Below the pieces are notes generated by a model that made no database searches, was not told where the DNA came from, and saw only the letters and a list, made by a program, of their open reading frames with translations. Source: Paramacrobiotus metropolitanus (taxonomy: Eukaryota; Tardigrada; Eutardigrada; Parachela; Macrobiotidae). Taken from it: a stretch of 64,000 nucleotides of DNA. This document shows positions 1 through 64,000 of the stretch, in pieces (the first letter of the stretch is position 1; each line of letters begins with the position of its first letter). Made by a program: the position numbers and the translations under genes. The stretch covers positions 930,001-994,000 of the forward strand of contig NW_026570272.1 in assembly GCF_019649055.1 (NCBI RefSeq). The letters run 5' to 3'.

Positions 1-1935
1 CGTCTGAGATCTTTCTTCAACAGAGTGAGTGTCCGATCGTTGACACAGCAACAGTGCAGTACATGTACTCTTCTAGTCGTTTGTTGTACTGTCCTAATGT
101 ATTTCTGTACAGTATTCCCGCGTTTCCCATAACCGTGTTAAATAATTATCTGTCAAACAGATGTGCCTGAGCCGTCTATCAGCGTTCTCGTACACCCGAT
201 CGTGGCTTCTATTCTGCTTCATCTAGATATCGAGACCCAACTACGGACATACCGGTACGTCTGCTATAAGAACTTTCGGATTAAGGGCAGCTAACCGGTA
301 AATGGCCCCCCGGTGATCATGATCATGTTCATCATGAATGCACGAAAACGTTCGCTTTCGCGCAATTGTTTCGTTGTCATTGTTTTATGAGATCATATAT
401 GGAAAATGGACTGTATACATTGGCGCGAAAACGGTTTGTCCGCGCGAAACTATGGGTAAAATAAAATTCCACACGTTTTGCCTAAAATCGCTCATTAGCA
501 TGAAGACCGGAGCCAGGTTTCTATCATTTTTTTAAATTTTAAAATAGTTCTTTTTAATTTTTATAATTTATTTTAACACTTTGAAACCATCTTGGAAACT
601 TATTTCCCTGTGAAATCGGTCTTCATGCCAAATTTCCATTTTGAGCAAAAATTGAGATGACCGGTCTATAATAAGACCTTTGGTGAACCTGAATACAGTT
701 AAAGCGTTTTGTAATTCTCAGCCATAATTCGTCAAACAGACGCTGCACGGAAAAACATTTTTCACGCCTATGTATACAAATCATTCAGCTTCACACTGCC
801 TAAATCGATGCAAAAAAGTGTCTCGATGCTTGAAAGCAAACGCTTTTGTGCATGCACACAAATTGGGTGCCATGTACCGGGTCGCGTTGCGTTAGTGTAC
901 TATTTTCTTGTTAATGACTCTGTACCTAATCTTGCACTCCCAGCAACGGGTTTTTCATGGTTGTTTATCAGGGTATGCGCGCTATGGAGGCTTCTTCTGT
1001 TTGAACCTGGAAACAATCGGCACATCATTTTTGACAAACGTCGAACACACCAAACGAAGCACTATGATCAAAATTCCAATGTGGAAAAGCAGTTCCGCAT
1101 CTTTAAATTCATGACCATTCTCAACCGCACATTGACGCAGCAGACTCAAACGCTAGCCCTAATTGAAGACCAACAGGCCGATACTCGATTGAACGGCCGG
1201 TATGGTGTCAAGGATACGCTGTCGGGTATCGGGATGTTGCTAGACGCCAAAAGCATTCGACTGCCCTTGATCATCGTGACGAATGGAAGTGATAACCTAT
1301 CATCTGGTTTTTTCTTGCCCAGTAGAAGCAATATTATGTACGGGGAAGACTATGGACGTTGGACGCTGACAGAGTTAATGTCGGTGTGTGAGGAACTGGT
1401 AATATTGAATTATAACGCGACAGCAACTATCGCTGGGCCCGCTCGGAGCATATGGTGCCAGTGTCCATTCAGGATGGACCAGCAAGAACGTAATACCGAA
1501 TCTCAGTCGGATGTTATCATTCCATTCCTGCGCTTCCGTTCTGGGGAAACAGCTGCTGAACACAATCGACGCTTTCTAGCCGCCGCGAACGACAACTGTC
1601 CAGCTGTAGCTCAGCGTATGCGAGACAATGTCACAGCGATACATGCGCGCTGGCTCCAGACGTTTCCCTATTCCGAGGAATGGTTACCATATCCCGACGA
1701 ATGGTTGCGCATTCGCATATTTCTGACAAAGTGAGGACAAACCACACAATTGCCGACACCCTGTATACCTGATTACACGTTTACATGAAAGAATCGCTTG
1801 CTATTAAACAGGTACAACACTTTGGGTTCCAATGACGATTCACTGCGATGGAACAGCATGGATCTGCGCCAACTCGACGTGTCCGCTCTTAGCAAAGTTA
1901 CTTTCGCAGCATTGATTAAATGCTTGGAAGGCTAA
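1..1935 (+). CDS. Tudor-like/F-box family protein, copy D (5' end outside window)
   Basis: Inferred exons are <1-24, 161-254, 972-1730 and 1812-1935. Every join keeps frame and matches the phases of the minus-strand copies: exon 1 ends phase 1 (A|AT), the F-box exon ends CG|G, and exon 3 ends AA|G. The 94-nt exon gives a degenerate F-box (HPIVASILLHLDIETQLR) completed after splicing by RVCALWRLLL. Exon 3 carries the family C-terminal domain (LPLIIVTNG, IPFLRFRSGE, AAANDNCP, HARWLQTFPY). The last exon has the LRR-like MDLRQLDVSALSKV before the stop. F-box proteins normally dock to Skp1 as substrate receptors of SCF ubiquitin ligases; that role is inferred here. The second intron carries a long-TIR element (about 330-890). 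No lesion seen in the visible part. Confidence 0.72.
330..890. mobile_element. Long-TIR miniature element, copy 1 (MITE family T)
   Basis: The left arm (about 330-460, read on the minus strand) and right arm (about 740-880) are diverged inverted repeats. Both contain a core like GAACGTTTTCGTGCAT and a segment like CACGCCTATGTATAC. A central inverted pair, ATGAAGACCGG near 499 and CGGTCTTCAT near 618, makes the middle palindromic too. The element sits wholly in the intron of copy D. Related copies are at 18.4-19.0, 34.4 and 35.8-37.0 kb. No ORF fits a transposase, so it is probably non-autonomous. Confidence 0.6.
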
Positions 1936-2367
1936 ACCATGCTACGGGTTGTATTCATATTCCACATCGTCTGTTTCTTCCACTACGTAGTTCATACAAC
2001 TTAGAACAGTGGACGTCTGGTTTGCTAGCGTTACGGCTAATACCTAAACAACGTTATTTTCACGACTTGGGTTTCCATCCGTTCTATGAAATTGATGATA
2101 TTCTCATCTGCTCTTATCTGATATTCTTATCGGCTCTTCTCTGTTCTCATCTGCTCTTGTTTTGCTTGTTTGCCTCGTCTGTTCGGTAAATACAGTACTC
2201 GTATTTGTATAAGGCCTTCTGGTCCTCGTTTTGTGTAAGAAATCTTGTGGTATTCATGATCTGTATATGGTTTTCGTTTGTGAAAAGCCATTGCTTCGTA
2301 ACCCTTCATAAATGCTTCAAGAAAACATTACCGATAACATTCTTAATAACAGCAGACCTAATCCGCA

Positions 2368-5300
2368 TCAATAACCGCTAAAGTAATAAGTATCTGCTTC
2401 TGGTGAATCTTCATCCAGTGTAGATCGTCGCTTAAAGACCACATACATTTCCAAACGGGCACACAGCTGTGCGTAGCTGAAGTGCTTCGGGTGGATAACT
2501 GCGTTCGGGACATACGCCGCGGTGTAATCGGCATTATACGCATGGATCAGCGTACAGTTTCGAAACACGATTTTCTCCCAGCAGAATGTTAAATTATAAT
2601 AATCCCACGATATCACTTGCCGGTATTCGGCAAGCGATCGGTCACCCGCCAGTTGTAACTGGCAGTTAGCAAAAACCATCTGCTTAATTTCTGTCCCGAA
2701 AGTCGTCTGATTTAGGATGAACTCGATTTCCCGGGTAGTCGGCTGCCAGTTACTATATTTCGCATTAATCATGCAAATGGTTTTGGTTGCTGGAGTGAGA
2801 CGTGTCAGCAGAATATTCATCAGTGTGAAATACGGCTGCCGGTCGTAGTAAGGGTACGGCGAGAGGGTTCTTTCGTTCATAGAGATACGGAAATCCCGGT
2901 CCAGCAGTGGAGACACTAAGAGTGAGTCCCACCGATTACAGACACGCCGACATCGATGTCGATCGATGGTGTCCAGACAGAGGAAGACCTCGATGACCAG
3001 TTCAGTCGGCACTGTGATGACGTGTACTTCACTGAAGGGAGCTTTCGGTTCCATCGTGTTTCTTTCGTCGAATCGTTTACGAACCCAGTTCTCGTAACCG
3101 GCTATAAAGGGACGGCCAGTGCGTCTTTTAAAGCAGTCCAAAGCTTCGTTCTGCATTCAGCATGGAAAATGCTTACAGTACAGTAACTGCTAAGAAGAAG
3201 AGCGGTTAGCCAGTTTTTCGAACAAAAAATATTTTCAACATTATTTTTTTTCCGTTGGACAGCCTTGACTAACAGGCCAGCTGTCCAGAACGTTTACGTT
3301 GTTGTAGCTTGCACGCGTATTCTCACGGGTTCGCACGGGGTTTGGCTCCGATCACGGAATTCGGAAACGGATTTGGTTATACACACGTCGAAATTTCTTA
3401 TTTTTAAAGTGAAATTTTATTAAAGATGCCTAGTGTAATGTATTTTGAAAACCGGAATTACTATAAGGAGTTATGGTTGTTGCACGGTTTAGCAGGAGCT
3501 GATCGAGTAGCTAAAGCAGGTAACAACTTTGGTGTTATTTTCTATATTATAAGCATCAGTTTAAATTGTTTAACTCGTTATGTTCTTATGCAATAATAGA
3601 AACGGAGAACCTATATTTGCGGTATAGTGTTTCCAGAGTACGCACTTTGGTCACAATTCACAAGTCTTCAACAGCAACAGCGAACAGTTGGTCAGCGATG
3701 CGTGCGAAAACTGGAAGCTGGAATCTGCGTGTGAAGAACTGCCGTTAGATCTGGCACGCGTTCACCAATGCGTTTGGGATAACGCGGTAATCCAAAAGGA
3801 TGTGGACACGTTGTGGAATATTATTGGTGTAGATAAAAGAACCGAAGCTCGCCTGAGAGCAGTCAGCACGAAGTACGCTGGGGCCTGGCTTAACGCCCTT
3901 CCCGCGAAAGTATTCGGCAACCTCCTGGATGATCAGACTTTCCGCATCTCTGTTGGCCTATGGCCTGGCGCCAAGATCGTAGAGCAGCACTCATGTGCGA
4001 GATGTGGCAAAGAGGTTGCGGAAAACGGATACCATGGGCTAGCTTGCAAGAAGTGCATCGGGAGAAGGGAACGCCATAATGGTATCAACGATATCATACT
4101 GCGAGCGCTATGTAATGCCGGCATTGAAGCATATCCGGAGCCCATTGGCTTTTTGCGTGAAAACGGAAAGCGCCCGGATGGAGCCACGCGTTGGAAGTGG
4201 TACCGCGGACAGCCGTTAGTTTGGGACGTCACTTGCAGAGACACGATGGCGGATTCATACATTGACGCGACTTCAAAGTGTGCTGGCGCTGCCGCTGAAC
4301 TGGCCTGCCGGGAGAAGATTGGAAAATACAAGTCGCTTATGGATCGCTGTAATTTTGTCCCCTTTGCATGCGAGACTTTTGGCACTTGGTGTGAGACCGG
4401 CATTATTACGTTAAAAGAGATTGGTAAAAAGTTGTTTTTAAGGACGGGCGAGAGCCGTTCTACTTGTTTTTTGTTTCAACGTTTAAGTTTAGAGATTATG
4501 CGTGGCAATGCGATGAGTGTTTTGTGCACTGTCCCTTCCCATGTTAATTGGGACAAATTCTTCATTTGATCAGTTTTGTTGAGGGAAGCTCGCCTTATAC
4601 ATATTGAGAAATAAAATTTTAGAATTCACAAGTACAACGTGATATTCCACTATTTATGACGATTTCTGAGCCACATGTGTTCCAAGCCTGCACGTGCGAA
4701 CGTTTTGAGTGAAGCTTGTAAAATCTGAATTTACTAGTTGCGAGTAAAACAGTACTATGCTACAGAAAGGAAATATTGCCAGTACATGTAGTTGTATTGT
4801 TTACCAGTGGGGTAGGCAAGTCCAGTTGGCTGTCCAGACGCTTGACATAGAACAGCGATGTGCTGGTCGCGACAACGAGATGCACGCAATAGTCCAGATC
4901 GAGAAAGTGTTTATACTTAGCCAACAACGGCACCGTGATCCCATCCCAGAAGGAAGCCGGCAATTCACGGCTGCTTATCATAAAGTCGCCGGGAAGCACG
5001 CGCCGGCTATCCATCTCCGATGCCGACGGCGGCAAGCGAGCCTGCCCTCGCGGCAGCACGGCCCATGTGGTGCGACCCGGTAGGCGCACTTTCACCTTCA
5101 CTTGGTCGTAGTGGTGAAGCCGGCCAGGATACCAGATCCACGCAAGATTTGGACGAATGCGCAGCAGCACTTGCACATCACTGCGTTCCACCGGCAGAGA
5201 ATCCCATTCTGGCATCACGGGCCACTGCGAGCTCTTATACGCTCTGCCATACTGTACGATGACTGAGCGCTGCAACGGACACCGAAAGTCCACAATTAAC

Positions 5301-5434
5301 GCATCTGGCATGACACCGACGACAATGCCGTGCTGGAGCTGTCCGTTGACCATGACATCCACACTGTTCCATTCTACGGTGGAAGTTGTGTTCTCCCCGT
5401 AGAGATACATTTCTCTAAACGTTTTTAAGATCAC
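2368..5434 (-). CDS. Tudor-like/F-box family protein, copy E (two exons)
   Basis: Inferred exons are 5434-4805 and 3150-2368, phase 0 at the join (CTG|GTAAAC; GAATGCAG|AAC), giving about 470 residues. Exon 1 is a diverged Tudor/agenet-like region (DVMVNGQLQHGIVVGVM, IVDF, then a WYPGRLHHYDQVKVKVRLPG stretch). Exon 2 has a clear F-box (VPTELVIEVFLCLDTIDRHR, then CRRVCNRWDSLL) and a C-terminal domain without recognised motifs. Domain order equals the other copies but intron positions differ, so this is an older branch. The 1.65-kb intron holds an opposite-strand retroelement fragment (3640-4620). If the join is wrong, the F-box ORF could start on its own at the internal Met near 3057. Likely an SCF adaptor. 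Confidence 0.62.
3640..4620 (+). mobile_element. 5'-truncated non-LTR retroelement: C-terminal CCHC plus restriction-like endonuclease
   Basis: An open frame at 3688-4569 (293 aa) has the finger C-x2-C-x7-H-x4-C (CARCGKEVAENGYHGLACKKC), then KRPDGATRWKW and LVWDVTC. This is the R/K-PD-x(n)-D arrangement of the restriction-like endonuclease at the C-terminus of R2/NeSL/CRE-type retrotransposons, although the PD-to-D spacing here is 15, slightly above the usual 12-14. No reverse transcriptase precedes it, so the copy is 5'-truncated. The frame ends ...MRGNAMSVLCTVP...FFI and an AATAAA follows near 4610. It lies antisense in the intron of copy E. The frame is uninterrupted, suggesting a fairly recent copy. 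Confidence 0.72.
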
Positions 5435-5834
5435 AGTTTACCGAAATACTGCTTGGTTTATTAGCGGTGTACGGTGCATACGGAGCGTGGTACGCTTTTC
5501 ATAATACAATTAGTGCGCGGCGGAATTTTACAATACCAGTGCAGGTGTAATCTTATCAGAGTCGAATAACTGAACCAACAGCTTATCTGTTGCATAATTA
5601 CAACTGGCTTTAATGATAACTTTATAAGCGTGCGCATTTTAATACCATCGTGATAAATATCAGTCAAGTAGGTACAGCGGCCTGGTATCTTAATACAAAA
5701 TCGCAGTATCCGTGCTAATTTAGTGTGGAAATTATTAGTGTGAAAATCACCTGAAGAAGTAGCTGATCAACTGCAGCGATTAATAATTTATTTTGTTGGT
5801 ACATCGTGATCGTGATAATTTGTTGAAGTACGCA
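5435..5834. other. Intergenic, between divergent genes
   Basis: Probable shared upstream region of copy E (minus) and the membrane-protein gene (plus). No coding signal or clear TATA element was recognised. Confidence 0.4.
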
Positions 5835-6751
5835 ATGGATGCACATTATCGGGCCAAGATCAGAGAGACAGCCTTTCGACATTTCTTCCCAACAACGGCA
5901 ATTCTACTGCTAAATATAATAAGTAAGCCAACTATTCAATAACAATTTGTGTTTTCCCATCCAGAATTTAGGACGATGGAGATCTTTGAATACTCAAGAT
6001 ATATCTGTAAATAATGACTTCTTTTGCAATAGAATTGCTTATCCTTAATCAATGATTCTGCGTAAGAAATAATTTAGCCGCGTCTGCGTGATCGATGGTC
6101 CCTTTTAGCTGGCTGTTACGCAAGCAGTCAAACCTGACAGAATTCTTGCAGTAATTTCCAGGATCTTTTAATTCAACCAGAATATGCTCGATATACATTT
6201 TTTATGTATGAGTATAACTGTAAAAAGTGCGGAATAAATTGACCATCAGGCAAAACACACATGCAGCTGCAAAAAAAATTGCTCGTTTAGACCGAATGTT
6301 GGGACATTGCGTCGTCTTTTTGCAAAGTCAACCAGAAAAATAGCTTATAATACGCAAAAATATAGTTGAAATAAACTACATTGTTTTAGTTATCATAACG
6401 TACAATTACGAGCGGGACGAAGGATTATGGCCCATATTAATCTACGACTTCCTGTCGGTGTTCGCCATGTTCGCTGCTGCCGTACCACGCAAGATCGGTG
6501 GCCAGATATTCTTGGGTGTAATCACACTTCTGCACGGCTTGGTCTGGTTGCTGTCATTGTTTTTTACATTCGTTTACTTCATGTCGACATATTTGATGAT
6601 CGGATTTGCTCAGCTAAGCGAAGATAAGCGGTTTTTCAATACCGAGATGAACAGAGTATTTTTACTTGGTGGGATATTTTTGTCGTTTCTGTATTTATGC
6701 TGGTTGTCCGTCAAGCAGATTTTCTACTGCATCAAAGCAATGGTTAAATAA
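5835..6751 (+). CDS. Small four-helix membrane protein, function unknown
   Basis: Two exons, 5835-5922 and 6390-6751. The donor is ATA ATA A|GTAAGC and the acceptor TTTTAG|TT ATC, so phase 1 is kept, giving 149 residues. Hydrophobic segments follow in order: about 19-34 (TAILLLN then five Ile), about 48-60 (FLSVFAMFAAAVP), a long 66-98 stretch (IFLGVITLLHGLVWLLSLFF onward) that may hold one or two helices, and 118-140 (VFLLGGIFLSFLYLCWLSV). Charged loops lie between them and a basic C-terminus (KAMVK) ends the protein. Size and spacing recall four-pass MARVEL/LAPTM-like proteins, but I see no diagnostic motif. The ATG at 5835 is the first in frame. Confidence 0.62.
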
Positions 6752-9545
6752 TTAAACAAAGGGATCAATTAATAAAATGTAGCATAAAATTAAAAAGTAA
6801 TTCTGATTTAAATTTAATGCTGATTTTACTAAACCAAATTTCTATTTTGCTGAGATGCAGTTTATGAGGTGAAGTTAGTCTTCACGTTTGGCGCATTATT
6901 ACACTTCTGGTAAGTGAACAGTATACGTTTGTATGTACGTAACGATAAGTTGAAAGATTCTGCAATATTACGACAAGAATCATTACCATGAATCATCATT
7001 ATTATTATCAACATAATTATTTGACTGGTTTTCTTTCGATATTTGTAGTAAAGAATTTCAGAGCTCAGGATTATACAGAATACGTATTTCCTTGCAGTAG
7101 CACATTAAAAAAAAACACCGTTAAAACAAGAAAATAGAAAGCTTAAAGAAGTAAGACAGTTTTATTGATCCTAGTAATACTGCGCACTGCATCTTTTCGA
7201 ACAACTAAGGCGTCTCCATTTTATCTGCTCTGACTGAGGTGTGTCCATAATCCACTGGTGGGGCTTTATTTCCAAACTAAAGAGGTATTGTAGCCGTATA
7301 CGTACACCCTCTTTCCCGGCATTCGCCCACTTGTACAGCGCCCGGATGTGGACCGGGCATTTTGTTCTGCTTTGACCACCTCATTCTTCTCCGTAATTAA
7401 TCTGAGTGCCATGTTTTTATCCGACTTAGGATTATTTATATTGCACCGGAAATTTGCGTGAAGATGTCATATTGCTCGCACGCTGTATTGTCTAACAAGT
7501 GGGGCGTTTTTTTAATAACGCCGGATGGGCGCCGCTCTCATTGCTTCACAAGTACCTATTATGATACTTCAATAATGGTCGGTCTATTTGTGGCGCCAAA
7601 ATAGGAAGCCGACAATGCAGAAACACAACAATCTTGAACAGCATGTGTTGCACCTTTTCCTTGCGGTATGACGTTCGATGTACAAACACACACTCAGCAG
7701 ACACCAGCGATTCGGCGAATCAACGGAAGGGCTTCGTTACTTCCTGGTTTATTTCTCGTTAGACTTGTGTGCTTTAACGTCAGTTAACGGTGCAACATCT
7801 GCGTATCAACAGTATTAGCGTATAGATCAAGCTGCTGACTTTCTTTAAAGGTGAAGTTTAGCGCACGTTGGGCGTAACCTGACTTCAGCCAATCAAGAAA
7901 ATTTTTCCAGTGCTGATCTCAGGATGCAAACAATTTAAGACGACAATATTCTCTTTCCAAAGGACAGCTATACAACTGATACAAGTATACCAGCTTACTT
8001 AAAATTTTAATGTTGCATCAGATGGCTGTTGCAATATAAGTTTTTTTACTCTTCAAAAGCGGTTTTGTACGTCACATATGTCGCAAAGACTAACATTCGT
8101 GCGCCTTGCATAAACACGTAATTAATTCATTGCTCTTTAGCGCTTTATATAATATGTGGCGGAAAGAGAATATTGTCCTAAACTGTATATTAATTCGCTG
8201 ACGGGCCGTTAAGGCATATTTCACCGCCTGATGGGCGTAGACCTGCGTGCTTTTGGATTCGGCCAATCCGGTAAATTTGCTAACTTGTCGACGTCATCAT
8301 ACAGACCTTTACGCTGGGTATTATACAATTGTGCCTTTTTTACCGGCAATCAGACGAGCAGCTTTTGGCGGCCAACTGCGCCGGGATCTTTATACCAGCG
8401 CGATAGAAGACCCTCGACCAGCGGCTTAGCGGTCACGATACGGGGATTGGCAGGGGCCGTAAAGTGCGCAGTCAGCGCCCAGCCGGCATCAACATCCGCT
8501 CCTGCTCCACAAACATTCTGACTGACTTATGGCTTCCGGAAGGGCCAGGACACAATTTAACCGTATGAGTAGCGCGGGCGCCCGCGATTGTCAGGAATTA
8601 CAATACACCCGGCACACGCGCATCCACGTAACCGCAGCTATATAATCGCTTGTTATGGGCCATTTGTGTGATATTCCCCTAAATGCCGGCTCACCGTCAC
8701 AACACCCTTGCTGATTGTTTATTATATACATAACACGGGATGGGAGATTCGCGGAACTGTGCAGCGTCCACGCGTTTTATTGTTCCAGCGGAATAAACCT
8801 GCTTAAAAAGGGTTAAACGGGTGATGTAGTTGGAAATGAGTTGCGATTTCCTCTGACGGTTTAAATATTATTGGTAAAAGTTTATACTGAGCCTTGGTAG
8901 GGGTGTTGAATGCTCTCACCTTTTAGCTCTGTATGTTTGGAGCCATGCATGTGCGATATGCGGACATATTTTTACCATCGTTAGCTGTTTTCTCGTTATC
9001 ATGGATGTCACAACGTATCAACGCGATTCCGCCCAATATGGTGCCACCGATGCGTACATCACCGGGTCTGTTTAAATGTCGGGGTCAAAACGGATATATG
9101 TGCCGCTTGGGCGTCTCGCAGTCATCCGGTTCCAGCTGGCGGTTTCCTTATCAAAATCTTCAACTGGGTCTCTCTGTAAGTAATGGACATCCTAAAGAAA
9201 CTTTTGCGACCTAACGGACGCAAATTTAGATAGTTATTTTAAATCTAACAATCGCCGGAAAAACATTTTTTTGAAGTTTCAATAAAAACAGAAATTTGTT
9301 TTAATAGGTTTAATTAAATTTAAAAATTTATCTACATCGGTTCGCATTAATCTTGTAAGTAATTAAAACAACGCAAACTATTATACTGCTTTTATACCAA
9401 TTTGTTCAAAACTGGAAAGGTCAGTGTACCTCCGCCGAAAACGAATAGACGATAATGATTAATGATAATAAATTTTTTAATACTTTGATACCGAAATTAA
9501 ATTTTTATGATGCAGTATTGCAGTTTTGCTTGGCTCGACTTGCAG
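6752..9545. other. Mostly non-coding; possible unlinked minus-strand exons
   Basis: No complete gene can be supported. Three short minus-strand stretches look coding: a 48-codon frame about 7411-7265 (MALRLITEKNEVV..., with a polyadenylation-like AATAAA near 7155), about 8525-8357 (acceptor AGTCAG, ending VEGLLSRWYKDPGAVGRQK), and about 9173-9075 (acceptor TTACAG, RDPVEDFDKETASWNRM...). I could not link them by phase. The signal-peptide exon of the neuropeptide gene at 9546 should also lie here or further upstream but was not found. Confidence 0.3.
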
Positions 9546-9959
9546 GTTAAGCCGGCAATGGCGAAAAAGAGTTTACTGACCAAGATTCCCGCCTGGGTCA
9601 AATGGTCGATGGAGACATCGAAACAATTGGATCACGAGAAAATGGCCCGCGCCAACTACAACCAGTTCAACGCCGCCAATTACGTTCCCAACTACGACGG
9701 CGAAACCGCCGTGGCCGAGAGTCTGAATGGCGATAACACGGAGCCGTCCAGCGGCAGTCCCAAACTTCAGATCCCTTCACCCCGTTCGATGGACGCTTTC
9801 ATGGAGGGTGCGGGGGCGCTGATGGATCGCGAGAGCACGAAGAAGAGCTCTAACGTGGTGTGCTTCTTTAATCCGGTGTCGTGCTTTGGTCGGCGCCAGC
9901 TGCGCTCCCGCATACGGCCGCGTTACCTTCGCTTACCGCCGCTCGTTCAACCGACTTGA
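9546..9959 (+). CDS. Allatostatin-C-family neuropeptide precursor, last exon (5' exon(s) not found)
   Basis: The acceptor CTTGCAG|GTT opens a frame that runs to a stop at 9959. Near the C-terminus, 9861-9896 encodes CFFNPVSCFGRR. Two cysteines spaced six apart around F-N-P-V-S, with Phe directly after the second Cys, are the hallmark of allatostatin C (known arthropod forms share C-[YF]-FN-[PA]-[IV]-[ST]-CF). A dibasic KK precedes it, and GRR after the Phe predicts cleavage plus C-terminal amidation, so the likely mature peptide is SSNVVCFFNPVSCF-amide with one disulfide. A mature peptide close to the precursor C-terminus is usual for the family. Amidation resembles the CCC-type rather than classic non-amidated AST-C. 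The signal peptide must be encoded upstream; the ATG at 9507 in the preceding sequence lies before the acceptor and gives no signal sequence. Confidence 0.8.
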   Translation, partial: VKPAMAKKSLLTKIPAWVKWSMETSKQLDHEKMARANYNQFNAANYVPNYDGETAVAESLNGDNTEPSSGSPKLQIPSPRSMDAFMEGAGALMDRESTKKSSNVVCFFNPVSCFGRRQLRSRIRPRYLRLPPLVQPT

Positions 9960-10820
9960 CCTATATTGATAGAAATTAGCCTGGATTTTAACAGCTGCTG
10001 CGCTGCTGCTTTATTGCATCACGTTATCGTGATTCTTATACGCGTTAATTTTTAATATAACCGCGCTCATGCAGATTCAAACCAGTGATGTTGTGTAAAA
10101 GGTATTTGCTGTACATACACAATCCTGTACGGATAGTAATATGGATGTATAGAATTTTGATGTCGTTTCCGATAGGACTCTTATCAGCAAGGATTCGGAA
10201 ATATTCTTTTGTTCCCAGTCAGCTAGACCGGGGCATCGCGTACCGCGTACCGTTATGTTTAGCCGAACCCTTCAGTTTGTCCGGTGTGCAATTTTAATTC
10301 TTAATTTTTTTGTTTTCTGGTACCCGTTAATAATGCTACTCTGAAAGGTAGTAGCTGAAATATAAGTACAAAATACACTAATCCCTGTGGTCTAGCCCAA
10401 GTGCACTAATCCCTGTTCTAGATCTTCAGAATTCCTGGTTAAGGGCAAGACTTTCTTTAATTTATGACAAAAACCTGAAACATCGAAAAATAACATCACC
10501 GCATTGCAGCCGTTTACGATAAACATTGAAAGAATAGTGTAATCTAAACCATCCCTTTCGCTGTACATCTCATTTTTCCGATGCAGCTATCTGCGCGCTT
10601 ACAGTTCAATAATGTAATACTATAAACTTGTACAATCTCAATACAAGGAGGAGCAGTTGTCAGTTTATACTTATATATACGTACTTCAGGTACCGCAATT
10701 ATTAAAAATTCGTGAGCATGCTTGGCTTTCGAATCGGCTATTTCTACGTCTAAAAGCATTGCTGCAGTCACTGAATAACTGCAAAGGACTAGCAATCAGC
10801 AGTCCTGATCATAGAATTGA
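9960..10820. other. Intergenic, nothing recognised
   Basis: Only a short repeated phrase CACTAATCCCTGT (near 10375 and 10403) stands out. Confidence 0.4.
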
Positions 10821-11715
10821 TTAAAACCGCCCAAAACCCTTGGGTGGGTTTGACTGGGCGCGACCATAGTTATTTAACTGCCACAACGGCCACGTCCAAT
10901 CCCTCGTGGGCGGACGCACAACAGGTACTGGGGATGGATGCCTTATCCGGTCTCTGTAGAAGCCGTTCTGGCCACCGCTTAGATCCGCGGTATCAAAATT
11001 CTGATCAGCCGTGTTAATACTCGTCGCCTGTCCATTGGTGGCAGAAGCCGTACCAGCGTTAGCCGCATTACCACCGGAATTGGAGGCCTTGTTGAAATTC
11101 TGACCGGTACGGCCGCTGTTGCTGTTGCTGCCACCGTTGAAACCAGTATTTGGGAATCCACCATTATTATTAGAGAAGCCGGGGTTACGGTTGAAACCGG
11201 TACCTTGGTTACCGAAGCTACCAAAATTGGAGCCTTGGTTACCGAAGTTACCGAAGTTGGAGCTGGTCTTCTGGCCTTGCTTTTTTTTGGCTGGCGGTCT
11301 GACCACCGACTTGAGCTGCGACGCCGGCATTAATACCGCCGGTACCCTGAGCAGTGTTGGCGCTCAGACCGCTGGACTGGGTTTTCTTGCCATCGGCTTG
11401 ATTGGCGGCCTTGTTGGTGCTCTGGGAGGCGCCTCTGCCACCGACGGATGCTTGATCGGCACCGGCAGCAGCATCGCCTTGCGCTTGGTCCTGCGACTGG
11501 AACGCGCTTTGATCTTGAGAACCTTGCTGGCCGAAAGACGAGCCTTGGTTATTAAACCTGCCTGAAAGTTACAAAATGCGTTTTTTTAGCATAAATAAGA
11601 GAAACCGACGATGTGCTACAAAATGGCCTTATTACAACATTTGCAGTGCTGGCTCACCAAACTCCCGTGCTAATGATCCGACCGCAAAAACCAAGAAAAG
11701 CATTCTGCCAAACAT
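10821..11715 (-). CDS. Secreted Gly/Asn/Gln-rich low-complexity protein (frame broken at an A8 run)
   Basis: Exon 1, 11715-11658, encodes a signal peptide (MFGRMLFLVFAVGSLA) ending G|GTGAGCC. Exon 2 starts at 11561 (TTTCAG|GC AGG) with RFNNQGSSFGQQGSQDQ, then Gln/Ala/Gly-rich sequence. At 11281-11288 a run of eight A (minus strand) shifts the frame; with seven A it continues into FGNFGNQGSNFGSF-type repeats and ends at 10821 with NPPKGFGRF. The continuation on both sides of the run in one compositional style argues for an assembly indel or a recent mutation. Length would be about 265 residues. Intrinsically disordered, likely extracellular; function unknown. A paralogue lies at 43502-44013. 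Confidence 0.6.
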
Positions 11716-13170
11716 TGTGAGCAATTTAAAACGACCGTTAAGTACTCGTACATAACGCGGGCCAGAAAATTGTTTAGATCTAACTTCTATTACGCTGCGG
11801 TAAACTGGCTTAAATGCAGAGAAAACAGCAGAAGCTTTGTAACATTAAGCAACAGATTTTTTTTATGACTCGCATTCGTGCAGTAGCAGACCAACTAGAT
11901 GCATATTGCCCAAGGGTATTTTTCAGCTGTTTTTTCTCCACCGTTTTAGAATCTACGTCAGAAAAAATGTTGTTGCCGTCCAACCCGGATATTTTATGAC
12001 ATATCTGTATCTGCAGCTGTGATACTCGAGGCTTACAATTCCTATTACACTTCGCAACATTGGTTCGTGCCAATTTTTATTACGAAGAAAATGAAAAGAA
12101 TGCGGCAGTTATACTGGCAAGCTCAGCAAATAAATAATTTTTTTTGAATACCTCACACTCACAATATTATTCTGAAGTTGTCTGAGTAGACAGAAAGGCG
12201 AGTGCCAAGCGTAAGATTATCGTGTGGTCTAGCCATTTCATAATTCCACAGTGTGTGTTTGTGTGTGCAAATCACATAAAGGTGGGATTCCTTGAAAAAG
12301 ACTTCGAAAAATATACATTGTGCGTTTTCTTAAAACACACGGGCATCATTTAAACATTTTTTCCTTCTCTTTCCGTCCTGTGAAGTTACCAGGCTTTTCC
12401 ACTCAAAAATATCAAGTTTATAGTGTAAAGTAATTTTGAGGGCGTATGTGCTAGCACTTTTGCCGGCATGATGATAATCCCCGTGTATGTGACTACAGAT
12501 TTAGGTATACTCGCTGTGTGCTGTTAGCGGGTTTGCACTTTGGTAGCATCAATACTGTAGTTGACATGAAGATCAACACCATGGTGATGGTATGTTAAAC
12601 CCTGATACTTAGATTCATTGGACGTTTTGGACGCTTACACCCAATTAATGCTTGTAAAACGCCAAATTTTGTACGAACATCGAAGCGCTTGTTGATTGAC
12701 GCTGTGTACGTAAAAACTTGTTGTCACTGGAGAAATCGAAAAAGGTACACAAACAAAGTAGCACGATCGTTTGTTTTAGAAACTCGAGGAACCCGCACTC
12801 GACCAAGTTTCTCGTGCGCGTTCACTAAGTAACTAACCAAAAATGCGAATTTTTCGCTGTGCTTCTTTCTAACAGTAGTCTATTGTTTCTCAAGCAAAAT
12901 TAAAGCAGATGTTCAGTGCGTATCATTTTTTTACTAAAATTAAGGGAATCTGCTGCATTTTTTGTGCCTCCTCACAATGGGTCTGCACACCATATATACA
13001 GACCCACTGGGAGCGGTCTGTAATTACAGAACAATTGGAGTTACGACGGACATGCATCTTTTATCCAGTGACGGTTTAGCTACTGTAATTATAGCTGCAT
13101 GTGACTAACATATTTAACAATTAAAATGGCATCAAAAACACCCATACTCCCCCATGTTAAAAAGCACGCC
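11716..13170. other. Intergenic; contains a solo transposon end
   Basis: No coding signal. 12620-12639 (GGACGTTTTGGACGCTTACA) matches, as a right-hand end, the terminal repeat of the foldback family at 23045. At 12977-13005 an 8-bp hairpin TGGGTCTG...CAGACCCA occurs. Confidence 0.4.
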
Positions 13171-13210
13171 TGTAGCCGTCCAAAACGTCCGGACGTTTTG
13201 GAATGTTACA
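13171..13210. repeat. 40-nt end-to-end palindrome, minimal foldback derivative
   Basis: Left half TGTAGCCGTCCAAAACGTCC and right half GGACGTTTTGGAATGTTACA are inverted copies, with a perfect 22-nt core CCAAAACGTCC/GGACGTTTTGG. The ends resemble the TIR of the element at 23045-24169 (TGTAACCGTCCAAAACGACC), so this looks like two termini joined with no interior. No clear target duplication seen. Confidence 0.5.
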
Positions 13211-13263
13211 CGCAGTTCTTAACATAGCCATAATATTCTGTGCATACCAGAAAATTTTAAGTG

Positions 13264-16200
13264 TCAGTCATTGTAGTACAGATAATACAGATCGAGAACG
13301 GCAAAGGTCAACTTATTCAACGCTGAGACGTTCAGCTGTCGCAAATCGACGTAATCCCAGAGCTGAGGGCTGCCATCGGTGCGAAGACCGTTGAACCTAA
13401 GTAGATAAACAAGAATTAAACTAGTTATAAGTACGGTAATGCCGTAAAAATACTGTTTCGCCACTCACGTCTGAAGGAAGTTGCGAATTCCTGTCCACTC
13501 TTCGGGATAGGCCAACGTCCGCACCCAGCGCGCATGCACCGCCGTGACCTTTTCCATCACCCGCTGCGTAACAGTCGGACAACTGTCGTTGGCTGCGGCT
13601 AACACGTTTTGACACTGTTCGGCGGGAGTCTCCGTGCAACGGAAGCGCATGAACGGGATAAGCACATCCAGGCGAACTTCGCCGTCCTTCCGCATAAAAA
13701 CCTTTTCACTGTCCGGCCACGTGTTACCGCTACCGCGCCACAGCAACATACTATAGTCGCCGCTCCGATCGGATACGGTGTATTTAATCAGCACCAGCTC
13801 TTGACACATGGCCATCCAATACGACAGTTGAAGGCATTCACACTCTCCACTCTGCTGGTCTAGCCACAGTTTTAAGCCGGGAAAGCCAGTATACACCGTG
13901 CTTTCAAAGCCGTTTTTGGCAATGATCAGGGGCACCCGAATGCGCTTGTTTTCCAGTACACGGCGTATTGTCGACATTTTTCTTGCGAAATCGTTTTCAC
14001 ACTCGTCGAACACTCGGTCATCCGGTGTTCTCTTGTCTACCAACGCCACCACGCGTGTCTCGCTGGAAACGGTGCGTTCCATGATTGCTGCTAGCTTGTA
14101 GTTTGTGACACAATTCAAAGCGCACTGTATCGAGCTGCCCCAGTGTTCCGCTGCACACGGGGACCGTACGACGAAAATGATGAGGCGATGCCGAACGTAG
14201 TCATGCGAAATCAGCCTCCACAACGCGCAGACGCTGAAAGCGATAACGATCGACTTTGCACACAGTGTATAGTTAAAGTAACATGCAAGCAGAAGTTAAT
14301 AGAAAGCAATCTGAACCCTACGAATACCGTTCCGAATACGAGTTCCCGCTTCTTTTGTAGACGTCAAAGCCCTATCCGTTTCGCAAACCTCTCGTAAAGC
14401 ACGAAATTTAAGCTCTGAATCGTAACGTATCTCCGGATAGCTGTCGATTCTGCCTGTCTCAATGAAATTCTGTTTGCTTTGGATTGTAACTTAGTAGAGA
14501 AAACGTTGCTCTTTTTTATGAGTGTAACAAATTTTTGAAAACTTTTTTCACAATTTAAAAACAGATTTTTGATTGACACGGGGTATCTGAATTTACGTTA
14601 AAAAATTTAAAAAACGGGCAATTGAATTTACGTTAAAAAATTTAGCTTGTGCGAGTCGTATAGGCATACGCATCGAGCTCTACCGACCAGAATGAAATTC
14701 AAAAAAACAGCCGGATCGAGTGCAGGCTGTGCAGCTAACTGCAGTCGCCGACTTGGGCGGTTGAGCACTTCCGATCTAAAGCCGTTTTTTCTTGACCACT
14801 TCGGCCGCGATACGTTTCGGCCGCATGCTATCACTTCGGCAACATACAATTCGCTTTGCTCACTTCGGTCCGCACTCTATTCGGCCACCGTTTGAATGAA
14901 AAGAACGTGATGGGTTTGTCAGTTTTCGCCAAAGTTGCCCCGAGCGACGCACGTTTTCTTCAATGGAGTTCTCTGTAAAGGTATGTTTAACTTACTGGCT
15001 CATCCGCAATTGCGAAATGGCATCCAGGGTCAGGAAGGTGCTCGCAATAATCGCCGCCGGAAGGGCGTAAAAGCGCATTTCCTCGGTTTCTGTAAAAATT
15101 GTTATTGAGTTAATAGTAGGTCTAGCAACACGTGCATGACACTTCTAAATTCAACCGATATGCTTGAGACAAACTCAGGAAAATGAGCCAAGTCATTTGG
15201 CTGAAGATACAGAAAAATCACAACTCAAGCTAAAAACGGTCTCTACTGAAAAATGAGGACATTATAGCGCGGAGTTCATCGAGGGAACAAAGATTCAAAG
15301 ATTACATTCTACCATTAAAAAAACATACTGTCCTCGTCGCTTTACCGGCAACCAGCTATGTATTACGTGCACTATTCCGACCTTGAGTCTATGACTTACT
15401 CACCGGATTGAAGAGGGGCCGCGGAAATGTTCAGCCCCATAATTTTTCCGGTTTGTGCAAACTTCCACGACCGCTGCTCGGCGAGGTAGCTTTCACATGC
15501 TCCCCGAAGAGAATTTTCATCCCAGAACATGCTTCGCCCGTCTGCGTCGTCGTGCATTTCGGCACAAATGAAGGTGACCGTATCACATCCTGCCCGCACG
15601 AACACATGACAACCACCTGGGAACCGATACCCAGGGCTCAAACAGTAGTGATCTCCCATATCGCGAAAATAACGGAAACAGAATTCGCACACTCCAGCCT
15701 CCCTTTCAAGTCGGTGGTTGTGAAAGCACCGGTCACCCGGGCCGAGCTTTAACTGGCACGTGTGCTCTGTGCACCAGAAACTCTGGCAAGCATTGCACAT
15801 CACGCAATAGCCGCGCCTCATCAAAAGCGATGACATGCTTTTTGTATATTAGTCCGCTGACTTTCCCGAAAAAACTTGGCTCCGTGTTGGGTGGTGGCAG
15901 ATGAGTGGTTAGCTGGCGCATTGGCACGATGCGGGGTTCAGGTGCAATGCTCTGGTTGGAGCCGTTGGGCTGATCCAGACTCACAACACAGTACATGCAG
16001 TAGAGAGCCTCAATGACAGTGGCAGGCCGGAAAACAAATGGTCCTCCGGGTTCGTCCTGTAGCGCCAAGTACATAGAAAGTCCGGGCGACGAGCGTTGAA
16101 GACAGAGATAGATCACAGGATGCGGCCACAAATGTTTAGCATGAATCCATTCGGCTTTGATTTTGCCGGCATCAAAATCAATGAAAAAGTAATCGCCGTC

Positions 16201-16323
16201 AATATCCTGAACGTATCCCAGCCACCACTGGCCGTTGTCGCGCTGAACCAGCACCGTGTTACCATGGTTCACCTCCCGCCCGCCAGAGCGCAACTCTCGA
16301 TAGTAGCGTAATGTCGGTGCCAT
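13264..16323 (-). pseudogene. Tudor-like/F-box family protein, copy B (7-nt insertion in exon 1)
   Basis: Inferred exons are 16323-15404, 15089-14996, 14233-13469 and 13396-13264, with the same phases as copy C (G|AA, CA|C, AC|G). Exon 1 has the Tudor-like VLVQRDNGQWWLGYVQDIDG and the Cys/His-rich tail. Exon 2 plus 3 give the F-box (ALPAAIIASTFLTLDAISQL then VCALWRLI). Exon 4 ends in YVDLRQLNVSALNKL. Near 15756-15775 the sequence carries 7 extra nt (AGAGCAC) relative to copy C, which throws the Tudor exon into a stop at 15733 while the rest of the exon stays open in the next frame. All splice sites are intact, so decay is recent or the lesion is a sequencing error. I start at the Met aligning with copy C; an in-frame Met at 16359 also exists. 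Confidence 0.68.
14640..14895. repeat. Degenerate ~16-bp CACTTCGGCCGC-type repeat in intron of copy B
   Basis: From about 14795 the phrase CACTTCGGCCGC / CGTTTCGGCCGC / CACTTCGGCAAC / CACTTCGGTCCGC recurs at roughly 16-nt spacing. Related phrases (ACATTTCGCCACGAG) recur at 36.2 and 39.5 kb. Confidence 0.45.
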
Positions 16324-17129
16324 GCCGGATGGCGATGTTCCGGATTGGGGAAGATCCAAATGGTGATGAAACTCTCAACGTGTGTTACTCAGTGGAACTG
16401 GTAACCGCTTGTGTTTATTAAGCTACTGGGAATAGAATCAATAAGTAGATTTATGTACTTGATGCCCGGGACAAACATTTTAGTAAATGGCCCGCTTGGA
16501 AACATGGACATTGCCCTAAAACATGCAAAATGATTCCACAAATCTACGAGTGCACCGATATTTTAAAATGAACCATTTTATCTGGTACTAGCGGCTATAC
16601 TGTAGGTGTACAGAGTCTGTATCATATGCCAGGATCTAAAGAAAAGACAAAGCAAGACAACAGTATGCAGGATATGCATATCCTGCATGCTTTAATGAAG
16701 GTCAGCCTTCATTTCTTCTGAAAAGGGCCAATAAACACAAACGTGTTGATAAAGTGCTGGTAGTGGCAGTTATTAGGAGCTTGGGAATATGGATACTGTT
16801 CCAAAACAGACAGATTGTTTCCACGAATCATCGGTGTTATAAAATGGAATATTTTTCATATACTCGCGGGCCCGGGGCTGTATATTGGGGAAATCAGCTG
16901 CTCACGATACACTTCCCCGGTGCAGCTTGAGTCATGCATACGGGTTTCCACATCATGGCTAAACAAAGCGCTAAATCTACGTATATCTGCACACCGATGC
17001 AGGAACATGTGCTCGGGCATTGACCCAACTAGAGATTTTGCAACCACATCATGAATGCCGCTATCAGTGTGCCGCAGCTACCGTCTGTACATGTATTAAC
17101 GAAGCCGATGCGAGTGGTAGCTAATTATT
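16324..17129. other. Duplicated 5' flank of the F-box genes
   Basis: Two diverged copies (about 16480-16600 and 16780-16880) of a flank also found at 20310-20410 and 32520-32630. Shared words include TTCCACAAATC, TATAAAATG and a CTCGCGG/TTGCGG end. They sit upstream of minus-strand copies and were duplicated along with them. Promoter function is possible but unproven. Confidence 0.5.
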
Positions 17130-20100
17130 CTAATTACGGAGATTAACGGTACTGAATGGCGATTTATTGCATGAAAATAAGCAGTGCTTGAAAATAAGCA
17201 GTGGATGAAAGTTCAGCACTGACACGTTCAGGTGTCGCAAATCGACGTTATCCCAGCGCTGTGGACAGCCATCCGGACGGATACCGTTTAATCTACGTAG
17301 ATCAACATGAATTTGGCGTTTAAATCAAAACCAGTTATCAGTAATGCCGTATAATAGCGTTACGCCACTCACGTTTGTAGGAAGCATCGAATTCCTGCCC
17401 ATTGTTCGGGATAGGCTAACGTCCGCACCCAGCGCGCACGTGCCGCCGTGATCTTTTCCAGCAGCCGCTGTGCGTAACGGCCGGACAACTGTTGTTAGCT
17501 GCGTCTATCAAGCTTTGACAATGTTCGGCGGGAGTCTCTATGCAACGGAAGCGCATGAACGGAATAGATACATCCAGGCGCCCTTTGTTATCATTCCGCA
17601 TAAACGCGCGTTCACTTTCCGGCCACCACTGTCCGCTACCGTAGCACAACAAAATATTGTTAATACCGTCGTCGGTCCGTTCGGAAACGGTATAGTTAAT
17701 CAGCACCAGCTCTTGACACATGGCCAACCAATGCGACGGTTGATGGCACTCAGACTGCCCACTCTGTGTATCCAGACACAGCTTCAAAAAGCGGACGCCA
17801 TAATACATCGTGCTCTCATAGCCATTTTTGGCAATGACCAACGGCAGGCGAATGCGCTTGTCTTCCAGTACACGGACCATTGTCGACATTTTTTTTGCCA
17901 AATCATTTTCGTCTTTGTCGAACTTTCGGTCACCCGGCGTTCGTTCGTCTACCAACGCCACCACGCGTTTCTCGTCGGAAACAGTGCGTTCCATGATCGC
18001 TGCTAGTTTGTAGTTTGTGACACAATTCAAAGCGTACTGTATCGAGCTACCCCAATGTTCCGCTGTGTTTGAAGAATTGACGACGAAAATGATGTGGCGA
18101 TGCCGGACATAGTCATGCAAAATCAGCGTCCACAACGCACAGACCCTGTAAGGCGTGTAAGCGATAAGAGAATACAACTAACAAAATGTATGTGCAATCA
18201 TCAATGCAAAATGTAAGCTGGAGCTAATATTAACTTACTGGCTCATCCGTAACTGAGAAAAGACATCTAGGTTGAGGAAGATGATGGTAATAATCGCCAC
18301 TGGAAGGTCGCAAAAGCGAATCTCCTCCGTTTCTGAAAAAAAAATAAATGAAGCGAATTCGATATACATTTGTATCTTATCGAATTCATGAACATCGCGA
18401 TGTAAATTGATGATGTATGAAAACTTTCGCTTTCTCGCTCCCCCAAACACCATTTGACATCTTTTTAATACATTCTAGGGTTTACTGATTGACAGACTCT
18501 GATTGTATACATTGGCTTGAAACCCATTTGTAAGCGTAACATTCGGTTGGGAAGTAATATAATTCCAAAAGTTTAAGCGCAGGTGCACCAAAAGTCTCAT
18601 CTATTATGAACCGATAATCTTTAAATTTCACATAAACACGAAACTTTACTTGAAATAAAAACATCGGCCTAAAATAATTCTTCATGTTGATGTGCGTTTT
18701 TACGCAAATTTTGAAGTTAATCGGCTCATAATGAAACTTTTGGTACACCTCCACGCGTTTAACGTTTGGAATTTCTATTCATCCATAACTCCCCAACCGG
18801 ATGTTTCGCGCATAAACGGTTTCACGCCAATACATACACTTCATTTTGCTAAAGATGTAAACAAATATAAAAAAGTGTTTGGGAGTGCGCGAAAACGAAA
18901 GTTTCTGTTTATGTACACGAATTCGATGCCATGCGCCGGCACACTTCCCTTAATGGAACAAAAATTGCACGACACTTCTGATTTCTTTCGATATGCATAA
19001 AATAAAATGAGCACCATGGAGAAAAGTTATTTGGCTTAAAGCACGTTCGAACGAAAAAATCACAAATTAGGACAAAAACGGTCTCCCAATTGGCATGGAG
19101 GGCACCCAGTGCGCCGAGTTTATTTACTCTAGTGCAGCCTGGCAAGTTGCCATGACAGATTAAACTACAACTCATTCATTTTATCAACAGGAAAAGCATT
19201 TTATCCTCATCGTTTAAATGACAACCAGTGCTCTATTGCGTGCGTTATCCCGGCTACGATGTACTCCCCATATTGAAGAACGGCCGCTGAATCGTTCGCC
19301 TCCATAATTTTGCCGCCTTGTGCAAATTCCCACGACAACTGCTCGACGACGTAGCTTCGGCAAGCTTCCCGAAGAGAATTTTCATCCCAGAACATGCTTC
19401 GTCCCGCTGCGTCATCGTGCAATTCGGCGCAAATGAGGATGATCCTGTTATATTCTGCCCGCATGAACACATGGCAACCGATAGGGAACCGATACGGAGT
19501 GTTATACACACTATTCGCCCCATAGTGATCTCCCATACAGCGGAAATAGAATTCGTACGCTCCACCCTCCCTTTCAAGTTGGCAGTTCATATTGCACGGG
19601 TCACCCGGGCCGAACTTTAACTGGCACATACGAACCAGATACTCGGGCACGCATTTTACATCGTCAAAAGCAATGATATGCTTCTTGTATGACATGCGTC
19701 CGTTGACTGTCAAAAAAAAACTTGGCTCCGTGCTGGGTGGTGGCAGATGGGTGGTCAGCTGGCGCACGGGCACGATGCGGCGTTCAGGTGCCATGCTTTG
19801 GTTGGGCTGATCCAGACTCACAACACAGTACATGCAGTAGAGATTCTCAATGACCTTGACTGGCCGGAAAACGAACGGTCCACCGGCTTCATCCTGTAAC
19901 GCCAAGTACATAGCAATGCCGGGCGACGAGGGCCGAACACTGAGAAAGACCACAGGATGCGGCCACAAATGCTTGGAATGAATCCATTCCGCTTCGATTG
20001 TGCTGGCATCAAAATCAATGAAAAAATAATCGCCGTCAATATCCTGAACGTACCCCAGCCACCATTGGTCGTTGTCGCGCTGCACCAGCACCGTGTTACC

Positions 20101-20160
20101 ATGGTTCACCTCTCGTGCACCCGAGCGCAGCTCCCGATAGTAGCGTAATGTCGCGGTCAT
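17130..20160 (-). pseudogene. Tudor-like/F-box family protein, copy A (three lesions)
   Basis: Expected exons are 20160-19269, 18332-18239, 18145-17373 and 17292-17130. Exon 1 is open and close to copy C (NHGNTVLVQRDNDQWWLGYV). F-box exon: LPVAIITIIFLNLDVFSQL. Lesions: (1) the exon-1 donor, G|GTGAGT in copies B and C, reads G|GGGAGT, so GT is lost; (2) two extra nt (CA) near 17472 shift exon 3 after NSCPAVT, although the downstream frame (EKITAARARWVRTLAYPEQW) persists; (3) exon 4 loses homology after LRHLNVSVLN and continues as unrelated sequence. A miniature element (18400-18960) lies in the first intron. Most likely a recent pseudogene. Confidence 0.75.
18400..18960. mobile_element. Long-TIR miniature element, copy 2 (MITE family T)
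   Basis: Left arm (18400-18580, inverted) and right arm (18780-18960) share AACCGAATGT/AACCGGATGT, CCAATGTATACA/CCAATACATACA, TGTTTGGG(A/G)G and GCGAAAGTTT blocks. Arms are about 170 bp. The copy is inserted in an intron of copy A. Confidence 0.68.
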
Positions 20161-20536
20161 GGCGATGTTGCGGACCGGAAAACATTCGAATGTTGAAAAA
20201 GACCTGCCTGTTGAAAAAGACTGTGTTACTCAATGGAACTAACAAGCACTGGTACTGGCAATTAATAAATCAGTGTTTAAATCTCAGGACAAAAACGCTT
20301 CCTTTTTGGGCAGCGTGGGAACATAGACACTGTCGCAAACAAAAAATGTATCCACAAATCAACCAGTCCATCGGTATTATAAAATGATATATTTTACTTG
20401 TACTCGCGGCCGTGTATGCCGGGCATGTGAGCTAAAGATCATATTGTCATAATTGCTGATGCAAGCGTCTGCAACGTTGTATAACCTGCTTATTAGCAGG
20501 ACACAATCCGAGGGAAACCGAGAAACGGCTGAAAAA
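20161..20536. other. 5' flank of copy A
   Basis: Contains the duplicated family flank (about 20310-20410). No coding signal. Confidence 0.4.
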
Positions 20537-20608
20537 TGCACCGTCGGGGGAATCGAACCCCGGCTACGTCGTTAGATCCGCGTAGGCAGTACCACTGCAC
20601 CACGGCGC
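20537..20608 (-). tRNA. tRNA-like sequence, imperfect (pseudogene or SINE head possible)
   Basis: Read on minus it begins GCGCCGTGGTGCAGTGGTA and ends ACGGTGCA. The 7-bp acceptor stem pairs fully (one G-U). GTTCGATTC forms a T arm with four G-C pairs and a fifth C-C mismatch. The stem CTACG/CGTAG in the anticodon position closes a 12-nt loop instead of 7, so no anticodon can be read; a 5-nt intron or degeneration could explain it. The D arm pairs only weakly. A TTTTT run directly follows the 3' end, as in Pol III genes, and A- and B-box-like words (TGGTGCAGTGG, GGTTCGATTCC) are present. Confidence 0.5.
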
Positions 20609-21604
20609 AATATGTTGAAATCAGTTGAAAGATTTTGTCGCTGTACGTGAGCCGCTTCTCTCTTCACATGCTTTTGAGATTTAAAAAAAAGACAATAAGC
20701 AATGCAGCAGCATTAAGGACGTGAATGCGCCGCTGCTGCAATGAAGGGCAGCCTACCACCACATCTAAAAAGGGTAAAAAATAAAGCAGGAGTTTAGAAT
20801 CTGAATAAACAACTTCGCCCACTATGACAGCCGATGACGAAAGGCAAATAAACTGACGTTTATAAAACAAGATGCTCCTCCTCCAGCGTGTGTGGCGCTT
20901 AGGATCACGGGTTAGACAAATCAGGGTCGTGTGCAAAAAAACATCGAGGCTAAAATCAATGCTCCATGCAGATTCTGAAAGATACCAGAACCGTCTTGCT
21001 TTACTGCAATGAGAGAAAACGAGTTGCGGTAAAGTTGAGGTTTCTGCCCGATAGTGGGCCAGCCAACCGGTGGTCGAGCCGGTATTCCACCAGCGACGTA
21101 AACGCTTATCCCATAATTTCCATGGTAAAGGTACAGACAGCACGTATTTAGCGCGAAGTTGCGCTACAAACGATTGCGGCTGCACTACGTCTACAACACT
21201 AAGAAATTTCACTCCTTTCAGGATTTCCGATAATTAAAAGGAGAAAAATTAATGTTTATGCAATGTAGTTATATCGATATTTATAACATACGATATTTGG
21301 CATGCATCAGTCATGCCAAATGCATGTAAAGCGTAACTAGTGTGGCCTGGCGTGCCGTATTACGGAGTTGGCGGGACCCGTGATTTTATGTACTAATTCG
21401 CTTTTCTGATGCGATGAAAATTACCGGCAAGCTTGTACATCATTCTTTGCTTGCAAAATTAGTCTTATTCAACACAAACACGGCACGATTCACTATTATC
21501 TGCATAGTCGCGTATTCGTAGCAGGCTTGTGAACAGACTACACTCTACATCTCGTAGAAATGCAACGAAACGGATGTATCATGTATCATACGAAGCAAAA
21601 ATAA
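20609..21604. other. Intergenic, nothing clearly functional
   Basis: Contains another stretch related to the F-box gene flanks (ATCTAAAAAGGG near 20763, compare 32755). A 182-codon minus-strand frame (20664-21212) has no recognisable motif and no family support here. Confidence 0.35.
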
Positions 21605-21680
21605 TTACAAGATAACTGTTATAAGAATAATGTTTTCTAGTACTAAGTTTGTACTTGTGACATGATACTTATTAAAGGCA
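21605..21680 (+). mobile_element. Solo 3' tail of a retroelement
   Basis: CTGTTATAAG... then TAGTACTAAGTTTGTACTTG and GATACTTATTAAAGG match the 3' tail after the ORF stop of the element at 21763-22560 and the fragment at 36547-36632. Interpreted as an extreme 5' truncation. Confidence 0.6.
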
Positions 21681-21762
21681 GCAATTCGTATTCATACGAA
21701 CAATGCATTATAAGATAACAATTTCGATTAGCGAGTTCATCCTGTGTTTAAAGACTACAAAG

Positions 21763-22560
21763 GAGGAAGTCGCCCACCTGAAGGCGGTATCCGTCCCGGA
21801 AGCTGGAGTATGGATCCATGCTCTGCCTGCAGCATGTCTCGGTAACCTGCTGGAAAACAACGCCTTCCGTATAAGTGTGGCGCTGCGTTTCGGAGCACCA
21901 GTTGTTACACCAATTGTTACACCTCACGTGTGTGAATGGGGGTAGATGGTCGACAACTTAGGACGACACGGGATCCTGTGCAAACGATCAGTCGGAAGAC
22001 TGCCTCGATACGACGGTATCAGTGGGGAGTTCACTCGCGGATTAAAGACGGCCGGTTTCTCAGCAAGAATGGAGCCGAAAGGTCTATCCGTGAAAGATAA
22101 CAAGAGGCCGGATGTGATCACACTTATACCGTGGGAACGGGGAAAACCGCTAGCAGTGGATGTGACGTGCGTCGATACACTCGCAGCTTCGTATATTGAG
22201 CGCACCTTCGCTAACGTTGTGCTGCAGCCGAGCAAGCGGAAAGGAGGAAACTGGCAAAACACGCCTGGATACAATCGAGATATAATTTCACCGCTGCAGC
22301 GTTCGAAATTCACGGCCCATGGAGTGACAGGACTAAGCACCTAGTGCACAAGGTCGGGAACGGTATCGCCACTGGCACAGGCCAGAAACGGGCGAAAGAG
22401 TTTTTTAGACGGCGGTTATCTATCCAAATGCAACGGGGAAACGCGATATGTGTTATAGGTACAATCCCCGAGCAGGTTAGCATTCAAGAAATGTTTTTGT
22501 TATAAATCTCATCTTTTTAGTACTCAGTTTGTACTTACATGACGATACTTCATAAAGACT
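21763..22560 (+). mobile_element. Decayed retroelement, restriction-like endonuclease remnant
   Basis: Homologous to the 3688-4569 frame: GVWIHALPAACLGNLLENNA, then LGRHGILCKRSVGRLPRYD, then KRPDVITLIPWERGKPLAVD and VTCVDTLAASYI (PD-x15-D endonuclease motif). It has an in-frame TAG at 21943-21945 where the first zinc-finger cysteines should be, and the frame is lost near 22300, resuming as RRRLSIQMQRGNAICVIGT and ending MFLL-stop at 22505. The 3' tail follows to about 22560. It belongs to a different subfamily from the 3.7-kb copy. Confidence 0.68.
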
Positions 22561-22960
22561 GTTAATAAAAATAATATATCCTGTGTTTGTAAATTGTCTT
22601 TCCCAATTGTCAATCGACATTAACCAGTCATACGCTGTTGACTTATCTGAAGATATAGAAAGAAGACACCAGCATGAATGAATGTCTGTTTTATAGTAGT
22701 ACGAAGAATCAGTTCAGCAGTGCCATGAAATTCCAGAGTATATAATTGTTAAAACTGTTACAGAAGAATTTCTTTAATATAAAGCGGTCAGTCGTTCCTA
22801 TCATACACGGCACGGTTGTAGGATAGCAATGATTATTAGATCTCGTAAGTCATCATCCGTGCAACTGCTTTTTAATATCCACCGGCTTTGCTTTGGGTTC
22901 CAAGTCGCAGACCGTACATTATTTTGACTTTTATCAGTGAATATTTTTAACTTGACAAAC
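22561..22960. other. Upstream region of the Hsp70 remnant
   Basis: No heat-shock element array or TATA box was recognised. Confidence 0.3.
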
Positions 22961-23044
22961 ATGCCGCGCGCTCCGGTTGTTGGCATCGCATTAGGATCCG
23001 CGCACTTATGTGTGGCCGAACACCAGGTAAGGAAAGTGAACGCT

Positions 23045-24169
23045 TGTAACCGTCCAAAACGACCGGTCGTCAGAGACGACCGCCGGTCGTTTCAGCCTCT
23101 AAACCGTTCGAAACGACCGGGGGCCGCCAAAACGACCGCCGTAAATTTTGCCCTACCAGTTTTTTTCGCTCTTTCAGTCGCAAACAAAACGAATGAATGC
23201 AATTTCGTGTCTGGTCGTTTCTGCCGGAGTGTACTTTCGTGCCCGGTCGTTTCTGCCGGAATGTACTTTTGTGTCCGGTCGTTACTGCCGGAGTGTAATT
23301 TCGTTTTCTGTTGCTTCTGCCGGAGTGTAATTTCGCATTCGGCCACTTCTGCCGGAGTGTACTTTCGGGTCCGGTCGTTTCTGCCAGAGTGTAAATTCGT
23401 ATTCGGTCGCTTCTGCCGGAGTGTACTTTCGTCTCCGGTCATTTCTGCCGAAATGTACTTTTGTGTCCGGTCGTTACTGCCGCAGTGTAATTTCGTTTTC
23501 TGTTGCTTCTGCCGGAGTGTAATTTCGCATTCGGCCACTTCTGACGGAGTGTAATTTCGTGTCCGGTCGTTTCAACTGGAGAGTTTCCACACTCCGGCAG
23601 AAACGACCGGACACGAAAATACACTCCAACAGAAGCGACCGAATACGAATTTACACTCTGGCAGAAACGACCGGACACGAAAGCACACTCCGGCAGAAGC
23701 GGCCGAATGCGAAATTACACTCCGGCAGAAACGGCGGAATATGAAATTACACTCCGGCAGAAACGACCGAATACGAAAGTACACTCCGGCAGGAACTACC
23801 GGACACGAAAGTACACTCCGGGAGAAACGACCGGACAGGAATAGTACACTCCGGCAGTAACGACCGGACACGAAAGTACACTCCGGCAGTAACGACCGGA
23901 CACAAAAGTACATTCCGGCAGAAGCGACCGAATTAAAAATTACACTCCGGCAGAAACGACCAGACACGAAATTGCGTTCATTCGTTTTGTTTGCGACTGA
24001 AAGAGCGAAAAAAACTGGTAGGGCAAAATTTATGGCGGTCGTTTTGGCCATAGAATATGTTTTAGAATATAGAATCTCTCGTTTTGGCGGCCCCCGGTCG
24101 TTTCGGACGGTTTAGAGGCTGAAACGACCGGCGGTCGTCTCAGACGACCGGTTTTTTTGGACGGTTACA
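23045..24169. mobile_element. Foldback transposon, 1.1 kb palindrome with 32-bp internal repeats
   Basis: The two halves are inverted copies. Ends read TGTAACCGTCC...GGACGGTTACA, flanked by a 6-bp duplication AACGCT at 23039-23044 and 24170-24175. The outer ~160 bp of each arm is near identical; the right arm has an extra ~35-nt AT-rich insert (about 24050-24085). The inner parts are tandem 32-nt units built on TTTCTGCCGGAGTGTA followed by a CGGTCG core. The centre is near 23580. Encodes no transposase; it would be mobilised in trans. It lies in intron 1 of the Hsp70 pseudogene. Confidence 0.85.
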
Positions 24170-26004
24170 AACGCTGTTTAGTTTCATTACCGTAAAGGGT
24201 AGTCACAAGATAAACATGCCATTTAAATTTCAGGAAAACATCGAAATTCTTGCGAACAACCATAGCCAGCGCATCAGGCCTGCATACGTGTCCTTTGCTG
24301 ATACAGAGCGATCAACCGGCGATGCCGCCCGCTGCAGAGCTTCGAGGGGCGCATTTACTGCAATTTATTCATTATATTTTAAGAATATTTTTTATAGTAC
24401 GACGATATTATCAGTCAGTTTGATAGTCAGCGTTGCAATAACTGTCGCGCAGATTTGAGTCCGTTGCTTGCCTTGATTTCGCCTGATTTGTATTTGTTAA
24501 CGCTATATAAAACGCTACAGGATCAAGAAAACGGGAAAACAGTCTTTGGTGTCATGCGGTTGCTCGGGCGCAACTGGGATGATCCTGAATTGCAGAGCGC
24601 CATAAGGTACTGGCCCTTCCACCTACCCAATGACGATAACGACCCCAAAGTCAGTGTGACCCACAACGGAAGGACCGAGGAACTCTTTCCCGAAGAGATT
24701 ATCGCGGTACTTGTGAGAAAGATGGTGGATACAGGATCATACATCGCAGAAAGTTCTTGGGATGCGGGTTAATGATATCGTCCTGACTGCGCCGGTCAAC
24801 TTTCCCACGGAACAACGCCAAGCTGTGACCGACACAGCCACTATTGCGGGTGTTCACATCATCCGAAAGTCCCGAATGATAAGCAAGTCGACAGCGGCAG
24901 CGTTGGCTCTGACTGCATTGGACTCATCGGTACTGCAGAAAACGTAATTCATGGTGTTTTTGTCACAAACTCTGTATTATTACACAAAGGAGAAGCAAGC
25001 AATATTTTATTCAAAATATTTTAATAGCGATGCTTGCAAAAATTGCAGAGCACTATACAACACGAAGCAACTTATGAAAACTAGCACGACGTAGCTTTAA
25101 TCTTTGCAGAGCATTAAACAACATAAAACAACTCAAAAACTAGCACGACGTTGTTTTCCATTTTCTTTATAAATTTTGCCTTTGCAGACCAAAGACGAGC
25201 GCAACGTAGTCGTCTTCAGTCTAGGCGCCGGCGCTTGTAGTGTTCCTGTTATTACCATTGAATTCGACATTGTTGAAGTTAAGTCCAGCGCTGGAGACAA
25301 TCACCTGGGCGGCTTTGAGTTTGAAAACCGTTTGATCGAACACTTTCGTCAGGAGTTTAAGCTTACAATTAAATATAAACGAGACAACACGGAAGCTGTC
25401 TTTCAGCACGATCGCGAGGCAACGTGGATTCCTTGGCGAGATCGTATTAAATATCATTAGCGTAACTATTAGGTTATGTGCCCAGCTGTGTACACCCAAA
25501 AGATGACCCAAGAAGATGTGATTGGAACCGAGGCAATAATTATTTTACGGCCTACAATTCTGTAATTTTAGTCAACGCCACGAAAATGTTTCTTTTTTTC
25601 GGCAGGATAGATAATGATTCCCTTCAAGACAATAACGGCTTCTTCAGTAGCATTTCCCGTGTGCGCCTTGAGGAGCTGAATGCTGACTTGTTCCAGAAAG
25701 CGTTAAATCTTGTTGAGAGAGCGTTAAAAGACGCTAAAATGGATCGGAGTGAAGTCCATGACATTGTCCTAGTTGGTGGCTCAACTCGTATACCAAAAAT
25801 CCAAGAACTGCTTCAGGTACATACAGTAGTTCACAATTGTCGACAACATACAAAGAGGGCAAGACGCGCTCCTTTTGACGTAGCACGGGGACGTGATCTA
25901 ACACTGGGACTGTCTGATGCGACGGATGCATGAATGACCGCGCGACTAGTGCACAGCTGTCATCAAAAAGTGTTTTGGGGTTATGATCAATATGACCTAC
26001 TGCA

Positions 26005-26073
26005 CACCTAGTTTTCCAGGTTATGTTGAATTATCGCAGTGCCTTAATTCAACATAACCTGGAAAACTAGGTG
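26005..26073. repeat. Perfect 29-bp inverted repeat, 11-nt loop
   Basis: Arms 26005-26033 and 26045-26073 are exact reverse complements, beginning CACCTAGTTTTCCAGG. Inside an Hsp70-pseudogene intron. It could be a small MITE or a foldback RNA; no ORF. Confidence 0.8.
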
Positions 26074-27506
26074 CAACCGCACTTTCGCTGCTATGCAGAT
26101 TCGCTGATCTTCAGGCGTACCTTGCTTGCTCACTTTTCTAGCAATTGGTTCATTTAGTCTGGGTGCGTCGCTTGATGAGCATTGAAAACTATCACTTTAT
26201 TACAGAGTTCAGTCAGAAAATTCATAAGAAATTAACACTGAACAACCAGAAAATTAGGGTTTCTAAGTAATACTTAAACACCTCTACACAACATTCATAA
26301 AGCTCGGACGAGAGGATATTTGCGTACAAGTTTCCTATACCTGAACATTTCCCGACAACAATCCGGGGTCATACCAATGGCACTCTGACTTTCTTACTGG
26401 GAGTGTCATGTAAGCGTATTTGTTATAGGAGTTTTTTCATGGGAAACCTCTGAACCACTCTCTCAACCCGGAAGAGGCCCCTGCATACGGCGCAGGGATT
26501 TTATCCGCTATCTTGTGTGGAAAGAAAACACCAGCTTGTTTGCAAGACATCTTGTTAAGGGACACGGTACCGTTTTCCCTCGGCATCGAAACGAACAGCG
26601 GAGAGGTGGAAACCATCATCCGGAAACACACAACTATCCCCACCAAGATGACCCCCCCCCCGCAGCAAGTTGCCCTGCAATGCGGGGATGACGGCACTAA
26701 GGGTTTACGAGGGTGAACAAGCCTTGACAAAGGATAATGTAAGAAAAATCGTTGCTCTGTTTAATGTTTTCTACGATTCGGACCAATACAGCGTGATAAC
26801 GGACTTGCAAAGCGGAGACGCTAGCTGACTGTATTCAATAGCTTTCTATCGAAGTGACAGATTTGATGCGCGTCAAAAGTGTCATTAATGGCGTAAAAAG
26901 AAATCATTCATCTTTACGTATGTCATTAAATAGCTGCATTAACTTCTAAGTGATCAATCTAAACAATTTCACCGATGTTAGAGTCTGCTTGGTTTGGTGC
27001 TCCTGCCGACAGATGACTCTGAAAATGCAAAGGAAGACGATGACGTTGAAGTTTGGCTAGATGTGGACGCAAACAAGGTTCCGAGTCTTTCGGCTATAAC
27101 TGAACGAACCGGCAGACATCATACAACGACAATACCGGAAACAGTCGTTTTACGCAAGACCAACTGGACCGCATGATTAAGAAAGCACAGAAATTTCGCC
27201 AAGATGACGACGCAGAACAGCGCCGCACTGCAGCCCGCACTAAACTTGAGAGTTACTGTTTTACAATGAAACAGAAACTAACAGTGGCCATGCACAGGTA
27301 CGACGAAATTTTGCAATGGATGGATAACGACACGGTATCGGTAATTTGATTAATCGTCTTGTGACTGCTTTAATTTAGGTATTCCTGTAGGTATACCGTA
27401 TAATAGCCGTGCATTGCTGTTTTCAGTTGATAAAGAGGAAGAGTACGAGAAGTCGCATGCCGCAGATCGCAGATCGCAAAAAATAATCGCAGACGCAACA
27501 ATTTGA

Positions 27507-29884
27507 GATTTTATGTAACGTCCCATCCATAAAAACCCATCCATAAGGCTGCCGATTACGGGTGGAAAATATTACGCGAACATTTTACTGGTGGAAAACG
27601 ACTCGGTGGTATCGACGTGAATAATATACGTACATGGAAGATGTGCATTTCCGTAATCCATAATCGACCGAAGCGAAGCGAAGGTCCTCTATGTTCACAC
27701 AGACAGGACATTTTGTCGGTCATGTCGGTCACGCATAATTCTGTCCGTCGGTCACGCACGAACAAATTAAAAGTTACGACGTAGCATAGCCAAGTACATA
27801 ATAACGACAAATTACAGCAGCATCCCAGTTATTTTACGCCGAAGCCTATAGGGGCGCATAGTAATACAATTCGTTTTTTGGGGCCTCTCCGTCCCTCTTG
27901 ATTTAAATAATATCTAAACTACCGCAATACAATTTGCGCTCCCTTTCACCCCCGTTTGCCACCCCCTTCTTCGCACCTTGTTTTTTATAGGCAGTTTTTT
28001 TTATCAGCATTTAATTCAGCTGTTGGTTTTTATAGGTAACCGTTTTATTTTCTAGCTCTATAAGAAACGTATGGTAAGTTTTCTGCATTTCGGGGCAATA
28101 ATAATGATATTCATGACCTTTTCAGTAGAGGACATTATCATTTCAACAAAAACGTTGGGTTTTCGGCACAGATTTCGCTTAACTCGTGATTTGCATTTTT
28201 TTAGCTTTGCTCCCTTGGTTAGTTGCTTCCCCTTTGATGCGAATGCTGGCGATGTCGTTAACTGTGACTGTTTCCTGACTTTCCTCTATCTTTCCTCAGC
28301 GAGCGGGTGGTAGTAGGTTGTGGCCAGTATCTTTGTCGCTTATCCTTAGGGCTTAAGTGTGCTCACATCCACGAATTCCTGTGCACGCTGTCAGAGGGAC
28401 ACCTTTCAAATATATTTTGTTCAATGCAGAAGGAGTGGTTTCTGCAACCGGGCGATCACGAGCGACACTGGTAACTTTCTGCTCCTTATGTACGCGTAAC
28501 GCACACATTATAGGTACACCGTACAGCACTGTATCATGATACAAGTATTATCGAGTTAATCGAAAACGCACTTAACGTGATTACAAGAAAATAAGGTGTC
28601 TATAAACAAATTAAAAAATTATAAAAATAAAGCTCATAATTAACGGGTGCGGAAAATGTGTGGCTATAAAAAACCGGGTTGTTACGGGTGGCTATAGTGT
28701 CACCCTTTCTTTTTTGGTGGCATTTGAAAATGTGTATATATACTTAGCGAAAAAACTGTGACGAGTTTTGCGGTTTCAGTGAACTTGGCTTCTTTATTTT
28801 AAGATGTTCTGAGTTGTAAATTGGTCAGAAACGTTCTTATTTGCGCTGCATGCCTGCTCTGTGGTCACTCTCGCCATCATATTAAAATATATGAAATGCT
28901 ATTACAATAACGTTTATGTGCCTCCCGCTTCCCAGTGTACATATTCCGTCAGTTCTTCTTTGTTTTGCGAATCGATGTCGGTAACCTAGTTTTAGATTAC
29001 CTGATTTTTAGATCACCTTATCTACAGTACGTCTTCTAAGCAAGATAAACGCCATTAAACGGGCAAATAAAATCGACAACTACAGTACGTACTTACAAAT
29101 AATTAATATCTATATTTATTTTGGCGCTTCGCTTCGGTCTTTTAGTGCCAGCCTATAGCGGTGCACTTCCCTAGTATACTGCCTCCATCCATAAAGTATT
29201 AATATACTCCACTCAAAAAACTTTTATGCATTATGTTGTGTCAAGCAGCAGTAAAATATCGTTAGGCAACGACCGCAAGGGTCTTTGTTGATTTATGAAC
29301 CGAAAGCTCGTACTTCAGCTACGATACCTTTCCGTCGCTGCTCCTTAAGCATGTGACTGCATATCGACACAGCGGAGATGGGGTATCAAAATTGTATGGA
29401 AAAGTTTTCTGTTTTCGAAGGCTTGAACCCTGAAGCCCTTAATCTTAAAAACCGCATCCTTCGCTGTGCTGTGTTATGATATTCCCTGCATTTTATTTTT
29501 CGGAGCGCACTGCTATCATTTCAACTTACAAACAATACATAAAATGAGTATGAGCAAAATCGGAACAAGGGAAGTAACATGTTTCAGCGTTACAAAGACA
29601 TCGAAAGTTCCCATCATCCACCGTGTCAGAACTAAAAAGCACCGCCATAGTCAACACAGCCATGGTATTGTGTTAAGATAAGGGGCTTTCCAAGGGCGAG
29701 GCATGCAATCACTGTACGTGCTGCCGTCACCCGGCTGGAGTATGGACAGAAATGGTTAAATCATTACGTTGCGGCACTACAAACGGTTAGTTCTGTGGTG
29801 CGACACATTAGCATCATGTTGTACAGAGACTGTTTGGCTCAGCCTTTTAAAACGTCCGTACGAGGTTTGATAACTTTTGAATCG
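27507..29884. other. Intergenic, low coding signal
   Basis: AT-rich, with a long-range diverged duplicate: about 29320-29600 resembles 43040-43330 (shared words GTCGCTG, GAGATGGG(G)TATCAAAAT, GGAGCG(C/G)ACTGC). No ORF with family features. Confidence 0.4.
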
Positions 29885-32371
29885 TCAGTCGTTGTAATAC
29901 ACATCAAGAACGGCAAAGGCCAACTTGTTCAGCGTCGACACGTTCAGCTGCCGCAGATCGACATTATTCCAGCTCTGCGCACTGCCATCCGGATGAAGAC
30001 CGTTCAATCTACATTAACCAGAAACTCGCGGTCAAACCCAACGAGTTGGTAGTAACGCCGCCTAATGCCACTGTCTACTCACCCCTGAAGAAAGTTGCGA
30101 ATTCCGGTCCACTGTTCTGGATAGGCCAACGTCCGCACCCAGCGCGCATGCACCGCCGTGATCTTGTCCAGCACCCGCTGCGTAACGGCCGGACAACTGT
30201 CGTTGGCGGCGGCTATCATGCTTTGACACTGTTTGGCGGCGGCCTCCGTGCAGCGGAAGCACGCAAACGGTATTACTATGTCCAGGCGCCCTTTGTCTCC
30301 ATGCCGCATGAAGGCACGTTCACCTGCCGGCCACTGTCCGCTCCCGTAGCACAGCAACATATGATAGTCGCTCGTCCGATCGGAAACGGTGTAGTTAATC
30401 AGCACTAAGTCTTGACACATGGCCATCCAGTATACTAGCTGGCCGCATTCAGACTGACCACTGTGCTCGCCTAGTCCCATTTTCAAAAAGGGAAATCCAC
30501 AGTACACCGTGCTTTCATAGCCGTTTTTGGCAATGATCAGGGGCACGCGAATGTGCTTCTTTGCCAGCACGCGGTGCATTGTCGACATATTATATGCGAA
30601 ATCATCTTCATATTTGTCGAATATCCTGTCAGCCGGCGTTCTTTCGTCCACCAGCGCCACCGCTCGGGTCTCCTGGGAAACAGTGCGTTCCAGCATCGCT
30701 GCCAGTTTGTAGCTTGTGACACAGCTGAAAGCGCCATGTACCGATCTACCCCAATGTTCCGTTGCGGAAGGGGAACGAACGACAAAAATGATGTGGCGAT
30801 GCCGGACGTAGTCATGTAAAATCAGCCTCCACAACGCGCAGACCCTGTAAGCGATACCGAGCGACCAGTAAAACACTGTACAGTACTACAGTATGCTCAA
30901 AGAAACATGCAAGCAGGAGCAAATGTTAACTTAAGGACAATAACTGCTGCGTTTAATAATTTTAGCCAAGTTGGCTCCAGTGACGCGTTCCTATTGAAAT
31001 AAAATCGAATTGACAGTATGCTTAACTTACTGGCCTATGCGTAGCTGAGAAATGACATCCAGGTTGAGGAAGACGCTGGCAATAATCGCCATCGGAAAGT
31101 CATAAAATCGCATTTCCCCCGTTTCTGCAAAATATTGGATTAATGAAAATAAAAGATTTTTGGCTAAAAGTACGTCTAAACAGAAAAATCACTGTCCAAG
31201 ACATAAACCTTCTCTCAACTGATAATTTTTGATTTGAAATCTGCAAATGAAAGTTTTTTTAACAGAAGGGTACTTTTCTTCACTGTATAAAGGGTATAAA
31301 ACCAGGTACCTATCTTCCACCGTTCCCCTGTACTGATGCCGTCACCCGACTGGGGTGTGACGTTGTGGCTGAACAAGGCGCTTCCGTACCGCGCCAGATT
31401 TAACCTATTTATTGCCGTAACGTCACACGTAACGTCACGTGACCTATTCCGGCTATGGGTCGGATGACGCACTCACCAAATTGAAGAGGGACTGCGGAAA
31501 AGTTCGCTCCCATAATTTTTCCGGTTTGTACAAACTCCCACGACAACTGCTCGGCGAGGTAGCTTTGGCATGCTTCCCGAAGAGAATTTTCTTCCCAGAA
31601 CATGCTTCGTCCAGCTGGGTCACCGTGCAGTTCGGCGCAAATGAATGTGATCCTGTCATATTCCGCCCGCACGAACACATGACAGCCGATAGGGAACCGA
31701 TACGCACTACTCGCCCAGTAGTGATCTCCCGTACATCGGAAATAGAATTCGCACGCTCCCACCTCTCTTCCAAGCTGGCAGTTGCTATTGCACGGATCAG
31801 CCGGGCCGAGCTTCAGCTGGCACGTGCGAACCAGAAACTCGGGCAGGCAGTTCACATCGCGCAGTGCATGCGCCTGTTCAAAAGCGATGACATGCTTTTT
31901 GTACATAAGTCCCTTGACTCTACCAAAAAAACTTGGCTCCGCGTTTATTGGTGGCAGATGGGTGGTTAGCTGGCGCTTAGGCACGATGCGGCGCTCAGGT
32001 GCAATGCTTTCGTTTGGCTGATCCAGGGTCACCACACAGAACATGCAGTACAGGTCTTCAACGACCGTAACGCAGCGAAAAACGAATGGTCCGCCGGGTT
32101 CGTCATGTAGAGCCAAGTACATCGAAAGGCCGGGCGACGAGGGCGGAAGAGTTAGAAAGACCACAGGATGCGGCCACAAATGCTTTGAATGAATCCATTC
32201 GGCTTTGATTGTGCTGGCATCAAAATCAATGAAAAAGTAATCGCCGTCAATATCCTGAACGTATCCCAGCCACCACTGGCCGTTGTCGCGCTGTACCAAT
32301 ACCGTGTTGCCATGGTTCACCTCCCGCCCGCCAGAGCGCAACTTTCGATAGTAACGTAATGTCGGGGCCAT
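29885..32371 (-). CDS. Tudor-like/F-box family protein, copy C (intact reference copy)
   Basis: Four exons, 32371-31477, 31124-31031, 30844-30083 and 30008-29885, total 624 residues with no lesion. All introns are GT-AG with phases 1, 2, 2. Domains: a Tudor/agenet-like fold about residues 18-65 (VLVQRDNGQWWLGYVQDIDG, FFIDFD, HLWPHP); a Cys/His-rich stretch about 190-235 (CQLKLGPADPCNSNCQ, CEFYFRCTGDHY); an F-box about 307-345 split by an intron (FPMAIIASVFLNLDVISQL then VCALWRLI); a C-terminal domain with VPLIIAKNG, IPFACFRC, AAANDSCP and HARWVRTLAYPEQW; and a last LRR-like VDLRQLNVSTLNKL. Inferred role: SCF substrate receptor with a Tudor-like reader. The Met at 32371 aligns with the other copies. 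Confidence 0.78.
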
Positions 32372-32995
32372 GACGAATGAAGATTTTGCAGACCGGGATG
32401 ATCCGAATGGGGATGAAGGGAAGTACCAACCTGTTTCACTCGGTGGAATTACGAGGTAGAAACTAGAAACCGCCTGTGTTTAATAAGCTACTGCGAATAA
32501 AATCAATGAGTGCGGTCTTATTGTATTTAGCCATAGACAGCACTGCCCTAAAACAGGCAAAATGATTCCACAAATCTTCGACTGCATCGTTTTTTTTAAA
32601 ATTAGCAATTTTTCGGTACTTGCGGCTACATACATAGTGCGAACTGTCAGCATTTATTGTCGTAATTGTTGGTCCAACGCTTCATTAGCTGCTTCAGGTT
32701 GTAAAGCAAGACAGCAGGATGTAGGATTAATAAAGGTGAGCGAGCTTTTACTTCATCTAAAAAGGGCCAATAAACACTGCAAAAACCTAGCGGGCGGAGT
32801 TTTCAATCAACTTGAAGCTGATTAAAAACTCCGCCCACTATGGCAGCGCTGCATGAGCTATCGGCTAACCGCAGACCAGTGGTAATTGCAAAGACTAGTG
32901 GAACAACAGGCTCCTCCTCCACGATTTGTCAGAAGTGGCTCAATCTGTACCAAACTTGTATTTCAAAGTCACTGACCCGTCGCGGACCAAACTAG
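32372..32995. other. 5' flank of copy C, running into satellite border
   Basis: Contains the duplicated F-box flank (about 32520-32630). 32934-32960 (GGCTCAATCTGTACCAAACTT) is the inverted counterpart of the sequence bordering the large satellite array at 42857-42883. Confidence 0.5.
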
Positions 32996-33605
32996 CGCGA
33001 CGCCTGTATATAACTGCCAATGCCGCAAAGTAGATATACCTTGCGAAACGACGCGATGACCGCGACACCTGTATAAAGCCGCGATGCACCGCGACACTGC
33101 GTATGCCGCAGGTAGGCATACCTACCGCGACGCCGCGATGGCCGCGACGCCTGTATATAGCCGCGATGCACCGCGACACTGCGTATGCCGCAAGTTGGCA
33201 TACCTACCGCGACGCCGCGATGGCCGCGACGCCTGTATATAGCCGCGATGCACCGCGACACTGCGTATGCCGCAGGTAGGCATACCTACCGCGACGCCGC
33301 GATGGCCGCGACGCCTGTATATAGCCGCGATGCACCGCGACACTGCGTATGCCGCAAGTTGGCATACCTACCGCGACGCCGCGATGGCGGCGACGCCTGT
33401 ATATAGCCGCGATGCACCGCGACACTGCGTATGCCGCAAGTTGGCATACCTACCGCGACGCCGCGATGGCCGCGACACTGCGTATGCCGCAAGTTGGCAT
33501 ACCTACCGCGACGCCGCGATGGCGGCGACGCCTGTATATAGCCGCGATGCACCGCGACACTGCGCATGCCGCGATGGCCGCGGCGCCTTTATACAACCGG
33601 GATGC
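32996..33605 (-). repeat. 82-bp satellite array, short inverted copy
   Basis: About seven units in the orientation opposite to the 39.6-kb array. The unit contains GCGACGCCTGTATATAGCCG, GATGCACCGCGACACTGCG and the hairpin GGTAGG-CATA-CCTACC. Two unit types alternate (GCAGGTAGG versus GCAAGTTGG). Outermost units are degenerate. Confidence 0.9.
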
Positions 33606-34340
33606 ACCGCGGACATCGTATAACAATTAAAAATTTAATTGCCAAATTTGTCGAAATTCGCGTTAAGAGCTATTATTGCTGATGTTTGTGCGAGCTGTTT
33701 TTTTGTATTGATTTATACGCACTAATTCCAGTACATTAGTATAGCTCTACTTGATAGATTAAGGTAATTGATCGACAATATCATCGGCCGCCCCGTTCAA
33801 AATGACCAGAAAAAACGACTGAATATATTAAAGGACTGTTAACAATTGACCTCAGCATGTTCGGAAAGGACCTCACATGCACTTTGTTTTCAAAAATATG
33901 AGCCCTGAAACAATCGCTGGGTTGCCGGTACCGGCACATGCAGGATTTCAGGGTGACCTTGAAAGACCCTTTGAAACATTGTTGCGTAGTTGCGTAGTGC
34001 AGTGAATGATAAAATGGTGTAACAAGAAAAGCGAAATTATTCAATTAAGCTTCTCCAAAACTTTCAGTCTGTTACAGTCATGTGACTACACAACTACACA
34101 AAGTAAAATTTGTTAATATTGCAAGCGCAACAATTTGTTTTAATTTCCACAAATTTGCACGGTATATTTCGAAAACAAAACGGTGGAACAATGATTCGGT
34201 ATAACTATAAACGACCTGCATGTACAGAAACGTGCGACCTGAAAGCAAGTTGCAAAGTTACTTGCAAAATTCGGAGAAGATCGGTTCATACCTAACATAG
34301 GAGAGTTTTTGGCAATCCTGAATGCTTTTTAGGCAACCAA
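33606..34340. other. Intergenic, nothing recognised
   Basis: AT-rich, no coding signal. Confidence 0.4.
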
Positions 34341-34560
34341 GAATTTCATTCAACTCATGTCTCCCAAGCGGATGCTATGCGCACAAACGGTGCTTACACC
34401 ATCGTAGACAAATGATTTGGCTATAAAATGCCTTAGAACTAAAAAGTGTTTGAGGGTGCGTGAAATAGGAAGCCCTGTGGATATACACGAATGTAGTACT
34501 CTGTACTTTCAGTACTTCGTAATGACCGGCACGCTTTCATTATGTACGCATAGTTGCCGG
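34341..34560 (+). mobile_element. Long-TIR miniature element, single diverged arm (copy 3)
   Basis: Contains AAGCGGATGCTATGCGCACAAACGG, broken as GCGGATGCTATGCGCAC then AAACGG, followed by TTTGGCTATAAAATG, AAAAGTGTTTG and GACCGGCACGCTTTC blocks, in the order of the right arm at 18780-18960. Confidence 0.55.
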
Positions 34561-34602
34561 TAATCGTACTGAACTTATAATACTGAGTTCAGTACGATTA
34601 CC
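34559..34602. repeat. Perfect 17-bp inverted repeat
   Basis: Arms GGTAATCGTACTGAACT and AGTTCAGTACGATTACC enclose a 10-nt loop. It abuts the miniature-element arm. Confidence 0.75.
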
Positions 34603-35789
34603 GAGTATGAGTACTCATAACTCACTGCTTAGTTTTTTAGTTCTTCTTTACTCATTTAATATTACTATTACAAGAAAAAGCTGCGGCTTCGCCTCCGCGT
34701 TTCTTGTGATCTACGGCCCGAATCAACGAATAGCTCGGTTCCTTTTTCACGTAGTGATTTTGAGCATTGGATAGTGGTGGTAGAACGGTCACTCACTCTG
34801 TGAATTAGCGATTTCGCTCACTGGACAGCAGGATAGCTCGGTCACGCACTCACTCAATGAGCGAGCTGGTCATACCAAAATTGAACAACCCGATAAATTT
34901 ACAATACTTACGCACTGTAACTTCCAGTACTTACAGTAGTACTTACAGTACTTGTAACACACTATCCGTATGGTTAAGACGCCATTATTTTACAAAAGTG
35001 CCGCCAACGTGAATCGATAAGTTAAATTGTGATTACTTAATTTTTGGTTGGTATTTTACAAAAATAATTTCAGTTTATTCCGCCTAATCTGCGTATTTAT
35101 TAATGTACAGACTACAGAGCAGACCTGGGCAGTTATAACTTATAACTCTATAACTTAACGCGAGTTATTTGCGAGTTATCGAGTTTTAACGTAACTCTGA
35201 AGCGTAACTCGCTACCCCAAAAACGTAGCTCTAACGTAACTCGCCCAAAACTTGTATATTATATTGTCTATGGTAGCGTAACTCGCGGTATAACTCGAAA
35301 CTAGGTTTTACTTGCATGAGTAGCGTAACTCGTAGCGTAACTCGCAAGCTCCCTGTAACTCGTAACTCTAACGGTGGGTGCATTTTCCAAAACTGCCCAG
35401 GTCTGTACAGAGTATGTTGCGTATTGTTTCCAGGCAAATTTTTTCTAAGTTTCGAAGTCACCTTGAAACTGGCTTGGTTCGTGTGCTGGCATGATTCTGA
35501 TCGGACGTATTCAGAAAGAAAAGTCATGTTACGCAGTTCTGAGCCACGGCCGAACTAACTGTGATACCAGATTTATTTTAAATTTTTGGTTACAGAGATC
35601 TGCGGTCTGTGGGGAGGCCGCGCGTAGTATTGATCTTTTTCTTAAAATGAGTACGAGTAGAAGGCGAAAACGCGCTTCGTCTGCTTGGTAGAAATGGGTG
35701 GAAAACCGCGAGTGTCTGACAGAGTAATCGAGAACTCGCGGGGTGATCGGTGCTTACCGGTTAGCATACCTTCAGAGTTGCTGGCAAGT
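34603..35789. other. Non-coding; cluster of GTAACTCG repeats
   Basis: 35130-35370 is packed with the octamer-like phrase GTAACTCG/CGTAACTC on both strands (irregular spacing 8-25 nt). It encodes no plausible protein. Confidence 0.5.
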
Positions 35790-36224
35790 GATCATGAGCG
35801 GGGGACATGAAGCATAAGGGAAGTGGCCCAGTACATGGTACCAAAGTCGTGTACATGCACGAAATCTTTCACTTTCGCGCACTTCCAAACTCCTTTTTCT
35901 TTTGTTGTATGACAATCTGTAGCCAGATGATTTGTATTCACCGGTGGGAAAACATCCGGTTCGGACGTTATGCGTCCTCGTGGTTATGAGCTTTACGTGC
36001 AAAATCTGAAAGAGATCAGTCTAAAACGAGGCTTTTCGTACACCTGAATGCATTTAAACTTTTTGTATTTTCCTAAAAGCCATAAGTTTTTACACCGATC
36101 CACTGTTCCAACATGTTATTCTAATTTTAAAATGAATGCTAAAATTAGAAAAAATTATGGAAATCTGGACCGGTGTAAAACCGATCTTCATGGCCATGTG
36201 AATTTACGTGCAAAATTTTGTACC

Positions 36225-36375
36225 CGGACATTTCGCCACGAGACATTTCGCCACGAGGCATTTTGACGCTGGGACACTTCGGTCAGGGACTATTAGCATT
36301 GAGAGATTTTGGCTTTGCGACGTTTCAACGCAAGACGTACGTTTGGTCGCGGACACTTCGCCGCAAAAATATTCG
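36225..36375. repeat. Degenerate GACATTTCGCCACGA repeats
   Basis: Two near-exact 16-nt units near 36236-36266, then degenerate ones (GGACACTTCGGTCAG, GCGACGTTTCAACGC, GGACACTTCGCCGC). Similar phrases precede the satellite at 39535-39650. Confidence 0.55.
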
Positions 36376-36413
36376 ACACGCTTAATTTTCGCAGCTTTTC
36401 CGGGTTTCTTTTG

Positions 36414-36665
36414 AGGTTTCCTTAGGTCATTTAGGCTTCTTAGGTTATTCTAAATTATTCTTAGGTTGGTCTTAGGTTATTTTTAGGCTATTCTTAGATT
36501 TCTTAGGTTATTCTTAGGTTATTCTTAAGTTTCTTAGGTTATTCTTATTCAAACAACCTTTAATAAGTATCGTAGTACAAGTACAAACTTAGTACCAAAA
36601 CAGAACGTCATTATAACAGAAAAACTTCCTCTATGCTAGGTTATTCTTGGGTTTCTCAGGGTTTT
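36414..36665. repeat. TTAGGTTATTC minisatellite interrupted by a retroelement tail
   Basis: Irregular 10-20-nt units of TTCTTAGGTTATTC occupy 36414-36546 and resume at about 36635-36680; the gap is the retroelement fragment. Confidence 0.65.
36547..36632 (-). mobile_element. Retroelement 3' end fragment
   Basis: On minus it reads the last ORF codons (E-E-V-F-L-L-stop, against Q-E-M-F-L-L-stop at 22487-22505) and then GGTACTAAGTTTGTACTTG and ACGATACTTATTAAAGG. It is therefore a 5'-truncated copy of the element at 21763-22560. Confidence 0.7.
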
Positions 36666-36960
36666 CTTATGGTTCTTAGCCTTCTTTCTTTCATAGTTAG
36701 TTTTTTTTAGTTTGTCAGATATGACACAGAGCATTTAAACTTTTCGGAATTTTCTCACAGCCTAAACTCCCGAACCGGATGTCACGCGCACAAACTTTTT
36801 TCACGCCAATGAATGCAACTCGTCTGGCTACAGAATGTCATAAACCGAAAGCAAATGTGTATGGGAGTACGCGAAAGTGAACGTTTTCGTGCATGTCGAC
36901 GAATTTTGTATCTTGTACTTGGCCATTTGGTACCATGTTCCCTTAAATACGATCATCAAA

Positions 36961-39530
36961 ACCGTCCGTGTAGTGCTTGTCCAGTCTCTGTGCAGTACGA
37001 GACTACGGATCAGGCCAGCCGAATTAACGGCATCATGGTGGTGACATTAGTGTTCCAGGCGTTGGTTACCAGAAATTAATGCCTGTAATGAGAACGGAAC
37101 CGACACCCCTGCCAACTGCTCAGTGCTTGAGCTGTCGAACGCATAGAATTACATTTACTGGGAAAGGGCCATCAATGTAACAAAAAGTGAATTCGCGTTA
37201 TACTAATTAAAATGATGCATAGCATTGCCCAAAAGGTCACACTTTCCAGTGACCAACCCTACGGGAAAACGGGTACCTGCGTGACCACCAATCAGGCCTG
37301 TTAATTAGACGGAAGTTACAGGATCTTCTAATAGTGTTCGTAGTTAGACCATATGAGAAGGAAACCGTTGGTCCGTTACCAATGCCTAACGCAGATGCTC
37401 ATACTTTAGTTGCTAAATGAACAGAACCGTGCCAAAGCTCACTATGCAGCGGCCAAGCCTATTTAATATAGGGACCGGTTGCCATTACCCAAGATAAACA
37501 GCCTACATTATCACTGCCCTTTGATCATTATAGCACTGGTTCAAACAAGCTGAAACTGATGGCATTTACGGTTTTGTTTCATATTTTTGGCTATTCTTAC
37601 CAACAATTATTTGGCAGAAGCGCTCCATGCAATCCGTACAAATTTACAAAGTTAATGTCAGATTCACAGTTCACCAAAAGCAGCTGGCAGCTGCAAAGTA
37701 AAATAACACCCGATGGTGCAAAACCTTGTGATTATTTGCCATCGAAGTTACCGGTAATAAATTGAATTGTGAGAAAAACCATGGAAAACCTTCGGTCACC
37801 GCTCCGCAGGAAACAATTCCGCAGAAGATAGTTCTGGGCGGAAGATGAGAATCCGAATGTATGCCGTATCGTGAAGCCTCAATCATTTCATTAAAGCATT
37901 TGGCATTTTAACTTGTGTAATGTGTATATATCGAATCAAAATATTATTATACAGTATCTACTTTCTTGAATTCATATATAATTAGTGGCCGCAAGAGCAT
38001 CTGAGACAGAACTAAAGTCTAAAGCGTGCGAAGGCCTATCAATTGTGGTGATGATTTTGACGATACGTACGAAAAATAAAATTTCTGGTTTTCTGGCCTT
38101 GAACGCTGTTCTTAACGTGTACTGAATAAGCATTTAGACTAGGTAGATGAAACACAATGTGAACTTTACTTCCACCGTTTGCAAACTGTCTGAGATATGG
38201 GGAACCTTTAATTTTGGAGACGTGGCTTTCACAGAATATCTCACGACGCCGCGTTTAGTAATGCGGTTTTGCAGCAAGGCGATTAGACTGTGTATAAGCG
38301 TAAGCGTAAAGATTCATTTAGACGCTGCGAAATTTAGATTACACGGCGTGTTTGGACAGGGTGTAAAAGGTGGCAGTGGGACATGCCGCCTTTGTTACTG
38401 GAACTAGCAGCTTACTGTTTAGCGGTAAAACATGGCAACTAGAAATTGGCAAGATATCATGTTTTCTAGTGCATTAAAAATTTAAAATAGATTATAAGAC
38501 CACAGTAATCTGAATTCGTTGTTCTTCTCAATATTGTTTATTGAACGGCAGGCAGGTAACCCATTAAAAGCTAGGATCGAAATCTAGCATGGGAATTAAT
38601 CATCACGATGCCTGTTATTAAGCCAGGTTAATTAGAGCAAAAGCCATTAATGCAAAGAGAAGGAAGCAAAGAGTATTAACAAAGGAAGGCAATCAAGTTA
38701 TGCTAACATGTTTTAGTGCATTACGAAAAACAGCAGGCCAACTGCTACTAAGGATGTCGTTTCCGGCCTCGGTTAGCTGGCTCATAACGTTGGTCGGCCT
38801 CCATGCCAATGTGGACATCCCCGTCCTTGTCCTTCCCTGTCCTTCGATGAAGGTCCTGTTTCCGCTTCAAAGGCTGTACGGTTTCGCATGCTGCTTTACG
38901 ACGACCATTTCGCTGAGGTAGTGGGGCAGTTGGAACTTGTATCATCTAACTAATCATCAGCATCCGAAGGTTCAGATCACACTAATCATCAGCATCCAAA
39001 AGTTCAGTTCTTTCGAAATATCTTCATGTACAATATATGCTCTACGTTTTTTCGAAGGATGTAGCGCTGCGTATGCATGCGTCCTAAAGATAACTACGTA
39101 CGTACGTATCATTTTCTTATTTCACCAAACACGGATAGAACTGAGAATCAAACACACAGAACTTATCACTAGCGGTGGTTGCGAACTACATCATTGCACG
39201 AGCGCGAGCGCCAGTACCACTGGAACATGGTATTGGGATTGTAGAATTGTAAAAGCGTGACGTACGCTCTTCGTGGCGTCAGACAAATTTTATGCTCTTG
39301 ACGAAGACTTATTGCAGCATGTCGCGCTTCGCGCTCGGTGCAAAAAACGTGCAAATGTATTTATCGAGAAAGATAAATATTGACAGAATGTAACCTGCGC
39401 AAATGCTTGAGAAAACGTTAGAAAATTGCGCAAATGCAGGAAAAAATGCACGACAGGGTGTGACACTACAGGCCAATAAAAGAACCATAGCAGGATCGCA
39501 CCGCGGTATTTCGTCGAGCAGGGCATTAGG
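36961..39530. other. Non-coding, nothing recognised
   Basis: Several ORFs of 60-110 codons, none with a motif, signal peptide or splice context I can support. Confidence 0.4.
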
Positions 39531-39654
39531 TTGCAGACATTTCGTCGCAAGTCTTATCGCGGAGCTTCGATCGTCACGGAACATAGATTTTACAGCGCAA
39601 GATATTCCGTCGTGTGGCCGTTTTCGGCGCAAAGAGATTTCGTCGCGTCGCAGC
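39531..39654. repeat. Degenerate ACATTTCGTCGC-type repeats bordering satellite
   Basis: Phrases GACATTTCGTCGCAAG, GATATTCCGTCGTG and AGATTTCGTCGCG run straight into the 82-bp array. Related to 36225-36375 and 14795-14895. Confidence 0.45.
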
Positions 39655-42600
39655 CGTCGCGGCAGGTATGCATAACTGCGGCATACGCAGTGTCGCGGTG
39701 CATCGCGGCTATATACAGGCGTCACGGCCATCGCGGCGTCGCGGTAGGTATGCCAACTTGCGGCATACGCAGTGTCGCGGTGCATCGCGGCTATATACAG
39801 GCGTCGCGGCCATCGCGGCGTCGCGGTAGGTATGCCTACCTGCGGCATACGCAGTGTCGCGGTGCATCGCGGCTATATACAGGCGTCGCGGCCATCGCGG
39901 CGTCGCGGTAAGTATGCCTACCTGCGGCATACGCAGTGTCGCGGTGCATCGCGGCTATATACAGGCGTCGCGGCCATCGCGGCGTCGCGGTAAGTATGCC
40001 TACCTGTGGCATGCAGTGTCGCGGTGCATCGCGGCTATATACAGGCGTGGCGGCCATCGCGGCGTCGCGGTAGGTATGCCTACCTGCGGCATACGAAGTG
40101 TCGCGGTGCATCGCGGCTATATACCGGCGTCGCGGCCATCGCGGCGTCGCGGTAGGTATGCCTACCTGCGGCATACGCAGTCTCGCGGTGCATCGCGGCT
40201 ATATACAGGCGTCGCGGCCATCGCGGCGTCGCGGTAGGTATGCCTACCTGCGGCATACGCAGTGTCGCGGTGCATCGCGGCTATATACAGGCGTCGCGGC
40301 CATCGCGGCGTCGCGGTAGGTATGCCTACCTGCGGCATACGCAGTGTCGCGGTGCATCGCGGCTATATACAGGCGTCGCGGCCATCGCGGCGTCGCGGTA
40401 GGTATGCCTACCTGCGGCATACGCAGTGTCGCGGTGCATCGCGGCTATATACAGGCGTCGCGGCCATCGCGGCGTCGCGGTAAGTATGCCTACCTGTGGC
40501 ATGCAGTGTCGCGGTGCATCGCGGCTATATACAGGCGTCGCGGCCATCGCGGCGTCGCGGTAGGTATGCCTACCTGCGGCATACGCAGTGTCGCGGTGCA
40601 TCGCGGCTATATACAGGCGTCGCGGCCATCGCGGCGTCGCGGTATATGCCTACCTGTGGCATGCAGTGTCGCGGTGCATCGCGGCTATATACAGGCGTCG
40701 CGGCCATCGCGGCGTCGCGGTAGGTATGCCTACCTGCGGCATACGCAGTGTCGCGGTGCATCGCGGCTATATACAGGCGTCGCGGCCATCGCGGCGTCGC
40801 GGTAGGTATGCCTACCTGCGGCATACGCAGTGTCGCGGTGCATCGCGGCTATATACAGGCGTCGCGGCCATCGCGGCGTCGCGGTAAGTATGCCTACCTG
40901 TGGCATGCAGTGTCGCGGTGCATCGCGGCTATATACAGGCGTCGCGGCCATCGCGGCGTCGCGGTAGTATGCCTACCTGCGGCATACGCAGTGTCGCGGT
41001 GCATCGCGGCTATATACAGGCGTCGCGGCCATCGCGGCGTCGCGGTAGGTATGCCTACCTGCGGCATACGCAGTGTCGCGGTGCATCGCGGCTATATACA
41101 GGCGTCGCGGCCATCGCGGCGTCGCGGTAGGTATGCCTACCTGCGGCATACGCAGTGTCGCGGTGCATCGCGGCTATATACAGGCGTCGCGGCCATCGCG
41201 GCGTCGCGGTAGGTATGCCTACCTGCGGCATACGCAGTGTCGCGGTGCATCGCGGCTATATACAGGCGTCGCGGCCATCGCGGCGTCGCGGTAGAGTATG
41301 CCTACCTGCGGCATACGCAGTGTCGCGGTGCATCGCGGCTATATACAGGCGTCGCGGCCATCGCGGCGTCGCGGTATATGCCTACCTGTGGCATGCGGTG
41401 TCGCGGTGCATCGCGGCTATATACAGGCGTCGCGGCCATCGCGGCGTCGCGGTATGCCTACCTGCGGCATACGCAGTGTCGCGGTGCATCGCGGCTATAT
41501 ACAGGCGTCGCGGCCATCGCGGCGTCGCGGTAGTATGCCTACCTGTGGCATGCAGTGTCGCGGTGCATCGCGGCTATATACAGGCGTCGCGGCCATCGCG
41601 GCGTCGCGGTAGGTATGCCTACCTGCGGCATACGCAGTGTCGCGGTGCATCGCGGCTATATACAGGCGTCGCGGCCATCGCGGCGTCGCGGTAGGTATGC
41701 CTACCTGCGGCATACGCAGTGTCGCGGTGCATCGCGGCTATATACAGGCGTCGCGGCCATCACAGCGTCGCGGTAAGTATGCCTACCTGTGGCATGCAGT
41801 GTCGCGGTGCATCGCGGCTATATACAGGCGTCGCGGCCATCGCGGCGTCGCGGTAGGTATGCCTACCTGCGGCATACGCAGTGTCGCGGTGCATCGCGGC
41901 TATATACAGGCGTCGCGGCCATCGCGGCGTCGCGGTAGGTATGCCTACCTGCGGCATACGCAGTGTCGCGGTGCATCGCGGCTATATACAGGCGTCGCGG
42001 CCATCACAGCGTCGCGGTAAGTATGCCTACCTGTGGCATGCAGTGTCGCGGTGCATCGCGGCTATATACAGGCGTCGCGGCCATCGCGGCGTCGCGGTAA
42101 GTATGCCTACCTGTGGCATGCGGTGTCGCGGTGCATCGCGGCTATATACAGGCGTCGCGGCCATCGCGGCGTCGCGGTAGGTATGCCTACCTGCGGCATA
42201 CGCAGTGTCGCGGTGCATCGCGGCTATATACAGGCGTCGCGGCCATCGCGGCGTCGCGGTAGGTATGCCTACCTGCGGCATACGCAGTGTCGCGGTGCAT
42301 CGCGGCTATATACAGGCGTCGCGGCCATCACAGCGTCGCGGTAAGTATGCCTACCTGTGGCATGCAGTGTCGCGGTGCATCGCGGCTATATACAGGCGTC
42401 GCGGCCATCGCGGCGTCGCGGTAGGTATGCCTACCTGCGGCATACGCAGTGTCGCGGTGCATCGCGGCTATATACAGGCGTCGCGGCCATCGCGGCGTCG
42501 CGGTAGGTATGCCTACCTGCGGCATACGCAGTGTCGCGGTGCATCGCGGCTATATACAGGCGTCGCGGCCATCGCGGCGTCGCGGTAAGTATGCCTACCT

Positions 42601-42838
42601 GTGGCATGCAGTGTCGCGGTGCATCGCGGCTATATACAGGCGTCGCGGCCATCGCGGCGTCGCGGTAGGTATGCCTACCTGCGGCATACGCAGTGTCGCG
42701 GTGCATCGCGGCTATATACAGGCGTCGCGGCCATCGCGGCGTCGCGGTAGGTATGCCTACCTGCGGCATACGCAGTGTCGCGGTGCATCGCGGCTATATA
42801 CAGGCGTCGCGGCCATCACAGCGTCGCGAACGTGGCCG
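39655..42838 (+). repeat. 82-bp satellite array, ~39 units, with 244-bp higher-order repeat
   Basis: Canonical unit of 82 bp: GCATACGCAGTGTCGCGGTG, CATCGCGGCTATATACAGG, CGTCGCGGCCATCGCGGCGT, CGCGGTAGGTATGCCTACCTGCG. A shorter ~80-bp variant (TAAGTATGCC...TGTGGCATGCAG) recurs. TACCTGTGGC starts at 40001, 40491, 40651, 40895, 41383, 41540, 41784, 42028, 42108, 42352 and 42596, so most gaps are 244 or 488-490 (82+82+80). A CACAGCG variant (41760, 42004, 42329, 42816) follows the same period. Because 82 is not a multiple of 3, long stop-free frames occur on both strands; they are not genes. Confidence 0.95.
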
Positions 42839-42882
42839 CGACTTTCGCGCGATAAAAGTTTGGTACCGATTGAGCCAGTTCT

Positions 42883-42990
42883 ACAAGGTAGACACACGAC
42901 GATTACTCCGGCTACTAGTACCGTATCGTTATCCATCCAATGCAAAGCTTCAATCCATCTTTCGTGGGCAGTGGCTGCATTTCTGAACGC
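42883..42990 (-). pseudogene. Hsp70 C-terminal fragment beside the satellite
   Basis: On minus, HERWIEALHWMDNDTV is very similar in DNA to the 27282-27345 part of the Hsp70 pseudogene (MHRYDEILQWMDNDTV); the word TGGATGGATAACGA is shared. It starts about 45 nt from the array edge. Confidence 0.6.
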
Positions 42991-43501
42991 AAAAGTGTTG
43001 CGCAACAATCGCCTAAGCGGCATTTTGTAGACTAATGAACTAAAATTACGATTCCCATGTCGTCGCTGTTCCTCAAGCAAGTCCGCACCGCAGAGATGGG
43101 TATCAAAATGGCACAGGGAAGTTTTCACTTTGCGAAGGTAAGAATATTAAGGCTCTTACTCCGAAACCATATCTAATGCCATGCGGCCCATGCCGTATCA
43201 AGATATTCTAAACGTTTTATTTCATTTCAGGAGCGGACTGCCGCTAGCAATCGGCTACAAATTTAATAAACACAAAGTGTACGGGCAAAGTCGGAAAAAC
43301 CATAATTATAGTTTGCTCATACAGATTTATAGCTCATATCTGCACAATCTGCAAAGCCAGCGCTCCGCAAATAACCAGAGACTATCAATGCTCAGCACGC
43401 TGCGTTAATTAGTTATCCACCAACGTGCCTAAGAAGGCCAGTTTGCGTGGGCGACATTCAGTACTTCAGCAATGCAGGTCAGAAATTGTGGCCGTCCGGA
43501 T
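42991..43501. other. Non-coding duplicate of the 29.3-kb segment
   Basis: 43040-43330 is a diverged copy of 29320-29600. A stretch LKQVRTAEMGIKMAQGSFHF with a GTAAGA donor looks like a relic exon. Confidence 0.4.
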
Positions 43502-44013
43502 CTATAAAGGCACGGCAGCCCACGTTACGGTAAGAGAAATCGCTGACGAAGCCGGAGCGATGGTGAAAACGGCAACAGTTATTAAAAAGCTGCCGAGCCG
43601 AAAGCTGATCTGCTGGGTCGGTCTCATTGTAGGGTTCACACCGCCGGTGCCTTGAGCAGTGTTGGCGCTCAGACTGCTGGGCTGGGTTTTTTTGCCATCG
43701 GCTTGATGGTCGGCCTTGTTAATGCTCTGAGCAGAGCCTGTGCCACCGACGGATGCTTGACCGGCACCGGCAGCATCGCCTTGCGCTTGGTCTTGCGACT
43801 GGAATGCGCTTTGATCTTGAGAACCTTGCTGGCCGAACGACGAACCTTGGTTATTAAACCTGCCTAAGATAAACACACACATTTTCCTGTATCAGGGTTT
43901 TACTGCGAAAAACTGCTTTGTTATGAGATTCAGAAAGCTGGCTCACCGAATTCTCGTGAAAAACCTCCGACGACAAAAATGAGAAGGAGACTTGAAACAG
44001 TTTGGCGAAACAT
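43502..44013 (-). CDS. Paralogue of the secreted Gly/Gln-rich protein, truncated
   Basis: Exon 1, 44013-43947, encodes the signal peptide MFRQTVSSLLLIFVVGGFS and ends G|GTGAGCC. Exon 2 starts at 43863 (ATCTTAG|GC AGG) with RFNNQGSSFGQQGSQDQSAF, nearly identical to 11561. Similarity stops near 43637 after NTAQGTGGVN; the remainder (LGSFLITVAVF...WAAVPL) is hydrophobic and unrelated, lacking the NFGNFGNQG repeats. Either a truncated duplicate using foreign 3' sequence or a pseudogene. Predicted length about 142 residues. Confidence 0.5.
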
Positions 44014-46265
44014 TGTGGACAAATAGGAAACAACCACTAAAGAAACATGTCGAAAGGCAGAATAGTTTTATACTAAGGCCTAAGCTAAAACACCCATATA
44101 CTCCGATAAAACAATTTTTTGGCACGAACTCTTATTTACAGGCAGGTGCAGTTGTTCGAAATTCAACTTTTCAAGTCACACGTCCGGTGACGTCCCCAAA
44201 AATATACAAATGAAGCAATGCATGCAGCAGCTGACAAAACATCAGCAGTGAGCAGTCAGCACTGCCTAGGGATATTATTGAGACAATTTTTTGTAATTTT
44301 TGACAGCAAAAAACTTTGTTGCCGACGAATACGGATTTTTCTCGACAGACCTGAAAATGTTGCACTTGCGACTCGAAGATACTGTAATCAATATCATGCA
44401 ATGCATCATATGGCTCACGTCCATTTTCACTACGACTTATAATTATGGAGGTGAGCCAATTCTTTTGTCACGCTGTACCAATCAACTGTTTACAAACAAC
44501 TACTGTTAAATCATCTTTTCAAACAGCCCCACAGACGTCAAACACCTCCGAGAAATAGCTTTAACAAGCCATGAGAGCGTTTTATGTTTTAAGGAAATAA
44601 AAACTACTAGAATACGTACATTATTTTCGGTACCGGTAGATCTGCAAGTATACACACTTAAAGATTTATTTGTCGGTAAGCAGCAAACTACCGCCTCCAG
44701 TAAATGCGTAGTATATTTTATTATGCACTATAGTCAAATTTCTTTGTCAGTGTGTGGAAAAAATAACTTTTTTAACCGAAAATACTAGTTTTCGGTTATG
44801 TAATTTTTAGTCCGAAATCTGTCAAGTCCGCGAAAAAACGCGGCGCAAGTAATAAATAATTAAAAAGAGGGAAGGTGATACGTGGCAGTGGAACTCAGTA
44901 ACTGAATGTACAGTACATATCTTAACCTTAATGGAGTCCGAGAATAGGTGAAACCCGGCATTGCAATATCTTACAAAATTCCACAAGGTCAAGAAAACAT
45001 GTGGCCGGATAGCACTGTAACAGACTAATTTTTTTTAAATGTGGTGCCTGTAGCTTTTTCACAATATGGAGTGCGAGCATTAAAATTGAAAAGGGGCCGG
45101 TGCCAATAGTAAAACGGGGTTCTAAAGGGGTGCCTGTAGTAAACGGAGGTGGAAGGGGGTGCGTATAGCTATTTCCTTAATATTTTGCTCAAGTCAGTAA
45201 AGCCCAATCTACACATCATAAGGATTAAGTGCTACCTGCTGGTGTCTAGTCCGGTAATTCATTCCGGATGACCCTACCCGGCCGCTACCATCCTGTCGCC
45301 GCCGGTAACATCTGAATGCCAGGGAACGGCATAAACGCGACGCTCTCCCCTTGGCCAGTAAAGCGGATAAACGGGAACAACCCAAACTCCTCAGAAGTAT
45401 TTCCTTAACCGTCAAACAGCTGTCTTAACTGCACTCTAATCTGTCTGCCGGCACTTGTTATACACGGCTGGAGCAGGCCGCTCCTCTCAAGTGGAGCAAG
45501 ATTAACGCTCCATTTACCCCTTTACGAGTGCTGGCCAAGAGGGAAGAAACTCACACTCCCATTCCTGTTGTAATCTAATCCGCGGGATTGATTACAATCC
45601 ACTTCGGGGCTGTGCCGCTGTATCGCTACCACGAAGACCGGCTGATATATTGCCCATTGCGCCGTGGTGAGATGCATTAAGATAACAGCAATTACGGACG
45701 ATCCCTTTCATCTGACGGCCATTTGATATCCTCTCGCGTGTAAGCCGTGTGCGTAATCGTGCGGTTTCGCACATAATCCCCGCACTGCAGATTGACGCCA
45801 ATTACGCTGATATTGCAGACGGCCAGCGCGGAAGTGAGGGGAAAAGTTTGGACTGATATTATTGTCCTTGCAAGAGTATCATATTGCTCGTCTTGATAAT
45901 TTCTAAGAAAAAGCGTAACGCAGTTCTTAGAAAATCCCGGAAAGCCTTGTGATAATGGTCTGCTTAAATACGGAAAAAAGTTTTCGCTTTAATCACTGTT
46001 ATTTTGACCGCGAGCAATGGATGCCAGTGTGTGTTTTCGCTTAGCCGCCTCCTTGGTGAATTGTGCGCACGCAATTATGGTGAGTGATAAGTTGAAATTT
46101 CCAGGAAATGTCGGTGAGTCAGCTCTTACGACAAACTGATATTTAGGGGAAACTGTTTATCGTGAGCAGTTGATGTAGTCGCATGTTTTTGGCGAATTGT
46201 CTTGTTCCAAAGTACAAGCTCAGTGATTTTTTTTCGCGTAAAGATACAGCGAGAAATACAAAATA
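44014..46265. other. Non-coding, nothing recognised
   Basis: No ORF with motif or splice context. From about 45180 the sequence becomes less repetitive and less AT-rich. Confidence 0.35.
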
Positions 46266-46382
46266 ATGGGTAACGCTAATCTCCATCCTACGGCCCGCCA
46301 GGCCACTCATTTTGCGCGTTATGTCATCTTAGGTGCATTTGGCATGGCTGGTTGGTACATGTCAAATATTGATATGTTATAA
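46266..46382 (+). CDS. Possible 38-residue membrane micropeptide
   Basis: The frame starts ATGGGTAACGCT and encodes MGNANLHPTARQATHFARY followed by VILGAFGMAGWYMSNIDML and a stop. A basic, polar N-terminus plus one ~15-residue hydrophobic segment is typical of small single-pass mitochondrial or ER proteins. I do not recognise a family. The frame is short enough to arise by chance; no splice or polyadenylation evidence decides it. Confidence 0.35.
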   Translation: MGNANLHPTARQATHFARYVILGAFGMAGWYMSNIDML

Positions 46383-48329
46383 ACATCTTATCATAAAACC
46401 AAAGAATTTAGTGATCGAATTTTTTTTTATTGTCTTAATTCATGTATACTTCTATCTATCGTTGCGATAAGTGCTGGCTGCTCTCCATGCGCCAGCATGG
46501 TGCTTAATATGTTCTATGCACATGTATCTTTATGAAAGAAATTAATCACAGGGCTTGTACACATGTTAAGTGACTTCACGCTAAACTCCTTTCACAAAAC
46601 GGTTTGTTCTCCAGCTGCCATTACCTGCGGTACGCCCGACACCTCCCCGTGATTTGATTGCCCCGCGCTGATTTGCACAATCGATACGACATCTCGTGCG
46701 CAACCAGCAGCCGTAAAAATTCCTCTGTGGCCCCGGAGAATTACGGTACAATCGTTCTCGCCCCGGCGACTAATTTTCTGCCAGATCCGGGATAATTTTA
46801 CCTGGATGATATTGCACCGGCCGGAAACGCGTGCGAATCGCCGTTATGGATACGTAATTTCTGTACCGTATTGTGAGTCGGGAATACAGATTGGCCTCCG
46901 GTCTAAACCTCGCTCGGGTGAGCGTGCCGCAATTGCTATATTGCATAAATCAGAATCCAATTAGGTAAATGATCGTGGCAGTCAGTTATTGATCTCCTCT
47001 CTCTGGTCTCTGTGTTTCCCGCCCACCCGCAACATCTCGGCTGACAAGGAAGATATGTACAGCGTCTTGTTAATCAGCCATGTTCACTCTGCCGAGATTT
47101 ACCGGGTGATCCGAAGCCGGAGGATGGCGAATACCGTTCTTAATTAACTATTTTATATCTGCCGGCTTTTTTTCCATATTTCCACGCAAGCCGTGCCCTT
47201 GTGTCTTATCTGTGTGTTTACGAAAAAACTCAGTCTGTACTCGGCTTGCTGTTGAAAATGTCTTTTACTTACTCAACAATATTTATCAGCATTAATCGTC
47301 GGAAGTGCGTTAATTCATTCAAGCAGAAGTTACAACTATTCTTCTGCTTGGCCGGCTAATAATATTCAATGCGTCAACATTGGATGTCCATCATTCATCG
47401 GGCCATCTCCATTAACATTCGGCGCTTCGTGTGTCCGGCGTAATTGCTCACACTGACGATTATGGCCCGCCGTGCGACGACAAGGAGAGAGTAATTTTAC
47501 GGAGCACTGTCATCTGAGCATTGTGTTTGTCTGTCAAGTGCCGGTGATGATCCATAAATCATAACACGCCACACAAGAAGACAAATCGCGGTTGTTGATG
47601 AGACTTGTGGTAAGTGCGCCAATATTACCGGCTATTTTCAGCAGTAGCGATCATATATTTTTAAAAATTATTTCTCTTAACACTGGTATCGTGTTGACTC
47701 GTGTAACATGAGCCCGAAGAGAGCGCGAGAAAGAGCGGCTTACTAATTTGGACAAGCTCTTCATTATCCACTTCGACAATGTGATGTAATCTGGCAGCGA
47801 CAAGCGACAGTAACAAACCCGACAGTTTTCTTCGTATTTTCTTTTAATCGCAGCCTGCACAGTGTGTGTACTCAAGCCGCAGTTGTGTGTATATCACAGG
47901 GCTGGCGATCATGGCACCGCCTGTAATTAAAAATCAACCATCAAGTTCCATCTGATTATCGTCAATGATGGTCCCTGGAGGATTGCCGTGTATGCAGCGC
48001 TTATCTGCCCTACAACACCACTTCCTGTTGACGCCAAACTCCGCCCTTTAACCCAGCCAATTCCCCCGCGACATCGCCGCAACATATGGGCCCATTAACG
48101 GCCGCAATCCACAGCGGACCGGTTGCTGCACAGCACTCTGTACAGAAAACATACACCGCGTCTAATTACCCCAACAGGCAGCAGCCATGACCAGGATCGG
48201 ATTACTCTGAATGTATAATTATCTCCGGGATCCTGATTACCAACCCCGGAGTAAATCAGCGTGTGTGTAGTGTGAGTATAGTTCGGTGTGGATAACATTT
48301 CCTATATAAACACCACTATCGCCGCCAAC
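46383..48329. other. Non-coding upstream region of the GPCR gene
   Basis: Nearly 2 kb without coding signal or dispersed repeats, unlike the rest of the window; could hold cis-regulatory DNA. Not demonstrable from one sequence. Confidence 0.35.
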
Positions 48330-51300
48330 ATGACTATCCACTTGGTCGTCATCAATTCCACCAACGACACCATGGACGTGGATCTGTTTAACCGTAAACT
48401 CTTGGAGACGGACCTGGAAGATGAACGGCAGCGCTGGATCCAGATCAGTATACTGTTCATTCTGGGAATTTTGGCGTTTGTTTTGAACATCTACGTGATT
48501 GTGACACTGGCCAGGAAGCGCTACCATAGTGTACGGTTTAGTAATATTGATCTGCTGATTCTGCATCTGGGGATTGCGGATATCTTGGTGGCCGGTTTCT
48601 GTGTGCTGGCCGATGCCGGCTGGAAGATTACGTACCAGTGGCTGGCCGGGGATTTTATGTGCCGGGCGGTGAAATACATGCAGATGTTCTCCCTGTACGC
48701 CAGCACCAATATTATTGTCGTGATCAGTCTGGACCGGTGTTTTGCCATTGTTAATCCCATGCCGCGGATTGATCAGCATCTGCTGGTTAAGCGCATGACG
48801 ATGGCCGCCTGGATTGTCGCCGGTTTGTGCAGCATTCCACAGGTAACAAAAATAATTCTTGCAGAGACAATTTGGGCATTCTAATTTAAAGCACTGAGGC
48901 GGCTTCTGATCGGTATGAAATCTTGCTACATCCACTTAGTTAATTCCTTAAATCTTGCTCAGCATTTGAGCACTAAGTAGTGTTTTCGCTTGCATTTTTG
49001 GGTGCACTTAGTTTCTTGTGTACAGATAGACATCCACTTTCTTTGATTTTTGTTCAATATCTCTTCTTGATCGGTAAGATTTCGGTCCGATTATTTGTCT
49101 AGTATTTATTTCCCGACTTTTATACTGAGTTAGCGTAATATTTGTTACATTTTTCCTTCCATTTTTTGCGCATTAAGCTACTAAGCTTGTTGCGAAAAAG
49201 GTTTGTTAGTTTGCTGTTCGCCTAATTTTTATCATAGTCTGTTTCTCGGCATCGCGATTTTTTGACAATTTTCTTTCACAAAATTGTTTTCTCAACAACT
49301 GTTTAAATGATTTTAATTTGTATTTTCCCTGCATTTTAATACACCGGCGTTTCTGCGCGAAAATTCACGCAGATTCGCAAGTATGCATCATGTAAAATTC
49401 ATCACAAACGTGCTGAGCTAATCCTTGGGGTGCGGTTGGGCAAAACAATCTCCAGGTGGGCGCTGAACGATTTATGGGAACAATCTACAAATATACACCG
49501 CATTAATACTGCCATTTCGGGCCGGACAAACAATTCTCTTTTATCTTTATGAAAAATGCAAGCAACCTTGATCTTGGTTGATCCATAAATGTCTGTCCGA
49601 TCGCGATACAAATTCCCAGCCGAAACAATCTCTGCCTAAAAGCAGCTCCGCTGGAGCCGGAAGCTGCCTGCTAGCATAATTAGTCAATTCAGTTGAGCCA
49701 GGGCAAGAGAGAAAAGGGGAGGTTAATATTGTGACAGTCCGTGTTAAGTGGATAGTTTTATCTTCATCTGTGCCAAGTGGATCGTTTCTATCTGGCAACC
49801 AAGAATGTTTTCGTCGGGCAGCTGCTGTAGGCGCGCAACTGACGTAAGCATTAAGCAGTAAATACTGACGCGCTTCCGCTGCTGAAACAGTTAAAAACAT
49901 CAGCATCATTGTCTCGCTTAGAACCCGCATTATTCTTCATGTCTCGACAGACGTTTATTGACAGTAAATCACTTTTAAAAATTAAATTTACAGAGTACAT
50001 GTTTTTAATGCGGTTTTACACAAAAATCGCGTGCGATACTCAGCACGATTGTTATTGTATCACTAAAACAGTAGGTCAAATTTTCATTGTATTTCCTAAC
50101 AATATTTATCGACAACGGTTTTGACTTATGCTCCTGTAATCGATCCCTGCCGGCATCAATATAAACACGGTCTGGATCAATAAGTCGCTGAATCAGCTGC
50201 CAACGCGTGCTTCCGAGAAAAATGGCAATTACAATCGTCAAAAATGCCGGCTTCGTTCATGTAGCCAGCAATTTCCGCTATAGTTCATCCAGAGCTCCCG
50301 AAAAGGTTAATCAGCTTAAACGGCGCTACACGGAACCGGAGTTGCTGCTTACAAACAAAATGCTGCTCTTTTCTGCTTACGTAACGCCCGACATTTATCC
50401 ATAATTAACGCTGTTCCTGGTAATCGTCAGCCAGTTCGTTCGCTCGTGCGGTTCCCATTTTTCCGATACACGACAACTCAAACAACACCCCGTAATTTCG
50501 CTTTTTCTTCCTCTGTCTCGTGCGATCACTGGCGCGTATAACAAGTTCTCAGATTCGCAATGCAGAAATGGCAATGCAGCCGGATCTAACTGACGAATTA
50601 GCCGCAGTATGACGCACACTGGCTGACAATCAACCGGGTGCGACAATATGTCAACCTAAGCATCCAGCGGATTGTAAACCACATGCCCATGACGCACAGG
50701 CAACCTACATAACAAAAGAGACAATCATTATCACTTGTAATCGCTGTAGAAATCTTCGTGTCGTTTTTGTCGTGCTTCCGAATTGTCGGTATAGACTAAC
50801 CCGGTGCGCGGTTGGGTGTGTGTTGCAGGTGTTTGTGTTCGGTGTGATGAAAGCTCCGTTTGAGACGGACACCGGGGAATTCTATCAATGCGTGACCCAT
50901 GGCGCCTACACTGCTAAATGGCAGGAAACCACCTACGTCGTCTTCACATTCTGTGTAATATTTGCCCTGCCTTTGCTCATTATTATCATTTCCTATGTGC
51001 TGATCTTCGGAATCCTCCATAAAGAATCACACAAACGCTCAAGTGAGAATTACCACAACTATAGCCAAACCTGTAGCTTATAAGTATTTACAAACCGATA
51101 CCCCAACCACGTTTACTAATTTGGATAATATACTACTAAATAAATATAAAACAAATTTAGACATTGTTTTACACTTGTATAAACAAACAATAATTACTGA
51201 AATAAGTAATGTAAATAAATTAAAATCGAGAAGAAGACCGACCCTGGAAATTTAATTTTACTCATGTAGAATCTTATTTCAATAAGTTATCCTAGATTAA

Positions 51301-53064
51301 ATCGCTCTACTAACAATTTCTTGGCAGTATCTCAAAATCTAAGAGTAAAATTTATCGATGACAATAAAAATCAATGCAAGTAGCTCCGTATGTTACGTTA
51401 ATTTTAGTAATTAAGCGTATTAATATTTGCATGAACAGCACGTGGAAAATTGGCGGAGTAGAGCGTTCAACCTTTTTGTGCCCTTCGGACATAAATAACT
51501 CGTTCTCATATCGATGAATTAATTTCCAGAATTTTCCGAGCATTTATTACCTTAACGTTTCCTAAATCAACAATAATGGGCACACAGTAAATACCTAAAA
51601 CCGAATGTTGATAATTGCAGAGCGTTACAGAACTTACAATAAATTTTCTAAATTGGCTTAAGTAGCCAAATCGTAAATACGTCTTTTACACAATTAAACT
51701 GGATGTTATCATGTTGTGTCGAAATAACGGTTCACATTGTACCAAATTACAAAGTATTTCAACGGTGGCGCTCCCAAATCAATATTTGTGAGATTAATGC
51801 AATTTCGTGATGTTACAGTAACAAGAATTAAATTTGCGAAGACTATTTAGACCGTGAGTAATCGAATCGTAATTCGTAAATACGTCAGTACACCATAAAA
51901 TACAGAATAGTGAGAGTACCTAAATCTAAATCATAAGTGTCGGCAGCGATAAATAAAAGGTTCGATTGCGTGCAGTAGAAACCTCCGGAAACAAATAAAC
52001 AAATCTAAACGTAAACGTAAAAGTCGTAAACGTCTGCCAGAAAAATAACAAATCACAGTACGGGAAAAATGGAAATCGATTGTTGTTGCTTGTACAGCGG
52101 ATATTGATGGGCCATACAGTGAAGGGCATCAGAAGGTGATAATTGCACGCACCCAGTCCGACACATCCGGCGTCAGTCGGCTACGGGAGCATACCATGAA
52201 AAAGGCCAAAACGAAGACATTGTGGATATCCGTTCTAGTTATATCGGCATTTGTTATTTGTTGGGGTAAGATTTTATTGCAGTATTTTTTTTATTTTAAT
52301 GTTTTTTCCTGTTTAATCATAAGATACGCCTTGCTACATGGTTGGCTTGGCGAATTGTTATAAAATAGTATAGAATACTATACAATATGGAATGCAGTTC
52401 TATGGAATATGGAATACGGAATACAGTCCTATACTGTATAGCAATATGGAATACAATCCTATAATGTATGCGTATTTCATTTCTGTCTTCCTGCATATAT
52501 AAAACTTGCGCACTCGTTTTTTTCCCTTGCGAAGTTGTGCCGCAAAGACTTGCTAATGCAAAGGACACCAAAGTACATGCGTTTCCTTAACGTTACGGAA
52601 GCGCTTATAATTTTGCTCTCGATTCAATTCGCTTTGGTAATATTCGCTTTGTATTACAATCATACGCTGATCCAGTTATAAAAATCACCATGCAAAAGCC
52701 ACATGATGGCAAAATCATGCGAATTTGTTTTCTAGCTCCCTATCATCTTGCCATGATCCTCTTCCTATCAATGGAGAAGCATATTGATAACGTGGACGAT
52801 TACAAGATGTTTCAGCACATTTTTTTCTTTGGTAAGTTTGCGTACGAATCACTATTCCAGTAATTATAATTATTGATAACGTTTAATAGTTAACAAGGCA
52901 ACGCTTCGTTTTTAGGAATGAGTAATTCAGTAGCCAACCCGTTTATCTACGGGGTATTTCACATGATTGCCCGATCCAAGAAAGCCTACAAGCAGCGCTC
53001 TCGAAGGGAGCGGAAGAATCTGATGCTGCCGAAAACGACAAAGTCCTTCGCCAGCGTACTCTGA
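48330..53064 (+). CDS. Peptide GPCR of the GnRH/AKH/corazonin receptor superfamily
   Basis: Five exons, 48330-48842, 50829-51042, 52098-52265, 52736-52831 and 52916-53064, all GT-AG and frame-consistent, give 379 residues. Features: two N-glycosylation sites (N9-S-T, N12-D-T); TM1 about 38-61 with N53; TM2 LGIADIL (D84); TM3 cysteine C111 paired with C192 in extracellular loop 2; DRC at 135-137 in place of DRY, with SLDRCFAIVNP around it; TM5 about 203-233; TM6 ICWAPYH (C297-P300); TM7 NSVANPFIY (N338-Y342). D-R-C-x-A-I and a short ECL2 are typical of the AKH/corazonin/ACP branch; which one cannot be decided by eye. Short C-tail with many basic residues. Plasma membrane, probably Gq-coupled by family. 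I chose the first ATG in frame. Confidence 0.88.
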
Positions 53065-54870
53065 CGCCCCGTACCTGCACTTTCTAATTTTCTCAAAAAG
53101 ACCGCTTGCTAAAAGAAATATGGCATGTGGTAACGTTAATTTTCATTTTTTTTGTATGACAGTACAATCCAGATATACTTTGATTTACTCCTTTGGAAAG
53201 ATGATCCGCGTCACAATAATGCAACTCGCTCTCGTAACAAGGCGGCGCTAATTGATTTTGTACCTGTTTTTCCGTGGATAAGCTTGTCTGGCAGTTGGAG
53301 CAGAGTAACGCAACCAGAGCCCAATAAAATGGAAGGGCATCTCATTTTGAATGACCTATGTGCTATTGCATCTCTGTGCCGCACCTACAGTTTACGTTCG
53401 TCGGTTGTCCCGAAACAGACACGCCGAACTGCATAATGCTGGCTGGAAAATGTTTCCAAGAAACATATCAATGGCTGACGTCAATCCGTCTGGCTTGGTT
53501 GACAAGAATTAATCAATGTATAGCCATACTCCATTAAAAAAGTTTTGTACGGAATCGCGAGACACAACCCGTCCATTCCCGAGGGAGAAAACTGGAAGCC
53601 ACAGTGCAGCTAGTACAATCAGAAATGTTTATAAACACTAACATATGCAGAACTGACTGAACTGCGACCGCAAAAAAAGATAAGCGATAGAAGCTCCTTC
53701 TTAGGTCGAGTCAGTTACTAAGCCAATTCGCCAAGAATGACAACTAGCAATACGAGTTACGGAGTCAGTGGAGATATCATAACCATTAAGAAATGCGCAT
53801 ATAACCAACAATGTGCGTTTGTACATAAAGTCAATTACGTACATTATGTGTAAATATTATTGACGCAAGCCGTTTCGATATTGTTGATGTAATCTTGTGG
53901 CTCGCTTTCGCAGTTCAATCAAGTAACAACAATAATTTTTCCGATTCCGCTCGCCAACTGGTCACTCATACTGCACGGTTCAGCGACTTAATCATTCAGC
54001 ACATGACACTAGATCATTTCATGTGTGCACACTGGTCATCTGGATGGTAATCGCTTGATTATACGATGGATCCATACTTTTCACTGTGTGGTTTTACTAA
54101 CCGACCACTTTTTACTGTTCGGTTCCAATCGACTTCCCTTCAAAATGAACAGTTGTTTCAACAGTTATGCACAATTTCAAACATTTAAAGAGCTGTTCAC
54201 CATCACGTGTGTGTCTTGGTTTTGCGCGAGTTATTATAACTTTGTCCGACCTGGCGCGCCATACAAAACACTTTTGACATGGTGAATATAAAATTCTTTT
54301 GGTAGCTAACAGATTCTGAATAAGCGCAGTCAATTTAATCGGAAGAAGTGGCGGAAACGCGGAAAAGCGATTTTTCTTTGAACATTAATGCGATGGCTCG
54401 AGGTAGCGGCCAGCTGCAGGGCGCCGCACCACTCAGGTGCGGTAGTTGTTTTCAAGGGTGAAATAATACTTAATAACTATATTTCAAAAAAGAAGTTTAA
54501 TGATTCTCTTTGCTGCATAAGCATTTCTGGCGCGTTTATTTGTGAAGTGCTTGCAGTATCCAGGAAAACCGAATGCTGACAGTGGCTAACACTTGAAATT
54601 CAGCTTAAATTTTCCATCAGCACTTCAGAATTAACGAGCATCATGGGCACTATGTGGTGGTGTAAATGCAAAACTTGCTAAAAATCGGGAAAATCTCCAG
54701 AAAACTGCAATGCGTATCCATGTGACCTACATATAAACCTTGTTTTATGTGGTGGCTGTAACTGAACAGTAACGCGCACGTACGCATGTACAGAAATTAA
54801 TAAATTTTTCTGTTTTCGAATAATATAGTTGTTCGCCAGTTAGTACCTTTTTGTCAACTGTATTTCATCA
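53065..54870. other. Intergenic; possible GPCR relic
   Basis: 53428-53480 contains LHNAGWKMF and, one frame over, QETYQWLT, recalling ADAGWKITYQWLA of the receptor TM2/loop. Otherwise nothing recognised. Confidence 0.3.
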
Positions 54871-56319
54871 ATGCAGTTTTCGGTTTACATTGTTGCCTCG
54901 GGTGTATATGCCCTTTCGATTTTGCTGAGCGGTTTAGCCGCGGATGTGGAGAATCTGGATCCTATTACATATACGGAATCCTTTCGCACATTCGAATATG
55001 CTTTCGAGGTAGGCGAGATCTTTTTTTAGCTGGCTTTATCGCAAGAAATTGCCGTTATTGTTTCGTATATTTATTGTTTCGTTTGCTTATTGTTTCGTAC
55101 GAATATTGTTTCGTACGAACTCTTAGATAGCTAACACTATTAAATTTGTCTTTTAAACAAAACAGTTTACCTTTATTTAAGAGTGATTATCCATGAAAAA
55201 TTCTGGCAGTCGAAATGCTGATGAATTTGAGCAGAATTACAATACTTTTGGATCAGTCTAATATTTGAGTCTGTTGGTACAGGTAGGCTATCGCCTATCG
55301 AAAAGGATTTATTTACTGTAAACTTTTCTCTGAATGAAAAATATTTAAAGTGCAAAATTTACGCCACCTTGTTAAAGTGTTTGCCATAGATCCTAGTTCC
55401 GCCAGTTAACAATTTTGCAATAGTTTGTATTAATTACTACTCCAGTGCACGTTGCATCCCTGGAAGGAGGATGCGGATGATTTATACCAGGCCATTAGTC
55501 ATCAGCCGGGAAGTTCCTGTCAATTGCATAACCTCACACAGTTGGGTGGTCCGCCAAAGGGAGACGACGCGGTCAAATACGAAATTCGCTACGGTGTTCG
55601 TACGAAAAAATGGTACCTCCTGGCGCGCTTCTTTATTTACTGACTTGGTACCTGCTTACAGTGTCGGCGACCCAATAAACCGGACAACTGCACCAGCGCG
55701 AACGATACATCCCAGTGCACCGTAGAAAAAGCTTGTCATTGCTGTACCGATATTCTCGTTGAGGAATTGTGTCTGTACGCACGGTTCTCCTTGGACCTAA
55801 TTTCCAGCCAATGTAAACCCATCCCGCTTGACCAGGCCGTGGCGACGGCTGTTGAGAGCGCAATGAAGTCGGATAACGGCACTATTTATGTTGAATATTC
55901 GCCACCAGCCACACTGCCATTCAGACAAAGTACAGACGCAAGAGTTTTTAGTAGAATCTGTCGGTTTTCACTGTTGATAACCCGATATTAAATTTAATGT
56001 CGTTGATTTAGATACACCGTACTGCACGAGCCGCTTAGATTTGCCGGCACGCTGTTTACAAAAGATGTTGGTCCTTGTGGACACCGGGAAATGTTTGCTT
56101 AAAATAATCTTGGATGAGTATGGCGCGGTACCCCCTGATACTATCTGGAATACCATGAAACCCATCACCAACGAGCAGTATACACAGTTTCTGGGCCTGA
56201 GTGACCATGGCATTAATTGCTATCGTCACAACAACAACAACTGTGATGCTTGCCTGAGCCTACCCCTGGTGCAGGATATCAAGGAGAACGCATACCAGAT
56301 AGAATCAGCGCCGGAATAA
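54871..56319 (+). CDS. Secreted cysteine-rich protein, function unknown
   Basis: Four exons, 54871-55008, 55446-55595, 55662-55929 and 56012-56319, give 287 residues. Signal peptide MQFSVYIVASGVYALSILLS with probable cleavage after GLAA. The mature part has 16 cysteines, including the tight cluster ACHCC, and the pairs NC..QC and INC..NNC..AC, suggesting several disulfides. N-glycosylation sites include NLT and NDT. The exon-2 donor is the weak point: only GGT|GTTCGT keeps frame, whereas the better-looking GTACGA four bases on does not. Exons 3-4 join A|AT. No known domain recognised. It faces the convergent Kazal gene. Confidence 0.66.
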
Positions 56320-57073
56320 AGCGGTTTGCCGGTGTAGCTGTTTTAAATATTTAGAATATAAAACCATTCCTGCTGTTAATTGTACTAAATAGTAAATAAT
56401 ACTGTCAGCTATTCTGTCTTCAAGGTGCTTGACAAAATAAATCATGTTATTTATATTATGATCTAATTCGCTCAATCCAAATGGCAAATACGTATATATA
56501 TCAAATGCAAATTATATCTATACTTGAAGTATAAGTTTATACAGCAGAGGCAGCGGTGCCCGGCAAGTTTAACGCAGATGACTTTCTGAAGCCCTAATCG
56601 TACCTTACCGAAAGGTTCGGTTTGCATATCTGTAAAAGCATCACAATTTAACGCTGCATTTCTGCTAGAGTACGCATTCGGTCGGGTTTCTTCACCTTTG
56701 TAGCCGCTTTCAAATGTACTGTTTTCTTGCTATTGTGCAAAAGTAATAAACTACGGTAATAATCATTACTTGCTAAATTATTTACCGAATAAGTTGGTAA
56801 AACTGTTTCTTCCCGCTAAAATTACTGATAACGATCATAATACAAGCTGCAGGCGTGCTGATATCACTCATATAATATCTTTATTGATTCACATCATTTC
56901 AACGTCGTCAAACAATATGTTTGTACTTGCAATCCGACAGTCGTACATCGGCAAAACCGTGCACACTGATCGAAACAATAAACACAGTCTGTAATAAAAT
57001 TCTCTCAGTAAGACTTTATGGCCGGCATAGAAAAGCGTACCAGCGCTTTCACGTTCACAAATTCATCTGAATT
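56320..57073. other. Intergenic between convergent genes
   Basis: AT-rich; TTTATTG at 56878-56884 could be the polyadenylation signal of the minus-strand Kazal gene. Nothing else recognised. Confidence 0.4.
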
Positions 57074-60000
57074 TTAGTATTCGCAGTCTTCGGCTTGGGC
57101 CTCTTTGTGTCCCCATCCTTTGTTTCCCCATCCTTTGTTTCCCCATCCTTTGTTTCCCCATCCTTTGTTTCCCCATCCTTTATTTCCCCATCCTTTATGT
57201 TGTCCCCAACCTTTGTGGCCCCAACCTTTGGGGCCCCATCCCTTATGTCCCCATCCTTTATGTCCCCATCCTTTATGGTGACCGAATCCCTTCTCCTCGA
57301 ATCCGAAATCAAAGGCCTTTCCGAACTGGAAGAACGGCTGTTCTTTCTTAATCTCCCAGTAAGATTTTGCTTCGGTTTCGTTGGCGTTGGTCTGGTTGTC
57401 GGCGGTCATGGCTTCATCACTGCGGCCCATACCGAATTTGTGGCGGCGCCACCGTCCACGTTCCTCCCCGCCGTCCTTTTCGTTTTCTTGACCTTTGTCG
57501 CCTCCTCGGTGGCCCCAGCCAAACTGGCGCTTTTCAGTTTCGTTCTTGGGTTTAAAGATACGCGGGCACTTGATGTCGTTCTGGCAGATGCTGCATTCGT
57601 TCATGCAGCGAACACCAAGGGCTGTAAGTGCAAAATTGATTACTTCTGTAACACGGACAAAAGAAAAAGCGGGAAAGACTTACTGGCATCGGCAGCCAGG
57701 GCTTCGTATTTCTCGCGCTTGCTATGCACGGTCTTTCCGTTGGTCAAGCAAATGGAGTAGTTCTTAGTCTTGTTGTCTTCCTTGATATTGGACACTGCGA
57801 AAGTTAAGGTTCGATTTCGCATTTGTTAAAGAAAATATTATAAAAAGATATTCCCACAAAATTATGCATGATTATGGATTATGGTCATCTTTTGAAATCA
57901 GTAACAATATTGTTGTTACGATTGTTAAGGATCTAAACCAGTAACTGCAAAAATTAGTGTCGTTTACTTTACTTACGGTCAAATTCATCAGCCTTGCACG
58001 GGCACGCTCCAAAGCACCGTGATCCCAACCCGGCATTTTGGGCTTGCGCATTGGTCAGTTCGCACAGGTTCTTATAGGTGACATTATTCGATCCGCACAA
58101 TTCAAACTTATTCTTCTCTCCGCCCTTGCGATGGTGCTTCCACGCACCTTCATGCACCATCACCTTGTGGTTGGGTCCGAAGGGGCAGGTGCAGTTGGGC
58201 GGGTGTTCTGGGCTCTCGGTCGTGGCCTCCATGTACCAGTGGCGCCACTCCTTGGCTTTGGTCTCCCGGCGCTGTTTGATACGCTCGATCTTCTCCGCCG
58301 ACGGGAAACGTGGGCATTTGGTGTTGTTGAAGCAGTCATCGCAGTCTCCCTTGCAACGGATGCCCAGAGTCGGGTCCGCGGCGAAGGCCTTGCTTACTTC
58401 GCGCCATTTGCGCACGGTGTTTCCGTTGGTCAGACAGATGGGTTTATGGTGGCGACGGCGGCGATGGTGGCGACGACGGCCGAATCCGAAGTGGCGCGGC
58501 TGGCGTTCGGGCTGGTCTTCCAGCCCTTCGGGCTCTTCGGCACCCTCGGGTTCATCGGCTTTGCCTTCGCGGTCTTCGTTCTCGTTGGCCTCGGGGTTCT
58601 CAGCTTCCGGTTCTTGGGTGAAAGATTCCGCGGTCGCATCTACGGTCGAATTGGTGGAGTTGGAGCCGGAGATGTTGGCGGATCCCACGGCGAAGATTAT
58701 GGCTTTGGGTTCCACGGTAGCATTAGAAGAGGCGTTGGACGAGCCTGCAGCGGATTCGTCGACCTGTTCCGGCTGCTGATTCTCGCCCTGGGCTTGGGGG
58801 TTTTCGTTTTCCTCTTCAAAGGGGTTTTTGAAGTCGCCTTTGATTTCGTTGGTGCATGGACATTTGCCAAGACAGCGGAATCCCAGCTCTACCGAATTAC
58901 AGTTGTCAAAACAGGAAACGAATATACCGTTGTGCCAGAATCATATAAAATATTTATTTATGTATTTATTTATAATTATTTTTCTAGCCATTAATTTATT
59001 GTTTCTCATATGTAATATTATTAGTAATAATTTTTATACTGGTAACTGTTAAAGTTTATTTTTTGTTATTATTTGCTCAATACTAAGGCTTAATCATTTA
59101 GGGCAGAACATTTACTGGTAATCAGTTGTTGTATCTGTACTTACTGGGATTGGTTGTCTGGTTGTTGATCAGTTCGCAGATATTGCTGTAAGTCTTATTA
59201 TCGTTGCCGCACACTTCCAAATGCCGGCGTTTGAAGCCCATACTGAGCGCTTCCGGGCACGTGCAGTTAGGTGGGTGTGGGCGGGCCTTTTCCTTGTCTT
59301 CCTTTTCTTTGACATAATCAATAGGGCAGTGGATGGGCGCGGTCTGGCACTCAGAGCATTCACCCTTGCATCGTACACCCAAAGCTGCAAAGAAACTAAT
59401 CATGATTACCATAATTCAAAATAACCGGCAAATAAGCGTAATTACATTCGTTCTTCTTCAGAGCCTCGTGCTTCTCGATCTTGCCATGGACCGTCTGACC
59501 GTTGTTCAGGCAGAACGGTTCGGCTTCCTTGTGGTACTTGTGGAGGCCGCGTTTCTCCTCACGCTTTTCCCAACCGAAACCGGCATTTCGTTTAAACATG
59601 TGATGTTTGCGTCCTGCGAATAAAAATCGTCACGTCATTACAGATTAATTAAACGCGGTGATTCATTTTGCTGGGTTTTACCGAACTTCTCCAGATCGCA
59701 TGGGCATTTTCCATGGCAGCGTTTGCCCAGGGCGGGATTGGCCACTTGTTTGTTCTTGAAGTCGCATTTGTTAGCATAAGTCACGTTGTCCGAACCGCAG
59801 ATCATCTTTTTCTCAAGGTGTTTCTGGCCGCATGTCGTGTTCAGGAATTTCTGATAGCGATGCGAAGATTTCTGGGTGCAGACGCAGTTGGGCGCTACAA
59901 CGGGGGATTCGCGGCGATTTCGGTGGCGGCGCTTGGGGCAGCGCAGGTCGTTGGCGCAGTCGGCGCATTCACCGTGACACCGCTTACCCACAGCTGTAAT

Positions 60001-61886
60001 AAATAGTATTAATTATGCGTAACGTTATTACTTTAGTTGGGCATTTATCATTAATATTATTAATATTATTTCAAAATAGTTAGTACTTTTATCTGATTTA
60101 TCAATAATTATTGTATTTTAATAATAATTAACTATCTTTTATTTCTATCTAAATGTAATTATTAAGCTAGAATTAGCAAGATAATTTTATATTTCGAAAA
60201 TGTCTTACTTATACACTCTCACAAAGAAAATAATTTTTAATTTTATGTAAAACAGCGATCAAATAAAAATTAATTTGAAAAACATGATGCTAATTAACAG
60301 AAAGATTTTCCCGGAAAATTTTTCGTCGTTATGACAACGATTTTATATGTTTTGCTACAAGGAAGGTAACCTTGAACAATTTAACGCCCATTAATCTTTG
60401 TTGCTTGCTTGATTAGCTGTCATTTAATCGCTAGTCGATTATAATGATAATTTGACTTGTTGTGATAATAAAACGCCGAAATGAAGCAAAAATATGGCTT
60501 ACAGGGATTGGCTTTCTTGGCAGCCTTCAGTTCGTTTTTGCCGTAGACGGTTTGTCCGTTTGTCAAGCAGTAGGCTTTCTGTATCATGAAATGCCGGCGA
60601 TGCGATTTGAATTCGTGTTCTTCTGCAAAACGTGCATCAGCATTAATAACCATGAATCAGCAATAGTACTCGTATCAATTTATCGCCACGAAATACCAAT
60701 TAAAAAATACACCAGTAATAAGACCAATTTGGTTTATTTTAAAACTGCGCTAACATTTTTTGCGCAGAACAATTAGACATAATTTTTTACCGAGCATGTG
60801 GGTAGCAAGAACCATATACTATAAAAATAATTTTAAAAATAAAGTAAGTATAAAAAAGTATAAAATAATAAATAAAAAAAGTAAATAATAAGTAAAAACA
60901 TAAGTACAAAAAAAGGTATAAAAATATTTTTACTTACAAATATTAAATTTAATTGGCAGTTTACTTGAAATACTCGCATATGGAAGGCGGTCAGCTAATT
61001 AAACAGAATATTTACTGCTAATTTTGATAATATTTGTTTTTATTTATGCAGATAATTCTATTTCTTCTTTGTTTTTAACGGAGATTTCTGTCTCACCCTC
61101 TTCGTCTCCGCACGGGCACGGTCCATGACAGCGGATGCCCAGATTGCTGTCCTTGGCCGCCGCGTTGGTGTACTCGCACTTGCTCTCGTACGTGACATTA
61201 TTATTGCCGCAGATCTGTTTCTTCAGCTTCCATTTCTGCTTGAGCGATTCCAGGGTATCGTTGCCCCTGAGATTCTTGACAATCCAGTCTTCGTGCTTGT
61301 ACTTCCACAACTCCAAGGATTTATCCTTGTGCTCTTCTTTAGTGCAGTTGCAGTTGGGCGGTCTCACGCCGGCAGTCTCTTCGTCATCCTCGAAAAAGCG
61401 CCGGTGATGCCGTTTTTTAAAGTGGCCGAAATTTGCCGCACAACCTGCAAACATAAAACGTTAATGAAGGTAACACTATAAAAATAGAAAGAACTGGCGA
61501 ATGCAGTAAACAAAATACTATGTGCAATGCTTGCAGGATGAAAGACGAAATAAATAATAAAAAGTATGTACATCAAATAAATTTTTATACACACCCATAC
61601 GTATAAAGTTAAATACAATAGTAAAAAATTGTATAATAAAATAAATATTAATAAATAGGAAATACTAGTAAAAAATAAATAATAAATAGTAAACATAAAT
61701 CATAAATAGTAAATAATAATAAAAAATTGTATAATAAAATCTAACATAACGAACTGTAATTATAGTAAAAGTATTATATAATAGATTATACTATTATTGT
61801 AATGCAGTGAAATTATAACAAACACGCTGAAGGCATTGGTAAAACTTACCGGCAACAATTGCCGCTAAAATCAAAACCTTCAACAT
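57074..61886 (-). CDS. Secreted multi-domain Kazal-type protein with KGWG-repeat tail
   Basis: Nine exons: 61886-61850, 61444-61097, 60622-60503, 59993-59682, 59613-59446, 59384-59145, 58888-57977, 57794-57684 and 57621-57074; 931 residues. All eight introns are phase 1, so exons can be shuffled or duplicated without frame loss. Signal peptide MLKVLILAAIVA. Repeated modules carry CLTNGxTV, then LGxRCxGxCxxCxxxxxCP, then PPNCxC, CGxxNVTYxNxC and LGxRCxGxCPC, an arrangement typical of Kazal/follistatin-like inhibitors; about four module sets. Exon 7 has a long acidic Ser/Asn/Glu-rich spacer followed by a His/Arg run (RRRHHRRRRHHK). The last exon ends in about twelve KGWG(H/N) repeats before EDCEY. 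In-frame stops after several exons lie just inside introns and could mimic separate genes. Likely extracellular protease inhibitor or matrix protein. Confidence 0.82.
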
Positions 61887-61950
61887 TTTGATAAATTCAG
61901 AAAAGCGAACTGATTGCAAATTGATGTTTGTGCATCGGGTAACTCCAGTG

Positions 61951-61957
61951 TTTTATA
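61951..61957 (-). promoter_or_regulatory. TATA box of the Kazal gene
   Basis: GGTATAAAAC on minus, 65-71 nt upstream of the start codon at 61886. With the usual ~30-nt spacing this predicts a 5' leader of about 35-40 nt. Confidence 0.6.
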
Positions 61958-63075
61958 CCTCAACCGGCAGCAATGATACGGCAGAAAACAGCCGCATATT
62001 TCCAACGGACACATAACAGAAATCTTCGATATACATTTCCTGATGTAATTATGCGAATGCTGAGCAATTACACGGCGGAATTTTTGACGAACCGGTTCCC
62101 GGATGTTTATTAGTTAGGTTAGCTGGGGATGCTATTAAAACGCCGGCCGAGGAAACCGCAGACCGGTTTCCCACCTATAATAACGAAGCACATTACAAGC
62201 GTTCTGCGTGAAGTTTTAGGGGAAATCTCGAGTGCCCGCGGCTGATTCGACACATGTCTGTTGTTTGCACTCTTTAATATGGGAGGTTATTGGTGTGTGG
62301 TGCGCCGTGCTGATATCGGCACACACGTGAAGCCGGCGTATAAACGCCGTGATTGACCATGAACCGGCGTTTTTTTTTGCGGCCTTGTTAATCGTTATGT
62401 TAGGTAATAAACTAGAATTTGTGGAAACCGCTATTAATATAAGCGGCTTCCGAAAATTCGGTTCATTGGCGGTGATTTTTGTCAATGGTGCATCCGGGAT
62501 TCAACTGTTTTTTCTTTAGGTCTTAGGTAATGCAACAACAGAAACCTGTTAATTAAATAAATTTGTCGGATGTGAATATTTGCCGAAAAAAGAGAGCGCC
62601 AACCGGCGTGCGTTTTGCGGTTAATATCTTTAAAAGAATTTGGGTTGAGTGGCCGGATGCCGGCATTTACGGTGGTTTCAAGAAAACATGATCGTGCAAG
62701 AAGGAATGTTGCGGTTTTTTTGTAATTTGTTAATGATGTGTTAAGTGATTCATGAGAAATGCCAAGCCGGACGTAATCGGACATTTTAAATACAGACAGC
62801 CATGTTTATTAACCCATCAATATGCCTCGGGTTGGATTTTAAAATCTCGGTACATTGGCTTCGCGGTTCGCACTCCAATAAATCGCAGTTTTAGGCAGTA
62901 GACAGATGATCTGCTTAATAAGATTCAAGTTCAATTATTATTACGTTATTTTAAGCAATTCTTGATTTAAATTTTTGCAACCTGTTTTCGTAATATAATT
63001 TTCATTTCCTTTGAACATCGGAAATTAATTATTTACCACGCATAGCAGTCGCATGCAGGCGGTCTAATTCCACTG
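61958..63075. other. Upstream of the Kazal gene, nothing recognised
   Basis: Two minus-strand ORFs of 89-100 codons (62216-62784) lack motifs. Repeated CCGGCG words give no periodic pattern. Confidence 0.35.
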
Positions 63076-63272
63076 TTAACCCTATAGAACCGGAATGGGT
63101 CATGGTGACCCAAGCAGTGGTAAAAACATTAGATATCGTTTCTTGTTGGCAAAGCATTGGGGTATTCATTAGGGCTATTCTTCTATATTATTTCTGGCAA
63201 CATTTCTGCCTTTCAGTTTTCAAAAAAAATTTGGTTTAGCATGAAAATTACGCTGGGTCGTGGCGACCCAGA
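63076..63272 (+). mobile_element. piggyBac-like terminus (right end not seen)
   Basis: TTAA at 63076-63079 is followed by CCCTATAGAACCGGAATGG and the palindrome TGGGTCATGGTGACCCA (63096-63112). A second palindrome TGGGTCGTGGCGACCCA lies at 63254-63270. TTAA target, CCC start and a nearby GGGTCA-N3-TGACCC palindrome are usual in piggyBac-type ends. No matching GGGTTAA end was found to the right, so the element runs out of the window or is a solo end. Confidence 0.5.
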
Positions 63273-64000
63273 TTTACATCCGGTTGCCAAATGTTTAAAC
63301 ATTTCTTTACCATTCAGTCAAAGAATATGAAATAATTCCCACCCAAGCAGAAAGATGTGTACTATCACTCAAAATGTTTAAGGCTGCAATACATTGCTGC
63401 TCTACAGAAGAAAAAAATCAAATCCGCAACCGGTCGATAATGTGGTTACGTAAGGCAATCTGTCTCTGTGGAAGCGATATCCTCGTTCGAACAGTGCAGT
63501 CATGAGAGGCCACACAGTTTCATCACGGCGATACTGACGAGGGAGATACCCGAACACGTCCGCGTCAGATCAGCATACACTTGGTACCATTAGAATCCTT
63601 AGAATTTCAGCTATTTTCTTTGATAATCAAAATACCCCCAGATAAAAAACTCGAGTTTAGGGATCCCTGAGAAGGCAACACAGATAAGATGGCTGATTTC
63701 CATCGAAACGTCAGCAGACGCCATACAGAGCTGTACGGCGCGTCTGTACGGATGCGAGATTGCGCAACCGTCTTTCAGCGAGAAGTTAAATAGCGCTTTA
63801 TCGATAGCTATCGCAGTTTTTTAACTCATTAAGCGCAGCAGCATCGACTAGCTGCATAGAGATCAATGCAACCGCGGATGCTGTGCGCGCGATAGGGCAA
63901 AATAGGTGAGAAGCCGTCAACAAAACCAATACAGAATCAACAGATTGCAGCCAGACTATGCGTAACGCATGGCGCATGTAGGCTGGACAATGCGTATGGC
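63273..64000. other. Non-coding, possibly interior of the piggyBac-like element
   Basis: No ORF of note and no second terminal repeat. Confidence 0.3.

Follow-up and report, generated by a model that had tools for sequence, protein, structure and literature searches.

A multi-copy Tudor-like/F-box gene family in the tardigrade Paramacrobiotus metropolitanus: candidate SCF substrate receptors

Results

Genes at the locus

The window (the whole 64,000-nucleotide stretch of Paramacrobiotus metropolitanus DNA that was analysed) carries copies A, B and C and the 3′ part of a fourth copy, D, of a gene with a common layout of four exons (Table 1). Exon 1 encodes a Tudor-like and a Cys/His-rich region, exon 2 (94 nt in all four copies) the first half of an F-box, and exon 3 the rest of the F-box with a C-terminal domain, followed by the fourth exon. 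The three-exon layout of the original prediction stands for A, B and C at the positions it had assigned, and the junctions 31477|31124|30844 in C are all GT-AG in the sequence, but the layout was incomplete as exon 4 had been missed. Exon phases are also common to the four copies as claimed, with homologous junctions in A, B, C and D; the frameshift in A is the only reason for which its summed exon-1 phase deviates. A tail like that of C exon 4, recognized by a short motif, was found in 20 of 44 modelled copies, although one or more of these hits (L011) is probably fortuitous. Copy C is intact, while A and B are damaged: exon 1 of A has a frameshifting 7-nt insertion near 15772, and in B the exon 1 donor reads GG, exon 3 carries an insertion of 2 nt near 17472, and exon 4 is degraded. 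Both of these insertions lie outside homopolymer runs, and assembly error may be the cause of the lesions. For copy D the exon coordinates were read from the sequence, the remainder of exon 1 being outside the window, and its exon 3 matches that of C with an E of 1.5e-35. Of the five copies that had been counted in 32 kb, four are borne out (D by its 3′ part) and the fifth is not: the ORF at 4763-5410 gave an E of 0.12 and a probability of 0.5% against the exon-1 profile, and it is absent among the matches listed, where its own shuffles do appear. Repeats and retroelement-like ORFs, the latter recognized by eye, lie between the copies.

Table 1. Features of the window, with positions counted from its first nucleotide
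Feature	Position	Strand	Details
Copy A	13264..16323	-	Exons 16323-15404, 15089-14996, 14233-13469, 13396-13264
Copy B	17150..20160	-	Exons 20160-19269, 18332-18239, 18145-17373; exon 4 remnant from 17292
Copy C, exon 1	31477..32371	-	Tudor-like and Cys/His regions; ATG to GTGAGT donor, frame open
Copy C, Tudor-like core	32162..32329	-	Residues 15-70; best-conserved segment
Copy C, Cys/His-rich region	31568..31822	-	C184, C194, C198, C213, H217, C245, C268
Copy C, exon 2	31031..31124	-	First half of F-box, Pfam match from ~31101; 94 nt, AG/GT borders
Copy C, exon 3	30083..30844	-	End of F-box (to ~30811), then C-terminal domain
Copy C, exon 4	29885..30008	-	Conserved C-terminal tail and stop codon
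Copy D, 3′ part	1..1935	+	Exon 1 end before ~25, exon 2 161-254, exon 3 972-1730, exon 4 1812-1935
Single-exon F-box gene, second family	2368..3156	-	PF12937 E 2.1e-7, PF00646 E 6.5e-7
Candidate ORF, like exon 1 in layout only	4763..5410	-	Membership unsupported by profile comparison

F-box and Skp1

The F-box split across an intron is present and is confirmed by Pfam in the joined peptide. On the excised spliced peptide of C, PF00646 scored 21.2 bits against a gathering cut-off of 20.5; on the whole C protein the score was 15.7 bits (E 0.014), below the cut-off. At E ≤ 1 a PF00646 match was found in 30 of 38 spliced peptides (26 of 31, and 4 of the 7 initially left out) and was absent in 8, with modest scores for single members. 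A profile search of the PDB with the F-box returned three rows, all of them F-box proteins (E 0.54-0.91), and the motif V-C-x-L-W is invariant in the F-box core across 31 aligned peptides. The genome has 4 Skp1 loci over the cut-off among 6 candidates, unlike nematodes, where 20 skr genes are given for C. elegans in the available part of PMC12680543. From these sequences we infer Skp1 docking and an SCF function for the family.

C-terminal domain and a second F-box family

The C-terminal domain, which had been thought private, is shared in a distantly homologous form with another F-box family, whose genes have a single exon and which has 146 matches in the genome. With the F-box removed from both families and gap-rich columns removed before the final run, hhalign scored their C-terminal domains at 42.3 as opposed to at most 20.7 in 200 shuffles. 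In the untrimmed run the real pair scored 40.9 and 3 of the 200 shuffles scored 132.7-135.1; these are taken as artefacts because two of the three are alignments of 15 and 33 columns that reach the gap-rich end of the shuffled template. The ORFs of the single-exon family do not contain the Tudor exon. No Pfam family was matched in more than one of 34 exon-3 copies (best E 0.0053), the PDB profile search with exon 3 returned one row, FMRP, with an E of 1.2, and neither search detected LRR, WD40 or another known substrate-binding domain in this exon. The F-box leads directly into a C-terminal domain in which segments that by eye resemble helices alternate with others that resemble strands, as in FBXL; membership in that F-box/LRR class was rejected since the 34 exon-3 copies gave no LRR match at E ≤ 1. 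Identity in the first two thirds of the exon-3 domain is 0.31.

Family size and arrangement

On searching the genome we found 133 matches to exon 1, 260 to the core of the Tudor exon (none in the reversed control; recall of 37 in 40 sampled copies) and 153 to the exon-3 domain, the count that had been proposed as a check, the best 150 of the 153 all having an E of 3.0e-22 or better. These 153 exon-3 and 260 Tudor-core matches, the latter compared with 0 in the control, are more than chance would give, and they put the gene type at a couple of hundred copies. An exon-3 match lies within 4 kb downstream on the same strand for 87 of the 133 exon-1 matches, the corresponding counts being 21 for upstream positions and 19 for the opposite strand, and across 27 loci the distances in exon 1 correlate with those in exon 3 (r 0.73; 0 of 2000 permutations). 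The copies form arrays, in that 89 of the 133 matches to exon 1 lie no more than 25 kb from another one, compared with a random mean of 4.5. The coupling of an F-box with a Tudor-like region in a multi-copy family is supported at a scale larger than the window, and our literature searches found no description of a Tudor-like/F-box family.

Selection and turnover

The median pairwise dN/dS is 0.32 for exon 1 (143 pairs), 0.39 for exon 3 (123 pairs) and 0.16 for the first Tudor-like domain (522 pairs), and the sampled lineages are under purifying selection on average. Positive selection was looked for and not found, and the suggested arms race finds no support, as dN/dS exceeds 1 in none of the 266 exon pairs and in none of 203 sliding windows in 8 pairs, where dS is 0.35-0.70 and because of this a fast recent episode could escape detection. 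That copies are born and lost here does agree with the arrays and with the lesions in A and B. In-frame stops occur in 14 of the 133 exon-1 matches and in 14 among the 150 exon-3 matches listed, and 27 of the 44 modelled copies passed every automatic check. This decay, together with dN/dS values that never rise above 1 in pairs or windows, would also be expected from a drifting tandem family in which many duplicates decay by birth and death (genomic drift) and some persist as functional receptors, without adaptive pressure. We see such drift as possible though rather unlikely, since the exon medians reveal average constraint and copies share on average 72% of the residues in the Tudor-like core.

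Tudor-like and Cys/His exon

Agenet was matched by 13 of 36 exon-1 rows (best E 2.6e-4) and Tudor_4 by 14 (best E 0.014); exon 1 of C matched Tudor_4 only, with 15 bits against a cut-off of 25.8. In the PDB profile search with residues 13-146, the tandem Agenet (Tudor) domains of FXR/FMRP are the best solved-structure matches (E 0.027-0.35, none significant, mainly for the first domain), with Polycomb-like Tudors also among the best, and the second half of exon 1 gave no useful match (best E 1.2). The putative Tudor-like fold that had been proposed by eye has moderate support from these weak Agenet and FXR/FMRP matches. Homology between Tudor-like halves 1 and 2, as expected of a tandem repeat, was looked for and not detected. 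Membership in FMRP/FXR, where tandem Agenet domains are followed by KH, was also rejected as there is no KH family among the 10 Pfam families matched by the 36 exon-1 rows; unlike FMRP/FXR, the tardigrade proteins have an F-box and a Cys/His region, and an FMRP origin of exon 1 is a lead only. The Tudor-like core is the most conserved part of the protein, with a mean pairwise identity of 0.72 over 35 copies, in all of which W34, F50, W59 and W66 are kept without change; by analogy with other Tudor domains, such residues may contribute to an aromatic cage. The predicted Cys/His stretch is present, each Cys being kept in 33-35 of the 35 copies and the His in 29, and it is probably zinc-binding.

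That conservation peaks in this module rather than in the F-box, and that the best PDB matches of the module include FXR/FMRP and Polycomb-like Tudors, could also mean that the proteins are chromatin or RNA-granule readers whose F-box binds Skp1 outside SCF, for instance in a structural complex, without degradation. We consider this improbable, as the F-box core is conserved with its invariant motif, and a related F-box family exists that lacks the Tudor exon in its ORFs.

Discussion

A mobile element or virus as the source or carrier, instead of a host gene family, is very unlikely: the window does contain retroelement-like ORFs and repeats between copies, but the copies have introns, lie in arrays, and are diverged and constrained, and exon 1 showed no viral relative in one scan with a single 7-residue pattern. 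We favour, as the probable reading, a family of lineage-expanded SCF (SKP1-CUL1-F-box) substrate receptors that combine a Tudor-like module of nearly constant sequence with a variable C-terminal domain. In this reading Skp1 would be contacted through the split F-box, and we infer that target choice would lie with the variable C-terminal domain of exon 3, perhaps along with the second Tudor-like half. The first Tudor-like domain, which hardly varies, would act with the Cys/His region to hold a partner shared by all copies, e.g. a methylated protein or a ribonucleoprotein, whereby many receptors would act at the same place.

Nematodes are the best-known case of huge F-box expansions in animals. 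In PMC8665587 the F-box gene count is 377 for C. elegans and 1426 for C. remanei, and the tardigrade family is like the Caenorhabditis FBXA/FBXB genes described there in being a large lineage-specific F-box family with tandem duplication. It is unlike them in adding an N-terminal Tudor-like and Cys/His exon and in having a C-terminal domain for which no Pfam family recurs among the copies. That paper also gives C-terminal windows above 1.5 in 73 of 95 and 25 of 37 Caenorhabditis paralog pairs, whereas none of our windows exceeds 1. Caenorhabditis F-box A2 genes, as far as the available text of PMC12062965 describes them, have captured a Tc1/mariner HTH domain, and there too an extra domain was gained by an F-box family and then multiplied; in the tardigrade the added part is Tudor-like, and no transposase family is among the exon-1 Pfam matches. 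Nematode F-box expansions are discussed in relation to immunity, germ granules and toxin-antidote elements (available parts of PMC12062965 and PMC12680543). By extension, and as a speculation that we hold doubtful, the tardigrade lineage may own a few hundred different ubiquitin-ligase receptors that are directed by their Tudor-like part, being anchored by the Tudor-like module at one methylated structure (chromatin, or a piRNA or other RNP granule) with a target of its own for each variable C-terminal domain, which would serve in innate immunity or genome defence, or as a source pool of toxin-antidote elements, convergent with the nematode F-box clusters.

The tardigrade family would be a second, apparently independent F-box expansion, with a near-constant Tudor-like module added. 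A comparative test of why F-box families expand would become possible, and a large set of genes would gain a name in an animal that serves as a model of stress tolerance.

Gene structure and family size

The original prediction gave copy C, a Tudor-like/F-box gene of the window, three exons; its three junction points proved exact, while a fourth exon was overlooked. Across the four exons copy C is free of stops and codes for 624 residues. The layout recurs in copies A and B, whose second exon is also 94 nt long. Both of these copies are broken: in A, exon 1 carries a 7-nt insertion; in B, the donor of exon 1 reads GG where GT is expected, exon 3 has an insertion of 2 nt, and exon 4 is degraded.

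Coordinates of features in the window
Feature	Position	Strand	Remarks
Copy C, exons 1 to 4	32371-31477, 31124-31031, 30844-30083, 30008-29885	minus	introns GT-AG
Copy D, exon 2	161-254	plus	
Copy D, exon 3	972-1730	plus	followed by exon 4
Single-exon F-box gene	2371-3156		
ORF claimed as fifth copy	4763-5410		membership doubtful
ORF stretches similar by eye	3628-4569, 21676-22505	plus	AWLNALPA/VWIHALPA, RPDG/RPDV, WDVTC/VDVTC
Inverted structure	23041-24173		both arms made up of 32-bp tandem repeats
Its outer arms	23041-23135, 24079-24173		95% complementary
Broken HSP70-like gene	24398-26760	plus	split over several frames; three stretches match PF00012 (best E 5.3e-18)
Tandem array, 82-bp unit	32948-33611		directly upstream of copy C
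GC-rich stretch	40001-44000		GC climbs to 0.65 and 0.55; background about 0.44

It may be added that, among the other features tabulated, the HSP70-like gene looks like a decayed copy and the large inverted structure is by appearance a foldback-type element. The two similar ORF stretches look like retroelement protein tails; no Pfam match was found at E<=0.01 for 3628-4566 and 21946-22344.

The genome searched was the assembly of 169,799,020 bases in 533 contigs, from which 40 genes were fetched and, with copies A-D, gave 44 modelled copies. The exon-3 acceptor falls exactly on the expected base in 41 of these (AG occupies 5% of positions); exon 2 has a length of 94 nt in 27 of the copies and of 97 nt in another 8. 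As the exon phases are an assumption built into the models, independent support comes from two features: where the acceptor falls, and the resemblance of exon 2 to an F-box. All automatic checks were passed by 27 of the 44; part of the failures may be model faults, and copy D was unable to pass because most of its exon 1 lies outside the window.

Exon 3 of copy C gave at least 153 genomic matches (150 scored of 716 candidates) and its exon 1 at least 133 (132 scored of 798); these are lower bounds because scoring was limited to the best candidates. Of the 133 exon-1 matches, 87 are followed within 4 kb by an exon-3 match on their own strand; the corresponding number is 21 for the upstream side and 19 for the opposite strand. 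Another exon-1 match lies within 25 kb of 89 of the 133, compared with a mean of 4.5 under random placement. The genome was also scanned for the Tudor-like core QWWLGYVQDI with a degenerate pattern of 30 bases, allowing up to 2 mismatches; this found 122 forward and 138 reverse matches, and the reversed pattern none on either strand. Recall was 37 of 40 sampled copies within 2 mismatches, which makes about 280 core copies, broken ones counted, a fair estimate; the sample is skewed to copies resembling C. A search for SAHS proteins, which are not known outside eutardigrades, found one genomic locus (E 6.3e-6, approximate query sequence), whose joined exon translations match SAHS1 (E 2.9e-43) and SAHS4 (2.2e-20) in PDB; this places the animal among the eutardigrades.

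Domain content

Exon 1 was studied in 36 rows that take in the doubtful ORF 4763-5410. Agenet was matched by 13 (best E 2.6e-4) and Tudor_4 by 14 (best E 0.014), the latter being the single Pfam match of copy C, under the cut-off. A profile of residues 13-146, built from 28 of the 36 rows, found ten PDB sequences, eight of them Tudor-type: FXR2 (E 0.027), FXR1 (0.065), four FMRP (0.1-0.35), Polycomb-like (0.34) and eggless (0.39); the remaining two were a peroxisomal receptor (0.49). With the whole exon as profile, T-cell receptor chains came top at E 0.14-0.17, which we took as chance, followed by FXR1 and FXR2 at 0.24. The first domain is thus likely to be Tudor-like. The second region is a putative Tudor-like domain, and no homology between the two regions was detectable. 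Six cysteines of the Cys/His region (C184, C194, C198, C213, C245 and C268) each occur in 33-35 of the 35 copies, and a histidine, H217, occurs in 29; we infer from this pattern that the region may bind zinc.

As for the F-box, 30 of 38 spliced peptides match PF00646 at E<=1 (26 of the 31 submitted first, best E 3.5e-7, and 4 of 7 added later). Of the peptides that failed to match, L014 comes from a poor exon-2 model, and L026 and L034 lack the junction residue in the printed peptide. The spliced peptide of copy C scores 21.2 bits, above the cut-off of 20.5, and its full-length protein only 15.7. The F-box profile found three PDB rows, all F-box proteins, at E 0.54-0.91 (two of F-box/LRR-repeat protein 17, one of F-box DNA helicase 1).

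A C-terminal domain common to two F-box families

Exon 3 had no useful match in Pfam or PDB, and its C-terminal domain had been predicted to be private to these genes. It was aligned by hhalign, with the F-box removed from both sides, against 21 single-exon F-box proteins (20 fetched plus the window gene 2371-3156), and scored 42.3 over 119 columns against a maximum of 20.7 in 200 column shuffles. The domain is therefore not private and is common to both families. Without trimming, the scores of reversed and unrelated profiles were 10-15; three of 200 shuffles rose above 130 and were taken as end artefacts. The single-exon family is large as well: its member in the window gave at least 146 genomic matches (146 scored of 806 candidates), and all 150 candidates scored for PF00646, drawn from 1080, were over the cut-off. 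Many PF00646 candidates sit in open frames some 300 aa long; they form a second expansion of F-box genes, one that lacks the Tudor exon. Most simply, both families would belong to a single F-box superfamily, with a putative gain of the Tudor-like exon in one branch.

Selection and proposed function

Median dN/dS (Nei-Gojobori) was 0.32 for exon 1 (143 pairs, dS below 1.3) and 0.39 for exon 3 (123 pairs); the pairs overlap in sequences, hence are non-independent, and the rows used include A and B, both broken, as well as the ORF of doubtful membership. By region, for pairs with dS below 2, the values were 0.16 for the first Tudor-like domain, 0.44 for the second region and 0.29 for Cys/His. An arms race had been suggested for these genes; the ratios give no sign of a current one: no exon pair exceeds 1, nor does any of 203 sliding windows (45 codons) in eight close exon pairs (maximum 0.98). 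Mean identity is 0.72, 0.40 and 0.48 for the three regions of exon 1 in the same order, 0.45 for the F-box peptide, and 0.31 for the first two thirds and 0.56 for the end of exon 3. Also, exon-1 and exon-3 distances are correlated (r 0.73, 27 loci, 0 of 2000 permutations), so the two exons have mostly been inherited together.

In searches of open-licence papers on F-box genes, gene family expansion and ubiquitin ligases in tardigrades, and on F-box with Tudor or agenet domains, no listed title or abstract opening describes this family. F-box proteins connect targets to Skp1-Cul1, and four Skp1 loci in the genome are over the cut-off. We consider it somewhat probable that the Tudor-like/F-box proteins serve as SCF substrate receptors, in which the Tudor-like module would be the anchor common to all receptors and the exon-3 domain would choose the targets. 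Overall, the family behaves like genes under constraint in which the anchor is fixed and the C-terminal domain varies.
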